This document shows, piece after piece, positions 1 through 64,000 of a stretch of DNA of 64,000 nt. The translations under genes and the position numbers were made by a program. Positions within the stretch are counted from its first letter, which is position 1. Every line of letters begins with the position of its first letter. The notes below the pieces were generated by a model, which saw only the letters and a program-made list of their open reading frames with translations, did not search any database and was not told the DNA's origin. Source of the DNA: Rhynchopus sp. YZ270_cl-10 (taxonomy: Eukaryota; Euglenozoa; Diplonemea; Diplonemida; Diplonemidae); NCBI GenBank assembly GCA_964035575.1, contig OZ037871.1, forward strand, positions 124,001-188,000. The letters are read 5' to 3'.

Positions 1-641
1 ACCCTGATAATTTATAAATAGAAGCACAATGTGCAGCGTGAGGAGTGAATGAAAAAAAAAGTGCAAAAAAAAATAATACCATCCGCTGTTTGTGGCAGTA
101 CAATATACACGCAAAAAGGGGGGTAAAATTAGAGGGAAATTCGTTGGCAAAGTACACATTCCTCATTAGCTTTCTGAAAAAGATTTTTTTTGTAGTTTCG
201 ACAATCACCTGTCCGAGGACGGGTTCTGTACACATTTTTTTTTTTTTGTTTTTTTTTGTAACATGAGATTTAACTTGTGGTGTTTCACTAAATTGCAATA
301 AGACGACTTGAGATGAGCGCAAATATAACTCAAAAGAAAAAGAGGGATAACCCTTCGACACATAACTTGTATTTTCTTTTAATAGACAGGCGTAAAATCC
401 ACAGCGGTTCTTTTGAATGTGACAAGCTATTTGGAATGAGCAAACCACCTGGACAAACCTTCCCCCCTCACATCAGCTTTGGCTAAAGAGAGGGCGTTCA
501 GTTTAATTTTGTTTTGTTTTTTTGTTTTGTTTTTTTGTTTTTTGAAAATGCAAATGCACTACCGTCCATTAGATGGCAGGCACCAGGATGGGAAATCCTC
601 ACAACGATCTCAGAGTCACCTGTTGGCGTGAAGATCAAGTT

Positions 642-758
642 TACTTGAAATACAACAGCCCCGTTGTGTACCTTGGTACACAGCATGACCAGGTGTACCG
701 GGGTGGACCCCCCCCCCAACCATGCAGTCCTACAATCCATTTTTTCGTGGTTTGCATC
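642..758 (+). repeat. Three-hairpin dispersed element (family D), long copy
   Basis: This is a long member of a 110-120 bp family. It starts with the block around ACTTGAAATACAA. Then come a stem GGTACAC/GTGTACC, a small GGGG-TGGA-CCCC hairpin, and an AACCA/TGGTT stem that encloses the conserved block GTCCTACAATCCAT. The same modules in the same order recur at 49976-50082 and, partly, at 29880-29960, 30078-30160 and 38346-38440. Confidence 0.7.
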
Positions 759-1144
759 TGATCAAAACAACACTACAGGGCTAACCCAAAAAGGGATAAT
801 ATGTTCCTTTTCTTACATCCTATCATATCACACACAATTTGGGGCAATATTCTGCACAAGAATTACCCCCATTATCAGAACACACACAGCTTGCGATAGG
901 TACACACAACGAGAGCGAAAACAGCAAAAAAAAAAAAAAACACACAAAAAAAAATCATCACACAGTGTGCAGGATACAGGATGCAATATTTGTGCCTGTC
1001 TGGAAGACGTATTTCACAGGGTTGCTTTGTTTTGTGTAGACCTTTTGAAGCATGACCCACAGAGAGGTAGATTCGTGGAAGCTGTGGGGGTTTCTCTGGT
1101 CTGACAACGCCTTTTAAAAAGGCGGCAAAGTGTTGGTAAATAAA

Positions 1145-1182
<38 letters not shown>

Positions 1183-1300
1183 CAAAAGAGTTTTTTCAAA
1201 AAAAACCCAACAGAAATCTGAGGGAATATTCCCTCCCATTCATTTTGTATTCGATTCACTAAAGGAAAGTAAAAAAGAAAAAAAGAAAAAAAAAAGAGTG

Positions 1301-1343
1301 TTGAAAGTGCAAACGCCCCATCGTTCATCGGACGCAGACACTG
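1301..1343 (+). repeat. Bipartite hairpin element (family C)
   Basis: This copy has the family's 5' block (TTGAAAGTGCAAACGCC), the variable middle hairpin (here CCGA-type bases around TTCAT) and the closing block GACGCAGACACT. AGTGC and a GCACT-type sequence pair across the element. It lacks the second hairpin that longer copies carry. Confidence 0.6.
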
Positions 1344-1630
1344 GGAAATATAAAAAAAAAATGCACATTTGGGGAAGAGGGGTGTAGATAAGATTTAGAA
1401 AAATCGGTGGAGAAAAAAAAGTGGGTTTACAGATCTTTTTTGAACAATGTAATTGCAGGGAAGAGGAAATGGATGTTCGGAAGGAGAGGAGAAAAAACAA
1501 TAGGGCAAGCATTAAGGAGAACTGCCCAAGAAAGGGCTGCGAAAAAGCAAAGAGAAGTTGAAAGTGCAAACGACACACCGGACACCGGGGACGCAAAGCA
1601 CTGAAACAAAACAAAAAAAAAAGTTTGTAA

Positions 1631-1661
1631 GATGAACCTGAGCCTCACGGACTTAGTCACC
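1631..1661 (+). repeat. CTCTCGT hairpin element (family A), variant
   Basis: This is a family A member beginning AAGATGAA. Its CTGAG/CTTAG inner stem contains one G-T pair, and it ends TTAGTCACC. The loop is CCTCACGGA rather than CTCTCGT. Confidence 0.55.
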
Positions 1662-3416
1662 GATTCAAACGAAGGAGAGGAACGCTTCAATGATTCTATT
1701 TTGTGAAAAATTTGGGTTAAATGTAGGGGGGCCTATGCACCGGCTATTCCTTCATTTGGCTCGGAAAATTTGGCGCCTTTCGGCAAAAAAACCCAAAAAT
1801 AGATGAAACTACCCTATATACCTCACCAAAAATCACTTTCCGCCGGGTTTCAGGCACTTTTGAGCCTTTTTTCTTCAATTTTTTTTTTGAAAAAAATCTG
1901 CAAAAAAACTGAAAATGGCAAAGGCAAATCCAGTGTAAAATGACAATTTTCAACAAAATGTGCGTTTAAATGTGCCAACGGGCAGCATTTTGTTTAAATT
2001 TTTGCTCATTTGAGTCCACAGAGTCCCAAAAAATGCATTGCCGGGGTCGTAGGTCAAAAAAGACTTAGTAATTTCAATTTAAAATCAAAAGGAGCCAAAA
2101 TTACCGGTATAGGCTCCCCTATTAAATGTTTGGATTTTTTTTTGTTTGATAAATTGGTGTTCCAGAGGGCCTATATTGACATGTCCTTGACAGGTGTTTC
2201 AGGAACACCATAAATTGATAAATTGACGACGTGTAGGCACCTCGCTTTGTTTCGTGTGATCTCCACGCACAGTTTTTTTTCTTTTGCTATTTCGACAAAT
2301 CTCCCCAGTACTTGGAGGACTAGGGGTTTGTACTCAAATATTGGTCAAAGCCTTTTTGATTAAAAAAAATTGGCTCATGTTGCGGGGGTTTTTTTTGTGG
2401 GAATCGACAATCACTCTCTTGTCAAAAAAAAAGGAAAAATAGAAAAATGGGGATGGAAAAAAAAAAAATCATGTTCAGTTCTATGCTGACACCTTTGGAA
2501 AGAAAGAATAAGATAATGAGTGCTTGGACACTGCGTTGTACATTGTATTTGACATTAGACCTACACTGGACCACGGAGGAGGGGATTTTTTTTTTTGTTT
2601 TTTTGTCGTTGTTGTTTGGTCCGACACGAACGGCAAGAAACAAAGACAACAACACCCCAACCAACGCTCCTTTGTTTTGGAAACAATAAAAATAAAACAG
2701 AAAATTTTGAAAGATGAATGTGTCTAGAGCACACACCACACACACACACCTTTGTAAAAACCAAACTCATGTGTCCTCGCAAAACACATAACAAAGAGAA
2801 TAGTTTATAATGACCCTAAGCCTCTCATGCATAAGCCACCTTGAAAAAAAAGTCAACAACAACAACAAAACCCCCTCTCCCCTCCCCTCCCCTATGTTGC
2901 GTTGTGCGTTGACCAAAAATACTACAGAAATGCTTTTGTTTGCCTCACCATCACCTTTGATCACCTTGTACGCACCTGCCATGAGGTGGGGTGGTGGTTT
3001 CAGGACTAAAAACAAACCTCCGAGAGAAGAAGCAAAGAACTGCATTGAAAAGTTGTCTCAAAACGTTGGTAAGCTCACTACGAACACATGCCACACCAAA
3101 ACATTTAAATTCAACTAAATCATGACAGCTCTTCTGGTCTCGACTCATGAAAGACTCTAAAAAATAAGATGACATTTGTGACCACCTCATGTTCAAAAAC
3201 ATAACATATTAACAAGGACAGTGTTGTGATGCCTTGTGTTTCGGGGAGAAGGAGAAGAGGGCAAATTAACGAGAGAAAATGTAGTAGTTGAAATGTGCAC
3301 AAAAACGCACGGTCAAAAATAAAAATAAAAAGTCGGTAAAAAAGAGCAGTTGCCTGCTAGGGGGGAAGAAAAATTGCGATAATATATTGGATTGAACGCC
3401 CTGATGTCTTTGACCC

Positions 3417-3654
3417 TTACCCGCCAGAAAAAAAAACATTGCAGGTATTGGCCGCTAATCCTTTTGACCTACTATTTAAAAAACCTCGTGCAGCCAGGGC
3501 CCGAAGACCCTCAGTCATCAGAGAGCCGTCGTCGTTACCTTTGTTGGAAGGTGTGGAGACTTCTCTAATGAGAGGGTCGTGTTTGCCCTTGGGTTTCACT
3601 TTGGGTTTGAGACGAAGGTATTTGTCTCGTGTCCACGTGATCCCAGAGGGTTAA
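3417..3654 (-). pseudogene. Possible coding remnant, unrecognised
   Basis: Read on the minus strand, about 75 codons stay open with a more balanced composition than the surrounding A/T runs (…WTRDKYLRLKPKVKPKGKHD… then …MTEGLRALAARGFLNSR…). There is no ATG near its 5' end and no recognisable domain, so it is not a complete gene. It could be an isolated exon, a decayed duplicate of a gene outside the window, or chance. The minus orientation matches the host genes, which slightly favours a host remnant. Confidence 0.25.
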
Positions 3655-4018
3655 AAAACAGTAGCTGGATATAAACTAATTTTCATGTACTTTCCGAGAA
3701 AGCACGGACTTTGCGAGAGGGGTTTGTAAAATGAAACAAAAGAAAACAAAACAAAGTCAAACAACGAAAAATTGAACAGATAAAAGAAAAAAAAAGCGAG
3801 AAAGAATGATGCCGGGGGGGAAACAGTTCTAATTTTTCGTTCATTTTTTAAAAAAACTAATATCCTTTGTTGAGGTTGTTGAGGGGGAAGGGGAGGGAAC
3901 AGCGAGTAAAAACGACGAAAAACGATAACACAATACTTGGGTGATGCTACCCACCCCTTTTTTTTTGCATTTTTTCCCGCCGTTTACTCTTTTTTTTTTC
4001 CCCCCTCATCATCTCTCC

Positions 4019-4192
4019 CTCACAGTACTTCACGGATTAGAAAACTTGGCCATTTTAGCGGTAGACTCCCCGAGGGTTGTCTCCAAGCTACTGTACCATA
4101 TTTTTGTTCAGATTCATCCTCCATGTACGTTTACTGGAGCAGAGATCTCTCGGCCACGTGGCCTATTTCTTCACGAATGCCATTTTGCGTAA
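4019..4192 (+). pseudogene. Possible exon remnant with AAA-ATPase-like patterning
   Basis: On the plus strand a strong polypyrimidine tract (about 3980-4023) ends in CACAG at 4021-4025, a good splice-acceptor shape. The open frame through it includes KLLYHIFVQIHPP and RPRGLFLHE. The order of these patterns recalls the segment just before the Walker A motif in Rix7/NVL-type AAA ATPases (L-x-H, HP, then PRG-x-LLHG). The Walker A glycines and lysine are absent and the frame stops soon after. The resemblance is by eye only and may be chance. Orientation is opposite to the host genes. Confidence 0.2.
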
Positions 4193-4532
4193 AAAAAAAA
4201 GGGTTCAAAAAAAGTGAATTGTGTCCACAGATCTTTCGGTGCCTCACCGTGACATACGGATGCAGGCACTACAGGCCCCCCTTTGGCTTCATCAAAACCC
4301 CTAGAGAGACGAGCTTCATAAGGGCAGTAAAGAAAGGCGGGAAGAGAAAAAAAAAATCTTGATCAAAAAGGTGTTCTGTTTCTCTACGACACTCATCTAT
4401 TACCAACCTATCGGGTTATGGAATACCGCTGGTTTTGAAGGGTGCGTTTTAGTACACCCTCCTTGCCTCTGCTCTTGTGATAGATTAACAAATTCTTGGT
4501 GGAACAAAAAACAAAAAACACACACAAAATGG

Positions 4533-4589
4533 CAAAAACAAATTCATATACTTTCAAATAAAATTTGAAAGTATATGAATTTGTTTTTG
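4533..4589. repeat. Perfect 27-bp palindrome with a 3-base spacer
   Basis: The arm at 4533-4559 (starting CAAAAACAAATTCATATACT) is the exact reverse complement of 4563-4589, separated by AAA. It could extrude as a cruciform or fold as a long hairpin in RNA. No other copy was seen in the window. Confidence 0.9.
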
Positions 4590-4990
4590 TTGGCAAAAAA
4601 AAAAAAGGCTCGGATCTGGAGGGTTGATTTTGTTCGGTTGGGTTTAAGTTTAACTGTTATTTGATAAATTTTGTTGGAGTAGTATACGTTGCCTCGGTTG
4701 TGTTGCCACAGTTGTGCAAATCTCCACTTTCCATGTATTTTTTTCCCTTTGCAAGAATCAACAACCGGGGTGGGGAAAAGGCGAGCTGGATTGAGGGGGA
4801 AGAGGGGAGGCGATTTTCACCCAAATTTGGGGTTTTTTTTTTCAAAATACGATATAATCGTTTCAGCGCAGGACAACATCATGTATGGGAAGGGGATGAT
4901 CACATGAATCAGGTGTCCAAAAAAAAGTGAAGTTGATAGTGCAAACGCCTCTGGGACGCAGGGCACTGACAAAAAAAAAAAGATACATCA

Positions 4991-5096
4991 GAGGGTCCTC
5001 AAAAACCTGGTTAATTCCCGGTTGTTCCCGGTTAATCCCAAAAAATGCTTTCGTTTTTCCTTATTTTCCCTAAAATTCGGAGTTTTGAGGACCCTC
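4991..5096. mobile_element. Miniature inverted-repeat element, 106 bp
   Basis: The termini GAGGGTCCTCAAAA (4991-5004) and TTTTGAGGACCCTC (5083-5096) are exact reverse complements. The non-coding interior contains the doubled phrase CCCGGTT. No clear target-site duplication is visible. The form is that of a non-autonomous DNA transposon; no autonomous partner with these ends occurs in the window. Confidence 0.6.
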
Positions 5097-5433
5097 CACT
5101 CTATCAGTTTATTTTTGTGTCGACAAATCACTTTGCTCCAAAAAAAAAAATGGAACAAAAAGTTCTGTACTAAAAGCTAGTTAGAAGCTCAGAAGATGAA
5201 CCTAAGCCTCTCCTGGACAACCGTAGAAAAATAATCAGCCAAACTCTTTTGGCTGCAAAAAAAAAAGAAGAGAATTTGAAAACACTACTCACACAAAAAC
5301 CTATCACAAAAAGCAAAAAAACGGGGGGGAAAAACTGTTTCAGGTGGACTCGACGTGCCTGTATATATTTGACACACCCTTTTTTTCCCCTTACTCACCA
5401 TATTTTTTTTTGGAACATTTTTTTTTTGAACAT

Positions 5434-8196
5434 TTACAGCGCTTCTGGGAACGGGGACTTGATTTTGAAGATGTTGATTGGGGCTGGAGGGGAGCCGGTG
5501 TGGAGGGTGTGGGCGATGAGGGCACGGACGAGGTCGGCACCGTCGAGGCTGCAGTTTTCGAGGAGGAGCTTGGCGGCGTCGGCGTCTCCGTCATAGAGCG
5601 AGACGACGGCAGCGTTGAGTTTGCGGTACGGGTCGGATGTGGTGGACTGCTCGAGCTGGTACATCCACTCCTCGTTGTCCGCCTCCTTCGAAATGACGAT
5701 CTTATGCACCAACGTCTCCTTGTCGTTCTTCAGCAGCACCTTCACCATCTTCTGCAGGACGTAGTGAAACGCAGCATCCGTCGCCACGTTCCCATCGCAC
5801 AGCATCGGCACTCCCCACTCCCGCCCAGCACGCTCCAGCATCCGCACAGTGCACGCGACGTTTCCAATGATAGTGTACTTCTTAAACCCAACGCACCCCA
5901 TGTTCCCAACAACTGCATGGCCAGACGCAAACGCCATGTTCACCTTAATTTTGTCCTTGAACTGTGCCTGGAGGAGGTAGCCCAGATCCACAGCATGGTT
6001 CTTGTGGCTCGCAGACGGCATGCTGGTGTTGAAGGAGACAAGCACGCGGTCGCCTGAGAACTCATCGACAATGCCACGCTTCTTGCGTGCGAGCTGTACG
6101 ATTGGCTCCAGGTAGCTCGTGATGAGGTCCACCGGGCCCTTGGAAAACTCAAGAAGCGTGTGCATGCCCTCGATGTTGGTCATCATGAGGGTCACGCTTT
6201 TGCTTGCAGTCGTTGCGTCAAAGACGTTGGTGCGGTTGAGGGTCGCGACAGAGGGTGTGACGTCAGAGGAGCGGACGCTCTTCTTGTCGTATGCAGAAGC
6301 AGACTTGCGCTCTGTGATGGTCTTGATGTCCTCCTCCACCTCCGACGCAGTGTCGACCAGAAGCGACTGCGGCAGGTACTGCCTGTACTCAGTAAGGTTC
6401 TCAATCATCTTCTTGAAGGACTTCTCCATCTCCTTGACCTCCGCAAGCACGGACAGCGGTCTGTGGTGGTCCACCTGTTCAAGGTTCATGGTCGCAACGT
6501 AAGACATGTCTGTCATCAGGTTGATCAGTGGCTGGGTGATGCGGAACACAAGCGCAATCGTCAGCAGAATCGGGATCACAACACAGAAGGTGACCACAAT
6601 GTAGAGCACGGTGCGAGCTTTCTTCAGGTCGTCGTTGACGCTGTCCTCAGACTCCTTGATGCCAGCGCGTGTCGCCAGGTTGATTGCGTCCACCTTGCCG
6701 AGCACTGCGTAACGGTCGATCACTGTCACCACGTACCAGTCCACTGTAACGGGACCAAGGGTGAAGGGCTTGACGCTGTGGGTGTGTGGTGGTGGTGGGT
6801 GGTGGTGTGGCGGCGGTGGTGACATACCTCACGTAGAACTCCTCCTCCGTGGCGTTCGTCTCGTTCGTGGTGGGCATGTAGAAGTTTCCCGGTGTCGTGC
6901 GTGTCACCTGGTCCTCGTAGCGCGACGTGTTCGTGCCGTTCACCTCGATGATACCCTCCAGGTGCACCGCTGTGCCTGCGACGTACATGTCCGAGCATTT
7001 AGTTGCACTCTGTGGGGCGCGGTACCAGAACGTGCCTGCCTGCTCCGAGTTGCTCACGAAGAATGCACTGTGGGTGGGATGGGATGGGATGGTACGTGTT
7101 TCTTTTGTTGACCTATTTCACAATTTCACACTTTCTTACATATGAACTCACAATTGAAAAGAAAATTAGTTTCCTTCAAAAAAATTGAAAACACAACATA
7201 CGATCCGTGACTGGTCCCTGCAAGCACGCCGGCTTGGTACCCTGGGACGGCCCAGTTGCCCTTGATGACAATGAACATGCGTGCCTTGGGCGATCCGAGG
7301 TCGAGGTTCTCGAGGAACTCAGACACACCACGCAGGTCGCTGCCCGCGACGATCGTGCCAAGCGCGTAGCCCCCTGCGTGGTTGCCCCAGTCGCATGCGG
7401 TGAGCACACTGACATACGGCCCCACGGGCACAAGCGGTGTGTTGTACACTGTGCCCATCGGCGTCGCACCAAAGAGCATCAGGTTGTCCTTCACGATGTC
7501 GCCGTTGCCGTACTCACACGGCGACTCCAGGTACTTACCCTCCGTCATCATCCCCAACTCCCCTACACAGTCAGTCCGATGTCCGTTTGAGGTGTTGTCC
7601 GGAAAGCCGAAAAGGTCCCCTGACCCATCCAATGAGATGTCCCCAACAAGCGTGCGGTTGATGTTCGGGATGCCGGGGATGTCGTAGTCGGTGCCGTTGT
7701 TGAGCACACCGTGGATGTGGTGGTAGCCGTCCTTGGGGTTCTTCATGGTGTGGATGTTCTCTGTCACGGTGAAGGACTGCCATTTTATGGTGTTCAGACT
7801 GATTCCGTCGAGCTGCGGGTAGGTCAGCAGTTGGTTGTACATCAGCGAGCGCTGCGAGTAGATGAACTCCCAGGACTGCTGCTCTACGGGGTCGGCTGCG
7901 CTGAGAATGCGGCAATGTGCGTCAACGGCGTTCTGCGCGACACCCCAGAAGCTAGCAAGATGCCGCACCCCTCCGTCACCAAGCTCATTCAAAAATTTGT
8001 CCGTCACATCCAAAACCGTAGTAGAGCCAGCTTCAAAGGCACCTTCAACAGACGCATCGCGAGATTTCTTTGTATCATCCAACGCACGATCCGAAGACAC
8101 AATACTCAACAAAGTGCACACCGTACCCACCACTACAATGCACGCAACAACCAGACCTACTGTCACAGAGCGAATCGATACTGCCTGGATTGCCAT
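5434..8196 (-). CDS. Cache-type receptor with degenerate class III cyclase-like domain (copy A)
   Basis: Three exons, 8196-7202, 7067-6828 and 6775-5434, join to an 858-residue frame. Introns are 134 and 52 nt, with GTATGT donors and CACAG acceptors, both in phase 2. An N-terminal membrane anchor (residues about 8-33) precedes a large outer region that ends in a Cache-like motif (DWYVVTVIDRYAVLG, about 424-438). A second membrane span (about 467-490), a HAMP-like linker and a class III nucleotidyl cyclase-like domain (about 604-745) follow. The expected first metal-binding Asp is Asn612 (MMTNIEG). GD at 653-654 is kept. The later IGD motif reads IGN (Asn716), and the usual N-x-x-x-R catalytic pair does not align. 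It is probably a surface sensor whose cyclase domain is inactive or regulatory. Its paralogue at 12627-15300 has the same exon plan. Confidence 0.88.
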
Positions 8197-8206
8197 ATTA
8201 AAAAAA

Positions 8207-8232
8207 AGCTATGAAAAAGAGAAAAAAAAGTT
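8207..8232 (-). promoter_or_regulatory. Probable trans-splice acceptor for Cache receptor A
   Basis: On the minus strand a TTTTTTTTCTCTTTTTC tract runs into CATAG (AG at 8210-8209), 13 bases before the start codon. This is the polypyrimidine-AG arrangement used by spliced-leader acceptors. A perfect family A hairpin lies just upstream at 8241-8262. Confidence 0.5.
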
Positions 8233-8240
8233 CAGATGAA

Positions 8241-8262
8241 CCTAAGCTCCTCTGAGCTTAGG
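8241..8262 (+). repeat. CTCTCGT-family hairpin with extended stem
   Basis: CCTAAGCTC (8241-8249) pairs perfectly with GAGCTTAGG (8254-8262) around a CTCT loop. It is preceded by the family's GATGAA. Compared with the standard CTAAGC/GCTTAG stem, the added bases change on both arms so that pairing is kept. It lies about 45 bases upstream of the receptor A start codon. Confidence 0.75.
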
Positions 8263-8696
8263 GAAGAGAGGGAAGATGGGAGGAAGAAAAAAGAGGAAGA
8301 AAAAAGGGAGGAAGAGAAGAGAGATGAAAACTATTAAAAAGAACGGATGAGAGGGGGCAGGGCAGGGCAGGGGAGGGGAGGAAGGGGGGTGTGAGAAAAA
8401 AAACCTTTTTTTTTTCACAAAATGAAGAAAAGAAAGGGGGGGTGTGGTGCCCGCAGTGGGGAGGCTGTTAAATGGTGTAGTGTTGAGGGTGGATGGGGGG
8501 TATGCAGTAAAAGCAGGAAAATAAAAAGCAGTTGTAAGATTTTTGGTCATAATCTGTTAAGTTCAGTGTAGCTTCTTTGGGTGTCGCAGACTGTTCAGTA
8601 GCATTTTTTTTTGAGAGGCTGTTTACTAGGGGAAGTAGGGGGATCGGATCGGTTTCCCGGAATACCAAAAAAAAATAATTTGTCTTTTCTTTTTAT

Positions 8697-8835
8697 TTGA
8701 AAACTTGGTTTGTATTAGCGTAGCCACCCCGAGGATGCACTCCACTATTTATGTACCTGCAAGCAGTAGCTGAAAAGGAGAAATAGTTTCCTCCGATACG
8801 GCTGCCAATCACCTCCCTCCAACAGGGTAATTCAG
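8697..8835 (+). repeat. A-box-like segment followed by a conserved 68-bp segment
   Basis: Positions 8697-8752 (GAAAACTTGG…TAGCCACCCCGAG…CTCCACTATTT) match 21604-21655 and, inverted, 37432-37482. Positions 8768-8835 (GGAGAAATAGTTTCCTCCGA…CTCCAACAGGGTAAT) match 33366-33440 inverted, with few differences. Both are dispersed non-coding repeats. Confidence 0.7.
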
Positions 8836-9680
8836 CAACCAACGAAAAAACCTTTTTCCCCTTTTACTTACTTGTCAGAGTTACTATTGAGGAAGGGGGT
8901 TAAAGGGAAAGATGCGAACACAAAAAAGATACTAAAATATATGAAAGAGCGGAGTGGCGGTGGTGATGGGGCAAAAGAGCATCGAATATCTTCTGTTGTG
9001 TTGCCGATGCTGTTGCTGGGGCATGCTTTGCAGTCTTCTCCGTCGGCGCACTGCACCACACTTCAGCAGACTGTGCATCAGTGTTGTGTGTTGCACCTAC
9101 AAAGAGGACCGCAATAGAGATACAAGATAGTCACATACAGTAGTGCCATTGGAAAGGTGGGGATGTACCACTGCTGCACACGGGGTGTTTGATTGTTTGT
9201 TTGCTTGCTTTGTTACTTGGTCCATGCCCTTCCGGCAAGTGTTGTGTTCTGTGGGCTAGCCAGGTCTTGCGACCCGATTAGTGACTTTATTACTCAGCAT
9301 CAGGGTAGAGTACCGTAGGTGCTGTGTTGTTTGTGCTAGTTTTTTTTTTGATTTTGTTTTTGTGACGTATTATTAAAAGGCATCCCCTAGAACCAACATA
9401 AGAGTAACCCTTCGTCCGTGCACCCGCAAAACAGATGCATCTTGAACGGTTCCTCTCTACTGTCTCATGCCTCCTCTGGTGTCTCGGGATATGCGAAAAT
9501 ACATCCCACACAGAGAAAGGCTGGGACAAAAGGGAATAGAAACGGTGCAGAAAAAGTTGGTAATATGAGTCACCCAGCCTTTTCGTGTTTCATCACCTTC
9601 GTTGAAGGTGGAGTGTTTTGTACACAGCTGCACTCTTCCAACAATCTGTCAAAGGGGGTGGGGAAGGAAACGAAATTTGT

Positions 9681-9711
9681 AAGATGCATGTGCCTCTCGT
9701 GCACACATATC
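9681..9711 (+). repeat. Family B hairpin
   Basis: The TGTGC stem pairs with GCACA around a CTCTCGT loop. The flanks AAGATGCA and CATATC extend the pairing imperfectly. Confidence 0.7.
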
Positions 9712-9820
9712 TAGGAAAGGGGCATGGCCTGACCCGACAAAGGGCCTGCCAAGGCTGTGTGTCGATGAAGCATTCACCCAAGAGGGTGTAGGTTGCTCGA
9801 TGACAGCTTAAAAAAGGAAT

Positions 9821-9921
9821 GCCGTATTCGTACAAATTATCGTAAAAAAAGGGTCGAACGTTCCAGAAAAAAATCCTGAAAAGGTCGAACATTAGGACAG
9901 TCAATATTTGTACGAATACGG
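9821..9921. mobile_element. Miniature inverted-repeat element, 101 bp
   Basis: The ends GCCGTATTCGTACAAAT and ATTTGTACGAATACGGT are reverse complements apart from the outermost base. The interior carries two GGTCGAAC-type blocks. A terminal fragment of the same kind (CGAATACGGTACTT) occurs near 28697, so this is a family rather than a unique palindrome. Confidence 0.6.
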
Positions 9922-10276
9922 TACTTTATTTTTTCCCTTTTCAATTTTTACAAGGGGGAGGTACATTTTTTTTGGAAATGGATCACACCAAAAAGCCTTG
10001 CCCAGCAAAGGGCAGAGAGATGGGCATGAACAGAGCGGAGAAAACAAATGATTAGTTTTGGTGTTATCGTTTAAGCAGAAACGTGGCGCGTGGACCTAGA
10101 TGAAGGCCTTCGAGCCACTCGAGCTATATTTAGGGGAAACAAAAAAAGACTGTTGTAAGATGAATGCCTCTTGCGAGAACAATGTTTATCGAGAGAAGAA
10201 GAAGAAATCTCAAAAAATAATGTTTTCTGGCAAAGAGGTGAGAGGGAAGGGGGTAAGGGTGGGAGATCATAAAAAA

Positions 10277-10350
10277 GTGAAGTTGATAGTACAAACGACT
10301 CTCTAGGGAAGGCACTGACACTCTGTGTATTGTCGAACCCCCGGAGTGTT
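10277..10350 (+). repeat. Bipartite hairpin element (family C), long copy
   Basis: The 5' block GTGAAGTTGATAGTACAAAC is followed by AGGCACTGACACTC and the second hairpin ending GAACCCCCGGAGTG. In this second module CACTC pairs with GAGTG. The full two-hairpin layout recurs at 21349-21420 and 24311-24382. Confidence 0.65.
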
Positions 10351-11442
10351 TCTTATTTTTCACACCGGTTCCATGGAATTTCCTCAAGTTAGGTAAATTG
10401 ACAAACATGCAACAAGTGCTCAAAAAGTTGAAATATCTGGCATTAATCGATTGGTTCACTGATCTATTTTAAGTTTGGTGGAAATTGTATTTGTTTACTG
10501 AAAAAAACACCTTTAAAACGGGGTTTCCAAGTGTTTTAAAAAAAAAAAAAACACCTTGAAAGATGACTAGAAATCTCCCACATAGGCCAAGTAATACGAT
10601 GATATACTGTACCAGACGTGGGTGAAAAATGCTACGTGTGTTATCGACAACCTGTCCCTGGACGGGGTTCTGTACACACAAAGTTTAGTCGCCCGAAGGC
10701 TAATGAATTTCAAAAGGTATAGATGCAGATCATCCTCAACCCAATGAAAAATGCTATGTGATTTTTTTAGTGATTTGTTTTGTTGTGGTGGGAGACTGGG
10801 TTTGTTTTTATGGGGGAAAAAAAACAGGGAAGAATCAAAATGCAGGGTTGTCTGAGTATTAAGTGAAATGTGAAGCACAATGAAAAGCTTATACGCTGAA
10901 CCCACCTTGAAAGAATTGTGCAACGTAAGTGGAAGCAAAGCGCAAAGAAACCTTGTAAGTGCGGTACACCGTACAGGGTTTCAGTTCAGAAAGAAACACT
11001 TTCTGTGCATAGAAAATTGGCTTAAAATACAAAGCACTCCCGAAAAAGAAGAGAAACAGGCAGAGCCTCAGTACGCCCATCTGCGCCCAAAACCTTTTGC
11101 TTCTTTTGTTCAATGTGCAGGTCTCTCACTGAACACTAACCTACGACTACGAGGGGCTTCCTAAACTCTTTTGAGAACTCATTTGAGCGCAGCTATTTTT
11201 TTGGATTTTTTTTTTTTTTTTGGGGGCAGGTTGAGAGGATGATGGTTTAAAGTGGTAGGGAAGAACGTAAAGAATAGTGTGGGAATATGACCCTCAGCTT
11301 CATGTGTCACCTTGAACATAACCCTAAGTTGAGGCTATGCAGTTTCGAGGAACGCAGACACTACGGAACACTACGACAATCCTGTGATCGTCACGGCAAT
11401 GTGATCCATCACTCTTTGTGATAAAAGAGGGAGGTGAAATAT

Positions 11443-11478
11443 AGATCAGCCCCGTCGCTTAGTTATAGCAGGGGCTGA
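11443..11478. repeat. Isolated 9-bp hairpin
   Basis: ATCAGCCCC pairs with GGGGCTGAT across a 17-base loop. No other copy was found. Role unknown. Confidence 0.5.
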
Positions 11479-12314
11479 TATAGATACAAAAAAAAATATA
11501 CAAACCAAAACAAAAACAATGAGGTTGAGAAAGTTCAAGACTGTAAAAAGGCAAAATATACAAAAAAGTGTTTCAAGCGCAATGGTGCCATATTGTCACC
11601 AGAGAAGAAAAATATAACTTGAAAGATGAGCCCCACTCAATGATGCACGCGGCAGAAACGGGGCCATCTCACCCCATATTTTTTTTTGAGGACTAATTTC
11701 AGCGACTCTTGTTGCCCAAAAGAATAGGATGGTCGTAAGCCCCTAAAAAGGAGGTCACAACCCTTTTCCGTATTATAAATTAGCTTTGGTGTGGTTGAGG
11801 GGGTCTAGTTTTTGGAAAGTCTTGACAAAGTCTTGACAAAGCACAATAATGCGACCTTCGACCACACCAAGTTTTTGGACAAAAAAAGAACTATAAAAGT
11901 GCTGACAGAACGCTCCTGATTTGACCGGGAAACCCCCTGAAAACCACCAAGAAAAACACATTGGCACTGTCTCAGAACCTTAGGGGGTTTGTTGTCAAAA
12001 CGTGGGTGATGTGAAACGCTTTTTTTTTGTTTTGTCTTGTGGCAGTGATGATATTCACCCTACAGACTGAAAAAAAGCAATTTTTTCTTCTGTTTAAATT
12101 TTTCGTTCGGCATCTAAAGTGAAGCAATATATGGGTGGGAGACATGAAGCAGAGAGCTTCTTTCGCCCGCTCGCAAAGGTGGAAGGACGTGAATTTAAGT
12201 GGTGGTTAAGTTTTGAGAGAAGAAACGAAAAAGAGAAAAAAACGTTTGTAATATTGCACCTAAGCCTCCAGTGCTTAGGTATCCAAAGCAAAAGAAGACG
12301 TTAAAGAAAGAAAA

Positions 12315-12415
12315 GTTTACAAGATGATCCTAAGCCTCTCGTGCTTAGTCACCTTATAAAAAAGAAAGAGAAAAGCTGGTAAGACGACAGACACCTCGCG
12401 GTGTTTAGTAACCTT
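12315..12415 (+). repeat. Two adjacent family A hairpins
   Basis: The first (12315-12358) is near the family consensus: AAGATGAT, stem CTAAGC, loop CTCTCGT, stem GCTTAG, then TCACCTTATAAA. The second (12381-12415) has a different stem, GACACC pairing with GGTGTT around TCGC, with the same flanking style (AAGACGA…TAGTAACC). The stem sequence has changed on both sides together. A third copy with a CCTAAGC/GCTTAGG stem and 7-base loop lies at 12259-12279. All three are within 400 bases downstream of the receptor B stop codon. Confidence 0.75.
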
Positions 12416-12626
12416 AGTATTGTACAAAGAGCTGCTATAAAAAAACATATGAAGATACGATAAATGCTATGAAGGGGGTGATTTGCACTTCTTGCGCACT
12501 TTTTGCACCCCTATTCACACCAATAAACATATAAAAAAGCTATTTCGTTCCCCTACTTGGGTCGGTTGACCCAAAACACCTGCTCCAGGATTAGTTAACT
12601 ATGCTATAACGACCACCCTACACCTT

Positions 12627-15300
12627 CTACACCTCCCCAGACATCATCAGGAGCGGCACTGCGAAGAGCGACTGTGGTTCGGGGGCCTTGTGCAGGCACA
12701 TCGCTAGGTCGAGGAGAGAGCGTGTTGCTTCTATACCTGGTGCCGAGCAGCCTTGGAGGAGCTGCTTAGCCTTGGGCACGTTGCCGCTGTAGACGAGGTC
12801 GACGACGGTGTTGGTGATGCGGTAAGGGTCCTGTGCATCTTCGTCTTGCATGCTGTACATCCACTCGTGGTTGGTGGTGCTGCACTTCGCGCTCACAACC
12901 TCGCACAGAACCGAGGGGTGCCGCTCCTTCAAGAGAACCTGAATCAGCTTTCTGATCAAATTTTTGTATCGCACATCCGCAGCGACCCTGCCGTCGCATA
13001 TGGTGGTCACCCCCCACGCCCGCCCACAACGCTCTATCGCACGCACATTGCACGCCACGTTCCCCACAATGCCGTACTTCTTGAGACCAAAGCAGCCGAC
13101 GTTCCCGCACACTGCGGAGCCGGTTGCAATGGCGATGTTGCCCTCCACAGGAACATCCTCACACCACTTCCCCTTCAAGTAGTGCGCAAACTCGACGGCA
13201 TGCGTGCGGTGTGCTGTTGCAGGAAGCGTTGTGTTGAAGGAGAGCGTGACACGGTCGCCGCTCATCTCGTCGACAATGCCACGGTATTTGCGTGCGGTCT
13301 GCACGATGGGCTCGAGGTAGCGCTGCAGGACGTCAGCGAGGGAGGGTACGTTGACAGTGTGCAGGCAGTGCATGTTTGTGACGATGAGGGTCACAGATTT
13401 GGTGCAGAGGTTAGAGTCGAAGGCACCGAGGCGTGCCTGAGGCGTGAGGTGCAGTGTGGCGGAGATGGACTCGCCTGCAGAGAGCTTTGCTGGTGCGGAG
13501 GTGTGCGGTGTTGTCGCTGGGGAACGTTCTGCGGAGTGTGCTGTGGGGGAGAGGCGCGAGTCGCTGCCCGAGACGTCGTCTGCGTCGGTGGAGTCGCACA
13601 GCACGCTCTGCGGGAGGTACTCGCGGTACTCCACCAGGTTGCGCACCATCGTGCGGAAGCTCAGCTGCATCTCGCGCACCTCAGTCAGGCAGCTCAGAGA
13701 AGCGTCTGCGTCCAGCTGGTCCAGCTTCATGACCGCCACCATCTGCATCTCCTTCATCAACGTCAGCAGCGGCTCTGCAGCCCTGTACACAAGAAACGCC
13801 GACAGCACCACAGGCAGCAGCACGCACAGCAGCAGCAAGGTGTACAGCAGACGCCGCGAACGGTTCAGCTCCTCAGTCACCTCGTCCTCCGTGCGGGCGA
13901 TCTCGACGCGTGTCGCCAAGGTGCGTCGGTCCACCTCCCCAAGAACGTGGACCCGGTCAATCAGCGACACCACGTACCAGTTGATACCCTTTCCGTCGTC
14001 GAAGATGTCCACACTGTGAAATCAGGGTTGAAATAAAGGGTTGCTGTGTGTCGCATACCTGACGTAGTACCCTTCACCCGTCTCGTTGAGTGTGAAGTAG
14101 AAAGGCTCCTCCTGCCTGTGCACGGCATCGTACATGCGCTCGTCTGTGTCTGGGTGGCGCGACTCAAGCTGCAGAGCAGTGCTGCGGACGATGAGGTCGT
14201 CGCAGTCGGTGGCACGGATGGTGGTGCTGTAGTTGTGCACACCGTTGTTGACTTCGCGGAAGGGTCTGTGGTTGTGTGGGTGGAGTACAATGATCATGAA
14301 ACAATACATACTTCCCATGGCTCGTTGCAACCAGGGTGCCAAATGTGTCCGGCAGCAACGGCGACAGCTTCGACACCCATTCCTCACGCACCGTCGCAAA
14401 GACACGGCCGTTCCCGCCTATGTCCATCTTCTGCATGAACTCGCTGATCTTGTCGAGAAGCGTGCCGCCAAAGACGACACCACGCTCTGTAGGTGTGATG
14501 GGGAAGTCGCACTGCGTCATGACACCTACGTACGTCCCCATGCTGCCGACGTGCGAGGAGTACGGGTGCAGGTCGCCCCAGTACCCCGCCAGCGCGAAGT
14601 GCGTCTCCACCGGGTCGTGCAGCGAGTACTCGCACGGCGCCTCAAACTGCGTGCCGTTCGACAGTGCGCCGAGCTCCCCGCTGCAGAAGCGCTTCTCTGC
14701 GTTGCTGGTGTTGCCAGGCCAGCCGTAGATCGACCCTTTGCCGTCAGGGATGACGTCACCAAGCTGTGTCCGCAGCTGGGCGGGAACATTGGTGACACCG
14801 TCGTACCCGGAGCCGTTGTTGATATTGACGTTGATGTGGTGGAAGCCCTGCGAGCGTGCGGTGCGCACATTCTCGAAGAGCTGGAACACTTTGTGCGATG
14901 TGGTCACAAAGCCGACGGCGTCCAGCTCCTTCACGTTCATGAGGTGCTGGTAGAGCTGGCCACGGTGCGCATAGAGGTACGGCCACGCCTCTGTGTCCCT
15001 AGGGATGCTTGCGTCGATCTGCCTGCACAGCGAGGCTACGAAGTCGTGCGAGACGCCCCAAAAGTCGCCCAGCTGGCCTACAGTCGTCCGCGATACTTGC
15101 TTCAAATACTGTGCTGTCAAGTCCAACGTCGTGTTCCGCCCTGCCTCAGAGACGTCACTCACAGAAGTGTTCATCGACTGCCGTGTGTCCTCAAGTGCGC
15201 GATCCGCACTCCAAATAGAAAGCGACACACACAACGAAGCAACGATGCTGACACACATCATCACTAAGAATACATTCAACGCACGCAGGGATATCATCAT
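12627..15300 (-). CDS. Cache-type receptor with degenerate class III cyclase-like domain (copy B)
   Basis: Exons 15300-14312, 14265-14059 and 14013-12627 join to an 860-residue frame. Introns are 46 and 45 nt, with GTATGT and GTATGC donors and CACAG acceptors, at the same positions and phases as copy A. Order: N-terminal anchor (MMISLRALNVFLVMMCVSIV), outer region with several N-glycosylation motifs, Cache-like motif (INWYVVSLIDRVHVLG), second span about 452-474, HAMP-like linker ending EYREYLPQSVL, then the cyclase-like domain. The first metal Asp is again Asn (IVTNMHC). SGDRV is kept. The IGD position reads VGNVACNVR. Loss of the same residue in both copies suggests an old change kept by selection. 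The ligand is unknown; Cache domains commonly bind small molecules. Confidence 0.88.
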
Positions 15301-15483
15301 TGTTGATGGAACCTTTGGGTGGAGTAGGGGATTCGGGGAGTAGGGAGGAGGGGAAATGAGAGCTCAGCACGAAAGGGTGAAGACTGAGTCTGTTCCACGA
15401 ATGATATTGGCATTCTTTTCGCTGACAAAAATAGACCACAATAATTGACATATGGAAATAGCCAAAAAGTTGCGGGAAGCAAA

Positions 15484-15532
15484 AGTTGAAAGTGCAAACA
15501 CCTCACCGGAATACCGGTGGACGCAGGCACCG
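15484..15532 (+). repeat. Bipartite element (family C) with its own middle hairpin
   Basis: AGTTGAAAGTGCAAACACC is followed by an ACCGG-AATA-CCGGT hairpin, then GGACGCAGGCACC. In other copies the middle hairpin has other bases, so the variable part is the paired part. It lies about 70 bases downstream of the SPRY-gene stop codon and upstream of receptor B. Confidence 0.65.
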
Positions 15533-15600
15533 AAAACTAAGACAAAGTTAGATGAAACTAAGCCAGAAACACATCTGTATCTTGATAAAGCCTTCTGAGT

Positions 15601-17910
15601 TCAGACCCGAACCTCACGCTTTGCCTTGAGTAAGGAGTGATCTGGCGGGAGCTTTGTCATCAACGACGCGTACAGAGGCACACGAAGACAGGAGAGCTGA
15701 TGATTCGCACTGGAGATGCCTGCGTTCAGCACTGCGTGGCTGTTTGGTGTGCTGTTCCCTTTGCGGACGTCTGCGACCTTTCTTCGTTGCATGGGGTATT
15801 GCTCGCCTATGATGTTGTTGCGGATGGTGGACATGCGTGCTGCGTTGTCTGTGTGCACATGCTCACATGCGTCGTCCAACCCTTCGCATATCCGCACTGC
15901 ACTCTTGAACGCAGTGTTCGACGTCAAAATGCGTGGATGCGGCAACGCCAGGTTGCGTGGTAGTGCACCAGGAATGCACTCCTCACGCCCCACCTGCAGG
16001 TCCTGGTTCATCAACACCCCACCACAGCGTGTCCAGTACTGCATCATGTCGTTCCGTGGTGCCTCCGTCGGCACCAACTCTTCAAAGGTGTCCAACACCG
16101 ACGGAAACCCAGTGTTGCTTGCGACGCTCACCTCCGCAAGACTTCCCCCCTCCGGGTCGTGTGCGACCCCGCCCCCACCACTCCCGCCTTTGACATAGAA
16201 GCGTATGTCCTTTGCTGTGTGTCTGCAGGTGACACCTTCACGCCGCTTTTCTGCCTGCCGTTTGGTGTGCAGGTGGAGTGGCTGCGTTTGCGTGACCGGC
16301 ATTGGGTTGGGTTTGTGTTTTTGAAAGCACGAAACAAATTGAACTGCATCATCTTTGTGAAGCAGCCGCACCGTCGGATACCACACTGGCAACCGCACTG
16401 TGCCTGCGAAGACGACAGTCCCATTCAGCTCTATGACAAGCTCGTTGCTGTGCGCGTTGGCATGGAAGGCCACCAGGTCGCCATGGTGCAGGAACGGCAC
16501 TTCTCGCACCGCCTCACCACGCACCAGGACACGCCCCTCACCACAGTTCATCCCCATACGCCAGGAGTGATACTCAATGCCGTGCTCTAGGCAGACACCA
16601 AGCTTCACCTCGTGGTCACCGCTTGGTGCAAGCAGCTTCAACCCCCACGCCTTCTTCCCATGCACTGCGCCTGCCGCTGCGACCCCTCCAGTGTACATCT
16701 GTCTGCTTGACCCCAATCGCGCCACAATGTCTCTGGCCTCGCTGACTACAGTGCAGTGGTCGTGACGCAGCCATTGGTCGAAACGGTCCTGCCGTGGCAT
16801 CGAGGACCGTGCACGCACTCCAACACCACGTTGCGGGCGGTATCGTGAGTCACGCTTGCTTCGTTCCACCTCATCACACGCAGTGCTTGCATGCTGCGAC
16901 GTCTCTGCACAGGACAGCTCCCGCAGACGGTTTGTCGGATCCGCCACACTGCTTAGCCCCATCGGCTCTTCCCCTTCCTCAACAGACTCAGAGTCGGAGC
17001 CGCGTTCTGTGAGGGGTGGCGTGCTGCCCCTCCCTTCATTCTGTCGCGACTTCCGAGCCCTCTTCCTTGGCCCATTCATCTCCAATGCCCTTGGGGGCAG
17101 CGAATGCGGCGGCAGCTCTTCGTTGTAGAAGCCCCGCTGTGCAGAGGTCAAGGGGGTCTCCTCCTGCGATGTGATCGGCATCAGGAAGGAGGCACACCGC
17201 AGCGTGCTCAGACCACGCTCCGCATGCTTGGAGGACACCCTTCGCCTCTTATCCACACCCTGCGAAGGCCGCACCACCTGGGGATTGTCAGAAGCAGCCC
17301 TATCCCCGTATATTGCCCTCTCAAAATCTGCCTCTGTCAACAATAGCCCATTCGATTCTCTTCGTTGGCACGGAAAGGCAATGTGCTCCTTTATGGGTGT
17401 GGGTGTCAGCCACTCATCGGGTGGGGTAGAGGTTACTCCCGGGGTGGGTGGAGTGGGGTCTTCTGTTTCAGCTTCCTGGAAAGGTGTCATATCGACGCCT
17501 TCTGCGTCGAGGCCGAAGGAGTCAAGCGCCTGAAGAACGTAGGAGCTGATCTCGCCGTCGGGTGTGGCGGTGTTGTTCCGGTGTGGTGAGGTGTTGATGA
17601 GGGAGGTCTGCGCCTCGTGGAGGTCGGCCTGCAAAGGGAGAAGTCGTTCTGTGCGGGCAGCGTCGTCGGCACAGCGGCGTTTGCAGTGCAGAATGATCTG
17701 TGTGAAGACGTCGAAGGTGATAGGTCTGCCCTCAGTAGCCCAGTCCTCCCTGCAGGTGCTCAAAACAACCTGCTGCAAGGCCTCGGAAGACTGTGAGATG
17801 TGCAGGCGTCGTAGCGCGTTAGAGACCGACCACACATCCCGCAGCGGCCCACAGCGTTCGAACACCGCAAGGCACGCCTCGGTCTCGCTGCTGGTTAGCT
17901 GGACGCTCAT
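15601..17910 (-). CDS. SPRY-like domain protein, 769 residues
   Basis: A single open frame. The ATG at 17910 is chosen because an AG acceptor (17937-17936) separates it from upstream codons that begin with GTG. Residues about 1-95 (MSVQLTSSETEACLAVFERCG…) are helical and weakly resemble an EF-hand pair without calcium-loop acidic residues. Residues about 100-370 are polar and low-complexity with basic clusters (KRRRVSSKHAERG; GPRKRARKSRQNEG) that could direct nuclear import. Residues about 375-525 have the pattern of a SPRY/B30.2 fold (KKAWGLKLL, LGVCLEHG, FHANAHSNELVIELNG). SPRY domains bind proteins. No RING or other enzymatic domain is visible, so the partner is unknown. The gene lies 300 bases from receptor B. 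Confidence 0.8.
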   Translation of the reverse strand: MSVQLTSSETEACLAVFERCGPLRDVWSVSNALRRLHISQSSEALQQVVLSTCREDWATEGRPITFDVFTQIILHCKRRCADDAARTERLLPLQADLHEAQTSLINTSPHRNNTATPDGEISSYVLQALDSFGLDAEGVDMTPFQEAETEDPTPPTPGVTSTPPDEWLTPTPIKEHIAFPCQRRESNGLLLTEADFERAIYGDRAASDNPQVVRPSQGVDKRRRVSSKHAERGLSTLRCASFLMPITSQEETPLTSAQRGFYNEELPPHSLPPRALEMNGPRKRARKSRQNEGRGSTPPLTERGSDSESVEEGEEPMGLSSVADPTNRLRELSCAETSQHASTACDEVERSKRDSRYRPQRGVGVRARSSMPRQDRFDQWLRHDHCTVVSEARDIVARLGSSRQMYTGGVAAAGAVHGKKAWGLKLLAPSGDHEVKLGVCLEHGIEYHSWRMGMNCGEGRVLVRGEAVREVPFLHHGDLVAFHANAHSNELVIELNGTVVFAGTVRLPVWYPTVRLLHKDDAVQFVSCFQKHKPNPMPVTQTQPLHLHTKRQAEKRREGVTCRHTAKDIRFYVKGGSGGGGVAHDPEGGSLAEVSVASNTGFPSVLDTFEELVPTEAPRNDMMQYWTRCGGVLMNQDLQVGREECIPGALPRNLALPHPRILTSNTAFKSAVRICEGLDDACEHVHTDNAARMSTIRNNIIGEQYPMQRRKVADVRKGNSTPNSHAVLNAGISSANHQLSCLRVPLYASLMTKLPPDHSLLKAKREVRV

Positions 17911-18569
17911 TTTTGGTTGGAGTGCAAAATAAAGACTGCCACAAGAGAGCAGTCGGGGGGGCACTGTCCAGTTGGGAGGGGGCGGTTCTGTGTGTGGTGA
18001 AATATTTTTGGAAGTGTAAAAAAACGCCTGTAAACGAGACGCTGTCTTGAAAGGTTACGATTATATTTGGAAAAGAAGAACAAAAAGCGGGGGTTGAGAT
18101 AGAAGGGAAGACCCCGTATCGGCAGAGGGTCAGAGGGTGGCAAGCTGGCGGGGAGAGCTCACAAAGGGGGGGAAAAAATATTTCAAAGACTGGGTGGGGT
18201 GCATCTATTCCGTTTTGCTTGTGTTGTTTGGCTTTTTCTAATATTCTATTGCAGCTATCCCAGAAAAGGAAAGTACAGAAAAGAAAAGAAAATATAGAAG
18301 AACTTTCTGTACGCTGAACCTCAGCCTCAACATACTTCGTCATCAAATGGTATCGTGGCGCTTTCATGATTGAACTTATTTCCCTTATTTCCCCACCACG
18401 ATTTTTTTTTTTTTTGCCAATTTTTTTCTCCATTTTCCCCTCAAACTTTTGAGAATAAAAATAAATCTTCGTCTACACCAAAAAGGTTCTTTTTTTGAGA
18501 ATGTTTTTTTTTGTTTCGTTCTAAATTTTCTTCCCTGATATATTCCCCCTTTTTTTGGACAATTTTTTT
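17911..18569. other. Spacer between the SPRY and beta-propeller genes
   Basis: No gene seen. It holds the likely acceptor for the SPRY gene (17936-17990), a diverged family A hairpin (about 18310-18345) and, from about 18508, the start of the segment shared with the second beta-propeller copy (TTTCGTTCTAAATTTTCTTC and onward). Confidence 0.6.
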
Positions 18570-20900
18570 TTATGTCAATTGCGGTTGAGGAAATAGATAC
18601 CCCATCGCTTCGTCATTCGCATTGACACCTCTTGCGACCACCAGTGCGTGCGCGAGCAGTTTTGGAATCCCCTCCTGCTTGCCAAAGCTTATCAAGGCAC
18701 GCCATGATTTGCAGAGCGCAAGCCATGCGGGACGCACACCTTCACAGGACCCGTGGTAGACCACACCACTCTCCGATTCCACACCCAGCACACACCCTGT
18801 CCTCGTCAGATAGGTCTCCATGACCTTACCACCTGGCAAGCCCATCTCCCATAGGCACATCCCTGACAGCAGGCTGAACCCATATATCCTGGACTCACTC
18901 CGCACTGCCAGCCTCTGCACTTCATGGGCAAGATGCATGCTCTGCAAATCTGCGATGTGCTCGGGGAAGGTGATCCGTACGGTTTCCTCCCATGTTGCAG
19001 TGTTGAGGACGAGGAGTTCCACTTCTCCAGTGGTCTTCCGAGAGAAGATGACTGTGAGAGGGCCTGACGTTGTGTGCAATGCGCTGTGTTCCTCTCCGCT
19101 TATGGGGAAAATGCGTTGCCTGATGTTGCTCTCAGTCTCGAAGATGGCTAAACGGAGGCTGCTTACAGTGCGTAGACGTTGCAGTTCAGGGCGGAGTGTT
19201 GGATGTGTGTTGTGCTGTCGTGAGAACACGGTCGCCAAGCGATCGCTTGCGTCCGGTGCTGTCTCCAGTGCAATACCACTAGTGGAAGGAAGATAGTTCC
19301 CTATAGGGGATTGCTGCGGGCTTTGTGCTTCGGGTGTGACAGCAGTAGTGGGTGTATGTGGTTTTGGTGTGGCTGGTGCAGGAGGAGGGGCGGCACGTTC
19401 TGCAGGGCTGGGAAGTGGGCGTGGTGCGGCCTTGGACTTCTTGGGGGCGGCTTTGCGGTTCTTGTTGAGTGTGGTGGAGGGCTTCTTGGAAGGGTCTTTT
19501 TCGTCGTCGTCGTCGTCGCTCAGTGATAATGTGTTGCCAGCTTTGATCCGTCTGTCTCGATAGTCTGGATGCATTGCTGCATTGCGTACTCTCTTCGGAG
19601 TCGGCAGCCCTGGAGCAGTTTTCGCACCAAAATCAAGGTGGAACACACCACGCGATCCCGTGATGTACATATTCCCTGCGATTCTTTCGGGTTGAGCGGC
19701 GCCTGGTTCGGGTTTGATAAAATCGTGTGCGTCATAGCTGATGTCGTGCAGCACACCTGTACAGAGGGTGGCACAGAGCGCGACTCTCATCTTGTCGAGA
19801 TCGAGGATGTAAAGGCGTGCTGGGAGGACCGACATGAGGATCAGCCTGCTTGCGGTGAACAACGCACGCTCCACGCGAGAGCACAGCACGAAGCTTCGCA
19901 GTGTCGTGAAGGATTCGATGGTCGGCGGCGTACTAAGATCCCCTGAGCTGCGTGGCTTCCACTTGACCTCGGTGAGGCTGCATCCGGTGGGCATATTGTG
20001 GAAGAGCAGCGTCGCATCTGCGTTGAAACGCATGCTCCGCGAGCCTATCTCATGCACAGGCGTGACCCTGTCTGAGAATGATTCGCCATCCTCGTCGCGT
20101 CTCTCCTTTCGTATCGGAAGAGGAAGATGCCCCACACGTTGAATGGTCTTCAATGGACCCTGCTTCGTCCCACCCGTGCTCCCCCAATACAAATGAATTC
20201 CCCCCACCGACTGTGCCGCAATCAATAAAAACGAACCTCCCAGCTCACCCTTTGATGCTTGTGTGTGCCCCAACCCCATAGCGACACACACCGGCTCTCT
20301 GGTGAACTCAAGGGTGCGGAAATGGGCCGACGGAAACACAGCCTGGTTTTCTTGGTACAGTACGGCGGGGTAGTCTGCGACATCCCAGTTCACCCCGGTG
20401 ATGAGGGGGAGGGTGATGTCACGGTGTTTGAAATGCTCTGTGTAAGGCGCGGTCAGGCTGCATGCGACTACTGTATCGCGGTCCAGCGTGTAGAGGAGGC
20501 TTGACCCGCTTGGGGAGAGTTCGTAGTAAGGTTTGACGTCGTTTTTGAGTCCACTGCTCTGTTGTGAGAACCCAGCAGAACCCCAGAGACGCAACGACCC
20601 GTTCTCGCACTGGATCGCCGCCACCCGTGCAGCACCGCTGACCCGACTCCCCGACACACACCCCACCATCTCCTCTGCGTCAAACCCTTCCATATGCTCC
20701 CACGGAACGGCCTCTATGAAGATCTCCTCCTCTGCACCAGGTCTCTTCCGTTTGCCAGTAGGAGTGGAAGGGGGAGCAGGAGGAGGAGGTGATGCTGCTG
20801 CTGCTGCTGGTGGTGGTGTAGGTACTGGGGTGCCCGCATGCGTCTTGACAGCAGTATTCGGTGGTGCGGGTGGAGGTAGTGTTGCGGGTGGGGTTGTCAT
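18570..20900 (-). CDS. Beta-propeller-like nuclear protein, tandem copy 1
   Basis: A 776-residue single-exon frame. A Pro-rich N-terminus is followed by a basic nuclear-import-like motif (TGKRKRPGAEEE, about 48-59). Residues about 75-440 show repeated beta-strand patterns typical of a propeller (NGSLRLWGSAG, GGIHLYWGSTG). A disordered stretch at about 453-535 has an acidic run (LSLSDDDDDEKDP) then Lys/Pro-rich sequence. A second strand-rich region and a helical C-terminus (about 740 onward) follow. The GSLRLW phrase recalls Nup133/155-type nucleoporin propellers, but the alpha-solenoid is missing and I do not assign a family. The copy at 21726-24050 is nearly identical except around residues 535-610. 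Confidence 0.82.
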   Translation of the reverse strand: MTTPPATLPPPAPPNTAVKTHAGTPVPTPPPAAAAASPPPPAPPSTPTGKRKRPGAEEEIFIEAVPWEHMEGFDAEEMVGCVSGSRVSGAARVAAIQCENGSLRLWGSAGFSQQSSGLKNDVKPYYELSPSGSSLLYTLDRDTVVACSLTAPYTEHFKHRDITLPLITGVNWDVADYPAVLYQENQAVFPSAHFRTLEFTREPVCVAMGLGHTQASKGELGGSFLLIAAQSVGGIHLYWGSTGGTKQGPLKTIQRVGHLPLPIRKERRDEDGESFSDRVTPVHEIGSRSMRFNADATLLFHNMPTGCSLTEVKWKPRSSGDLSTPPTIESFTTLRSFVLCSRVERALFTASRLILMSVLPARLYILDLDKMRVALCATLCTGVLHDISYDAHDFIKPEPGAAQPERIAGNMYITGSRGVFHLDFGAKTAPGLPTPKRVRNAAMHPDYRDRRIKAGNTLSLSDDDDDEKDPSKKPSTTLNKNRKAAPKKSKAAPRPLPSPAERAAPPPAPATPKPHTPTTAVTPEAQSPQQSPIGNYLPSTSGIALETAPDASDRLATVFSRQHNTHPTLRPELQRLRTVSSLRLAIFETESNIRQRIFPISGEEHSALHTTSGPLTVIFSRKTTGEVELLVLNTATWEETVRITFPEHIADLQSMHLAHEVQRLAVRSESRIYGFSLLSGMCLWEMGLPGGKVMETYLTRTGCVLGVESESGVVYHGSCEGVRPAWLALCKSWRALISFGKQEGIPKLLAHALVVARGVNANDEAMGYLFPQPQLT

Positions 20901-21725
20901 TGTGGGGGTGGTGGTGGGAGGGGGGCGATCCCCCCTGCCCTGACCTTCGGTAGGCCTGTCCTGTGGTGTGTTGTGGTGGTTTTTTGATGCCTAGTGAGGG
21001 TAATTCTTGCGCAGAATATGGGTAGTGGAGTGTGAAGAGAGGACATGAAGAGGCATTCAGGTACGGAAGGGATTTGAGCAGTTTACGTAAAAACGAAAGA
21101 CAAAAGACAAAAAAAGAGTGGTCGCGGAAGAAGAGATGCGCCGTGACCCGGCTGTGATCCCGAATTGGTCTCTTTTGATGAGTTTGAGTGTATAGTAGTA
21201 GGTGGTGGGAAGCGACGTGATTTTCCACGTCTGAGGACCTGACCTCTATTGGTAACGGAGGGTGTGAAGAGAGAAAAACAGGTAACATCTTGCCGTTCCA
21301 TATGTATGGTTTTCTTGTTGGTGTTTTTGTTTGGAAAAGGAAAGAAAAAGTGAATTGTTAGTGTAAACGTTGCGACGCAGGCACTTGACACTCCGTGGGT
21401 TATCGAACCCCCCGGAGTGTTGCACTCAGGAGTTGCTGACAGGGAAACCGTAAAGAAAGCACCACTTCCCCATCCTGAATAAAAAAAATAGGGGGTCAAG
21501 TACTTCAAGTATCAACTATTGGGTTTTTTGGGGGATCGAGTACTTGATATACGTCAAGGACTTTGGACAGCCATGCCAAAAGGTTTTTTTTTTGAACTTT
21601 TTTTTGAAAACTTGGCTGTCTTACTGCAGCCACCCCAGAGTGTGCTCCACTATTTTTTTTTCGTTTTTTTGTTTCGTTCTAATTTTCTTCCCTGATATAT
21701 TCCCCCCTTTTTTGGCTAGATTTTT
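20901..21725. other. Spacer between the two beta-propeller copies
   Basis: No gene seen. It contains the upstream part of duplication unit 1, a two-hairpin bipartite element (21349-21420), an A-box-like element (21604-21655) and the downstream part of unit 2. Confidence 0.65.
21349..21420 (+). repeat. Bipartite hairpin element (family C), full copy
   Basis: GTGAATTGTTAGTGTAAACG is followed by GACGCAGGCACTTGACACT and a strong hairpin: ACTCCG(T)GGGTT, loop ATCG, AACCC(CC)CGGAGT. An almost identical copy lies at 24311-24382 as part of the gene duplication. Confidence 0.75.
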
Positions 21726-24050
21726 TTATGTCAATTGGTATTGAGGAAATAGATACCCCATCGCTTCGTCATTCGCATTGACACCTTTTGCGACATGCAG
21801 TGCGTACGCGAGCATTTTTGGAATCCCCTCCTGCTTGCCAAAGCTTATCAAGGCACGCCATGATTTGCAGAGCGCAAGCCATGCGGGACGCACACCTTCA
21901 CAGGACCCGTGGTAGACCACACCACTCTCCGATTCCACACCCAGCACACACCCTGTCCTCGTCAGATAGGTCTCCATGACCTTACCACCTGGCAAGCCCA
22001 TCTCCCATAGGCACATCCCTGACAGCAGGCTGAACCCATATATCCTGGACTCACTCCGCACTGCCAGCCTCTGCACTTCATGGGCAAGATGCATGCTCTG
22101 CAGATCTGCGATGTGCTCGGGGAAGGTGATCCGTATGGTTTCCTCCCATGTTGCAGTGTTGATGACGAGGAGTTCCACTTCTCCAGTGGTCTTCCGAGAG
22201 AAGATGACTGTGAGAGGGCCTGACGTTGTGTGCAGTACGCTGTGTTCCTCTCCGCTTATGGGGAATGGGCGTGGTCTGGTGTTGCTCTCAGTCTCGAAGA
22301 TGACCAGGAGTTTACGTACATAGCCGAGACGCAGCTCAGTACGTGTTGGATGTGTGTTGTGCTGCGGTGCGAACCCCGTTGTTAATCGATTGCCTGCGTC
22401 CGGTGCTGCCTCCAGTGCAATACCACTAGTGGAGGGAAGATACTTCCCCATGGGTATCCTCCTAGGGGATTGCTGCGGGCTTTGTGCTTCGGGTGTGACA
22501 GCAGTAGTGGGTGTATGTGGTTTTGGTGTGGCTGGTGCAGGAGGAGGGGGGGCACGTTCTGCAGGGCTGGGAAGTGGGCGTGGTGCGGCCTTGGACTTCT
22601 TGGGGGCGGCTTTGCGGTTCTTGTTGAGTGTGGTGGAGGGCTTCTTGGAAGGGTCTTTTTCGTCGTCGTCGTCGTCGCTCAGTGATAATGTGTTGCCAGC
22701 TTTGATCCGTCTGTCTCGATAATCTGGATGCATTGCTGCATTGCGCACCTTCTTCGGAGTCGGCAGCCCTGGAGTAGTTTTCGCACCAAAATCAAGGTGG
22801 AACACACCACGCGATCCCGTGATGTACATATTCCCTGCGATTCTTTCGGGTTGAGCGGCGCCTGGTTCGAGCTTTATAAAATCGTGTGCGTCATAGCTGA
22901 TGTCGTGCAGCACACCTGTACAGAGGGTGGCACAGAGCGCGACTCTCATCTTGTCGAGATCGAGGATGTAAAGGCGTGCTGGGAGGACCGACATGAGGAT
23001 CAGCCTGCTTGCGGTGAACAACGCACGCTCCACGCGAGAGCACAGCACGAAGCTTCGCAGTGTCGTGAAGGATTCGATGGTCGGCGGCGTGCTAAGATCC
23101 CCTGAGCTGCGTGGCTTCCACTTGACCTCGGTGAGGCTGCATCCGGTGGGCATATTGTGGAAGAGCAGCGTCGCATCTGCGTTGAAACGCATGCTCCGCG
23201 AGCCTATCTCATGCACAGGCGTGACCCTGTCTGAGAATGATTCGCCATCCTCGTCGCGTCTCTCCTTTCGTATCGGAAGAGGAAGATGCCCCACACGTTG
23301 AATGGTCTTCAATGGGCCCTGCTTCGTCCCACCCGTGCTCCCCCAATATAAATGAATTCCCCCCACCGACTGTGCCGCAATCAATAAAAACGAACCTCCC
23401 AGCTCACCCTTTGATGCTTGTGTGTGCCCCAACCCCATAGCGACACACACCGGCTCTCTGGTGAACTCAAGGGTGCGGAAATGGGCCGACGGAAACACAG
23501 CCTGGTTTTCTTGGTACAATACGGCGGGGTAGTCCGCGACATCCCAGTTCACCCCGGTGATGAGGGGGAGGGTGATGTCACGGTGTTTGAAATGCTCTGT
23601 GTAAGGCGCGGTCAGGCTGCATGCGACTACTGTATCGCGGTCCAGCGTGTAGAGGAGGCTTGACCCGCTTGGGGAGAGTTCGTAGTAAGGTTTGACGTCG
23701 TTTTTGAGTCCACTGCTCTGTTGTGAGAACCCAGCAGAACCCCAGAGACGCAACGACCCGTTCTCGCACTGTATCGCCGCCACCCGCGCAGCACCGCTGA
23801 CCCGACTCCCCGACACACACCCCACCATCTCCTCTGCGTCAAACCCTTCCATATGCTCCCACGGAACGGCCTCTATGAAGATCTCCTCCTCTGCACCAGG
23901 TCTCTTCCGTTTGCCAGTAGGAGTGGAAGGGGGAGCAGGAGCAGGTGGTGATGCTGCTGCTGCTGCTGCTGGTAGTGTAGGCACTGCATGCGTCTTGACA
24001 GCAGTATTCGGTGGTGCGGGTGGAGGTAGTGTTGCGGGTGGGGTTGCCAT
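21726..24050 (-). CDS. Beta-propeller-like nuclear protein, tandem copy 2
   Basis: 774 residues, nearly identical to the copy at 18570-20900. Differences are concentrated in three places: the Ala/Pro-rich N-terminus (a short length difference), the junction after the Pro-rich linker (SPRRIPMGKYLPSTSG here against SPIGNYLPSTSG) and the segment RTELRLGYVRKLLVIFE against LQRLRTVSSLRLAIFE. The remaining propeller and C-terminal sequence is almost unchanged. Both frames are intact, so both copies may be expressed. Function unassigned as for copy 1. Confidence 0.82.
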   Translation of the reverse strand: MATPPATLPPPAPPNTAVKTHAVPTLPAAAAAASPPAPAPPSTPTGKRKRPGAEEEIFIEAVPWEHMEGFDAEEMVGCVSGSRVSGAARVAAIQCENGSLRLWGSAGFSQQSSGLKNDVKPYYELSPSGSSLLYTLDRDTVVACSLTAPYTEHFKHRDITLPLITGVNWDVADYPAVLYQENQAVFPSAHFRTLEFTREPVCVAMGLGHTQASKGELGGSFLLIAAQSVGGIHLYWGSTGGTKQGPLKTIQRVGHLPLPIRKERRDEDGESFSDRVTPVHEIGSRSMRFNADATLLFHNMPTGCSLTEVKWKPRSSGDLSTPPTIESFTTLRSFVLCSRVERALFTASRLILMSVLPARLYILDLDKMRVALCATLCTGVLHDISYDAHDFIKLEPGAAQPERIAGNMYITGSRGVFHLDFGAKTTPGLPTPKKVRNAAMHPDYRDRRIKAGNTLSLSDDDDDEKDPSKKPSTTLNKNRKAAPKKSKAAPRPLPSPAERAPPPPAPATPKPHTPTTAVTPEAQSPQQSPRRIPMGKYLPSTSGIALEAAPDAGNRLTTGFAPQHNTHPTRTELRLGYVRKLLVIFETESNTRPRPFPISGEEHSVLHTTSGPLTVIFSRKTTGEVELLVINTATWEETIRITFPEHIADLQSMHLAHEVQRLAVRSESRIYGFSLLSGMCLWEMGLPGGKVMETYLTRTGCVLGVESESGVVYHGSCEGVRPAWLALCKSWRALISFGKQEGIPKMLAYALHVAKGVNANDEAMGYLFPQYQLT

Positions 24051-24784
24051 TGTGGGGGTGGTGGTGGGAGGGGGGCGATCCCCCCCTGCCCTGACCTTCA
24101 GTAGGCCTGTCTTGTCTTGTGTTGTGGGTGGTGGTTTTGACGCCTAGTGAGGGTAGGTGGTGGGAAGCGGCGTAATTTTTCCACATCTGAGGATCTAACC
24201 TCAGGGTATGCGAAGAGAGAAAAAATATGTTGACATCTTGCCGTTCCATATGTATCGTTTTCTTGTTGTTTTTGTTTTTGTTTTTGTTTGCTTGGAAAAG
24301 CAAAGAAAAAGTGAAATTGACAGTGCAAACATTGCGACGCAGGCACTCGACACTCCGTGGGTTATCGAACCCCCCGGAGTGTTGCACTCAGGAGTTGCTG
24401 ACAGGGAAACTGTAAAGCAAGCACAATCACTTCCCCATCCTGATTGGGAAGGGATAATTGGAAGACCCCGTTCCCCCTTCCCCCCTTTTCCCAACCTGAC
24501 CCTGTGGTAACACATGGACCGCTGGCGCCTCTATGGACAGGGGGAGGTTAGAGACGGAATGAAACGAACACAAAAAGAGTTTCAGAAGTTTACAAGATGA
24601 ACCTATCACATCCCTCGTGGTTCGCCACCTTTGGTCGACGAATGGTGGCTAAAGAAAGATCGCAAAAAACAGGCAAAGGAACCGTATGCACTTCAGCCAA
24701 ATGCTCTTTTTTTTATGATAGGAGCCTACTCAATGTCACCCCCTAGCAGGGGCACGGTCGTATAAGTCTGGCATCGTCCCTTTA
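24051..24784. other. Spacer between propeller copy 2 and the lipid-anchored WD gene
   Basis: No gene seen. It contains the upstream part of duplication unit 2 with a full bipartite element (24311-24382) and a diverged family A hairpin (about 24590-24635). Confidence 0.65.
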
Positions 24785-26396
24785 TCACGTACATAAGGCC
24801 TTCCCTTCTCCAATAATGCTCGAGAGGCTGAGGTTCACAACACTGCCGTCTTCGGTGCCCAGCACCACCTCCCCTTGGGAGTGCCCACGGGGTATCCCAG
24901 CAAAGGAGGTGACTGGGGAGTGGACGGCGTGCTTCTTAAGCATGGACGAGGCTACTTCGCACAGAAAAATATTCGCCTTCTCGCATGCAAGCAGAACTGT
25001 TGGAAAATTTTGAATTGTTCCCCGCATCAACTCCTCCCATATCATTCAATTTGCCCCACATAAAACATAAAATCACAATATTCCCCATATTTTTCAAAAG
25101 AGTAGTTGAAACATGCTAAAACGCATCTCAGTCGAGCTCATGCAAAGGGTGGGTCGTGGGTGTTCTTACATAATGCGCCTACATACCATGCCCTTCATCC
25201 ACAAACGCACCCCCTCGCAGCGTCTGCGAGGCTCCTCCACCGAGCCCTTTTGTCGAGATGCTGCATTTCTTCTTGGGACCTGCTTCGTTGCAGAGACCTG
25301 TCCAGCAGGTGATTCCCGTTTCTTCTATTGCTACTAGCGACGTACTAGCGGGGCTGACAGCAAGCTGGCGGACACGCCCTGCAAAAGGGGTTGCTAGGGT
25401 GTGCAGGGAAACACCGTCTGATATGTCCCAGATGTGCACACCGCAGTCTGCAGAGGCAGAAGCGATGCGCCCGGCTAGCTGCAGGTCATCCCAGGCAGGT
25501 CTGCCGAGGGACGTCGTCGTCTTCACAGTACACCCCGCAAGAAACACGATTGCCGTGCTCGCATGCTCATGAACCACAAAGAACCGCTCCGCTAAGACAC
25601 CCCCTCTCGTCTCCCCTTCCAACCCTGCCATCACCCCTTTCATGGCCACCACGCAAACTGCGACCCCTACCTCCCCACGTACCCCACCTACGGCGATGAA
25701 TGCACATTCTCCCCCATCTGAAACACCATGAGAGGTCCCCATGCAGGCTTCTAAGGCTGCCTGCGTGCCAAGCTTTTTGTGAAGCGACTTCGGCGCTTTG
25801 TGAATGAGATCTTCACTGTGTTTGCGGTTGTTCCCGTTGTCCTCGGGTTTGAAACGATGTACCGTTTCATGCTGATCTGCCGCCGCGGTTTCATTAAATA
25901 AATGCTTCGTTTCGATGTGCAGGGCAGGCACCACTATGCTTCCCTCCGCGGCAAGCTCTCTCCAGAAACAAATACGTCCTGATGTGTCCAAAGAGATCAA
26001 CAGATTCGCCTTAGTAGGAGTACTTGCAGAGTACGTCGCAAGCGCAGTGATACACGAGGCATGCGGTGTACAACCATGTGGCACGACAATAAGAAGCCGA
26101 TTAGGATAAGGTGTCACTTCGTCAGTAACGTTCTTCTGTGCGCACCCCGTATAGAATAGCCGTGGAAGCACCTCACCTCGTTCCGAGCACGCAACATGGT
26201 GTTCGTTAAAGTGTTGAATCCCCACCACCTCCGATATAAACGGACGGAATCGGTGCCTCTCTACCTGATACGCTGTAGGGTCGTTCGCACGCACCATGGG
26301 TATAGCCTTCAGAGCGTCCTCATCATCTGAAGGCACAATCTCATCCGTTTCAGGCACCTTCTGCACAGCGCGTGGCGACGACGCGAGACACCCCAT
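24785..26396 (-). CDS. WD-repeat-like protein with probable N-myristoylation, two exons
   Basis: Exon 1 (26396-25187) and exon 2 (24996-24785) flank a 190-nt GTATGT…CAACAG intron in phase 1. The spliced frame is 473 residues. The N-terminus MGCLASS has Gly2 and Cys3, the usual arrangement for N-myristoylation plus palmitoylation, so the protein is probably membrane-attached. One clear WD-type repeat is present (RIASASADCGVHIWDIS then LATPFAGRVRQLAVSP), and other stretches fit a single seven-blade propeller. The splice junction creates GHVLLACEKANIFLC, which continues the propeller pattern and supports the intron. The intron carries a dispersed 35-bp repeat (25101-25135). Partner and pathway unknown. 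Confidence 0.82.
25101..25135 (+). repeat. Dispersed 35-bp repeat inside an intron
   Basis: The block AGTAGTTGAAAC…ACGCATCTCAGTCGA recurs at 28335-28370 with two differences. This copy lies within the intron of the lipid-anchored WD gene. Confidence 0.75.
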
Positions 26397-26577
26397 TTGA
26401 GAGAAAAAATAACTGTTTTCTGGTCCCGAAAGAAAGAAGGCCTTTTTTTTTTTAGTAATGTAAGTTCATTGTGAAATTGAAGGGTAGGGGAAGTGGGGGT
26501 GTAGAGAGATTGATCTGTGTAGATAGGATGGGAAGTGAGAAGTGGGGTGGGGCATATTTTCTACCGTGCGGCAAACA

Positions 26578-26645
26578 AAAGTGAAGTTATTAATGCACCT
26601 CCCGGTGACCCACGTACGATGCCAGCTCCGGATGAAAGCAATAAA
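26578..26645 (+). repeat. Family E dispersed element
   Basis: GTGAAGTTATTAATGCA is followed by TACGATGCCAGCTCCGGATGAAAGCA. Related copies lie at 39779-39850, 39462-39515 and, more diverged, about 38976-39035. A short CATCC/GGATG stem lies near the 3' end of the best copy. Confidence 0.7.
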
Positions 26646-26883
26646 AGGGTCACCGTAATCACAAAGGAATGGTAGGTAATATAAAAGGGGGGGAAATGAT
26701 GCTTTTTTTTCTGTTGCTGTTTATTTATTTTTTTGAACCCAACGGAAAAAAACGGGAAATAGATGGGCGGGGGAAACATCACATATGCGACACACACAAG
26801 AGTGGCATTAAACCCTTTTATTGCTGTTATTGTTGCAATTGATTTGATTTTTTTTTTTTTTTGATTTTTTTTGATCATCTGTT

Positions 26884-26917
26884 GGTATAGTGGTAGCTGC
26901 TCTTCCGGACAGTTATC
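26884..26917 (+). repeat. tRNA-like fragment with A-box
   Basis: TTGGTATAGTGGTAGCTGCT contains a perfect match to the eukaryotic tRNA A-box (TGGNNNAGTGG). No T-arm (GGTTCGANNCC) lies at tRNA distance and no acceptor stem forms, so this is not a working tRNA gene. It may be the head of a tRNA-derived short element. Confidence 0.45.
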
Positions 26918-29879
26918 GCTATTCCAAAAGAAAAAAAACACTCAAAAAGGTACTTCTTCGAACCATCGTGTGAAATAAAATGCCACCACTCGAAAAATAA
27001 GACAGAACCTTTGCCAACAAATAAGTAGTATGTAAGGGGCGAGGGAAACGCGATTGAAAGACGAGAAACAGTGAATATCCCTTCACCCCCCCTTTACGCA
27101 CACTACTTTGTGAGCCCCGAAAGGCTAATGAATTTTTTAAAAAAGGAATTTTTTTTTTCTTCCAAAAACACACATCACATAAACTCTAGCGAACATAGCT
27201 CTCGTACTACGTCGTACCTCCTCACGAAAAGAAAAAAAACTAGGGAGGAAGAAAAAGTGCATCCCACCCAAGAGTGACCACACGTACAAAAAGGGATTGT
27301 AAGGGATTGGAAAAGCGGACACACACACACACCCCCAGACCCAAGGCCTTTGCGTAATATATCAAGGTGTCGCTGGAATGGGGCAACGGGGTTTTTTGTA
27401 TCTTATCATAGGCTATGAATGAGCGTTCAAGAAAAGAAAAATAACGCCCCAACCGAAAATTGGGAAAAACGCGTGTTTGAAAAAGAGTGCGTTCGGCATT
27501 TTAAAATGAACGCAAAAAGCAGGTAGACATACGTCCCAGGACTCAACCACGTGGTTGGGTCACTCATTAGAGCCTATGTTGGTTGTATGTCAAAAAAAAG
27601 GGGGTTCCAAAAAGAATAATAGCATAAATATGATGAAGAGCCTGTGCACAGTCTTATTATGTTTTGAACATTGGTTATTCATCAATCTTTTTTGTTGGAT
27701 TTTTGGCCTGTGCTTAGCCACCCTCCAGAGCGGTTGACGGTGGAAAGCGTCATGGAACACCGAAATAAATTTTTTTAAAAAATGTGTGTGTTGGCTTTGG
27801 AATGTCATTAAAAAAATGTGAAGTTGATAGTGCAAAACGCCTCTGGGATGCAGGGCACGGACACTCCGAGGGTTGGAAAAAAAAAAATACTAAACAAGCT
27901 ACAGCAACACAGTGAAATAGGGCACAACACTCAAACAAAAAAACTTTAGCGTGTTCAACCAGAAAGTAGCGGAATTCGCTGTGAGGGGGGTTTTTTTTTT
28001 GGTAATCCATGTAGTGTTAAGTTGCCTTGTGGGAATGTTATTGAGGGTTAATCACTGCTCCGAATTTTTTTTTTCGAAAACATTTTTTCAGCTCCCTGCT
28101 TTTAATTGCCTTTACATATAAATTGATGACTTGGGAAATCGGGGGGTACACGCCGTATGCCCTGCTGTTTTCCTAAACTTTACTCTGTAGAATTAACACC
28201 TTCAACAAAAAACAAAAAATAAAACAAATAAACTTTAAAAGATAAGTCTGCTACACACAGCATCTCTTAACGTTAAAAAAGGGATGGGGCTTTTTGCTTG
28301 AGTAAAATTTAACGAACAGAGGGGGGGCAAAAATAGTAGTTGAAACGTGCTTAAAACGCATCTCAGTCGACAGTAGACAAAACACCGTAACCGTAAAATG
28401 TATGCACCGTAAAAAATTCTGAAACTTTTTTTCGATTTTTCCTCCGAGTTGCAATATTGTTGCAGTCGGTCCAGCTGTGTTTTTTACCCACAAACCCGTA
28501 AACCCGCAAACGAGTATTTGAACTACGTGAATTTTTCACTCCCGTCGATGAAACCCTCGAACCTCTCTGTGCCCCCGGTGGCGTGTGGGTGAGATCGGGA
28601 TCTTTAACCTCATGGACCATTTCCAGAAATTCTTCTGGAACTTTTTTGAGTCTTTTTTTTAAACAAACTGTAACATTTTTTACGGCCCTTTTTTCACGAA
28701 TACGGTACTTGACAAAAAAAAGCAAAAGCAAAAGCCACACGCACAACCTGCAAACCTTTTCCCCGCCCCATGAAAAACGAAGTAAAACGAATAGAAAAAT
28801 GGACACAACACACAGACACACACACACACACACAAAAAAAAAAACGCGCATCACTCGGGCGAACAATACTTTTTTAAAAACTGCGATGTTCTCTTACGAC
28901 CAAAAACAATGGCCGCAGGCACGTTTAGCCGACTCAGGTAGAGAAGGCTCTTTACACACAACAACAACAAACACAAAATGGCGATATTCCCGTACTTTGG
29001 AAATACTAAAATTAAATTAAAATAAAAACTGATTTTTTTTTGAATTTTTGGAAGAAAAAAAAGAAGAAAAAAAACCTAGACACAAAGGTTTCCCCCTCTC
29101 GTACATTCCCTTTTGACGTCCAGAGATGGGTTCTCCTGGACAACTGAGCGGAAATCGAAAGAGAAGTTGAAAGTGCAAAGCAAAGCACCCCTCCTGTAAT
29201 CAAAAAAAATGACAAGACATGTTACCATTTCAAGAAGGGAGGCCACTGGGGGGTCTGAAAAGGGGCACAAAAAAAAGTTGAAAGTGCAAACGCCTCACCG
29301 TTCATCGGCGGAACACAGGCACTGTGAAAAAAATGAAATATGATTTTCCCGCCTCCCCCCACTTCTCATTATGTAATACAAAAAATAGGAAGTAATATTT
29401 CCGCAATCTGAAAACATTACATAATCTGTCAAACAGCCCATCCCAGCTGCGGCCCTCTGCCTTCCCTTCACGTATTGATGCCACGCCGGAAGCCCTCAAG
29501 AAGGGAGTCTTCGGATCGGGCTCAAATTGAGAGGATTTTTTTTTTTTGGGTGATCTGTTGGGACATAAAATGGCAGACCACCTATCAAATAGACAGGTCC
29601 TTTTCCAACAAAGTTGAGAGAGGTATATCGTGCATACATCTTCGCTCAACTAAAATCAACTAAAAAAAATAAATTGTTCGGAAACCAGGATTGGGGGAAG
29701 TGCAAGGGGCGCGAAGCATACAAAAACAAAAAAAGAATAAATTTGGTGAGATGCACCCCCCTGTGTTTAGTCATCGCGCGGGCAAAAAAAATACGAATGT
29801 AAAAATATGCCTCTGAAGCACACATCTAAAATGAGGGGGAAAAAAAACACAAAGTTTGACAACATAACGAAGAGCACAA

Positions 29880-30160
29880 TCCCTGTTGGTACATGACCGG
29901 GGCACCGGGGGGTGGACCCCAACCATGCAGTCCTACATCCATTTCGTGGCTTACATCTACACAGGTGAAAGTTGATAGTGCAAAAACGCCCTCTGAGGAC
30001 GCTCCACCATCGAACCCCCCCGGAGTGTTTCAAAAAAGAAAAACTGACTTGAAATAACTAAAAACGAAAAATAAAGTTTGAAACACAAAGCCCTCTCGTG
30101 GCAGTGTTGACGATGCACCTGACTGAACCCCAGTCCTACAATCCATTTTCGTGGTTTTTA
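29880..30160 (+). repeat. Cluster of two three-hairpin elements around a bipartite element
   Basis: Family D copy (29880-29960, with TTGGTACATGACCGG and GTGGACCCCAACCATG), then a family C copy (29965-30030, ending GAACCCCCCCGGAGTG), then a second family D copy (30078-30160, with GCCCTCTCGTGGCAGTG and CAGTCCTACAATCC). The cluster ends 70 bases downstream of the PQ-loop gene's stop codon. Confidence 0.7.
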
Positions 30161-30231
30161 CAAAAAAAACCCATCTCACCTTCAACACACATCAACGATC
30201 TCCGTCATCTCCTCCACCTCCTCCTCGCCCC

Positions 30232-31221
30232 CTAGTATGTGTTGTTGTTGACTCCCTCCCCCTTTCCCAAATGCTCTTCGTCGCTGTCCAGCTCAGGCGA
30301 CACAATGTGCACGTTGCCGCCAGTGTCCTTCTTGAAGTAGGTGTACTTAACGGCCATGAAGAAGAGGGCAGACAGGCAGAGGAAGGCAACGCAGTTTGAG
30401 GCGATGGAGGTCAACGATTGGCCATCTGTGATCAGAGAGACGCACACAATGGCGGCACCGGGTGCCTGGAGCAGGAGTGTTACCACCGAAAGAGACCCCT
30501 TATGCTTGATACGGTAAGTGTGGATCAGTTGCGGCAGCCACGTCAGACCCATAAAAATGGCAGAAAACAAATTGCATCCATCTGCATAGCGCTGAACATT
30601 GTTGGAGTCCTCATCATATTCGATCAGCAAAATCGCGGAAACTCCGGCCAACGTTGCTGCAACAAAGAAAAACAGGGCAAGAGACATCCATGCACCGAAG
30701 GTGGTTTTAACTCCCGCGAATTCAGGGGTATCCAAAAGGTTCTGCGAGACGTACGACACATCTGAGATGGAGGAGGCCTCGGACGCGTCGTCGTCGCGCA
30801 GAATGCTCTTCTTTTCTGGCTCCTGTCCTGGGGGTGTCCAGTACCAGAGTGTTGTGATGTAGAGGGGAAGGCAGCCCAGGATGTTGGCGCCCATCAGGAA
30901 GACGGGGTTGAGCCCCAGCATGCAGTCCCCTGCGTTGTCATATCCGTGGTTGCAGCACTGCACCTCCTTCCAGTTCTGCAGAAGCAGGCCCAGGGTGTTG
31001 CAGTAGTTCGTCAGGTTCAGCAGGAACATCGTTCCGACGGAAATCCCCTTGCTCGAGTTAAGTGCAATAATCTCGTACACCGTAGGCAAGTATGAGATCC
31101 ACGTTCCCACCCCAAGCAACGCCATGATGATCCCACCCGCCAGGTTGCTGTCATTGTCGCATCCAGACCCAGAGCTGGCTGAGGCGGAAGCGTTCCCGAG
31201 CATCTCGCCGAGCATGTCCAT
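30232..31221 (-). CDS. PQ-loop membrane transporter, 329 residues
   Basis: The ATG at 31221 is used because a polypyrimidine-AG acceptor (AG at 31258-31257) lies between it and an upstream in-frame ATG. Seven hydrophobic spans are visible. Span 1 holds a degenerate first motif (WISYLPTVYEI, PT in place of PQ). Span 5 holds an intact second motif (LTWLPQLIHTYRIK). This is the two-repeat plan of the PQ-loop family, which includes lysosomal cationic amino acid and cystine exporters. A charged cytosolic loop (GQEPEKKSILRDDDASEA) separates spans 3 and 4. The C-terminal tail is acidic (SPELDSDEEHLGKG). Substrate cannot be told from sequence; a vacuolar or lysosomal location is inferred from the family. 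Confidence 0.85.
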   Translation of the reverse strand: MDMLGEMLGNASASASSGSGCDNDSNLAGGIIMALLGVGTWISYLPTVYEIIALNSSKGISVGTMFLLNLTNYCNTLGLLLQNWKEVQCCNHGYDNAGDCMLGLNPVFLMGANILGCLPLYITTLWYWTPPGQEPEKKSILRDDDASEASSISDVSYVSQNLLDTPEFAGVKTTFGAWMSLALFFFVAATLAGVSAILLIEYDEDSNNVQRYADGCNLFSAIFMGLTWLPQLIHTYRIKHKGSLSVVTLLLQAPGAAIVCVSLITDGQSLTSIASNCVAFLCLSALFFMAVKYTYFKKDTGGNVHIVSPELDSDEEHLGKGEGVNNNTY

Positions 31222-31256
31222 ATTGCAAAAACAAGGTGTGTTTTGTTTTTTTCCCC

Positions 31257-31284
31257 CTAAGGTGGTGTGGGGATGGAAGGGTTG
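31257..31284 (-). promoter_or_regulatory. Probable trans-splice acceptor for the PQ-loop gene
   Basis: The minus strand reads CAACCCTTCCATCCCCACAC then CACCTTAG, 35 bases before the start codon. The C/T-rich run ending in AG decides between the two possible start codons. Confidence 0.45.
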
Positions 31285-31669
31285 TATGCTGACAGGGAAG
31301 GCGCTCTGCCACATGCTTTTAGAGAGGGGGGTGGAAAAAAAAAACATTCAAGAGTAAAAAAAGGAGACAGCATCAGACAGTATCCCCTACTGGAGGACTG
31401 TTCCCACTGTTCCCGAGGGCAGTTTCTTCTGCTCACCTAGGAGGCCCTGAAGGCCACGCCTGAAGCTGTAATCGAGCACACCTTGTAGTAGTGGTGTGGT
31501 AAAGGGGGTGAGGAAAAGAAGCCTTTTTTTTTGTTGAGAACTACAAGATGAAGAGGGGGCGGGGGGCGGGGGGGCGGGGGGGGGGGGGGGGTAGGGGGGG
31601 TCACATCCCATGTTAAAAGTGAGGACACCGACCAAAAAAAATTTTTTTTGAGAAAAAAATGGACATCAC

Positions 31670-32900
31670 CCTGAAAAACCAGAAAATATGGTCCCCAGGT
31701 GACCTACAATTCAATTCCGCCTGGTTTTGGACACTTCTGAGCACTTGTGGGGGTCTAATTCGGATTTTTCAAAAAAAAAAAAAACGGCCTGGGACAGGGT
31801 TTGTACTTTGGCACCTTTCAAATCGGGGTACAATCAAAACCCATTAAAAACACCGTTGGAAGGCATTGAGAGGGCGGGAAAAGTGCCGGGGGCACTGGAT
31901 TTGCAGTTCTACGCCAAGCCCGGTCTAAAATCCTTGTGTAGGCGCAGTGGAATGGCAGTAAAGGCAAAGCGCCATATCCACTGTGGAGTGGGCCTGCTGA
32001 AGGTGTCCTCAGAGGCGATTCTGCAAGCCCTGGGGAGATTCAGTTTAAGAAAACACGCGAAAAGGGGAGGAAAGTGATATGTGTGGCATTGGGCCTCCCA
32101 CGCGTCCTCCTCGCGGGTCATTGCGCACGGCTTGTCGTCAAGCAGTCTGGCCTTGCCATGTTGGAGCAGTGTGCCTAAGTTCCCAATACGGCGTTCCTTG
32201 CCCTTGTGAGCTTTGAGGACGTCTCGCTCTTGCCGCTATATTTTGTGGCGTGCCTGTCCGTCTTCACAAGGGATGTCTCTTTCCTCCCACAATAATCTGA
32301 GTGTGGGGTCTGAAGAAGACAAAGAAGACGAGGCAGATGCGGGGTCGGTGCTTTAGTCGAGTCTATGACTGGATACCTATATACGTGTCTAGTACAGGGC
32401 TATTGTAGACTGAACTGCAAAACCAAGGGGGGAATTGGTCATTGCAATATCTGAAAAGTCATACGAGGTGTTTTTTTCCGCAAGGGAAGGTACCTGAGGG
32501 ACCGGGTGAGGCAGTGACGGCAGATCTGCTCTATAATTTACACCTGACTAATTTTCCCCCCTAAATTGATCACTCCCTGGCCTATTAATGGTGTGGGTAC
32601 CTAAGCGCGTGTGTACATTGGTCACTACGACCCACAAAATACAGATGCCAGGTGACCGTCTTGTCTTCTTTTGGCTGTATTCAAACGCAATTAGATGACA
32701 TTAGTCAAGATGTATCCTTTACTTCCTAAAATATGAGTCATGGGCTGTTGCCATGGCCATATCTCGTTTATGTGCTAAAAAATAGGAATAAGCAAGGTAC
32801 AGACCCTGTCCCAAGACCCCTTTTTTTTTCGGAATTTTGATTTTCTGGTCACTTCCGGTCACTATTTTGGGTATTTTTGGGCCTCCAGGACGTTTTCTAG
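31670..32900. mobile_element. Decayed element with imperfect terminal inverted repeats
   Basis: The block GGGACAGGGTTTGTAC near 31791 is matched by the inverted GGGACAGGGTCTGTAC near 32801-32816, with further weaker pairing outward (AATTCGGA-type blocks). The interior lacks the homopolymer runs of its surroundings. Around 31910-32345 the minus strand has coding-like composition (KAHKGKERRIGNLGTLLQHG, then SEDTFSRPTPQWIWRFAF), interrupted at least once. The family is not recognised; it is probably an old DNA transposon. Confidence 0.45.
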
Positions 32901-33176
32901 GGGGTCTTGGGTAGTGACTTGTGGGGTCGGACACTGCGCTGCGCGTAGAATTCAAAAACCCTGAAAAAGTGCATTGTCCTCCCCTTGTGACCCCCCCTAG
33001 CGGGGGGGGGGGGGACGATAACGTTTGTGGGAAGAGAGGGAGAAAGGAATAGCCCGTGGGGAGGAAAAGTGTCGATAAACTTGCGATAAAGAGGGCTGAT
33101 TTTTTGGTGTAATCGAAAAAGATTGAAAATCTCCAAAATTTTAGATTTCACCAAAAAAAAAGGGGGGGTTTTTAAT

Positions 33177-33207
33177 GATGAGCATAAGCCTCTCGTGCTT
33201 AGTCACC
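33177..33207 (+). repeat. Family A hairpin
   Basis: TAAGC pairs with GCTTA around the consensus CTCTCGT loop, flanked by GATGAGC and AGTCACC. Confidence 0.7.
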
Positions 33208-33654
33208 AAAAAAAAAAAAAAAAATGTGAAAGGCGGGGCAGAGCGGAGTGTGGAGGGAGGGGTCATTAGATGCAACGCTGGTATGGGATCAACAGAACTT
33301 TGAGAAAATAGTAACTCTGATAGGAAAGTAAAAGGGAAAAAAAGAGGGGGGCTTTTTTCATTACTCAATTACCCTGTTGGAGGGGGGTGATTGGCGACCG
33401 TATCTGAGGAAACTATTTCTCCTTTAAGCTACGCTTTGTAGCTATAAAAAAAATCACTAGATAATTGCACACTGAGCACAGCTGAAGGGGATTTTCTTCT
33501 TCCACCGACACCGTTCCTCCTCCTGGTTGCTACAAAACCAGAAAGAGGCGGGCAAAGCACTGTTGACAAAAGGGAAACGTTGCACAAAAAAACACTGCTC
33601 ATTGGTTCACAACAGACAAATCTGACACTTTGGTAAGTTTGGGGGGGTTAGGGG

Positions 33655-33749
33655 CCACCTGATTTTTACTCCGCGTATAGGCGCATAAAGGCGCGTATAT
33701 GCCTGTACGGACCCATACAGTCCTATACGCGGGGGTAAAAATCAGGTCG
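33655..33749. mobile_element. CCACCTGATTTTTAC inverted-repeat element, copy 1
   Basis: CACCTGATTTTTACTCCGCG (33656 onward) is matched by an inverted copy ending AAAAATCAGGT (33722-33747), with one or two mismatches. The interior repeats GCGTATA-type blocks. A second element with the same ends lies at 49468-49551, so this is a dispersed family. Confidence 0.7.
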
Positions 33750-34890
33750 GTTAGGGGGGTCCGACTTAGAACAAAATTACCGTACAAAAAAGAGATCCGT
33801 AAACTTCTGACCGTCTGTGACCTATTCTGGTGTTTTCGGCCTGCAGTTTCCTGGGAGATGTCCAGAAGTTTACTCCTCTATTTGTACGCTGGGGTCCCAC
33901 CCATGGAGTCGGACCCCCTAAGGGGTAAAGGGGAACTTGAAAATGCGATGCACGCACGCCCTCTTCTCTTGAAAGGAAGAGAAGAGAAGAAAAAGTTGTC
34001 GCAAACGCCTCACACCGACGAGGAGGGTGCTCTTTCTCCCGCAGGTTATAGAAAAAACAAAAAGAATTGAAAGTACAAACACCTCACCACCTGGCAGACG
34101 CAGGCACTACAAAGGGACACTTGTAGGAATAATGTGCCTCTCGTGCACACACCATCGTTACCACTATTATGATCGCGCTGGTTGAACAAAAATGAAAAGA
34201 TCGAAAAGACCGGGTCAGGTAGAACTGCTGATGTAACGAGCTGTTGTGTACATACCACTCTTCCACTGTGCACTCTGAATGCAATACGTAGCCTTTGAAG
34301 AAGAAAACAGGCCCGCATGTAGGACCGTCTGTCTTAAGAAAGGAACCGTGCTACTTTTTTTGTTCAAAAAAGACTCAGCAAGTGAAGATGACACTGCCCG
34401 CCGGAACGATCAGAGGGGTGACCTCCGAGTGAACCCATAGAGGCCGTTACGTGAGAGCAAACCTGGATAGCGCAGACTTGCTTTTTGCGTGGCAGCTACT
34501 CAACTCCAGAAGAGTGTTTGCTTTACAGGGAACTACTGTTAGGCAGGTATAAAAGAAAAAAAATGTGAAGTTGCCTCTACGCAGTGACTCTAACCCCTGC
34601 CTGCGCTAAGTCACTGGGGATTTGTTTTTTTTTTTTTAAAAACGCAGTTGAATGCGTAAATGCACACCCTTCAAAAAAGCCCCCATTCTTAATGAAAATT
34701 AGGGTTGTGAACTGCTTGTGGAAAAAGAAAAAATTCGGGTGGATATTGTGAAATAAAATTATGTTTTTTCGTTGAAAAATTGAGTGAAAAATAAGATAAA
34801 AAAAAAGGCCACCCCCCGCAAAGGAACAACTGCTTCACGCTTCCTTTATTGAAACAAAAACTGTAGATATTTTATCATTATTTTTGAGAA

Positions 34891-34980
34891 AAGATGAATG
34901 ACACCACACACACGACACAGGCAGCATGCCGTTCTTTGCATCGGAACTGCCTGTACCACTACACCACATGCATCTTTTCA
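34891..34980 (-). repeat. tRNA-like element with perfect A-box
   Basis: The minus strand reads GATGCATGTGGTGTAGTGGT, containing TGGTGTAGTGG (A-box). A seven-base stem follows (CAGGCAG pairing with CTGCCTG) across a 22-base loop. The ends GATGCAT and ATTCATC pair with one mismatch like an acceptor stem. There is no recognisable T-loop, so it is probably a tRNA-derived element and not a functional tRNA gene. Confidence 0.45.
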
Positions 34981-35128
34981 TAATCACGTTCGGAATGTTT
35001 GCATTGCTATTTTTTGTAGTATTTTTCCTTTTGTTAATTTCATATTGACTACTCCCGCTGTCTGTTATTGATTCCCTGGTCTGGAGGCGCCTTATATATT
35101 TTTAAAAAACGCCTGTTTAGTCCCAGGT

Positions 35129-37087
35129 TCACAAGATGGTTTCCATGAGTGCAAACTGCGTGCAGAAGGCGTCGTCGTTGAACGGTGGGGAAGGGTATCC
35201 GTAGCTCTCTCCGTTCACCTTGACGACAGCGTTGACGCCGTTTGTTTTGTTTGCGTTTGGTGCATTGACACTTGGCAGTACGAGCAGCACATCAGACGCG
35301 TTCACCTCGATGACGTGTGACTGGATGCCATTGAACCAGTTGTAAAAACCGCCGCAAATCAAATTAATCACTGAAGAGTTCACCGCCACGAAACCTGCTC
35401 CTGTCGGAGGGTCAAGCCAGTACGCCGTCTCCGTCTGTGGCATGACCAAGGACAGAACGTTCGCCTCATACACTTTGTACTGAAAGAGCTCGGAGTGTTC
35501 AAACGCCGTGCCCACCAAAGACATTTGGCTTTGTCCCTGGAGCAGTGCACCTTGCTTGCTCTTGACCAAGACTGGCACGTCGGTGTCGATGTCGTGGTCT
35601 GCCACCCAGCCCCACATATTTTCGATGTACCCACCACCAGACCGCGTGACGTGCATGATGGTGTCGATTGTGTGCGTCACTCTGAAGTGGACGTCCAAGG
35701 CTGAGCCCATCCCCGCACCCCAGGAGAGGAGCAGGCAGGTGGCGCAGTCGGCGTGTGTGGTGATGATGAGATCGTAGAGCTGGGCCACCCCTGTTTCGTT
35801 GTTGCCTGTCGAGACAGCGGTGCCGGAGGTAAGCGCACTGCGGAGCTCGCTAAGGCCTGATCCAAAGAGGCGTGTGTCTGCCTTCAGTGTGATGCCCTCC
35901 GTCAGCAGGTAGCACCCCGACGGAAGGTACACATTCTGATAGCGGTCAATCGCATTCTGGATTGCGCCCGAGTCCGACGCCGAGCAGTCGCCCTTGGCAC
36001 CGCTGTTTGCAACGTTGTAGAAGTCCTTCTTCTGCAGAGCTGCGACGTTCACATGCGTGAAAGGGTCGATCTCCAACACCTCAGACTTAAAGACCGCCTC
36101 TCCGCTGGTCCATTCAAATGTGTCGCTCGTTTTGTTCAGCGTAAGGCCGATCACAAAGTTGTCGGTCTTGCCTGAAGCAGGCACCATAACGTCGGGTTGC
36201 GTGCATGCCTCGGTTCCCGTGCAGGAGAGCAGCCTAGGGGTGCCACTGAAGGTGCTGTTTTGGACAACAAAGGTGCGGTTCGGGGCAACGAAGGTCTCGT
36301 GGAAGACGATCCCCACATCCGCAAAGTGGGTGTCCCTGATGACAAGCCCGAGGACCGTCGATGGCACCTTGAACGCAATGGGGAGGTTTGTGAAGGTGCA
36401 GTGCAAAAACGCCATTTCCCAATTCCACAGCAGATTGAACCCTGCGTTGACTGAGTCCGACACCGTCACGTTCACAAAGGTCCACTGCTGGGAGCCGAAG
36501 GTCGCGCCGACAGACCCGCCGATGATGGTCACATCACGCATCACACCTCCAGACCCGTTTTCGGTGAAGATCCCTGCTGCTGCGCCGGTTGCGACGATTC
36601 TGACATTGCGCAGCATTGTCGCCTGGCTGACTGCCCAATGCACTGCAACGGCTTGGGCGTTCCCTGGGGCCGAGACGTCCAACACCAAATCCTTCACCTG
36701 GTAGTAGAAGTCGTCTGTGTGCTGGCAGTTGTCGCAGCTGAGGGGGCCTTCCACGAGGTAGACCTGGCTGCTTGGTGCGACGTTGGCGTCAAGGAAGATG
36801 CGTGACAGAGGTGATCCGTCTGTTCCGGTAGCGCCCTGCATGGTTGTGTAGAAGTACATCCGAAGAGAGGCGGTCACCTTGTAGTCTCCAGCAGGGATCT
36901 CCAAGTAGAGTTGTTGCTTTGTCGAGCGGATGTCTGTCCTGTTGTCGGTCAGCGCTGCATGAAACGCAGCTGTGTCGTCCGCAACACCGTCCCCAACAGC
37001 GCCGTACTCACGTACATTGCGATACCACAGCCCCTCTGCAGAGATTTGCGTAATGCTTAGCAGCAAAGCAACATAATGAAGCCCCAT
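35129..37087 (-). CDS. Secreted GH55-type exo-beta-1,3-glucanase
   Basis: 652 residues. An N-terminal signal peptide (MGLHYVALLLSITQISAEG) is followed by two pectate-lyase-3-type modules. The first begins YRNVREYGAVGDGVADDTAA (about 22-41). The second begins FYNVANSGAKGDCSASDSGA (about 355). Two such modules joined in one chain define glycoside hydrolase family 55, which releases glucose from beta-1,3-glucans such as laminarin or fungal wall glucan. Many N-x-S/T sites fit an extracellular glycoprotein. I could not place the catalytic acid with confidence. The length is within the family range, with no introns. An acceptor-like TTTAATTTTTTAG (AG at 37108-37107) precedes the ATG. A role in feeding on algal or fungal glucan is inferred. 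Confidence 0.85.
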   Translation of the reverse strand: MGLHYVALLLSITQISAEGLWYRNVREYGAVGDGVADDTAAFHAALTDNRTDIRSTKQQLYLEIPAGDYKVTASLRMYFYTTMQGATGTDGSPLSRIFLDANVAPSSQVYLVEGPLSCDNCQHTDDFYYQVKDLVLDVSAPGNAQAVAVHWAVSQATMLRNVRIVATGAAAGIFTENGSGGVMRDVTIIGGSVGATFGSQQWTFVNVTVSDSVNAGFNLLWNWEMAFLHCTFTNLPIAFKVPSTVLGLVIRDTHFADVGIVFHETFVAPNRTFVVQNSTFSGTPRLLSCTGTEACTQPDVMVPASGKTDNFVIGLTLNKTSDTFEWTSGEAVFKSEVLEIDPFTHVNVAALQKKDFYNVANSGAKGDCSASDSGAIQNAIDRYQNVYLPSGCYLLTEGITLKADTRLFGSGLSELRSALTSGTAVSTGNNETGVAQLYDLIITTHADCATCLLLSWGAGMGSALDVHFRVTHTIDTIMHVTRSGGGYIENMWGWVADHDIDTDVPVLVKSKQGALLQGQSQMSLVGTAFEHSELFQYKVYEANVLSLVMPQTETAYWLDPPTGAGFVAVNSSVINLICGGFYNWFNGIQSHVIEVNASDVLLVLPSVNAPNANKTNGVNAVVKVNGESYGYPSPPFNDDAFCTQFALMETIL

Positions 37088-37106
37088 TTAATTATTTTTT
37101 TTTTGT

Positions 37107-37135
37107 CTAAAAAATTAAACGTTTTTCGGAGGAGA
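37107..37135 (-). promoter_or_regulatory. Probable trans-splice acceptor for the GH55 gene
   Basis: The minus strand reads CGTTTAATTTTTTAG, preceded by CTTCCCGCCTCTCCTCCG, with AG 19 bases before the start codon. Confidence 0.5.
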
Positions 37136-38521
37136 GGCGGGAAGAAGGGAGGAGAACTGAAGGAGATAAAGAAATTTTTGAGTATTTTTTTTTTTTTTGC
37201 AATAAATAGAATGGCAGCAAAGAAGAGGTATTTGGTTTCCATCAGAATACGTCAAAAAAAAAGGAGGGGGGAAGGGGGGGCACAAAAAAAGAACGAAGCA
37301 GAATCCATAAAAGGTTTTGTTTAAGTTTGAAGGCAACGTAAGGCAACTGAGAGCAAGGGGGGGGAGTACGTTGAGACGTAAGCAGCGAAGGAAGGAGAAA
37401 AGAGGTAGAGAGAGAGGGAACAAAAAAAGTAGTGGAGCACACTCTAGGGTGGCTACACTAATACAACCAAGTTTTCAAAAAAAAAAAAAGGTAAGATTCT
37501 TGTAAGATGAGGCTTCTCAGTGCGCACATCTTTTTTTTTCTTTTGAATATGTGTTGGAATAGTGTAGTTGCCACCTGTGCTCCACTGTCCTTTTTATACG
37601 AACATAGCAGACGCGGGTGTGGTAAACACGTTGGGTGTTGACATGTGGTTGTGTCTTTGGTTTACCCCTCCCGCGAACCAAAAAGCTTTGCTGTGGGTGT
37701 CCGTCGCATAGAAGAATTTTTGAAGCGAAAGACAAAAGCGCTCTCGTGACAGTGTACCTTATTATCACACAAAGGTTTGCAAGATGAACCAGATGTCACC
37801 TTTTTGAAAAAAAAATTTTTTTTGCAGTCCCAAAAAAAGGGGGGCAAAGTAAAGTTTAGTACAACGACAGCAGGCACACTGCACACATTTTAATATCCTG
37901 TTCGATGCCTGCGACGCATGCGGACAGCCATTCTCTGTGGGGGTTTTTTAGGAAAAAAGGGTTCTTTTTGTTTACCTTACGATCTTGATGAGGTGCAGAC
38001 GGCAGAAATATGTATCAAAGTTTATTTTGTTTTCTTGTGTTTTGGCTGGGGTTTTGTTTTCTGTGCAGCAATTTATTTGTTCCGCATTTTTTTCGTTTTC
38101 CGCCCCAACGAAGAAAACTGTGCCTTTTGTGCCACACCCAACAACATAGTGTGCCTAATGCACACCTTCTGAACAGTATTTCACACTGCAACCAAAGATG
38201 CACATGGAACATGTTGACATTTTAAAAAAGAAAATAGGGGATTATCCGATAGCCATCTCCTGAAGGAGGCACACATGCTACTCGTCTTTTTTTGACCAGC
38301 GTTTAAAACATAAGGGGGAAAATGAGGGGAACATAAGAAAATAAAAGTCGACTTGAAATACAAAAGCCCTCTCGTGACAGCTGCACCGTGGGTGGACCCC
38401 CAACCATGCACAATCCATTTCGAGGTTGGCATCTGACAAGTCTGTACACATTCATTTGTCTGTATTTTTTGACACTAATATTTGAAGTGCGTACACGAAT
38501 AAAAAGGGTGAAAAAAAGAGT

Positions 38522-38555
38522 GAGATGACTTCCACCCCTCGCTGTGAGTCATCTC
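38522..38555 (+). repeat. Family A-like hairpin with a 9-bp outer stem
   Basis: GAGATGACT (38522-38530) pairs exactly with AGTCATCTC (38547-38555). The loop region holds CCCCTCGCTG, close to the family loop. The outer-stem bases differ from other copies on both arms, so pairing is preserved. Confidence 0.7.
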
Positions 38556-38684
38556 ATAAGAGTGTGGTTCTGCGTTTGAAAACAGATGCGGGCAGTTCCC
38601 TAAGGAACGTTGCCCAAAGGATGATTGAACACAATGGTTTTTGGCGGTTCTGCGTTGTGTGTGTGGGAGACCTTCTGAGTATTT

Positions 38685-38781
38685 CCCCTAGGCATACCCA
38701 GAAGGCGAATACGTAATCACCCTATATTCGGATCCGAATGTAGGGCGAAGACGAAATTCGGCTTCGAGGTATGCCTAGGGG
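38685..38781. mobile_element. CCCCTAGGCATA inverted-repeat element, copy 1
   Basis: The ends CCCCTAGGCATACC and GGTATGCCTAGGGG are perfect reverse complements. The interior has a second palindrome around CGGATCCG. The same ends occur at 46340-46391 and 53645-53895. Confidence 0.75.
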
Positions 38782-39778
38782 AATGGACGCGGGGCACTGC
38801 CTATTTTTGAACTGCAAAATCAGTTGGATTCCAAACGAACAAAGTATTCGCTAGCACCTGAAGAAAGACACAGTGTTTCAAACGAAAGCCTTCATTTTTT
38901 GGACAACTCAGCAGAAAAAAAAATTCATTCCAATATTAGTCTGAGCCTCTCGTATTGGTGGCGCCTAATAGACTAAATGGTGATTGATGCAGGCACCTCC
39001 GACTGACCCATGCTAGCCATCTGGATGCAAGCACACAACACTAAAAGAAGGCAAATGAACCGGACCGTTACACAAAACGCTAATTTAGAGTATTCCTTTC
39101 GATTCGTTGAGTGCAGTTAGAGTTTCGAAAACTCTTTAATAATACTCTAATAATCAGACCCTAAGTAGACCGACAACTAGATTACACTGTTATAAAAGTT
39201 GACTTGAAATACAAAGCCCTCTCGTGACAGTGTAACTGTTTTGTTTCAAAAGGTGAATGTTCCACTGCATACACATCTAACAATAGTGAGATGACCTAAG
39301 TCTTGCTTTTGGTACCTTTTCAAAACAAAAAAAGAGAAGTGAACTGCGTCACAGTGAACGCGTTCATTGTAACGCGGTTCCTCTCAAAAAATAAAATAAA
39401 ACTTTGAGAACTCAACATATGAAAAAAAATTGGCAAAAAAAAATTGAAAGAAAAACAAATTGAAGTTATTAATGCAGGCTCCGACTCATGTACGATGCTA
39501 GCCTCGGATGAAAAATCACAAAAATACCCTGCAGCCAACAACAGAATATAAAAAAAAAATACTCCAAAACTAACCAAATCGGGGGGAGGGGGAGTGGCCC
39601 GATGCATGCATCGGTAAGGTTGAGGGGGTGTAGGTATAAGCGCACGACGGTGAAGCACAAATGACTAGACTTATTGGTTTTTACTTGGTGACGGTGAAAC
39701 CACAAAGCGAAGTTCAGCACCTGGGACACAGGCACTAACACTCCGTAGGTTTACCGGAACGTTTTACACTTGCAAAGC

Positions 39779-39850
39779 AAAGTGAAGTTATTAATGCAGG
39801 CACTTCCGACTGACCCACCTACGATGCCAGCCATCCGGATGAAAGCAAAA
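39779..39850 (+). repeat. Family E element, best copy
   Basis: GTGAAGTTATTAATGCAGGC is followed by CCACCTACGATGCCAGCCATCCGGATGAAAGC in spaced blocks. CATCC and GGATG form a short palindrome near the 3' end. Confidence 0.7.
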
Positions 39851-40476
39851 CCATGCGCAAAATCACCGTACTTCACCGCCATGAGTGGAAAGAGGGCAAC
39901 TGTTCTTTTTACTAGATATTCATTTTCGATGTTCGGTGTCCCCTCTACCACTATCATCACCTATAACACACACCCTGCTCCTTTATGCTTGTGTCCCAAG
40001 AGAGAACGATTTGCCACAGGGGACAGGAAAGGAGGGTGAAAGAAGTATACAGTACTCATATTGGTGCTCGCAACAAAAAGCACGCAAAAAACAAAACAAA
40101 AAATAAATAAACAAAACAAAGAAACTGCAATGCATGCGTCTCTCGTGCACAAAGGAATAGTCTTCGCAAAAAAAAATAAAATAAAGTATTGTGAGCAATG
40201 TGTTGTATAAGAGTAACGACGTCCCCCACCCTACGGAAACGACTCTGAGATGCACAACGCCTCACAAAAGACCGCAACCCGAAGGTGTTGATACTGAAAT
40301 GAGGGGACATGAGATATCCGAGGATTGCCGTTGCCGAGAGAGGATGGGCTGCAAATGTATGAAAACAAATATTAAAAAAAAAAAAAATTGCAAGGAATGT
40401 GCCAGGTCAGGTCCAAGTCATCCACTTTGGTACCAGGGGGTATCACTGTGTCTTATGTGAAGAAAAGGAAACTTGG

Positions 40477-40509
40477 AAGATGAATGTGCCTCTCGTGCAC
40501 ACACATCTT
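40477..40509 (+). repeat. Family B hairpin, consensus copy
   Basis: AAGATG pairs with CATCTT and TGTGC with GCACA around the CTCTCGT loop. This is the clearest example of the two-part stem. Confidence 0.75.
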
Positions 40510-40653
40510 AGAAAATGCCACACATTTTTGCAAAACATAAAAAAACATCCCCTCGCACTAAAGGAAGAGACTCAGACAATAAGCATCGTTTATAACCTTT
40601 CGAGAAGGGAAACTCTGGTGCAAGTCCACGAAATTTGGGGAGAAAAATAATGA

Positions 40654-40930
40654 GGTAGTGCCGGCTACCAGTTTTTTTCAAAGTCAATGAACCCTTTTTT
40701 GCGGAGCAAAAATATGGCGCCGCAGACAAAAAAAAAAATAGGGTTTTGCGCGGTATTATTGCACCCAAAATGGCATTTGGGCCTGGGAAATGCTGTCCAA
40801 AAAAAATTAAAACCTTAGTAGCGCCCCAGGTAGGGCACTACCAAAAAAAAATTCTTGAAATAAATTGGGTTGTGCGCGGGCACCAGCGGCCTGGGCAGGT
40901 CAGACATCACTGTTCTGGTAGCCACGGTAG
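40654..40930. mobile_element. Possible inverted-repeat element, 277 bp
   Basis: GGCTACCAG (40663-40671) is matched by CTGGTAGCC (40915-40923), with partial pairing outside. An internal GGTAGTGCC/GGGCACTACC pair also exists. Non-coding interior, family unknown. Confidence 0.4.
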
Positions 40931-42170
40931 GTTTTGAATGATGCCAAAGAGTTGAGGTGCTAAAAGACAAAGAATAAAACGAAGGGGACAGTGCAAACGC
41001 CTCACCGTTCATCGGCGGACGCAGGGCACCTGGGGGGGAAAATACCTAACCTGGCACCGAAGCGATTTGATAAACATTTCCGTTTTGCGAGAACACAGCA
41101 TCGCCACCCCAAAGATTCCAAAAACAGCTACGGTATACTAGAAAACAATGTTGGACCGGAAAAAGTCCCCTCAAAAACCCCCCAAAAAAGGTCCCAAACT
41201 TTCGGTCTAACATTTTTTGATAGCTACGTAAACACTGTTAATTGGTGTGATCTGAGCAGTTTTTACAAAGTCTTTACGCGACTTCGACCATATGCTATGT
41301 TAAGGGAAATACAGTGCATCCAAGCTTGTCTTGAGTTAAGCTACCAATCAAAGCTACAGTCTTCCACCCGGTTAGAATCGACAAAAAAAAATCAAGGTTT
41401 GAGATGAACCTAAGCGTCTGCGTGCGTACCTGAGCAGACGACATCGGCAAAAAGTTAAACAAAGGGGGGACGAACCCCGCTCCACTGTGGAGTGAGAGAC
41501 GGCAACAAGGTGCTCTGCGCTTGGTCTGTGCCGGGTCCAAACAAAACAAAACAAAGCGTGATGCCCTGACACAGATCTCAACGTAAAAAAAAAGTACAAC
41601 GACAAACAAATGCCTGTTGACAAAAAAAAAATCTTTCTGATCCTTTCTATGCAAGAAGAGGTCTTGGGTTCGCAATAGAGTGAACCCAAACTTTTTTAAA
41701 AGTGAATTGTTTGTTTCTGATAGTGGCAAAAACCAAAAAACCAAAAAAAAAAAAACAAAACTAATTTCACTGTATCAAATAATTTTCAAAAAAAGGGAAA
41801 AGACGCGGCTTTTGTACACGGTACGGTACGAACCTCAAAAAGGATATTGGGAAGAAACACGGGGGGTCGAAATGACTATGTGACATAATCTGTTTAATTG
41901 CCACCTCCAACAATATCACAAATAATGGGGGGGGAGGTTACGCTCAGTTTTGTACACTACCGTTACCGTGATCTTTTTTTTCCCTTCTTTTTTTTTGCTG
42001 TATCGATCGCCCACTGAAGTGGGATACTAAAATATTGCCCGAAGGCGTTTTGACTGTGCCAGAAAAGAACCAACAAAAAAAATAAAAAAAATAAAAAAAT
42101 GCTCAACAAAAGGAAGAAAACCTGAAAAGATAAGTGTGCTTCGTACACAAATCTAACACGATAAAAAAAA

Positions 42171-42867
42171 AGGGGGCAAAAATAAGATGACTAATTTTTC
42201 TGCCAAAAAAAGAAATGCGAAAAAACCACCTCCAAGCACATTCCGCACTACCACAGAAATGTTGCACTGCATAGCTCACAGAAGAAGAACAGTTTGTAAG
42301 ATGAACTGCAATACTCCCCAGGTCGTGGGCTGGACCTAAAACTGCATCCGGGGGTCCTTTCGTGGCACTTCCTCCAGAAACCCTGTGAAGGTCTTGGCCT
42401 GAGGGTACAAAGTGCTGGGATGGCTAACCCTGGGAAATGAAGGTGGTCACACACTGTGGAGGTACACACCCGATCCCTAATGAGTCAACACTACACCTAG
42501 GTGCCGGCCTATTACTCGTCTAGTAGGCAAGGGGGAAGTACAGACACCACCGCAGCCAGGACACCTCCCTGAGGCTCTTTACAATGATGAGAATATTAAC
42601 CAAAACCCCACACCAAGTGTGACTCTCACTCACACCGCTGGCGGGCACACTTCGGCACGTGCCTGTGAGGGCTGCCCTGATTGATCTTCCCAGTAACTAG
42701 CGAATGCTGCCTGAGTATAAAGGGGGCAAAAATAAGATGACTAATTTTTCTGCCAAAAAAAGAAATGCGAAAAAACCACCTCCAAGCACATTCCGCACTA
42801 CCACAGAAATGTTGCACTGCATAGCTCACAGAAGAAGAACAGTTTGTAAGATGAACTGCAATACTCC
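42171..42867. repeat. Identical 147-bp direct repeats flanking a 403-bp segment
   Basis: Positions 42171-42317 and 42721-42867 are identical. The intervening 42318-42720 is GC-richer, free of homopolymer runs and unlike the surrounding spacer. No gene or recognisable family was found in it. Explanations are a recent local duplication, a small element bounded by terminal direct repeats, or an assembly artefact. Confidence 0.85.
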
Positions 42868-42957
42868 AAAAAAAAAGGCGTAAATTTGGCGCATTTTGGG
42901 ATTCTTTTCGGCACCGTTTGGCGCCTATTTGGACGCCACATATTTGGAGTACTGCAA
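42856..42957. mobile_element. Inverted-repeat element with GCA-TACTCC ends
   Basis: GCAATACTCCAAA at the left is matched by TTTGGAGTACTGC at the right with one mismatch. GGCGC and GGCGCC blocks repeat inside. The left end overlaps the right-hand 147-bp direct repeat. Confidence 0.5.
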
Positions 42958-43067
42958 AAAACAAAAAAAACAAAAAAAACACACCTCCCGGACCCCTGGC
43001 ACTGATGCATTTCACTGATACACTATTTACCCCCCCCTCCAGCCCCCCCCTTTCTCCCCATCCCAGA

Positions 43068-44234
43068 TCACACAACCGTTGGGACGACCGCTGTTGGGTC
43101 TATGTCGAACACCCCTCCTGCGTCTGCCTGCACACTGAATAAGGACCCTCCCAGACACCGTATGGCGATTACAATCACGGACACCACCCAGGGACCTGCC
43201 ATGGATGCGCAGAGAAGGGTTTCAGTCGACGTCCATTCGGACGGTCGTTTATCTTTGTGAGAACGCTTCTTCTTTGCTGCCCCTTCCTTCTCCCCTGCAG
43301 CATGCTTCCGCGCAAAGGTACGTACCTCAATCGGCACAACCTCTGGAATAGGAACATCACCACCACTACCACCACCACCACCACCACCACCTCCACCCCC
43401 ACCTATATCACTCCCATTGGTCCCATTTGCCGGTCCAGCATCACCACCAACCTCGGGCACCATACTAACAACAGCGGGTGCATTACTAGATGGAACCAAC
43501 ACCGTGTCAGACAGGGTGGCCGTGTAAGACAGAGTCATTGACTCGGTTGGGGCAACAAAACCGGGGGGAGGGGTTGATGTCAGGTCAAACCCAGTACAGC
43601 CGCGTACGTGGGGTTCGATGTAGGTCGAGGTGGTGTCGCATTGATTCAAGACATCGCAGCGTGCGATCAGGAGCTTTCCGAAGCGCGATGTGCCTTCAGC
43701 GACACAGGCTATCTCACATTCCACCTCACCCAGAACGGTTCGTGGTGAGCATGACGGCCGTTCTTTCCAACCAGAATAATCATCGTCGGTAATCTCCATT
43801 GGCACCACAAAGTTCATGGCGGGTGGTGTGCCATCATAGTACGTTGTGCACCTCATTTCAAGATACACTGTTGTCTCCGTCAGATAGATACCTTCCCAGA
43901 GCTGTACAAGCGTGTCTGGTGTGTTGGTCACGAAGACCGCCCCGCATTTGAAGAAGTTACCCTGGTCGCTGCAGGCCCCTGGGGAGCCCATTTGGGTGTT
44001 CTGGTAGGTGGCCGAGGATATGGACATATCAGGGCAAAAGAAGTGCAGGCAAGCAGACGTAGGGCCTTGGTTATGTTCCACCACGTATTCGATGTTATGA
44101 AGCTGCCGTTCACGGTTTTGCGGAAAATAGTGATCAAAATCGCAGGGCGGTCGAGGGGGCTGTGCACACACAGAGGCACCCCAAATCAGCAATACTATCA
44201 GAGATCGGCAGACCGCTGAGCTTTGAAACCCCAT
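43068..44234 (-). CDS. Type I membrane glycoprotein, 388 residues, unrecognised
   Basis: The ATG at 44234 follows directly on a very strong polypyrimidine tract ending CCAAG; the upstream open codons are just that tract. A signal peptide (MGFQSSAVCRSLIVLLIWGA) is followed by a Cys-rich outer region with N-x-T/S sites. A Gly-rich run (about 11 Gly, near residues 275-290) and a basic segment (KKKRSHKDKRPSEW) follow, then one membrane span near the C-terminus (ASMAGPWVVSVIVIAIRCLG) and a short tail. The motif CEIACVAEGTSRFGKLLIARC has a counterpart in the gene at 56463-57368 with the same cysteine pattern and the same overall plan. No known domain recognised. Confidence 0.78.
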   Translation of the reverse strand: MGFQSSAVCRSLIVLLIWGASVCAQPPRPPCDFDHYFPQNRERQLHNIEYVVEHNQGPTSACLHFFCPDMSISSATYQNTQMGSPGACSDQGNFFKCGAVFVTNTPDTLVQLWEGIYLTETTVYLEMRCTTYYDGTPPAMNFVVPMEITDDDYSGWKERPSCSPRTVLGEVECEIACVAEGTSRFGKLLIARCDVLNQCDTTSTYIEPHVRGCTGFDLTSTPPPGFVAPTESMTLSYTATLSDTVLVPSSNAPAVVSMVPEVGGDAGPANGTNGSDIGGGGGGGGGGGGSGGDVPIPEVVPIEVRTFARKHAAGEKEGAAKKKRSHKDKRPSEWTSTETLLCASMAGPWVVSVIVIAIRCLGGSLFSVQADAGGVFDIDPTAVVPTVV

Positions 44235-44283
44235 CTTGGAGTGAGAGGGGAAAGAGGGGGGGAAAGAAAGAAAAAGAAAAAAC
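44235..44283 (-). promoter_or_regulatory. Strong polypyrimidine-AG acceptor abutting a start codon
   Basis: The minus strand carries more than 40 bases that are almost all C or T (CTTTTTCTTTCTTTCCCCCC, then CTCTTTCCCCTCTCACTCC), then AAG, then ATG. There is no room for a 5' leader between the AG and the ATG, so the mRNA 5' end would have to come from a trans-spliced leader. This is the best single piece of evidence for trans-splicing in the window. Confidence 0.6.
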
Positions 44284-46339
44284 CACACGGCGTGCCCTCC
44301 TGGCTCACCCTCCTCTCTGGAGTCGCAGCTTATCGTCTGGTGCAGAGCATTGTGTGTTTATTGTTGGATTGCGTTCTGTTAGGGGTTTTAATGAAAAAGG
44401 TGGGGGGGAGAGAAAAAGAGGTTTAAATGTGTCAATTTGCCCTTTTTTTTTAAAAAAATATATGAGGTCAACAACGGTAGTGGGGGTGAAAATCCAAAAT
44501 TCCGGGAAAAATTGGTTTTTCTGGTTTTCTCTCCTGGGTGGCGAAAACCGGTGTTTTTAACGCACCCTAATACCCCGGAGTCAACTGTCAACCATCCAAA
44601 AAGCTTGCACAGTGAAGTAGTCAGCAAAAAATGATTATGACAACCCAAGGGTTGTCATTCACAACCCCAAAAAAATGACTGTCAGGCAATCTCGTATGCA
44701 ATAAGGTTGTAAATGTCATTTGAGTTGTCATTTTTTTTGCAGACCACCGCACCGTGCGGAACTAGGCTGAGAGGGTGGGGGCAAAACACAAAAAATCTTA
44801 AATTTTAAAAAGACGCAATATGCCTTGCGTGCATTCACATCTTCTGTACCTTAAAAAGGGGGGTTTGGACAGGGGTTTTAAAAAATGCAAAAAAATGCAA
44901 AGCATAAGAAGAAGAGCAAAAAAAACAACAACAACAAAAACACAAAAGGTTCTGCTCAATGTCGAGAGAATCAAGGTAGAAGGTAGAAAAAAAAAAGGGA
45001 GTTGTATCGTGACTCGATATATGTTGTCATGGGTGTGGTAAAACAGCACAGACATGGCGCTAGGCTGGTGAGGGTAAGGACAAGGGGGTATTCCTTTGTG
45101 TACCGTATGCCTGTGGCCTGTAGTAGAGGAAGAGGGGACCCTCCAAAAGGGGGAGGGTGAGGGGCGTCACGCCGCATGCAAGAGGTGTTTAAGTATAGTC
45201 TTAGCCCCGGTCCGTATTGCTATTGGAACGAACGTTATTGATAGATGGATGGGGTTCACCCTTTTGCGTCGGTATGTGCCACGTCTCGCTAGAAAAAGGA
45301 AAAAAGGAAAAAGGAGGAATCTTGTTACAGTCTAAGTTCTAATGTATCGTGTCACAAGTTATGGTTTCGAGTGGGGGCAAAATTTCTAATTGATTGAACC
45401 AAAACTACAACCATAAACTATGACGCTATGAAGCATTTAGACTGTACATTGTGTGCTTAGTCACATTAAAAAAAATGCCACACCCACATGTAGAGAACGG
45501 TACTGTACGGTAACCACGTGGGTACTAACCAGGGTAACATGCGAAAGTGACATGATTTTTTTGCATTTCAACGTATTGCAAAAACCACGCAATTTAACAC
45601 GTTACCCGGGCACATGGTCACCGTGTTGAGGGACCCTTTTATTTGGGGGAAAGGGAGGGGAGGATCGATCGTGCGCAATGAAGACCCACAACGCGACCTA
45701 TATCCTTTAATATTAGTGTATGGATGACTAATCGCCATTTATTTTTATTTCCCTTTTGCGAAAGAAAAATAAGTACCAAGGGTTCTGTATTAAAAAACAA
45801 CGGCACCTTTTTTTAGGCAGACTGGTTACTTTTTGTAAAAGTTTACTTTTAACCGTCTGATTTGCGTCATCTTTATTCTCTTTTTTGCTGTGAATATAGA
45901 GCAAATGAAATAATGTTCTTTCCAAGATGAACCTAAGCCTCTTTGTGCTTAGCCACCTTTAAAAAAAACGTTGCGCAACGATGCTTTCAAGCCTCCGCTC
46001 CGTCACAATTTGTACTTTCAATCCACAAGAAAAAAAAATAATTGCCAAAAGTCACAATAACTTGACGCCACTGAGAGCCAAAAGGGGGAAGGGGGTAATC
46101 CAAAGGGGAGACACGACGGACAGCATTACTAGCAGTCCGCCGCGAGGGGTCGATTAATTGGTATTGAATTGCGTATGATGGCACTGCCTCATGGCGGTGT
46201 TTTTTGGGTGCACATAAGGAAACAGCACGCCCATTTTTTTGTCATATACACGGTGTAGTCTGAGCACACGAACGTGCCCTGTGGGTGTACGCCCCAGCGC
46301 ACCTATGATACGAACAATGTTTATTGTGCCGTACAGCCT

Positions 46340-46391
46340 CCCTAGGCATACCCCGAAGACGAATACGTATTCACCTAGGGTATGCCTAGGG
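46340..46391. mobile_element. CCCCTAGGCATA inverted-repeat element, minimal copy 2
   Basis: The element is only 52 bp. CCCTAGGCATACCC and GGGTATGCCTAGGG face each other around a short interior with GACGAATACGTATTC. The ends match 38685-38781 and 53645-53895. Confidence 0.7.
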
Positions 46392-46991
46392 GTGAGGTCC
46401 GGTCTGTGCCCATCGTGGCCCGAAGGTTATTGTATCAGTATTTAAAGTTATCCCACGAAGGCTATTGTATTAAAAAGATAAGAAAGGTTATAATAATGGC
46501 CCCGAGCCTCTTCATGCTTAGCCTAGATATGAACTCATTTCGGTCGAAGAAAGTAGCCCAAAAAAAGGATTCGGGTTACAAAAATGACCCTCCCCCTCCC
46601 AAAAAAAAGAGAAGTTGAAAGGGTAAACATCTTACCGTCGGATGCAGGCACAAACCCCCTCAAAAAATGAACCCACCCCCAAAAAAAAAGAGAAAATGAT
46701 TGCAGATGAACTTAAGCCTCTCATGATTCATCACCTTAAAAAATAGAAACTTGTACTCTGAATGTGCCTCTCGCACATATCAAAAAAAGGGGGGTTTGAA
46801 AATGTTTTTTGTATGTTTTGAAAGTGCTTTGTGCTCTGTTTAATTTTGCTTGATAGTTTTGTAGACGTGGGGCAAAAAAAGAGGGGGGCACCAGGAGCTA
46901 CGCAGATGGCAACGCCTTAGGTCCCATCCCGGTAACATCCAAGGAACTCTGGTCTTTGTCTTCTGACAACAGTAGAAGGATGGAAAGGTGG

Positions 46992-47025
46992 TGCTATGTG
47001 CTATGTGCTATGTGCTATGTGCTCA
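46992..47025. repeat. TGCTATG tandem repeat
   Basis: The seven-base unit TGCTATG is repeated about four and a half times without interruption. Confidence 0.9.
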
Positions 47026-47805
47026 AAGCATGATCCAAAAGGCGAGGGATGCTTGTCATGTGGTTTTTTTTTTTTTTTTTGATAAATTGTCGGAGCAGTG
47101 TTGTTGCCGGAGTTGTGGTTGGTGCACTCTCCACTTCCAATATTTTTTCCCCCATGTTTTTTGTGTTGTATTTATTCTGATAAATTGTTGGAATAGTGTA
47201 GTTGCATGTGAGCTCCCACTGTCAACTTTTTTGATAATCTGTTTGGTTTTGAAATTCCGCCTTTGCAGTCTTTTGCTTCAAATATTAAAGCTCCGGCACT
47301 ACATTTCCACAAAGTCGCCACACAGGGGGGGGAACCCCGGGGTAACTATGTAGTGCCTACCGTTCTTGCATCTTTTTTTTTAATTTTTTTTTTTTTGAAA
47401 AAAACTTGGTTGTATACTAGTGTCCAGACACCCGAAAAGACGGTCACTATATTACAGGGGGGCTTTTTTTTTTCACCCACCAAAAAATACCCCATAGACT
47501 CTTGGCCAACGGGTGGGAGGAAGTAAGGTGTATTTTTCATAAAATGTTGGGAAAAAAAATTGACTTGAAATACAAAAAGCCCTCTCTTGTGACAGTGTAC
47601 CGGAGTGGACCAACAAAAAATCAAAAACAAAAAAAAAAAACTTGTAAGATGAATGTGCCACATCTTCCAGAAAGAGAAGGTTATAAGATGACCCTGAGCC
47701 TCTCCTTTTTGGTCACCTTGATCACAAAAAAAAATGATGACGTGGACCCCAGGGGGAACAAGACATCGGGCAAACGGGGGAAAGCTGGTACGAAACGTGG
47801 AAGGA

Positions 47806-47840
<35 letters not shown>

Positions 47841-48166
47841 AAGCGTAGAAAACAGAGCTCGCGCTAAAGTCCATCCCTCATCCCGGGATTTTTGGGGGTT
47901 TTGGTAGGAACGTTTTTTTTTTGCAGTACGGGGATTTCATTAAGAAACCAGAAGTTCTAATATTGTTGAGTAAGACCACCACATAGTGGACTTGCATATA
48001 CATGTGACCCCGCCGTGGAACGCAATTGGCTCGGAAAGTCAAAAGAAAGAGGAGAAAAAAGAAAAGGAAAAAAAAAAAAAGTTGGTTACCGTGCGCCTGC
48101 GGCGCTGCCTGTTCCCTTCCAGTTTCTACAGGCAAACACTTTACCCCCTTTACCTTACACTGACGG

Positions 48167-48640
48167 GTTTTGACCAAAACCAAGAACTTGTCCATTTCGG
48201 CAAATTGACCCCACCACAGAACGGACGAATTCCGGAAATGCAAATGCCGGTGTTTTCGCGCATTTTCATGTTGCAAGACGTTCAGGATCAGGGAGAGAAA
48301 ATCTGGTTGTGGGATTTACATTGGCCCTCTTTACCCACATGGATTTTGACCAAAACCAAAAAATTGGCCATTTCGGCAAAGTGACCCCACCACAGCGCGG
48401 ACGGATTCCGGAAATTCCAATCGCGGTATGTTTTGGGGCTGAAAACCCACTGATTTTCAGGAGAAAAATTGCTTCCAAATCTCGGAATTTTCCGAATTTT
48501 CCTGAAAATGACCCTTGTTTACGAGTATGGGTTCATATTTTGCGAAAATTTAAGTCACTAAAATTTTGTCCATTTTTCCGTATATACCCCACCACAAGCC
48601 GGGATTGGCCCGGAAATGCCACAAAACGGGGTTTCCGGGC
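48167..48640. repeat. Three diverged tandem units of about 180-200 bp
   Basis: The block TGACCAAAACCAA…TTCGGCAAA…GACCCCACCACAG…CGGA…TTCCGGAAAT occurs at about 48167-48250 and 48343-48430. A weaker version lies at 48560-48640. An inverted copy, including the CCACCACAG and TTCCGGAAATG blocks, occurs at about 55366-55460. Non-coding, family unknown. Confidence 0.7.
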
Positions 48641-49089
48641 CTCCCCAGCTAACCTTTTCAAGGAACGTTTTTCCGTACCCGAAATCCATTTTTTCCCCAT
48701 TTTTTCCCATAATTAGCGCGACCACTGGTAGAAAAGAGAGGACATATTACATTACGACAGAACACGTTTATCAGTGCAAAGGTTCGTGAGATGAGGCTGC
48801 AAATGGCAAAATGGATGTATTTTTTTTTTTCCAAAGGTACTAATCTAAGATGAACCAAAATGACTCATCTCACACCTAATGTGATCAACACCTGCAGCTT
48901 CCATAATTTTTTACCAAACGTATGGTATAGGCTAAGCAGCTTTGGTGCCTACTTTTAGCCTAATGACAATGTATCAAAAAGAGAAGTTGAAAGTGCAAAC
49001 GCCTCACCGTCCAACCGGGTTCTCCACGGGGTTATCGAACCCCAGAGAGCACTTCATTGGTGTGCACACACGGCATCAAAAAAAGAAAA

Positions 49090-49220
49090 GTTTATAAAAT
49101 GACCCTAAGCCTCTCTAAAAAATATCCGTTGTCTCGCATCGTCTCCAAAGATCCGAAGTCGGGTTACCACATGAAGGCTATTTTCATTGGTGACTACAGG
49201 CTTAGGGTCACCTATAAACG
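49090..49220. repeat. Facing family A units enclosing 80 bases
   Basis: GTTTATAAAATGACCCTAAG (from 49090) is mirrored by CTTAGGGTCACCTATAAAC (49201-49219). This is the only clear minus-orientation family A copy in the window. It suggests that a single family A hairpin could be a collapsed form of a larger inverted-repeat element. Confidence 0.65.
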
Positions 49221-49467
49221 TTTCTCTTTCATCGGTGTTGTCAAAAACGTTGCACAACCAGCCACTTGAGCTTGTTTTTATAGAATCTTTGCAAGGCACA
49301 CGGAACAGACGTATGCTATGGTTAAGGGGGATGAGGTAGTGATTTGGGGAAAGTAAGAAGCTTACTGTATCAGAGGGGAGGGTGAAATGTGTTGAAAAAA
49401 TATATAGAGAAATGGGCAAAGATAAGGAACACTTGAAAAGATGAATGTGCCTCTCGTGCACACATCT

Positions 49468-49551
49468 CCACCTAATTTTGACCCGAAGAGGCGCGAAAAG
49501 GCTCGTATTCGGTCCTAAACGTGCCTTTTCGTGGAGGTAAAAATCAGGTGG
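49468..49551. mobile_element. CCACCTGATTTTTAC inverted-repeat element, copy 2
   Basis: CCACCTAATTTTGACC (49468-49483) faces GGTAAAAATCAGGTGG (49536-49551) with two mismatches. The interior contains GCGCGAAAAGGC and GTGCCTTTTCG, which also pair. The ends match 33655-33749. It adjoins a family B hairpin. Confidence 0.7.
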
Positions 49552-49975
49552 TCATCTTTAAAAAGAAAAAATGAAAAAATTGGAAAGGATAAAAAAGCGT
49601 GAGCCGTGTCATACCTTAACCAAAAAAAAAAGTGGATTTTGATAAAACGTGTGTGTGGACCACCTCTGTAATGCAGGTTGCCAAAATAAGTCGCAATGCA
49701 TAAATCATAAGAGGAAAAAAGAAAAACGTTTTGTGTTTTTAATTTTTAATTGTTGCTCGCGCAACCTCTTTCTGGGTTGGGGAAGGTGGGTTGCAGCAAC
49801 TAAAAAGAGGGAAGGCAAAACATGATGAATGTGTCGCTGTGTCCACACACATATCAAAAGAGTGCGCAAAAACGACTCTGGGCCGCAGGCACTACCTTGG
49901 GTTTAAAATAAGTTGCTGCGTTTGAGGGTAGTATGAATAACACGAAGCATCTTGCAAAATATTGAAAGAAAAAGT

Positions 49976-50082
49976 TGAGTACAAAAGCCCTCTCGTGACA
50001 ATGTACGTTGGTACATGACCGGTGTACCGGGGGGTGTGGACCTCAACCATACAGTCCTACAATCCATTTTCAAGGTCTACAT
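49976..50082 (+). repeat. Three-hairpin element (family D), best full copy
   Basis: Blocks in order: CAAAAGCCCTCTCGTGACAA, TTGGTACATGACCGGTGTACC (a GGTACA/TGTACC stem with a seven-base loop), GGGGTGTGGACCTC, AACCATACAGTCCTACAATCC and AAGGTCTACATCTG. The 189-bp inverted-repeat element at 50083-50271 begins directly at its end. Confidence 0.75.
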
Positions 50083-50271
50083 CTGGATCGCTTTCAAAAC
50101 CACCACACTTTTTTTTTTCCAGGATTTTACCAAAAAAAATTAGCATAGAACCTCAGAATCACCCCAGAAACCATTTTCTGGCGGGTTTTGGGACCTATCC
50201 GCGCCAATTTTTGGTAAAATCCAAAAAATTCAGTGTGGAAAAAAGTGTGGGATTTTTTGAAAGCGACCCAG
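50083..50271. mobile_element. Inverted-repeat element, 189 bp
   Basis: CTGGATCGCTTTCAAAA at the left faces TTTTTTGAAAGCGACCCAG at the right. The pairing continues inward through CCACACTTTTTT and GGATTTTACCAAAAA blocks, giving arms of about 50 bp with a few mismatches. Non-coding interior. Confidence 0.7.
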
Positions 50272-50940
50272 ATAAAGAAGAAAACTGTAAGGATGTGCCT
50301 CGTGCACACATCGATACCACTATCGTCATCGCGCTTTGGAACACGCTGGGTGAAACTAATTTTCGTATACTTTCCGTTCAGAAAGCACACAAGGACGTTT
50401 AAAAACGATACTTTTTTTTTTGATAAAAATCTTGAAAAGAAAAGTGTTTCTCAAGGCACAGAGATATACGAAGAAAAGCCATTGCCACAACTAAAATGGG
50501 ACATATGCTATGGGATGTCGACCCCCCCCACACTAGAATTACAAGAAGGGGGGAAATCGATACCGAAAAAAAAAAAAAGAAAATGTTTTGGCACAAAAAA
50601 AGAAAGGTGTATCAGGTTATCAAGCGCCAAAAAAAGAAGAAAGGGAAGGCTCGTTTTCCCTTTTAATGTTACAAAGTAACAATAAACCATTTTTCCCGGT
50701 GACCCCCCCCTAAGAATACCCCTTGTCCTTTTTCGTCCTCTACGTCTTTTTCGTCTTTTTCGTCCTTTTTCGATCTGGGAAAAAGGACGAAAAAGGACGA
50801 AAAAGGACAATACAGGAAGTACAGTACAGAAAAATCACCAGGAAAAACACTGTTCACCCAAAAAAATCCCCCCCCCAAAAAAAAAATCTTGATTTCAAGT
50901 CCTCCAACAACAGAAAAACACAAGAAAAAAAAAACAAATC

Positions 50941-53327
50941 ATGCCAAGAGCTAAATGCTGGACTTGGGAGCTGTTTTCAAAAACCGGAAGGTTTTTGACG
51001 TGCAACGCATGCCAGGGGACAATGGCCCAGGCGTCGAACGCGGAGAGGAGGAAGCAGCACATTGTGTCCTGCAAAGATGCGGAGGAGGTTTACAAGAACA
51101 AAGCCAAGGTTTGAAAATAAATTTACTCGAAAATATTCACACACATATTCTACAGGCTGAATTGGCTAAGAAGAGGAAGCGCAGCCGGATGGAAGATGCT
51201 GAAGATGTCGATGAAGAAGATGATGAAGATGCAGAAGCAGATGCAGATGCAGATTGCACCATTGTTTCAGCCCCAGCAGCAGCAGCCCCAGCCCCAGCAG
51301 CAGTCTCAGCAGCCCCAGCAGCAGCCTCAGCAGCCCCAGCAGCAGTCTCAGCAGCCTCAGCAGCAGCCTCAGCAGCCCCAGCAGCAGCCCCAGTAGCTCC
51401 AGCAGCAGCCTCAGCAGCCCCAGCAGCAGTCTCAGCAGCCTCAGCAGCAGCCTCAGCCCCAGCCCCAGCAGCAGCCTCAGCAGCCCCAGCAGCAGCCTCA
51501 GCAGCCCCAGCAGCAGCCTCAGCAGCCTCAGCAGCAGCCTCAGCAGCCCCAGCAGCAGTCTCAGCAGCCCCAGCAGCAGCCTCAGCAGCCCCAGCAGCAG
51601 TCTCAGCAGCCTCAGCAGCAGCCTCAGCCCCAGCCCCAGCAGCCCCAGCCCCAACATCTACTAAGGCGAAGCCTGTGCCCAAGGCACACACTCGGTCTGC
51701 CCACCCCAAGCAATCTTTGCTTGGAGTGGTGGACAGGGTGTCGGAGGCCGAGAACAAGCTGATTGATTCAGCTTGGGCCAAGGCCTACTACTGTGGAGGT
51801 ATCCCCTTCAGTTTTGCCTCCTCCCCCGAGTTTAAGGCGGCCATGCGGGCGACTCGCCCCACGCTGAGGAGGGTGGTAGACGAGGACGCCATTCGTGGGC
51901 CGTTGCTGGATGCGGCGTACGAGGAGATTGTGCTTGATGAGATTACTCGCATCAAGCACGCTGCCCGGGACAACGGTACCGGGATCTCCCTGCACGCCGA
52001 CGCTTGGGAATCCAAGCTGAAGAAACAGCACCTCCTCAGCGTGTCCATCTGTTCTCCTGAGCCACAGCTGCTGGCGAGCCACACGCTGACCCAACGATCG
52101 CATGACGGGGAGGAGTACTGCACCGCGCTGAAGCAGATCATCTCGGAGACGGGCATCGGGCAGTACCTGACAGCCGTTTTGGTCGACGCGGGGTCGGCAA
52201 TTTTGAAGGGTGCCAAAGACCTGAAGGACGTTTACCCGACAATCCTCATCTTGGTGTGCGTGTGCCATGCTTTAAACAGGCTGCTGAATGATATTATCGG
52301 AACCCGCACTGTATCAAAGAAGGATACACCTAACGTGTATAACGCGTACTTCGTGTGGAGCAACCAGATCGTGTCTGCGGTAAAGAACACGGAGAACATC
52401 AGGAAGGCTGTGTATGCAATCCAAGCGGCATCGGCTATGGTGGAGAAAGTGTCGCCCGTTGGGAACAATACTCGTTGGCTGACGATTGGGGACTCCTGGG
52501 ATTGGATCAACAACAACTTCAACACCATGCGGACGCTCATGAACGACGAAAATGAAACCAGCATCCACAACCAGATGCCCGCCCTGCAGAAGTTCGGAGA
52601 TCTCGCTTTTTGGGAGAAGTTCATGTTTGTGCGGAAGTTAGTGTGCTCGACGACAGAAGCCATCAGGTACATGGAACAAGACTCTGCTCGCATTGGCCAC
52701 ATTCTCCCGATGTTCTGGGCTTTGAAGCAGGTGTTTAATGCCTGCACTACACCTGACGGGGAAGTTCCTGGACACAAGAAGTGCAAGAAGGCGAGGGATG
52801 AACGAGAGAAGTACTACGTCGATACCAGCCACTGTGTTCTTGCCACCATCTTGTCCCCTACGTGCTACATTCCTGACGCAGAAGGCAAAGTCCCTCGTGG
52901 GGTTTTGGGAAGGTACCTTGAGACGTTCGATCCAAAGAGCCTCATGGATCAGGCAGAAAAAGCAGTGGAGCTGTGGGCTGACAACGAGGAGGCTGAGCTA
53001 GAACTTCTGAGGGAGATTTCGTGTTTCCTCTCAAGAGAGGCTCCGTACCACTCGAAGATGCTTTGGTGTCACGAGAAATCCGCACCTGAAGTGTTTTGGG
53101 GAATTGCGTCGAAACTCTACCCTAATCTTCTTCTTCCACCACGAGCGAAAAAGTTGTGCTCCATTGTCCCGCATACAGCAGTCCAGGAACGGGTGTTCAG
53201 CACGATGGGGTGGCAATCAGAAGGAAGGGAAAATATGGATTTGCAGAGACTCCACAAGGTCACGGCAATATGCACGACAACGAAGAGGGCGGCAAAGAAA
53301 GCGAAGCTTGCGCAGGCGAAAAAATAA
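50941..53327 (+). CDS. hAT transposase with BED zinc finger, two exons
   Basis: Exon 1 (50941-51108, 56 codons) and exon 2 (51156-53327) flank a 47-nt intron with a GTTTGA donor and TCTACAG acceptor, phase 0; the product has 779 residues. Exon 1 encodes a BED-type finger (CWTWELFSKTGRFLTCNACQ, then H and C spaced as usual). After an acidic stretch comes an Ala/Ser/Pro-rich repeat of about 130 residues coded by CAG/GCC-rich 18-base units (51271-51655). A DUF659-like catalytic core follows, with LHADAWES (first Asp), VLVDAGSAI (second Asp) and CVCHALNRLLND. The C-terminal dimerisation motif VQERVFSTMGW is present. The family moves DNA by cut and paste. The open frame and conserved core suggest recent activity. 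Confidence 0.85.
51271..51655. repeat. CAG-rich 18-base repeat within the transposase gene
   Basis: Units such as CAGCAGCCTCAGCAGCCC repeat about twenty times with small changes. The gene frame reads it as Ala/Ser; another frame would read Gln/Pro. No frame contains a stop over most of its length, so expansion is tolerated. Confidence 0.9.
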
Positions 53328-53644
53328 AACAAGGGTTGGGGGTTTATCACGAGGGTTAGGGCAAGGGGTATCAGAGGGAATATATATTGCCAAAAACAAG
53401 AAACTGAAAAGTGTTTTTTTTTACTTTTTTATCAATTTGAAAACACAGGCGTCAACTATCAGTGGGTTGTGAGACGCTTTTTTGTACCAGGAGCGCGAGA
53501 GGTAACTTAGTTACTGTATACCATTAACAGTGTCCTTTTTCGTCCTTTTTCGTCCTTTTTCGTCCTTTTTCGTCCTTTTTCGTCTTTTTCGTCCTTTTTC
53601 AAAAATCGTAGAGGACAGGGGGGTTCTTACCCCCCCCCCCCCCC

Positions 53645-53895
53645 CCCCTAGGCATAGTGTGCAGACGAACAAAATGTTCGTCGATGTTCGTCGTGGGGGG
53701 GAAAAAAAAAATTGTTCGTCGATGTTCGTCGTTGTTCGTCGATGTTCGTCGTTGTTCGTCGTGGGTTGCCCTTGTGGCAGGGACCTGTTCGTCGATGTTC
53801 GTCGATGTTCGTCGACGAACATCGACGAACAAAACCGACGAACATTTTGTTCGTCGACGAACCAAAAATGTTCGTCTGCACACTATGCCTAGGGG
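53645..53895. mobile_element. CCCCTAGGCATA inverted-repeat element, copy 3, with internal array
   Basis: Perfect ends of about 25 bp read CCCCTAGGCATAGTGTGCAG and its reverse complement. The interior is an array of ATGTTCGTCG-type units in one orientation on the left and facing units at the right, so most of the element can fold back on itself. It adjoins the right end of the hAT element across a C run. Confidence 0.8.
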
Positions 53896-53981
53896 GTCGC
53901 ATTGTCCTCACAAAAAGTGAAATAAAAATTTTTTGCAACATAGAAACTCGTTTCCCGTGGAAAACTAGACACATACCCACC

Positions 53982-55042
53982 CCAAAAATGTTCGGAGGAT
54001 CCAATGAAACCATTTTTTTACACTTTGGTGGGCTCAGAAATACCAAAAATGGGGAAAATTAGTGAAAAATGGACTTTTTCCCCAAAATGGGCAAAAGTGG
54101 TTTTTTAGCAAAAAAATTGATTTTTTTGGATTACCAGAGGTCTATTTGGGTGACTCTCTGGTGCAAATCGGGTCCCAGGGGTCCTGTGGACCTGATTTCA
54201 ACGACCAACAGACTTCTAGACCACTTACAAATGATTTTTTTTGAATTTTGGGGTCAAAAAAAGTGCCTGTCCAGTGCTTGTCCGGTGCCTGTCCTCTCCG
54301 TGACTTTGCCCATGACCATCACATAAAGTAGGGTATGGTACAAATTTGGGTACATACCCCCCCAAAAAATGGTCCGCGGACCCAACGGAACCGGTTTTTT
54401 ACCCTTTGGAGGACTTAGAAGCACCAGAAATGGGGAAAAGGAGTGAAAATTTGCCCTCCCCCCCAGAGAGGGGGGTAGGGGCGGTTGTGGGCTAAAAAAT
54501 GCCAAATTAGGGCTGCCAGAGGCCTCTTGGGGCCACTCTCCTGTGGAAATCGTACTCCTGGGGGTCCTGTGGGCCTGGTTTCGACGAGCTGCACCCTTTT
54601 GGGCCCCTCGAACCGATCTTGGTTTGAAATATTGAGTCGAATATGACCCGCTGAGCCCGTCTGTATGCGTGTAAAACACCCCCCTCCCCCCTCCCCCCTC
54701 ACTGCCCAACTTCTCCTCCTCTGTCAAGCGTAACAAATATAAAACGACCTCCCCCTTACAAAAAGCGTCTGGGAATGCTGCCGAGTTCGTGAGGAGGTTC
54801 GTGGATGGGGAGCGGATCAAGGGCGTATGCATGACGTGTTCTGATGAAGTGATTCAGCTGCGCAGCAACATGTACGGCTGTGGGGGGAGCAGAAAATGCC
54901 AAATTAGGGACGCCAGAGGCCTCTTGGGGTCACTCTCCGGTGTAAATCGTACTCCTGGGGGTCCTGTGGGCCTGATTTCGACGAGCTGCACCCTTTTGGA
55001 CCCTTCGAACCGATCTTGGTTTGAATTATTTAGTCAAATATG
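53982..55042. repeat. Three related segments of a longer repeat
   Basis: Segments at about 53982-54250, 54364-54650 and 54893-55042 share, in order, CCAATGAAACC-type, AGAGGTCTATTTGGG or AGAGGCCTCTTGGGG, GGGGTCCTGTGG and GACCTGATTTCAACGA blocks. Segments 2 and 3 are closest to each other. The sequence between them is unrelated. Non-coding as far as can be seen. Confidence 0.7.
54757..54885 (+). pseudogene. Short coding remnant resembling a BED-type finger
   Basis: The plus strand reads SGNAAEFVRRFVDGERIKG, then VCMTCSDEVIQLRSNMYGC. The C-x-x-C with a following hydrophobic stretch recalls the start of a transposase BED finger, but the His/Cys half is missing. It lies between two copies of the repeat at 53982-55042, so it may be the trace of an autonomous relative. 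Confidence 0.3.
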
Positions 55043-56462
55043 TCAAATTCCTCCAATCATAGGCTGTATACAGTACAAAAACATGAAAACACCAATAACA
55101 ACGCATTTTTTTTTCGTTTTTTCACGTTTTTCGTCGCAAAACCCCCCAAAAACCCCCGGAAACCCATTTTTGGGGTGGCACAGGGTGTGGGTCACCACTG
55201 AAATGGCCCACCGGCGAAAAAATAATAAAAATTACATAAAAACGTTAGCCAATGCGACCCTCTACCCCCCCCCCCCCCCCCCCTCCCCACCCCCTATGTT
55301 ACACGGAAAAACCGTTTTTCCGAATTTTCATTTATTGTAACAACAAGGCGCAGTGGACGTGCACATCCGAAAACACCCGCATTTGCATTTCCGGAATCCG
55401 TCCGCACTGTGGTGGGGTCAATCTGCCGAAATGGACAAGTTCTTGTTGTTGGAAAAAGCCACTTTTTCCCGCCATTGTTACAAAAAAAAAAGTTTTTTCA
55501 CCGGATTTCGGTCGGACCCCCTCCCCCCCCTTTATTGTTACTTTGTAACATTAAATGGAAAAACGAGCCTTCCCAAAGCAAAAAAGGAAGGATTTCTGTA
55601 AAAATTCAGCTCTTTTTTTCCCCGCCACATATCGGCACGACTGTCACCTAAAAAACGAAAGGGTCTGTCCGCAATACTCTGCCGAAGTGTGGTCTACATC
55701 AGGCTTTAAGATTGCACCAATTTTTTCCGGTTATCCTACCTTGATGACTTAACCCTGACGTCAGTGGGAAAAAAGAAGCAGAAGGTTGAAAACTGTGTAT
55801 CACTGGAAGTTTTTCAAAATATGTTACAAAAGATTAGTTAGTCAAAAAAAAGGTAGTCAATTGAACTTTGAAGATGGTTGTCTTGCTGAGAACACATCTT
55901 TTCCATCCTAATATAGAAGGAAGCAAGCTGAAAAGAAGTTAGGGTCGTGGGTCTTAAAGAAGCTACGACACACACACACGCTAACATTAGATATGGGTGA
56001 TGTTTCGCTCTTACGAAGAAGTACCCATATTTGCTTTCAAAAAATTTGACCAAAAAGAAAAGAAAAAAAAGTTTACTTGAAATACAAAGCCCTCTCGTGA
56101 CAGTGGGGAAAAAAAAAAGAGGGAGAAAAATAAAAAGACACTGTGTAATTAACAGATGTGATCTTGTCATACACCACCCTTATAAAACGACGTTAATACA
56201 GCTGACGTTTTTTTGTGTCGACAAATTTTTTTTTTTTGGCAAAACTTTTTTTTTTGTCACGACCAACACATCACCACTCCTTATTCACCCTCGGAAGCCT
56301 TCAAACCTTCAAACCTTCAAAGACCAAAACCTCCTATCACAAGAGAAAACTGCCTTTACCCCCAGCAAACCCCCGAGGTCACCAAGACATTTTGAAAGAA
56401 TTGAGATTGAACCTCACGCCCTCTTTGTGATTCGCCACACCTGTTCCCTTTACTCCCTTTTT

Positions 56463-57368
56463 TCACACCTCAACGGGCGGACCTTTTAAGGTTTCAAACG
56501 AGGTTCCGCGAGGGGAAAGCAGGTATGCCGTGCACAACACAAGCCACACGACCGAGAGCGCGGCTGCCGCACCAAACAGCGCCCCGAAGGACATGATACA
56601 ACCACTCATCTTCGGCTCCTCAGGGGGCTCCGTTGCCTCTATGACAAAGGTCTTCTCGGTCGGGAACATAATCCATGCGGCAGGTTCCACTTTGGACCCT
56701 GTCAGGTCGGTTCTGTTGATGGAGTGCTTGTGTCTGGCTGCGTTGAACTCCTTGAAGTCGATCTCCTCCACCCCAGAGGAGCACGACGCCACCGCCACAC
56801 CCAACACCCGCCCGCACCCTGCTTCCCTGCAATACGCCATTCGGAGAAACGCACCGTGGGCCACCCTGCGGCAGCTCAGAGTGCACAACGTTTCGTTGTC
56901 ATTCAACTCCGCCGCGGAGCAACTTATTGGTCGCGGTGGGGGTGGAAGCGGGATCGCCTCGCTCTCAACAGAAATCATCACTGTGGTGTGCACAGCTGCG
57001 GTTGGGGTGACCTTCAGAACGATGTCGTACCCGTATGATTTGTCTTCTTCATCGATGCGGTAGATCTGTCCACTCAGCGCAGGGCATGTAAAATTGTCGT
57101 TTGTTGTTTCACATGGTAGTGGTGGCAGGGGTGGTAGCACCCCCATGCCAGGTAGCGGTATCACTGCGTTAATCCGCGGTGCGTCTGAGCGCAGCAGAAT
57201 GCACACCACCTGCGCGCCGCTCACCGTAATGTTCTGTGCCGTGCTCTCCAGCGCCTTTAACACTGCACACCCTTGCACAGAGGCGTTGTATGTGTCAAAT
57301 ACATCGTTTCCATGAGAAGCGTGAAACAAACAACACAAACTCAGTGACAGCAAAACGCGATGCTGCAT
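56463..57368 (-). CDS. Type I membrane glycoprotein, 301 residues, unrecognised
   Basis: The first in-frame ATG (57368) begins a signal peptide (MQHRVLLSLSLCCLFHASHG). The outer region has N-glycosylation motifs (YNASV, QNITV, DNFTC) and paired cysteines. Near the C-terminus a basic-acidic stretch is followed by one membrane span (FGALFGAAAALSVVWLVLCT) and a short cytosolic tail (SFETLKGPPVEV). The segment CTLSCRRVAHGAFLRMAYC aligns by eye with CEIACVAEGTSRFGKLLIARC in the gene at 43068-44234, and both proteins have the same order of parts. They may be distant members of one surface-protein family. No introns. Confidence 0.78.
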   Translation of the reverse strand: MQHRVLLSLSLCCLFHASHGNDVFDTYNASVQGCAVLKALESTAQNITVSGAQVVCILLRSDAPRINAVIPLPGMGVLPPLPPLPCETTNDNFTCPALSGQIYRIDEEDKSYGYDIVLKVTPTAAVHTTVMISVESEAIPLPPPPRPISCSAAELNDNETLCTLSCRRVAHGAFLRMAYCREAGCGRVLGVAVASCSSGVEEIDFKEFNAARHKHSINRTDLTGSKVEPAAWIMFPTEKTFVIEATEPPEEPKMSGCIMSFGALFGAAAALSVVWLVLCTAYLLSPRGTSFETLKGPPVEV

Positions 57369-58075
57369 GGCCGCATATGCAGTCACCTCGTGTGAGGTGT
57401 TGATTCCTAGTGAGGGTAATTCCTACGCAGATTAGATTACGGCTCTGTTTTGTCGAATGTGGTAAGAAGGTGGGCAAGGAGACGCCTTTGAAGCTGTGGG
57501 ATGAATACGTTTGCGTGCCGTAGTTTTGGTTCACGTTTGTTCCAGCGTGATACGAAAGAAAAGTGGGTACAGAAAGAATTCCTCCGTACTGTATCGTTGT
57601 GTTATGATTTGGTTATATTTGGGGAGGGAAGGAAGGATTCGAGGGGGGTCGGAGAAAACCCTGTGGATGGTGTGATATATGGTGTGGATTATTGAAGAAA
57701 GTGCACCAAAAAAAAAACAATAATACTCACCCCCATTAGTTCGTTTATTTCTAACACTATGAACAAATCAGGAGGGGAAAAGAGAAACGAATAAAAAAAC
57801 ACTCTACAACCCCCCACCCACACACATTCTAATACAAAAAAAAAAAAAAAGCGGCAAAAATGCAATGAGGTACTTTTCTGCCACTCTGGTCACAGAAATA
57901 GCACAAAAAAAAAAAATTATACAACATCTGGAGTGTGAATCATAAAAAATGACAAAAAAGCACATTTTGGGGTTTTCCGCTTTTGTTCCCTGGCATTTTC
58001 CTTGTGATTTTTGTGACCAGAGGCAGAAAGTAAACCCCCCAAAAAATACTCAAAAAAACGCCTTCCTGTTCCTGT
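57369..58075. other. Spacer downstream of the metacaspase homologue
   Basis: AT-rich with A runs. The CACTAGGAATCAACACC and GTAGGAATTACCCTCACTAG sequences just upstream of 57368 on the minus strand offer AG acceptors for the membrane glycoprotein. No gene or repeat family seen. Confidence 0.6.
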
Positions 58076-59701
58076 CTAGTACGCAGTGTCCAACACCCTC
58101 GGTGGAATCCAAGCCCCCACATCCGTGTTGTGGTACGCATGCAGCGCATCTCTGTCGGGGCCCTCTGCGTCAATGAATTCTGTCTGGTGTGCCCCGAGGC
58201 TTGCGTTGAACGTTGGCGGGAGTGGTGTGTAGCTGCTGAGCACCGGTGTGGTTGCGTGGCCTGCCATAGCTTGCGCCATGGCAGAAACAAGCTGCGCCGC
58301 AGTGGGCTCGGGGAGGTAGTTCATCGCTTTGCAGTACGCAGAGGCGACAGACTCCTTCCCACCTGCGCTGTCCTTGAGGCTTGACACAACCAATGTTGTG
58401 CCTGGCTGCGTGGTTCTCCCCCCATCCAATACCTGCAACGGACTGCTCCCTAGCACCGACCACGGCATCGCCACGATCGACCCACCACCTCCCAAATCAC
58501 TCAATATCGTGAGCCGCACCCCACTAGGCACCCTCAACACAGCGCGAATCTCTTCACCAGGCACCACACCACACTCAGCATAGTCGGAAGGGCAGATCCC
58601 CTCAGGGGCACCATGGCTTCCAAGAAGCTGGCCTCCGTGACCGATAAAAGCAAAGAACAGCGCGTCCCCAGGCTTTGCCCCATCAACAAGCCATTTCAAC
58701 GCCTTCACGATATTGTAGCGGGTCGGAAGCGCGCGTTTGTCTGCATCAGAGAGGGTAACCTTTTCTCCTCCAAAGCCTCTGGCGCAGAGGAAGTCTGAGA
58801 GACAATTCATTTTCTGCACACCCCCTGGGAGGGAATGTGGCGAAGACGCATATTCACAACAGCAGAGCACAGTACGCCTCGCTGACCGCACCGAAGGGCG
58901 TTTTCCAAGAAGCAAATACGACGCCCCCTTCCCACGCTCTTTGGCAGGGGAGTGATGGCTCTGTTCCACCCTCCCCAATGATGGCTGTGGTGGCGACACT
59001 GAATGCCTCCCTAAAGACTGCGCACGACTTAATTGGTCTATCTGCTGCTGTTGCCGAGAGATGGTTTCTCGGAGGTCATTATGCTGCTGTAGGCTTTGGC
59101 TTTGGCTTTGTTCTCCAAAATTGCGTACATTTTGCCCTTTGTTCAGCGCAGCTTCTGCGGACATTAGTGGATCGAAGTGTTGATTTCCAGAGGTATAGTC
59201 GTGATGGCGGAGGAGCAGTGTGTAGTAGATGGAGCGCAGTGAGGCTTGAAGAGGGCAGTGGATTTCGAGGAGGCCTTTGTGGGCGACCTCGATGCGGAGG
59301 CAGTGTTCGGCTTCGTCGTGGTACATCTCTTTGATGTTGGAGATGAGGAAGTCGTCGACAACAACGTTGGCAGCGCTGTAGACCTTTGCCTTCTCGTAGA
59401 CGATGGCGAAGCTGCCGCCGGTCACAACCGTTTTGTTGTTCAAATATTTGATAACAAGGCGGTCCCGGAATTCAAGACAATTAATCGCCTGAGCCTCCTC
59501 GCTGTTCAACCCCATCCTCCTCATGAAAAACGCGTTGTCAAACGATGACGATGCAGACGTCACTTCATTTGACATCACGCCACTCTCCTCAAGCAGACGC
59601 AAAAGCGAGACGTGGTCGCGAGCCACACGCTCTAGCTGTAAGAACATATCTTCTGAGACGTTTCGGTTGTCTGAAAGGCGCATTACAGGTTGGCTAGCCA
59701 T
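58076..59701 (-). CDS. Metacaspase homologue with catalytic Cys replaced by Gly
   Basis: A 541-residue single-exon frame; earlier in-frame codons lack an ATG. Residues about 1-165 are a helical then strand-rich N-terminal domain, possibly PH-like (SFAIVYEKAKVYSAANVVVD). A low-complexity Gln/Ser/Pro segment follows, then a C14-type p20 fold from about 270. The catalytic His is present (FAFIGHGGQ, His355). The Cys motif, normally D-x-C-H-S-G, reads SDLGGGGSIVAMPW: the frame aligns, but the Cys position is Gly404 and the next His is Gly405. The neighbouring acidic binding residue also seems lost (VVPGEEIR). Peptidase activity is therefore unlikely; a regulatory or scaffold role is inferred. Trypanosomes also have metacaspases without the Cys (Ser instead), so such loss is known in Euglenozoa. 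Confidence 0.85.
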   Translation of the reverse strand: MASQPVMRLSDNRNVSEDMFLQLERVARDHVSLLRLLEESGVMSNEVTSASSSFDNAFFMRRMGLNSEEAQAINCLEFRDRLVIKYLNNKTVVTGGSFAIVYEKAKVYSAANVVVDDFLISNIKEMYHDEAEHCLRIEVAHKGLLEIHCPLQASLRSIYYTLLLRHHDYTSGNQHFDPLMSAEAALNKGQNVRNFGEQSQSQSLQQHNDLRETISRQQQQIDQLSRAQSLGRHSVSPPQPSLGRVEQSHHSPAKERGKGASYLLLGKRPSVRSARRTVLCCCEYASSPHSLPGGVQKMNCLSDFLCARGFGGEKVTLSDADKRALPTRYNIVKALKWLVDGAKPGDALFFAFIGHGGQLLGSHGAPEGICPSDYAECGVVPGEEIRAVLRVPSGVRLTILSDLGGGGSIVAMPWSVLGSSPLQVLDGGRTTQPGTTLVVSSLKDSAGGKESVASAYCKAMNYLPEPTAAQLVSAMAQAMAGHATTPVLSSYTPLPPTFNASLGAHQTEFIDAEGPDRDALHAYHNTDVGAWIPPRVLDTAY

Positions 59702-59820
59702 GGTGTGGTGGTGTGTGCGCCTTATGGTAGAATGGTGGTGGTGGGTGGTGAGTTTGCAAAGATAGTTTGTGAGTCTTTCCGTGAGTTTTGGACCTGGCGC
59801 ACAGCGGAGCGCGACGCTGA

Positions 59821-60297
59821 ATGAGGAAAAAGAAGGCACTGGGTGACCTCCTGACGGGCCTAGAGGCTGTTCGTGCAGAAAGCTTACACGGGTACGAGGC
59901 AGGCAACAAGGTCAGGGACATGATGCGAGCGGAAGACTTGCCCGAGATAGTGCAGACTTTGCGCCGCCGGGTGGACGTGGATTTTGGGAAGGGGGGGTGG
60001 GGGGGAAAGGGGGACAGGAGGGACAGGAGGGGTGTGGGCGGAAAGGAAAGCTTCTCAGCGAATGTCAACGCTGTTGTAGAATTAGTGTGGATCACCATCA
60101 CGAAGACAAAAGTCCCCGCTCAGCGTCCAGTGCCCTGGAAAAATTCTATCATCATTGAAGCAGAAGGTCATGGTTCTTGTTGGCGGTCTCAGCAGTATTG
60201 GAACATTCGTATCAAACATAGCTGTTGCTGCGTCAAACTCGAAAGATGGTGTTTTGTGTTTTGTGTTGGTCATCATTGGAATGGGAACGAGGGTTAA
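59821..60297 (+). CDS. Possible small plus-strand gene, up to 158 residues
   Basis: The first 55 codons (MRKKKALGDLLTGLEAVRAE, then HGYEAGNKVRDMMRAEDLPE) are GC-rich and read like a real helical protein. The stop codon just before the ATG fixes the start. A CGCACAG acceptor-like site lies about 20 bases upstream. The following Gly/Arg-rich and Cys/Trp-rich codons look less convincing, and an intron donor near 59996 could end the true exon. If real, it is the only plus-strand host gene and would mark a divergent start region next to the metacaspase homologue. No family recognised. Confidence 0.35.
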   Translation: MRKKKALGDLLTGLEAVRAESLHGYEAGNKVRDMMRAEDLPEIVQTLRRRVDVDFGKGGWGGKGDRRDRRGVGGKESFSANVNAVVELVWITITKTKVPAQRPVPWKNSIIIEAEGHGSCWRSQQYWNIRIKHSCCCVKLERWCFVFCVGHHWNGNEG

Positions 60298-61217
60298 AAC
60301 TGGATGGGAACAGACACTGCTGGAATAGAGAAAGGTGTAGGGAGAGATGCAATGAGAATACGGGGAGGAGGGTGTACTTAGTTACTTATTAAAATGAGCG
60401 TGATGCGAGAAAAAGGAAAAAAGAAAGAAAATATCATGAGATGAACCAAAGCCCCACGTGCTCAGTCACCTAGAAAACTTGAAAGACGAACGTGCCGGTC
60501 AGACAAGGGTGCGGAGAGGAAAGAGCTGTGGAGGTCTCTGTCAAAAATGTGTGGGGGAAAAAAAAATTGCCTCACACCGGTTTTTTGGATCATACCGGCT
60601 TTTTTCCAAAATCTCAAACTGTCCCCACAACTAACGAGGGTGGGTGGGAGGCGAAGGAAAAGGGGAATGCGAAGGGTGGAGCAGGTGGTTGGGTGTGTGT
60701 CGTTTGCACTCTGAACAAGAAGGGCTTTTGCTGCACAGCATAGAAAACCCTTTCCTTGGCGGCAGCTGGGTTTGCAACGAAAAAAGAGCTGCAAAACGAA
60801 AAAGACGCCAAATTGGGTATGTCATGGTGTGTCAAGGATGAGATTGGCAGGGGTGATTTCAGAGGCAAAAGGGACACAGCAGAGGGGACGGATGAAGCCT
60901 CTTGTAAGCCACCTTCAAAAGAAAAGAGGGGAAAAAATGAAAAGAAAATATAAGAAAAAACCCTTCACCTGGTTTTCTTCTGCATGCTGCTTCCATTTGC
61001 AAAGTGTTCAGTCATTGACCGAAAACTAACGTTGAAGGCAGATGCGAATAAAGCTGGGCATGGTTGTGGTGGAATAACACTATTGAGCTGCAGTACAATA
61101 AGAAAAAAAAACAATCTTTTCTAAAAGTGGCAAAACACTCGAAAGGTTCAATGCCTCGTGGTGGGCATTGTTCACATCCTTCAGGATATTTTACACTAAA
61201 AATACAGAAAAGGTTAC

Positions 61218-61250
61218 AAGATGAACCTAAGCCTCGCGTACTTAGTCATC
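61218..61250 (+). repeat. Family A hairpin with perfect outer stem
   Basis: GATGA pairs exactly with TCATC, and CTAAG with CTTAG. In most copies the 3' outer arm is TCACC instead, so this copy shows the matching compensatory form. Confidence 0.7.
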
Positions 61251-62422
61251 AAAAAAGGGGGGCGTGGAGGTAACTTTAAAGATGCATGTACTTCTCATGC
61301 AGAACACACATCAAGAAAAAGCTGGTGGCATATAAAAAACAAGAAATAATCAAAAAAAAAAGTTGACCCTTTTTTTCATCGATCACAAGGGACCAAGAAT
61401 GGGGTGGGGGAAAACCAAGTAATTCGACCACAGCCGAAGAAGAAGAAATTATGAAGAAAAGATCCTCTCCAACAAAGTGAAGTTGATAGTGCAAACGTCT
61501 CCAACAACAGAGATAGGTTGGCAGGCTGGTGATCCTACACATCACAGACCACACCTGGGTCACCTTGAAAACAACTTTGGATGAAGATCTGCTGCACGGG
61601 AGATGAAAACCCTGCAGTTTTTGGGTATGCAGGCTGGAAGGGGGGAGAAGGGAAGGGAAGGGTGGGTGGGTAAGAGAAGGGTATGGGCCTTTGCCGCCTA
61701 CACCACTCCACACCCCTGCCGCGCATAGAAGCCCTTTCCGAGGCAGCTGTTGAATTGCAACAAAACTGTTGCAGCACACCTTTGGGCAATGTCATGGGTG
61801 GCAGGGCGGTTGTGTGTAGAGGGGCAGATAGGGGGCAACACGATAAAAAGGTTTGCAACGTGTAGAATACCTCGCACGCGCAAAATTTTCAAAAAAAAAA
61901 AATTGGTGGGGGAAAGAAAAAGAGAAAAAAAAGGGGGGAAAGGAAATTGGTGAAAATGAATGTTCCCACACCTCCCTAAGAAGTGTGGTGATTTGCGCAA
62001 AACAATCAACCACTTCCGCAAGAAGAAAAAAAATAAAACAATTTTGATATCGTGATAACAAGGTCTCACAGGAACAACAATCGCTAGCACAGAAAAGAAA
62101 GAAACTTTGAGGTGAAACGAAGCCTCAAGCATTGCTCTGAGGTCGCTCACAGAGATGCGTGGCTGTGTCCCTGGACCATATAAAATGTGAAAATATGCAA
62201 CAAAGCGGGGTTGAGGGAGACGGGTGGTGGGAGTGGATGTGTCTCTTTGTCTCTGAACAACACTTCTGTCAAGACAACGACAGACGAAGCCGTTCCAGCG
62301 CCTATGCCATAGGTAACAGAGTGTGGGGTGTCAAGTTCAGAGAGGCAAAGACACACGGGGAACCAGAAAAAACCTAAATAAAAAAAACTTGGTAGAACGA
62401 TGCTAAGAGCATCTTGTTCATA

Positions 62423-63826
62423 CAGTGTGACACAGAATTAATGGCCGATGAAGACATTTTATAAAAAAACGGCAAATTTTGACAAGGACATATTCAAAAC
62501 ACCCCCAAAACATAAAATATTTACGCCCAGGAACACAATAAAAGCAAAAATATAATGGTTAAGGGTAAAGTGAACACTGAGGCCACGAGGGAAGGGTTGC
62601 GCCTACAGGCAGCGTCGCTAGTCGTTGTTGGCGGTAAGAGCCATGATGAGGTGGCGGAGTTGCTGAACGTTGCGAAGAGGAGTTTGGGTAGGTGGGTGAA
62701 GGAGTACCGCGCTGGAGAGCGGAATTTTTCGGACAAGCCAGGGAGGGGACGCAAGAGATCGGCCACCACCGACACCGTTAAGAATAGGGTGGTTAGACAC
62801 ATGCGGGGCAAGCGGTTTCAGTCTTGCAGGAAAGTAGCGTCGCGACTACAGATTTCGAGGGAGAGTGTCCGCAGGTGCCTGAAGGAGAAGGGGCTGAAGC
62901 CCGTTCAAACGAAGAGCAAACCAAAGCTCTCGGAAAAGAACATCACTGCCCGGATAGAGTTTGCTGAAACGCATCGAAACACCGACTGGTCAAAGGTGAT
63001 GTTCACCGATGAAAAAGACTTTTGGCTTTTTTCTCGGGTGAGCAAGAAGAACGATGTTGTCTGGGTTGCAGATGGTGATGAGCCGCCCCCAACCGTTGAT
63101 AAGGTCAGGGCTACGCAGAAGGTTCACGTCTGGGGAGGAATCACCACCAGAGGTAAGACGAAGCTCTATTTCTATGACGGTGCTCTCAATGCAGAGAAGT
63201 ACCGTACGCTCGTCTTACAGAAAGCGCTCAAAGAAATAAAAGAACTCCTGCCTGACAGTAGCTACACGTTTCAGCAGGATGGGGCACCCTGCCACACTGC
63301 GAACGTTACTCAAGCATTCCTCTCCTCCCAACCTTTCTCGTTCCTCCCTAAAGCTGACTGGCCAGGCAACTCCCCTGATCTCAATCCTATTGAGAACCTG
63401 TGGGCCAAGCTGCAGACTGCAGTCAACGAACGGGAGCCCAAAGACGTGTCAGCACTTAAACGTGCCATCAACAAGGAATGGTCCAAGATGGACAATAGCT
63501 TCGTTGCACGCTACATCATGTCAATGCCACGACGCCTAGACGCAGTTCGCAATTCCAACGGAATGCACACAAAATACTAATGCATGCTCTATTTATTTTT
63601 GTGCACCCACTCGTTTGTACTGCTACACTGTATTTTTTTTTTTTACACATACACCCTTTTTTACCAAAAAGGGATATTTCCATGTTAATATTTTCCCCAC
63701 ACACACACTTTTCATACACGGCCAGTTGAAAATGCAATGAAATGAGTCAAATTTTGCCTATTTTTTAGAATAATATAACAATTTTTACAAAATGTCGTCA
63801 TCGGCCATTAATTCTGTGTCACACTG
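62423..63826 (+). mobile_element. Tc1/mariner-superfamily transposon, complete
   Basis: Terminal inverted repeats of 38 bp (62423-62460 and 63826-63789) begin CAGTGTGACACAGAATTAAT and differ at one position. TA dinucleotides at 62421-62422 and 63827-63828 are the expected target duplication. The 1404-bp element encloses a single intact transposase gene. The near-perfect ends and open frame indicate recent insertion. Confidence 0.92.
62555..63580 (+). CDS. Tc1/mariner-type transposase, DD37E, 341 residues
   Basis: The N-terminal part (about 10-110) holds two helix-turn-helix motifs (DEVAELLNVAKRSLGRWVKE; CRKVASRLQISRESVRRCLK) separated by a GRGRKRS linker of the GRPR type. The catalytic part has MFTDEKDFWLF (first Asp), YTFQQDGAPCHTA (second Asp) and SPDLNPIENLWAKL (Glu). 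I count 37 residues between the second Asp and the Glu, giving DD37E spacing rather than the DD34E of Tc1. The enzyme would excise and reinsert the element at TA sites. The full length and intact triad suggest it could be functional. Plus orientation is opposite to the host genes. Confidence 0.92.
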   Translation: MVKGKVNTEATREGLRLQAASLVVVGGKSHDEVAELLNVAKRSLGRWVKEYRAGERNFSDKPGRGRKRSATTDTVKNRVVRHMRGKRFQSCRKVASRLQISRESVRRCLKEKGLKPVQTKSKPKLSEKNITARIEFAETHRNTDWSKVMFTDEKDFWLFSRVSKKNDVVWVADGDEPPPTVDKVRATQKVHVWGGITTRGKTKLYFYDGALNAEKYRTLVLQKALKEIKELLPDSSYTFQQDGAPCHTANVTQAFLSSQPFSFLPKADWPGNSPDLNPIENLWAKLQTAVNEREPKDVSALKRAINKEWSKMDNSFVARYIMSMPRRLDAVRNSNGMHTKY

Positions 63827-63828
63827 TA

Positions 63829-64000
63829 TATAAAGTTGTCTTGGCAAGAGAACACAAGTCTCGAGTGCTTCATCACCTAGGGGGGTAAACATAGAACGCT
63901 GAACGAGACTCGGAACACGTCTTTTGAATCATATTCAAAGGGTCGCAAGGTGCCGATTGTGTCTCGTATTCTGCATCAATCACATGTCACGTTCCATCAG
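63829..64000. other. Short spacer at the window end
   Basis: It contains a diverged family A fragment (about 63850-63880, ACAAGTCTCGAGTGCTTCATCACC). Nothing else recognised. Confidence 0.5.

Follow-up and report, generated by a model that had tools for sequence, protein, structure and literature searches.

The window analyzed here, a 64,000-nt stretch of the genome of Rhynchopus sp. YZ270_cl-10 (a diplonemid, one of a group of unicellular eukaryotes from the sea), is populated by short hairpins that we sort into families A to E (Table 1). A sequence-only profile search with nhmmer called 26 copies of families A and B in the window (16 A, 8 B, and 2 long B copies, termed Bx), in agreement with an earlier note on this DNA that had counted more than two dozen. 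Of 12 coordinates spot-checked from that note, 10 fall on called copies; the remaining pair, 12381 and 38522, escaped the search but are recognizable by eye as hairpins with this layout. The motifs had been described on the antisense strand, as most large ORFs run the opposite way; in gene sense, the loop reads ACGAGAG. Copies of family C terminate in a hairpin with an ACGAGAG loop plus a T tract, and family E has A-rich sequence downstream.

Table 1. Hairpin copies of families A to E in the window (positions within the window; strand; evidence).
Feature	Position	Strand	Evidence
family A hairpin, LINE-A 3' UTR remnant	1623..1661	-	nhmmer E 2e-10
family A hairpin	2803..2845	-	E 7e-08
family A, partial	5191..5215	-	E 1e-05
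family A, stem extended into loop (8241 in the earlier note)	8234..8261	-	E 9e-05; sequence reading
family A hairpin	12244..12284	-	E 7e-06
family A hairpin, near consensus	12315..12356	-	E 5e-14
diverged hairpin, A/B layout, from the earlier note	12381..12415	-	sequence reading; no profile call
family A hairpin	24588..24631	-	E 3e-05
family A hairpin	33175..33211	-	E 8e-10
diverged hairpin, A/B layout, from the earlier note	38522..38555	-	sequence reading; no profile call
family A, partial	41398..41427	-	E 1e-04
family A hairpin	45920..45962	-	E 4e-12
family A hairpin	46704..46740	-	E 3e-07
family A hairpin	47679..47721	-	E 3e-09
family A, partial	49090..49115	-	E 5e-05
family A-like, sole antisense A call	49187..49219	+	E 2e-04
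family A hairpin	60436..60475	-	E 4e-09
family A hairpin	61212..61253	-	E 1e-11
family B hairpin	2705..2736	-	E 5e-07
family B hairpin	9674..9708	-	E 1e-11
family B, partial	40130..40152	-	E 3e-04
family B hairpin, near consensus	40470..40505	-	E 4e-12
family B hairpin	46748..46778	-	E 3e-05
family B, partial	47639..47659	-	E 3e-04
family B hairpin	49434..49465	-	E 3e-10
family B hairpin	61272..61309	-	E 3e-06
Bx (family B with 5' extension)	34110..34187	-	E 4e-16
Bx (family B with 5' extension)	50272..50356	-	E 5e-15
family C	637..759	-	E 3e-23
family C	29886..29958	-	E 7e-15
family C	30067..30157	-	E 2e-15
family C	37715..37764	-	E 9e-09
family C	38341..38434	-	E 2e-20
family C	39193..39284	-	E 9e-14
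family C	47554..47608	-	E 1e-09
family C	49969..50084	-	E 1e-25
family C	56065..56105	-	E 1e-09
family D, weak	542..584	-	E 1e-02
family D hairpin, LINE-D 3' UTR remnant	1292..1344	-	E 1e-13
family D	1548..1604	-	E 1e-11
family D	4920..4969	-	E 8e-13
family D	10271..10318	-	E 7e-08
family D	15478..15533	-	E 2e-12
family D, LINE-D ORF end upstream	21344..21385	-	E 6e-05 + LINE-D alignment
family D, LINE-D ORF end upstream	24305..24347	-	E 1e-06 + LINE-D alignment
family D	27811..27858	-	E 2e-09
family D	29158..29201	-	E 2e-05
family D	29267..29326	-	E 5e-16
family D, weak	29968..30002	-	E 3e-03
family D	34057..34108	-	E 2e-08
family D	40973..41029	-	E 1e-13
family D	46603..46651	-	E 9e-10
family D	48975..49018	-	E 3e-12
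family D, partial	61471..61501	-	E 6e-07
family E	4660..4728	-	E 4e-14
family E-like, weak antisense call	9625..9654	+	E 1e-02
family E	37539..37593	-	E 1e-09
family E	47075..47135	-	E 4e-11
family E	47173..47220	-	E 5e-09

At a genome-wide scale, the pattern AAGRTG-N(5-9)-ACGAGAG-N(5-11)-CATCTT is matched at 2,354 places in the 152 Mb and nowhere in a reversed control, so the hairpin pattern is not a product of chance; this count is not purely A and B, as 8 of the 100 matches listed represent another repeat (AAGGTG(G)CACAGG...). The exact 35-nt family A hairpin alone occurs 533 times, again with no match in the control.

Family A is the approximately 60-nt 3' UTR of an autonomous APE-type LINE, which we call LINE-A. 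Its ORF2 (L064 633-4997; 1,454 aa; stop codon TAA) contains Pfam matches to Exo_endo_phos at the N terminus (E 1.8e-13, residues 91-291) and to RVT_1 (E 2e-24, residues 674-883), and the 3' end of the element reads, in order, TAA, about 10 nt, the hairpin of about 35 nt (GAGA tetraloop with a bulged A), AUAAAC, and a U-rich tail. The last 36 residues of ORF2 are present in at least 150 scored copies (150 of 305 candidates), some with a full 1,462-codon open frame and others with much shorter frames. Family D is likewise the 3' UTR of a second LINE, LINE-D, several copies of which retain 1,476-codon open frames. No ORF was tied to families B, C, or E; B resembles the tail of a sister LINE family, some Bx copies (C1a 6912 and C1b 18784) reading ...R-stop ahead of a shared TAACG, and B and C would be the tails of further LINE families. 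In our judgment, the hairpins are very probably the 3'-terminal stem-loops of LINE (non-LTR) retrotransposons, left as remnants of severely 5'-truncated insertions. What began as a puzzling repeat now resolves into a set of LINE elements: two or more identified families, ORFs that are still intact, and great numbers of copies reduced to the tail.

The ends of the copies bear on how they arose. Twenty exact A copies have their 3' end in common, and 5' homology ranging from about 120 nt down to none. Within the 264-kb blocks, 16 of 21 LINE-A alignments start at 5004-5011, the foot of the hairpin lying at 5008, with the caveat that in old copies the start of an alignment is simply the limit of visible homology. 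The starts of D alignments are more staggered than those of LINE-A. The pile-up at the hairpin foot could also mean that the hairpin-only copies are a separate minimal nonautonomous element, a SINE reduced to a LINE tail and mobilized in trans by LINE proteins, rather than aborted LINE copies. We consider this unlikely. About 12 of 20 exact copies have hardly any LINE sequence, or none, ahead of the hairpin, which would fit it, as would the excess of exact hairpins (533) over ORF-end copies (at least 150); but longer copies with a range of 5' extents exist, the D starts lack so sharp a pile-up, a reverse transcriptase that tends strongly to stop at the foot of the stem would leave the same picture, and no separate source unit was seen in the parts of the genome covered. 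Target-site duplications are usual for APE-type LINEs; they are clear in 2 of 19 young copies, one of these two in a tandem-repeat context, and the block families gave no consistent signal (for D, 7 of 200 permutations in one run and 379 of 2000 in another).

Knowledge of the parent elements also recasts the apparent covariation of the stems. In gene sense, the loop is predicted to form a GAGA tetraloop on a C-G closing pair, with a bulged A; it had been described as fixed, but GAGA is present in just 37 of the 65 A, B, and C copies that have the loop frame. The further claim that stems change on both sides at once holds between families A and B, whose folds have the loop in common and stems that are different yet paired (the D loop differs), but such change is rare inside one family. 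Compensated stem cells number 8 across 52 A copies, where permutation gives 2.6 +- 1.4 and reaches 8 in 1/1000; against these, 68 are unpaired (46 other mismatches and 22 A.C), and in 73 near-consensus copies none of 511 stem cells is compensated and 39 deviate. Selection on RNA structure, as earlier proposed, thus survives at one level only: structure seems conserved across LINE families as a 3' UTR stem-loop, but copy by copy, changes mostly break pairing. The hairpin covariation is mainly interfamily, and the hairpin is a retrotransposon 3' stem-loop borne by decaying copies. We note as a general caution that a repeat may show covarying stems because its copies descend from a small number of parent families, and not because selection acts on every copy.

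The other explanation offered at the outset, a copying process that rebuilds palindromes, has become superfluous, since LINE retrotransposition with a common 3' end and 5' truncation suffices. Extended perfect stems do occur in some copies (for example, 8234-8261), as MITE- or REP-like hairpin transposition or template-switch stem rebuilding at the DNA level would produce. Nevertheless, we regard such a process as barely conceivable given the common 3' end, the LINE ORF sequence upstream in longer copies, the strand lock described below, and the near-consensus copies without rebuilt stems; it is contradicted by the junction between LINE ORF and hairpin.

Nearly every copy is oriented with the transcription of the long one-directional gene arrays: 159 of 162 hairpin copies in three blocks are on the transcribed strand. 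All 30 LINE-A and all 20 LINE-D copies are on the same strand as the nearest kinase gene within 150 kb, and the two families agree with each other in orientation in 32/32 comparisons. Of 27 exact A copies with a kinase gene within 250 kb, 26 match the strand of the nearest one, and exact copies show at most one strand switch on 17 of 18 contigs among those listed. ORFs of hAT elements lean antisense (28/36, with 8/36 sense). Such near-uniform orientation suggests that the direction of transcription is sensed in the course of retrotransposition itself, and insertion is likely locked to transcription. Target composition could account for part of the bias, because pyrimidine runs of at least 16 on the sense strand are 2.6x as frequent as purine runs (196 vs 76); a preference for T-runs does not by itself account for the lock, as T-runs of at least 8 outside the elements are just 1.2x as frequent as A-runs (298 vs 248).

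The strand lock might instead have arisen after insertion, antisense copies being lost rapidly, an alternative that we hold to be a serious if somewhat less probable one. The antisense lean of the hAT ORFs shows that another orientation bias exists in the same genome, but it also shows that kilobase-long antisense DNA is tolerated; moreover, even in long spacers, remnants about 50 nt in size are 159 sense to 3, and exact copies are locked as well. Far less probable is a functional role for every copy in the polycistronic pre-mRNA, as an RNA element whose structure is under selection, whether trans-splicing branch point plus polypyrimidine tract or 3'-end signal. At a trans-splice acceptor, one would look for YAG after the tract, which is not enriched (145 seen vs about 165 expected from shuffles, in 139 copies), and the first AG is YAG in 39/73 tracts vs 376/671 control tracts. 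The sense lock, the AYAAAC and T tract after the hairpin in 52 A copies, the 8 compensated stem cells where 2.6 were expected, and a sense strand that gives the more stable fold in 40/49 A and 24/33 D copies (but in 6/20 E copies) are consistent with such a role; against it, gene ends have no excess of A copies within 300 nt, unpaired cells outnumber compensated ones 68 to 8, and GU is no commoner than AC (25 vs 22).

Returning to an origin of the lock at insertion, we propose, with about even confidence, that two or more LINE families of diplonemids insert exclusively in the direction in which RNA polymerase II transcribes, the integration complex reading the direction of the polycistronic transcript through template-strand nicking and priming or through nascent RNA or an R-loop; this would amount to transcription-locked target-primed reverse transcription. 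By analogy with stringent-type L2 LINEs, the conserved stem-loop may be the recognition signal bound by each LINE's ORF2 protein to start reverse transcription; stems would differ between families yet stay paired because each protein would recognize its own stem-loop. Many insertions would end when reverse transcription halts after the hairpin has been copied, and the strand lock would be set at insertion, for example if RNA polymerase II exposes the template strand and the first-strand nick and priming occur there.

LINE tails mark gene-array direction along diplonemid chromosomes, and if the proposal is true, tens of thousands of tail hairpins of about 50 nt (extrapolated from 264 kb) form a strand-specific fossil record of that direction. 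The lock is found in dead remnants of about 50 nt as well as in longer copies and is absent from hAT elements of the same genome, which renders testable the old question of whether LINE orientation is set by replication, transcription, or selection.

Among known systems, eel UnaL2 is a stringent-type LINE whose 3' tail stem-loop is recognized by ORF2. Zebrafish ZfL2-1 and ZfL2-2 are described in the same terms in PMC4176376. The elements here are likewise autonomous LINEs with a 3' stem-loop, a common loop, and a family-specific stem, ORF2 recognition being putative; unlike those LINEs, they have a diplonemid host, a U-rich tail, many copies that barely exceed the stem-loop, and an orientation locked to transcription. 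The earlier statement that no described family fits holds so far for these particular elements (no Rfam match at the gathering score within the window), but a LINE with a 3'-terminal stem-loop is well known (PMC4176376). The trypanosomatid INGI clade (ingi, L1Tc), together with the degenerate SIDERs related to it (PMC12278014 and PMC2689281), has in common with the elements here an APE endonuclease with RT, genomes organized in long one-directional gene arrays, dead short copies in intergenic regions, and a bias toward sense orientation overall. INGI-clade elements carry RNase H and a poly(A) tail, whereas Pfam gives just RVT_1 and Exo_endo_phos in LINE-A ORF2 at E <= 0.001, with no RNase H, and the tail here is T-rich. 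In 3' UTRs SIDERs are sense, but those located between poly(A) and splice sites are mainly antisense; taken together, their sense bias is about 4-fold, compared with about 50-fold here (159 to 3). The closest named RT relatives are LINE-like ORFs of Diplonema papillatum (top identity 49%), a species that has about 2,500 gene models assigned to various kinds of retroelement protein and that shares one-directional gene clusters with the present genome; in its available part, that account (PMC10161547) mentions neither a 3' stem-loop nor insertion orientation. Set beside these systems, the LINE-tail origin of the hairpins is ordinary, and the orientation lock is the striking part.

We surveyed hairpin families A and B across the window with a sequence-only profile search (nhmmer), which called 26 copies and so bears out the more than two dozen hairpins claimed in the earlier note; 10 of 12 coordinates checked from that note lie on profile calls, and the other two do not. 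The CTCTCGT loop, as it was written there, belongs to the antisense strand: in gene sense (the strand of the surrounding gene array), the loop is ACGAGAG, which folds as a bulged A plus a C(GAGA)G tetraloop. Read in this direction, family A is AAGGUGACUAAGC-ACGAGAG-GCUUAGGNUCAUCUU-AUAAAC followed by a U-rich tract, and family B is AAGAUGUGUGUGC-ACGAGAG-GCACAUUCAUCUU followed by ACAAGUU. Three further families are sense-biased and occupy the same spacers as A and B: C, whose 3′ end carries an ACGAGAG-loop hairpin; D, with an AGUGC...GCACU hairpin followed by AUCAAC and a U-rich stretch; and E, whose 3′ flank is A-rich, unlike the T-tailed families. Across the 152-Mb, 126-contig assembly, we found 2,354 matches to a strict hairpin pattern (an impure count, as 8 of the 100 matches listed are another repeat), 533 to the exact 35-nt A hairpin, and 616 to a 35-nt loop-plus-tail string, with no matches to any of the reversed controls; copy numbers from outside these listed searches are extrapolated. 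Viral contigs contained no exact match to a 20-nt piece of A, and a pectate-lyase search of prokaryote contigs returned no relatives.

The flanks of these hairpins point to their origin. In the first 20 of the listed matches to the exact A hairpin (locus L054 being a tandem duplicate of L053), the 3′ end is common and the 5′ extent differs: upstream homology runs for approximately 120 nt in three copies, approximately 20–40 nt in three, and approximately 10 nt in two, with little or none in 12. By eye, the approximately 120-nt body is an open frame with a TAA approximately 10 nt before the hairpin; the 36-residue end of this ORF occurs in at least 150 copies, some with an open frame of 1,462 codons, and one of these (L064) encodes a 1,454-aa ORF2 that carries both endonuclease and reverse transcriptase, with the hairpin and a T tail downstream. 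This element, LINE-A, is an autonomous APE-type LINE with family A as its 3′ UTR. A second LINE (LINE-D, P0124) has 1,476-codon frames in many copies and family D as its 3′ UTR; the reading of D as a tRNA-derived SINE is rejected, as its box-B-like GGTTCGATAACC is the end of the LINE-D ORF. A and B have CGATAACGA at the stop in common, and some copies of B with a 5′ extension (Bx) read ...R-stop at the CGATAACGA site, from which we infer that a sister LINE probably has B as its tail. Neither C nor E shows a tie to an ORF, and no LINE is tied to E.

Within three blocks totalling 264 kb, 16 of 21 LINE-A alignments begin at element positions 5004–5011, with the foot of the hairpin at 5008, these starts being limits of visible homology. 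No LINE bodies were found in the blocks by tblastn with six LINE proteins. Target-site duplications are mostly not seen. We note in passing that the elements of the blocks cluster, with 19 of 156 neighbouring pairs at most 40 nt apart where density predicts approximately 4%, as though the T tract of an earlier copy were a preferred insertion target.

Stems that differ and yet stay paired had also been described in the earlier note; this is true between the inner stems of A and B, and within A, cells that change mostly lose their pairing. The 52 A copies comprise 438 consensus cells, 8 compensated cells, 46 cells with mismatches other than GU or AC, and six single changes that keep a Watson–Crick pair; permutation gives 2.6 ± 1.4 compensated cells and 52.8 other mismatches, and reaches 8 compensated in 1 of 1,000 cases. 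The excess of compensated cells is real, if small; subfamilies could be its source. Because compensation is rare within A and absent from 73 near-consensus copies, the structure looks to have been maintained in the parent LINEs and to have decayed in copies that are dead. Inside the stems of A, there is no sense-specific preference for G.U (25 GU vs 22 AC), and the family's single fixed G.U pair is inherited. Loop substitutions show no GNRA-specific enrichment.

After overlap removal, 159 of the 162 copies in the blocks are sense, the exceptions being one A, one D, and one weak E. The gene arrays are long and one-directional, with most large ORFs on the minus strand in the window's contig and C1:550–630k and on the plus strand in C1:2.70–2.78M. 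With kinase genes as strand markers, LINE-A agrees with the nearest kinase in 30 of 30 cases within 150 kb and 45 of 47 at 250 kb, where the two mismatches fit an arm switch in between; the figures for LINE-D are 20 of 20 and 32 of 35 (100 of 150 LINE-D matches), those for LINE-A against LINE-D 32 of 32 and 47 of 48, and the loop-plus-tail string, of whose 616 places 100 were listed, agrees with kinases in 26 of 27 cases at up to 250 kb. On 14 of 18 listed contigs, copies of this string, like the marker strands, run minus on the left arm and plus on the right, which suggests that each chromosome carries a divergent pair of gene arrays. Of the other four contigs, C8 and C11 have plus copies throughout, C12 has minus copies throughout, and C2 switches twice.

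Of 36 hAT (DUF659) copies with a kinase or LINE marker at most 100 kb away, 8 are sense (two-sided p = 0.0012); against kinases alone, at up to 250 kb, the count is 4 of 22. Self-similar stretches of at least 40 nt in the blocks give 435 same-strand and 76 opposite-strand rows, tandem genes and short elements included. Outside elements, T-runs come close to A-runs in number, and long pyrimidine and purine runs stand at 196 to 76; neither ratio approaches 159 to 3. Purging of antisense copies after insertion is a possible account of the imbalance; as dead tails of approximately 50 nt cannot owe their strand to a need for expression, a strand lock set at insertion is favoured.

Several RNA-processing readings were considered. 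The hairpin, AYAAAC, and T tract suggested a trans-splice acceptor or branch-point element, a reading that the AG statistics led us to reject, and a cis-intron 5′ splice site in AAG/GTGA was rejected, as two inferred V-ATPase introns start GTATGT and GTATGC, unlike the hairpin. A, E, and Bx show no enrichment around stop codons; for B, D, and C, the raw share of copies at most 300 nt from a stop is 14%, 13%, and 12%, respectively, against 7.5% expected (n = 14, 31, and 26). Structure-only hairpins other than the known families (stem at least 4) number four sense and no antisense, too few to inform, and neither the loop motif nor its complement matches U2, U4, U5, or SRP RNA at up to one mismatch.

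Features located in the window and at other genomic loci
Feature	Location	Strand	Remarks
Family E copy, ~70 nt	window 4660–4728	sense	19 others, also sense, lie in the blocks; 20/21 sense
Two tandem genes	window 18506–24155		776 and 774 aa, DNA 95% identical; a 787-aa ORF adjoins; no Pfam match for the 2 tested of the 3 ORFs
hAT/DUF659 ORF	window 50955–53327	antisense to gene array	same lean genome-wide
Tandem GTCCTTTTTC-like and TGTTCGTCGA arrays	window 50725–50808, 53532–53600, 53713–53825		flank the hAT ORF; may be hAT element ends
V-ATPase first intron	L021 2660–2783		stretch resembling family C 3′ hairpin, by eye
U2, U4, U5, and SRP RNA genes, close together in dispersed units	L029, L030, L034 (C1:1.39–1.50M); other contigs		several units 28–31 kb apart; near spliced-leader RNA clusters, often near contig ends

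Scattered 5.8S rRNA matches of falling score, at 38 listed places on many contigs, suggest dispersed rDNA pseudogenes or fragments. The diplonemid spliced-leader string has 762 matches at up to three mismatches (reversed control, 8); together with the V-ATPase identities given below, this marks the genome as that of a diplonemid, and the V-ATPase value speaks against D. papillatum itself. The dinoflagellate spliced-leader pattern has no match in the genome at up to two mismatches.

An absolute transcription-oriented LINE is not described in the literature covered on orientation, stem-loops, and diplonemids, a coverage with few subscription journals. The V-ATPase subunit of this genome stands at 54% against D. 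papillatum and 50–69% against EukProt transcripts, and the best named relatives of the LINE-A reverse transcriptase, among many other hits without a species name, are D. papillatum proteins, the top one at 49% identity.
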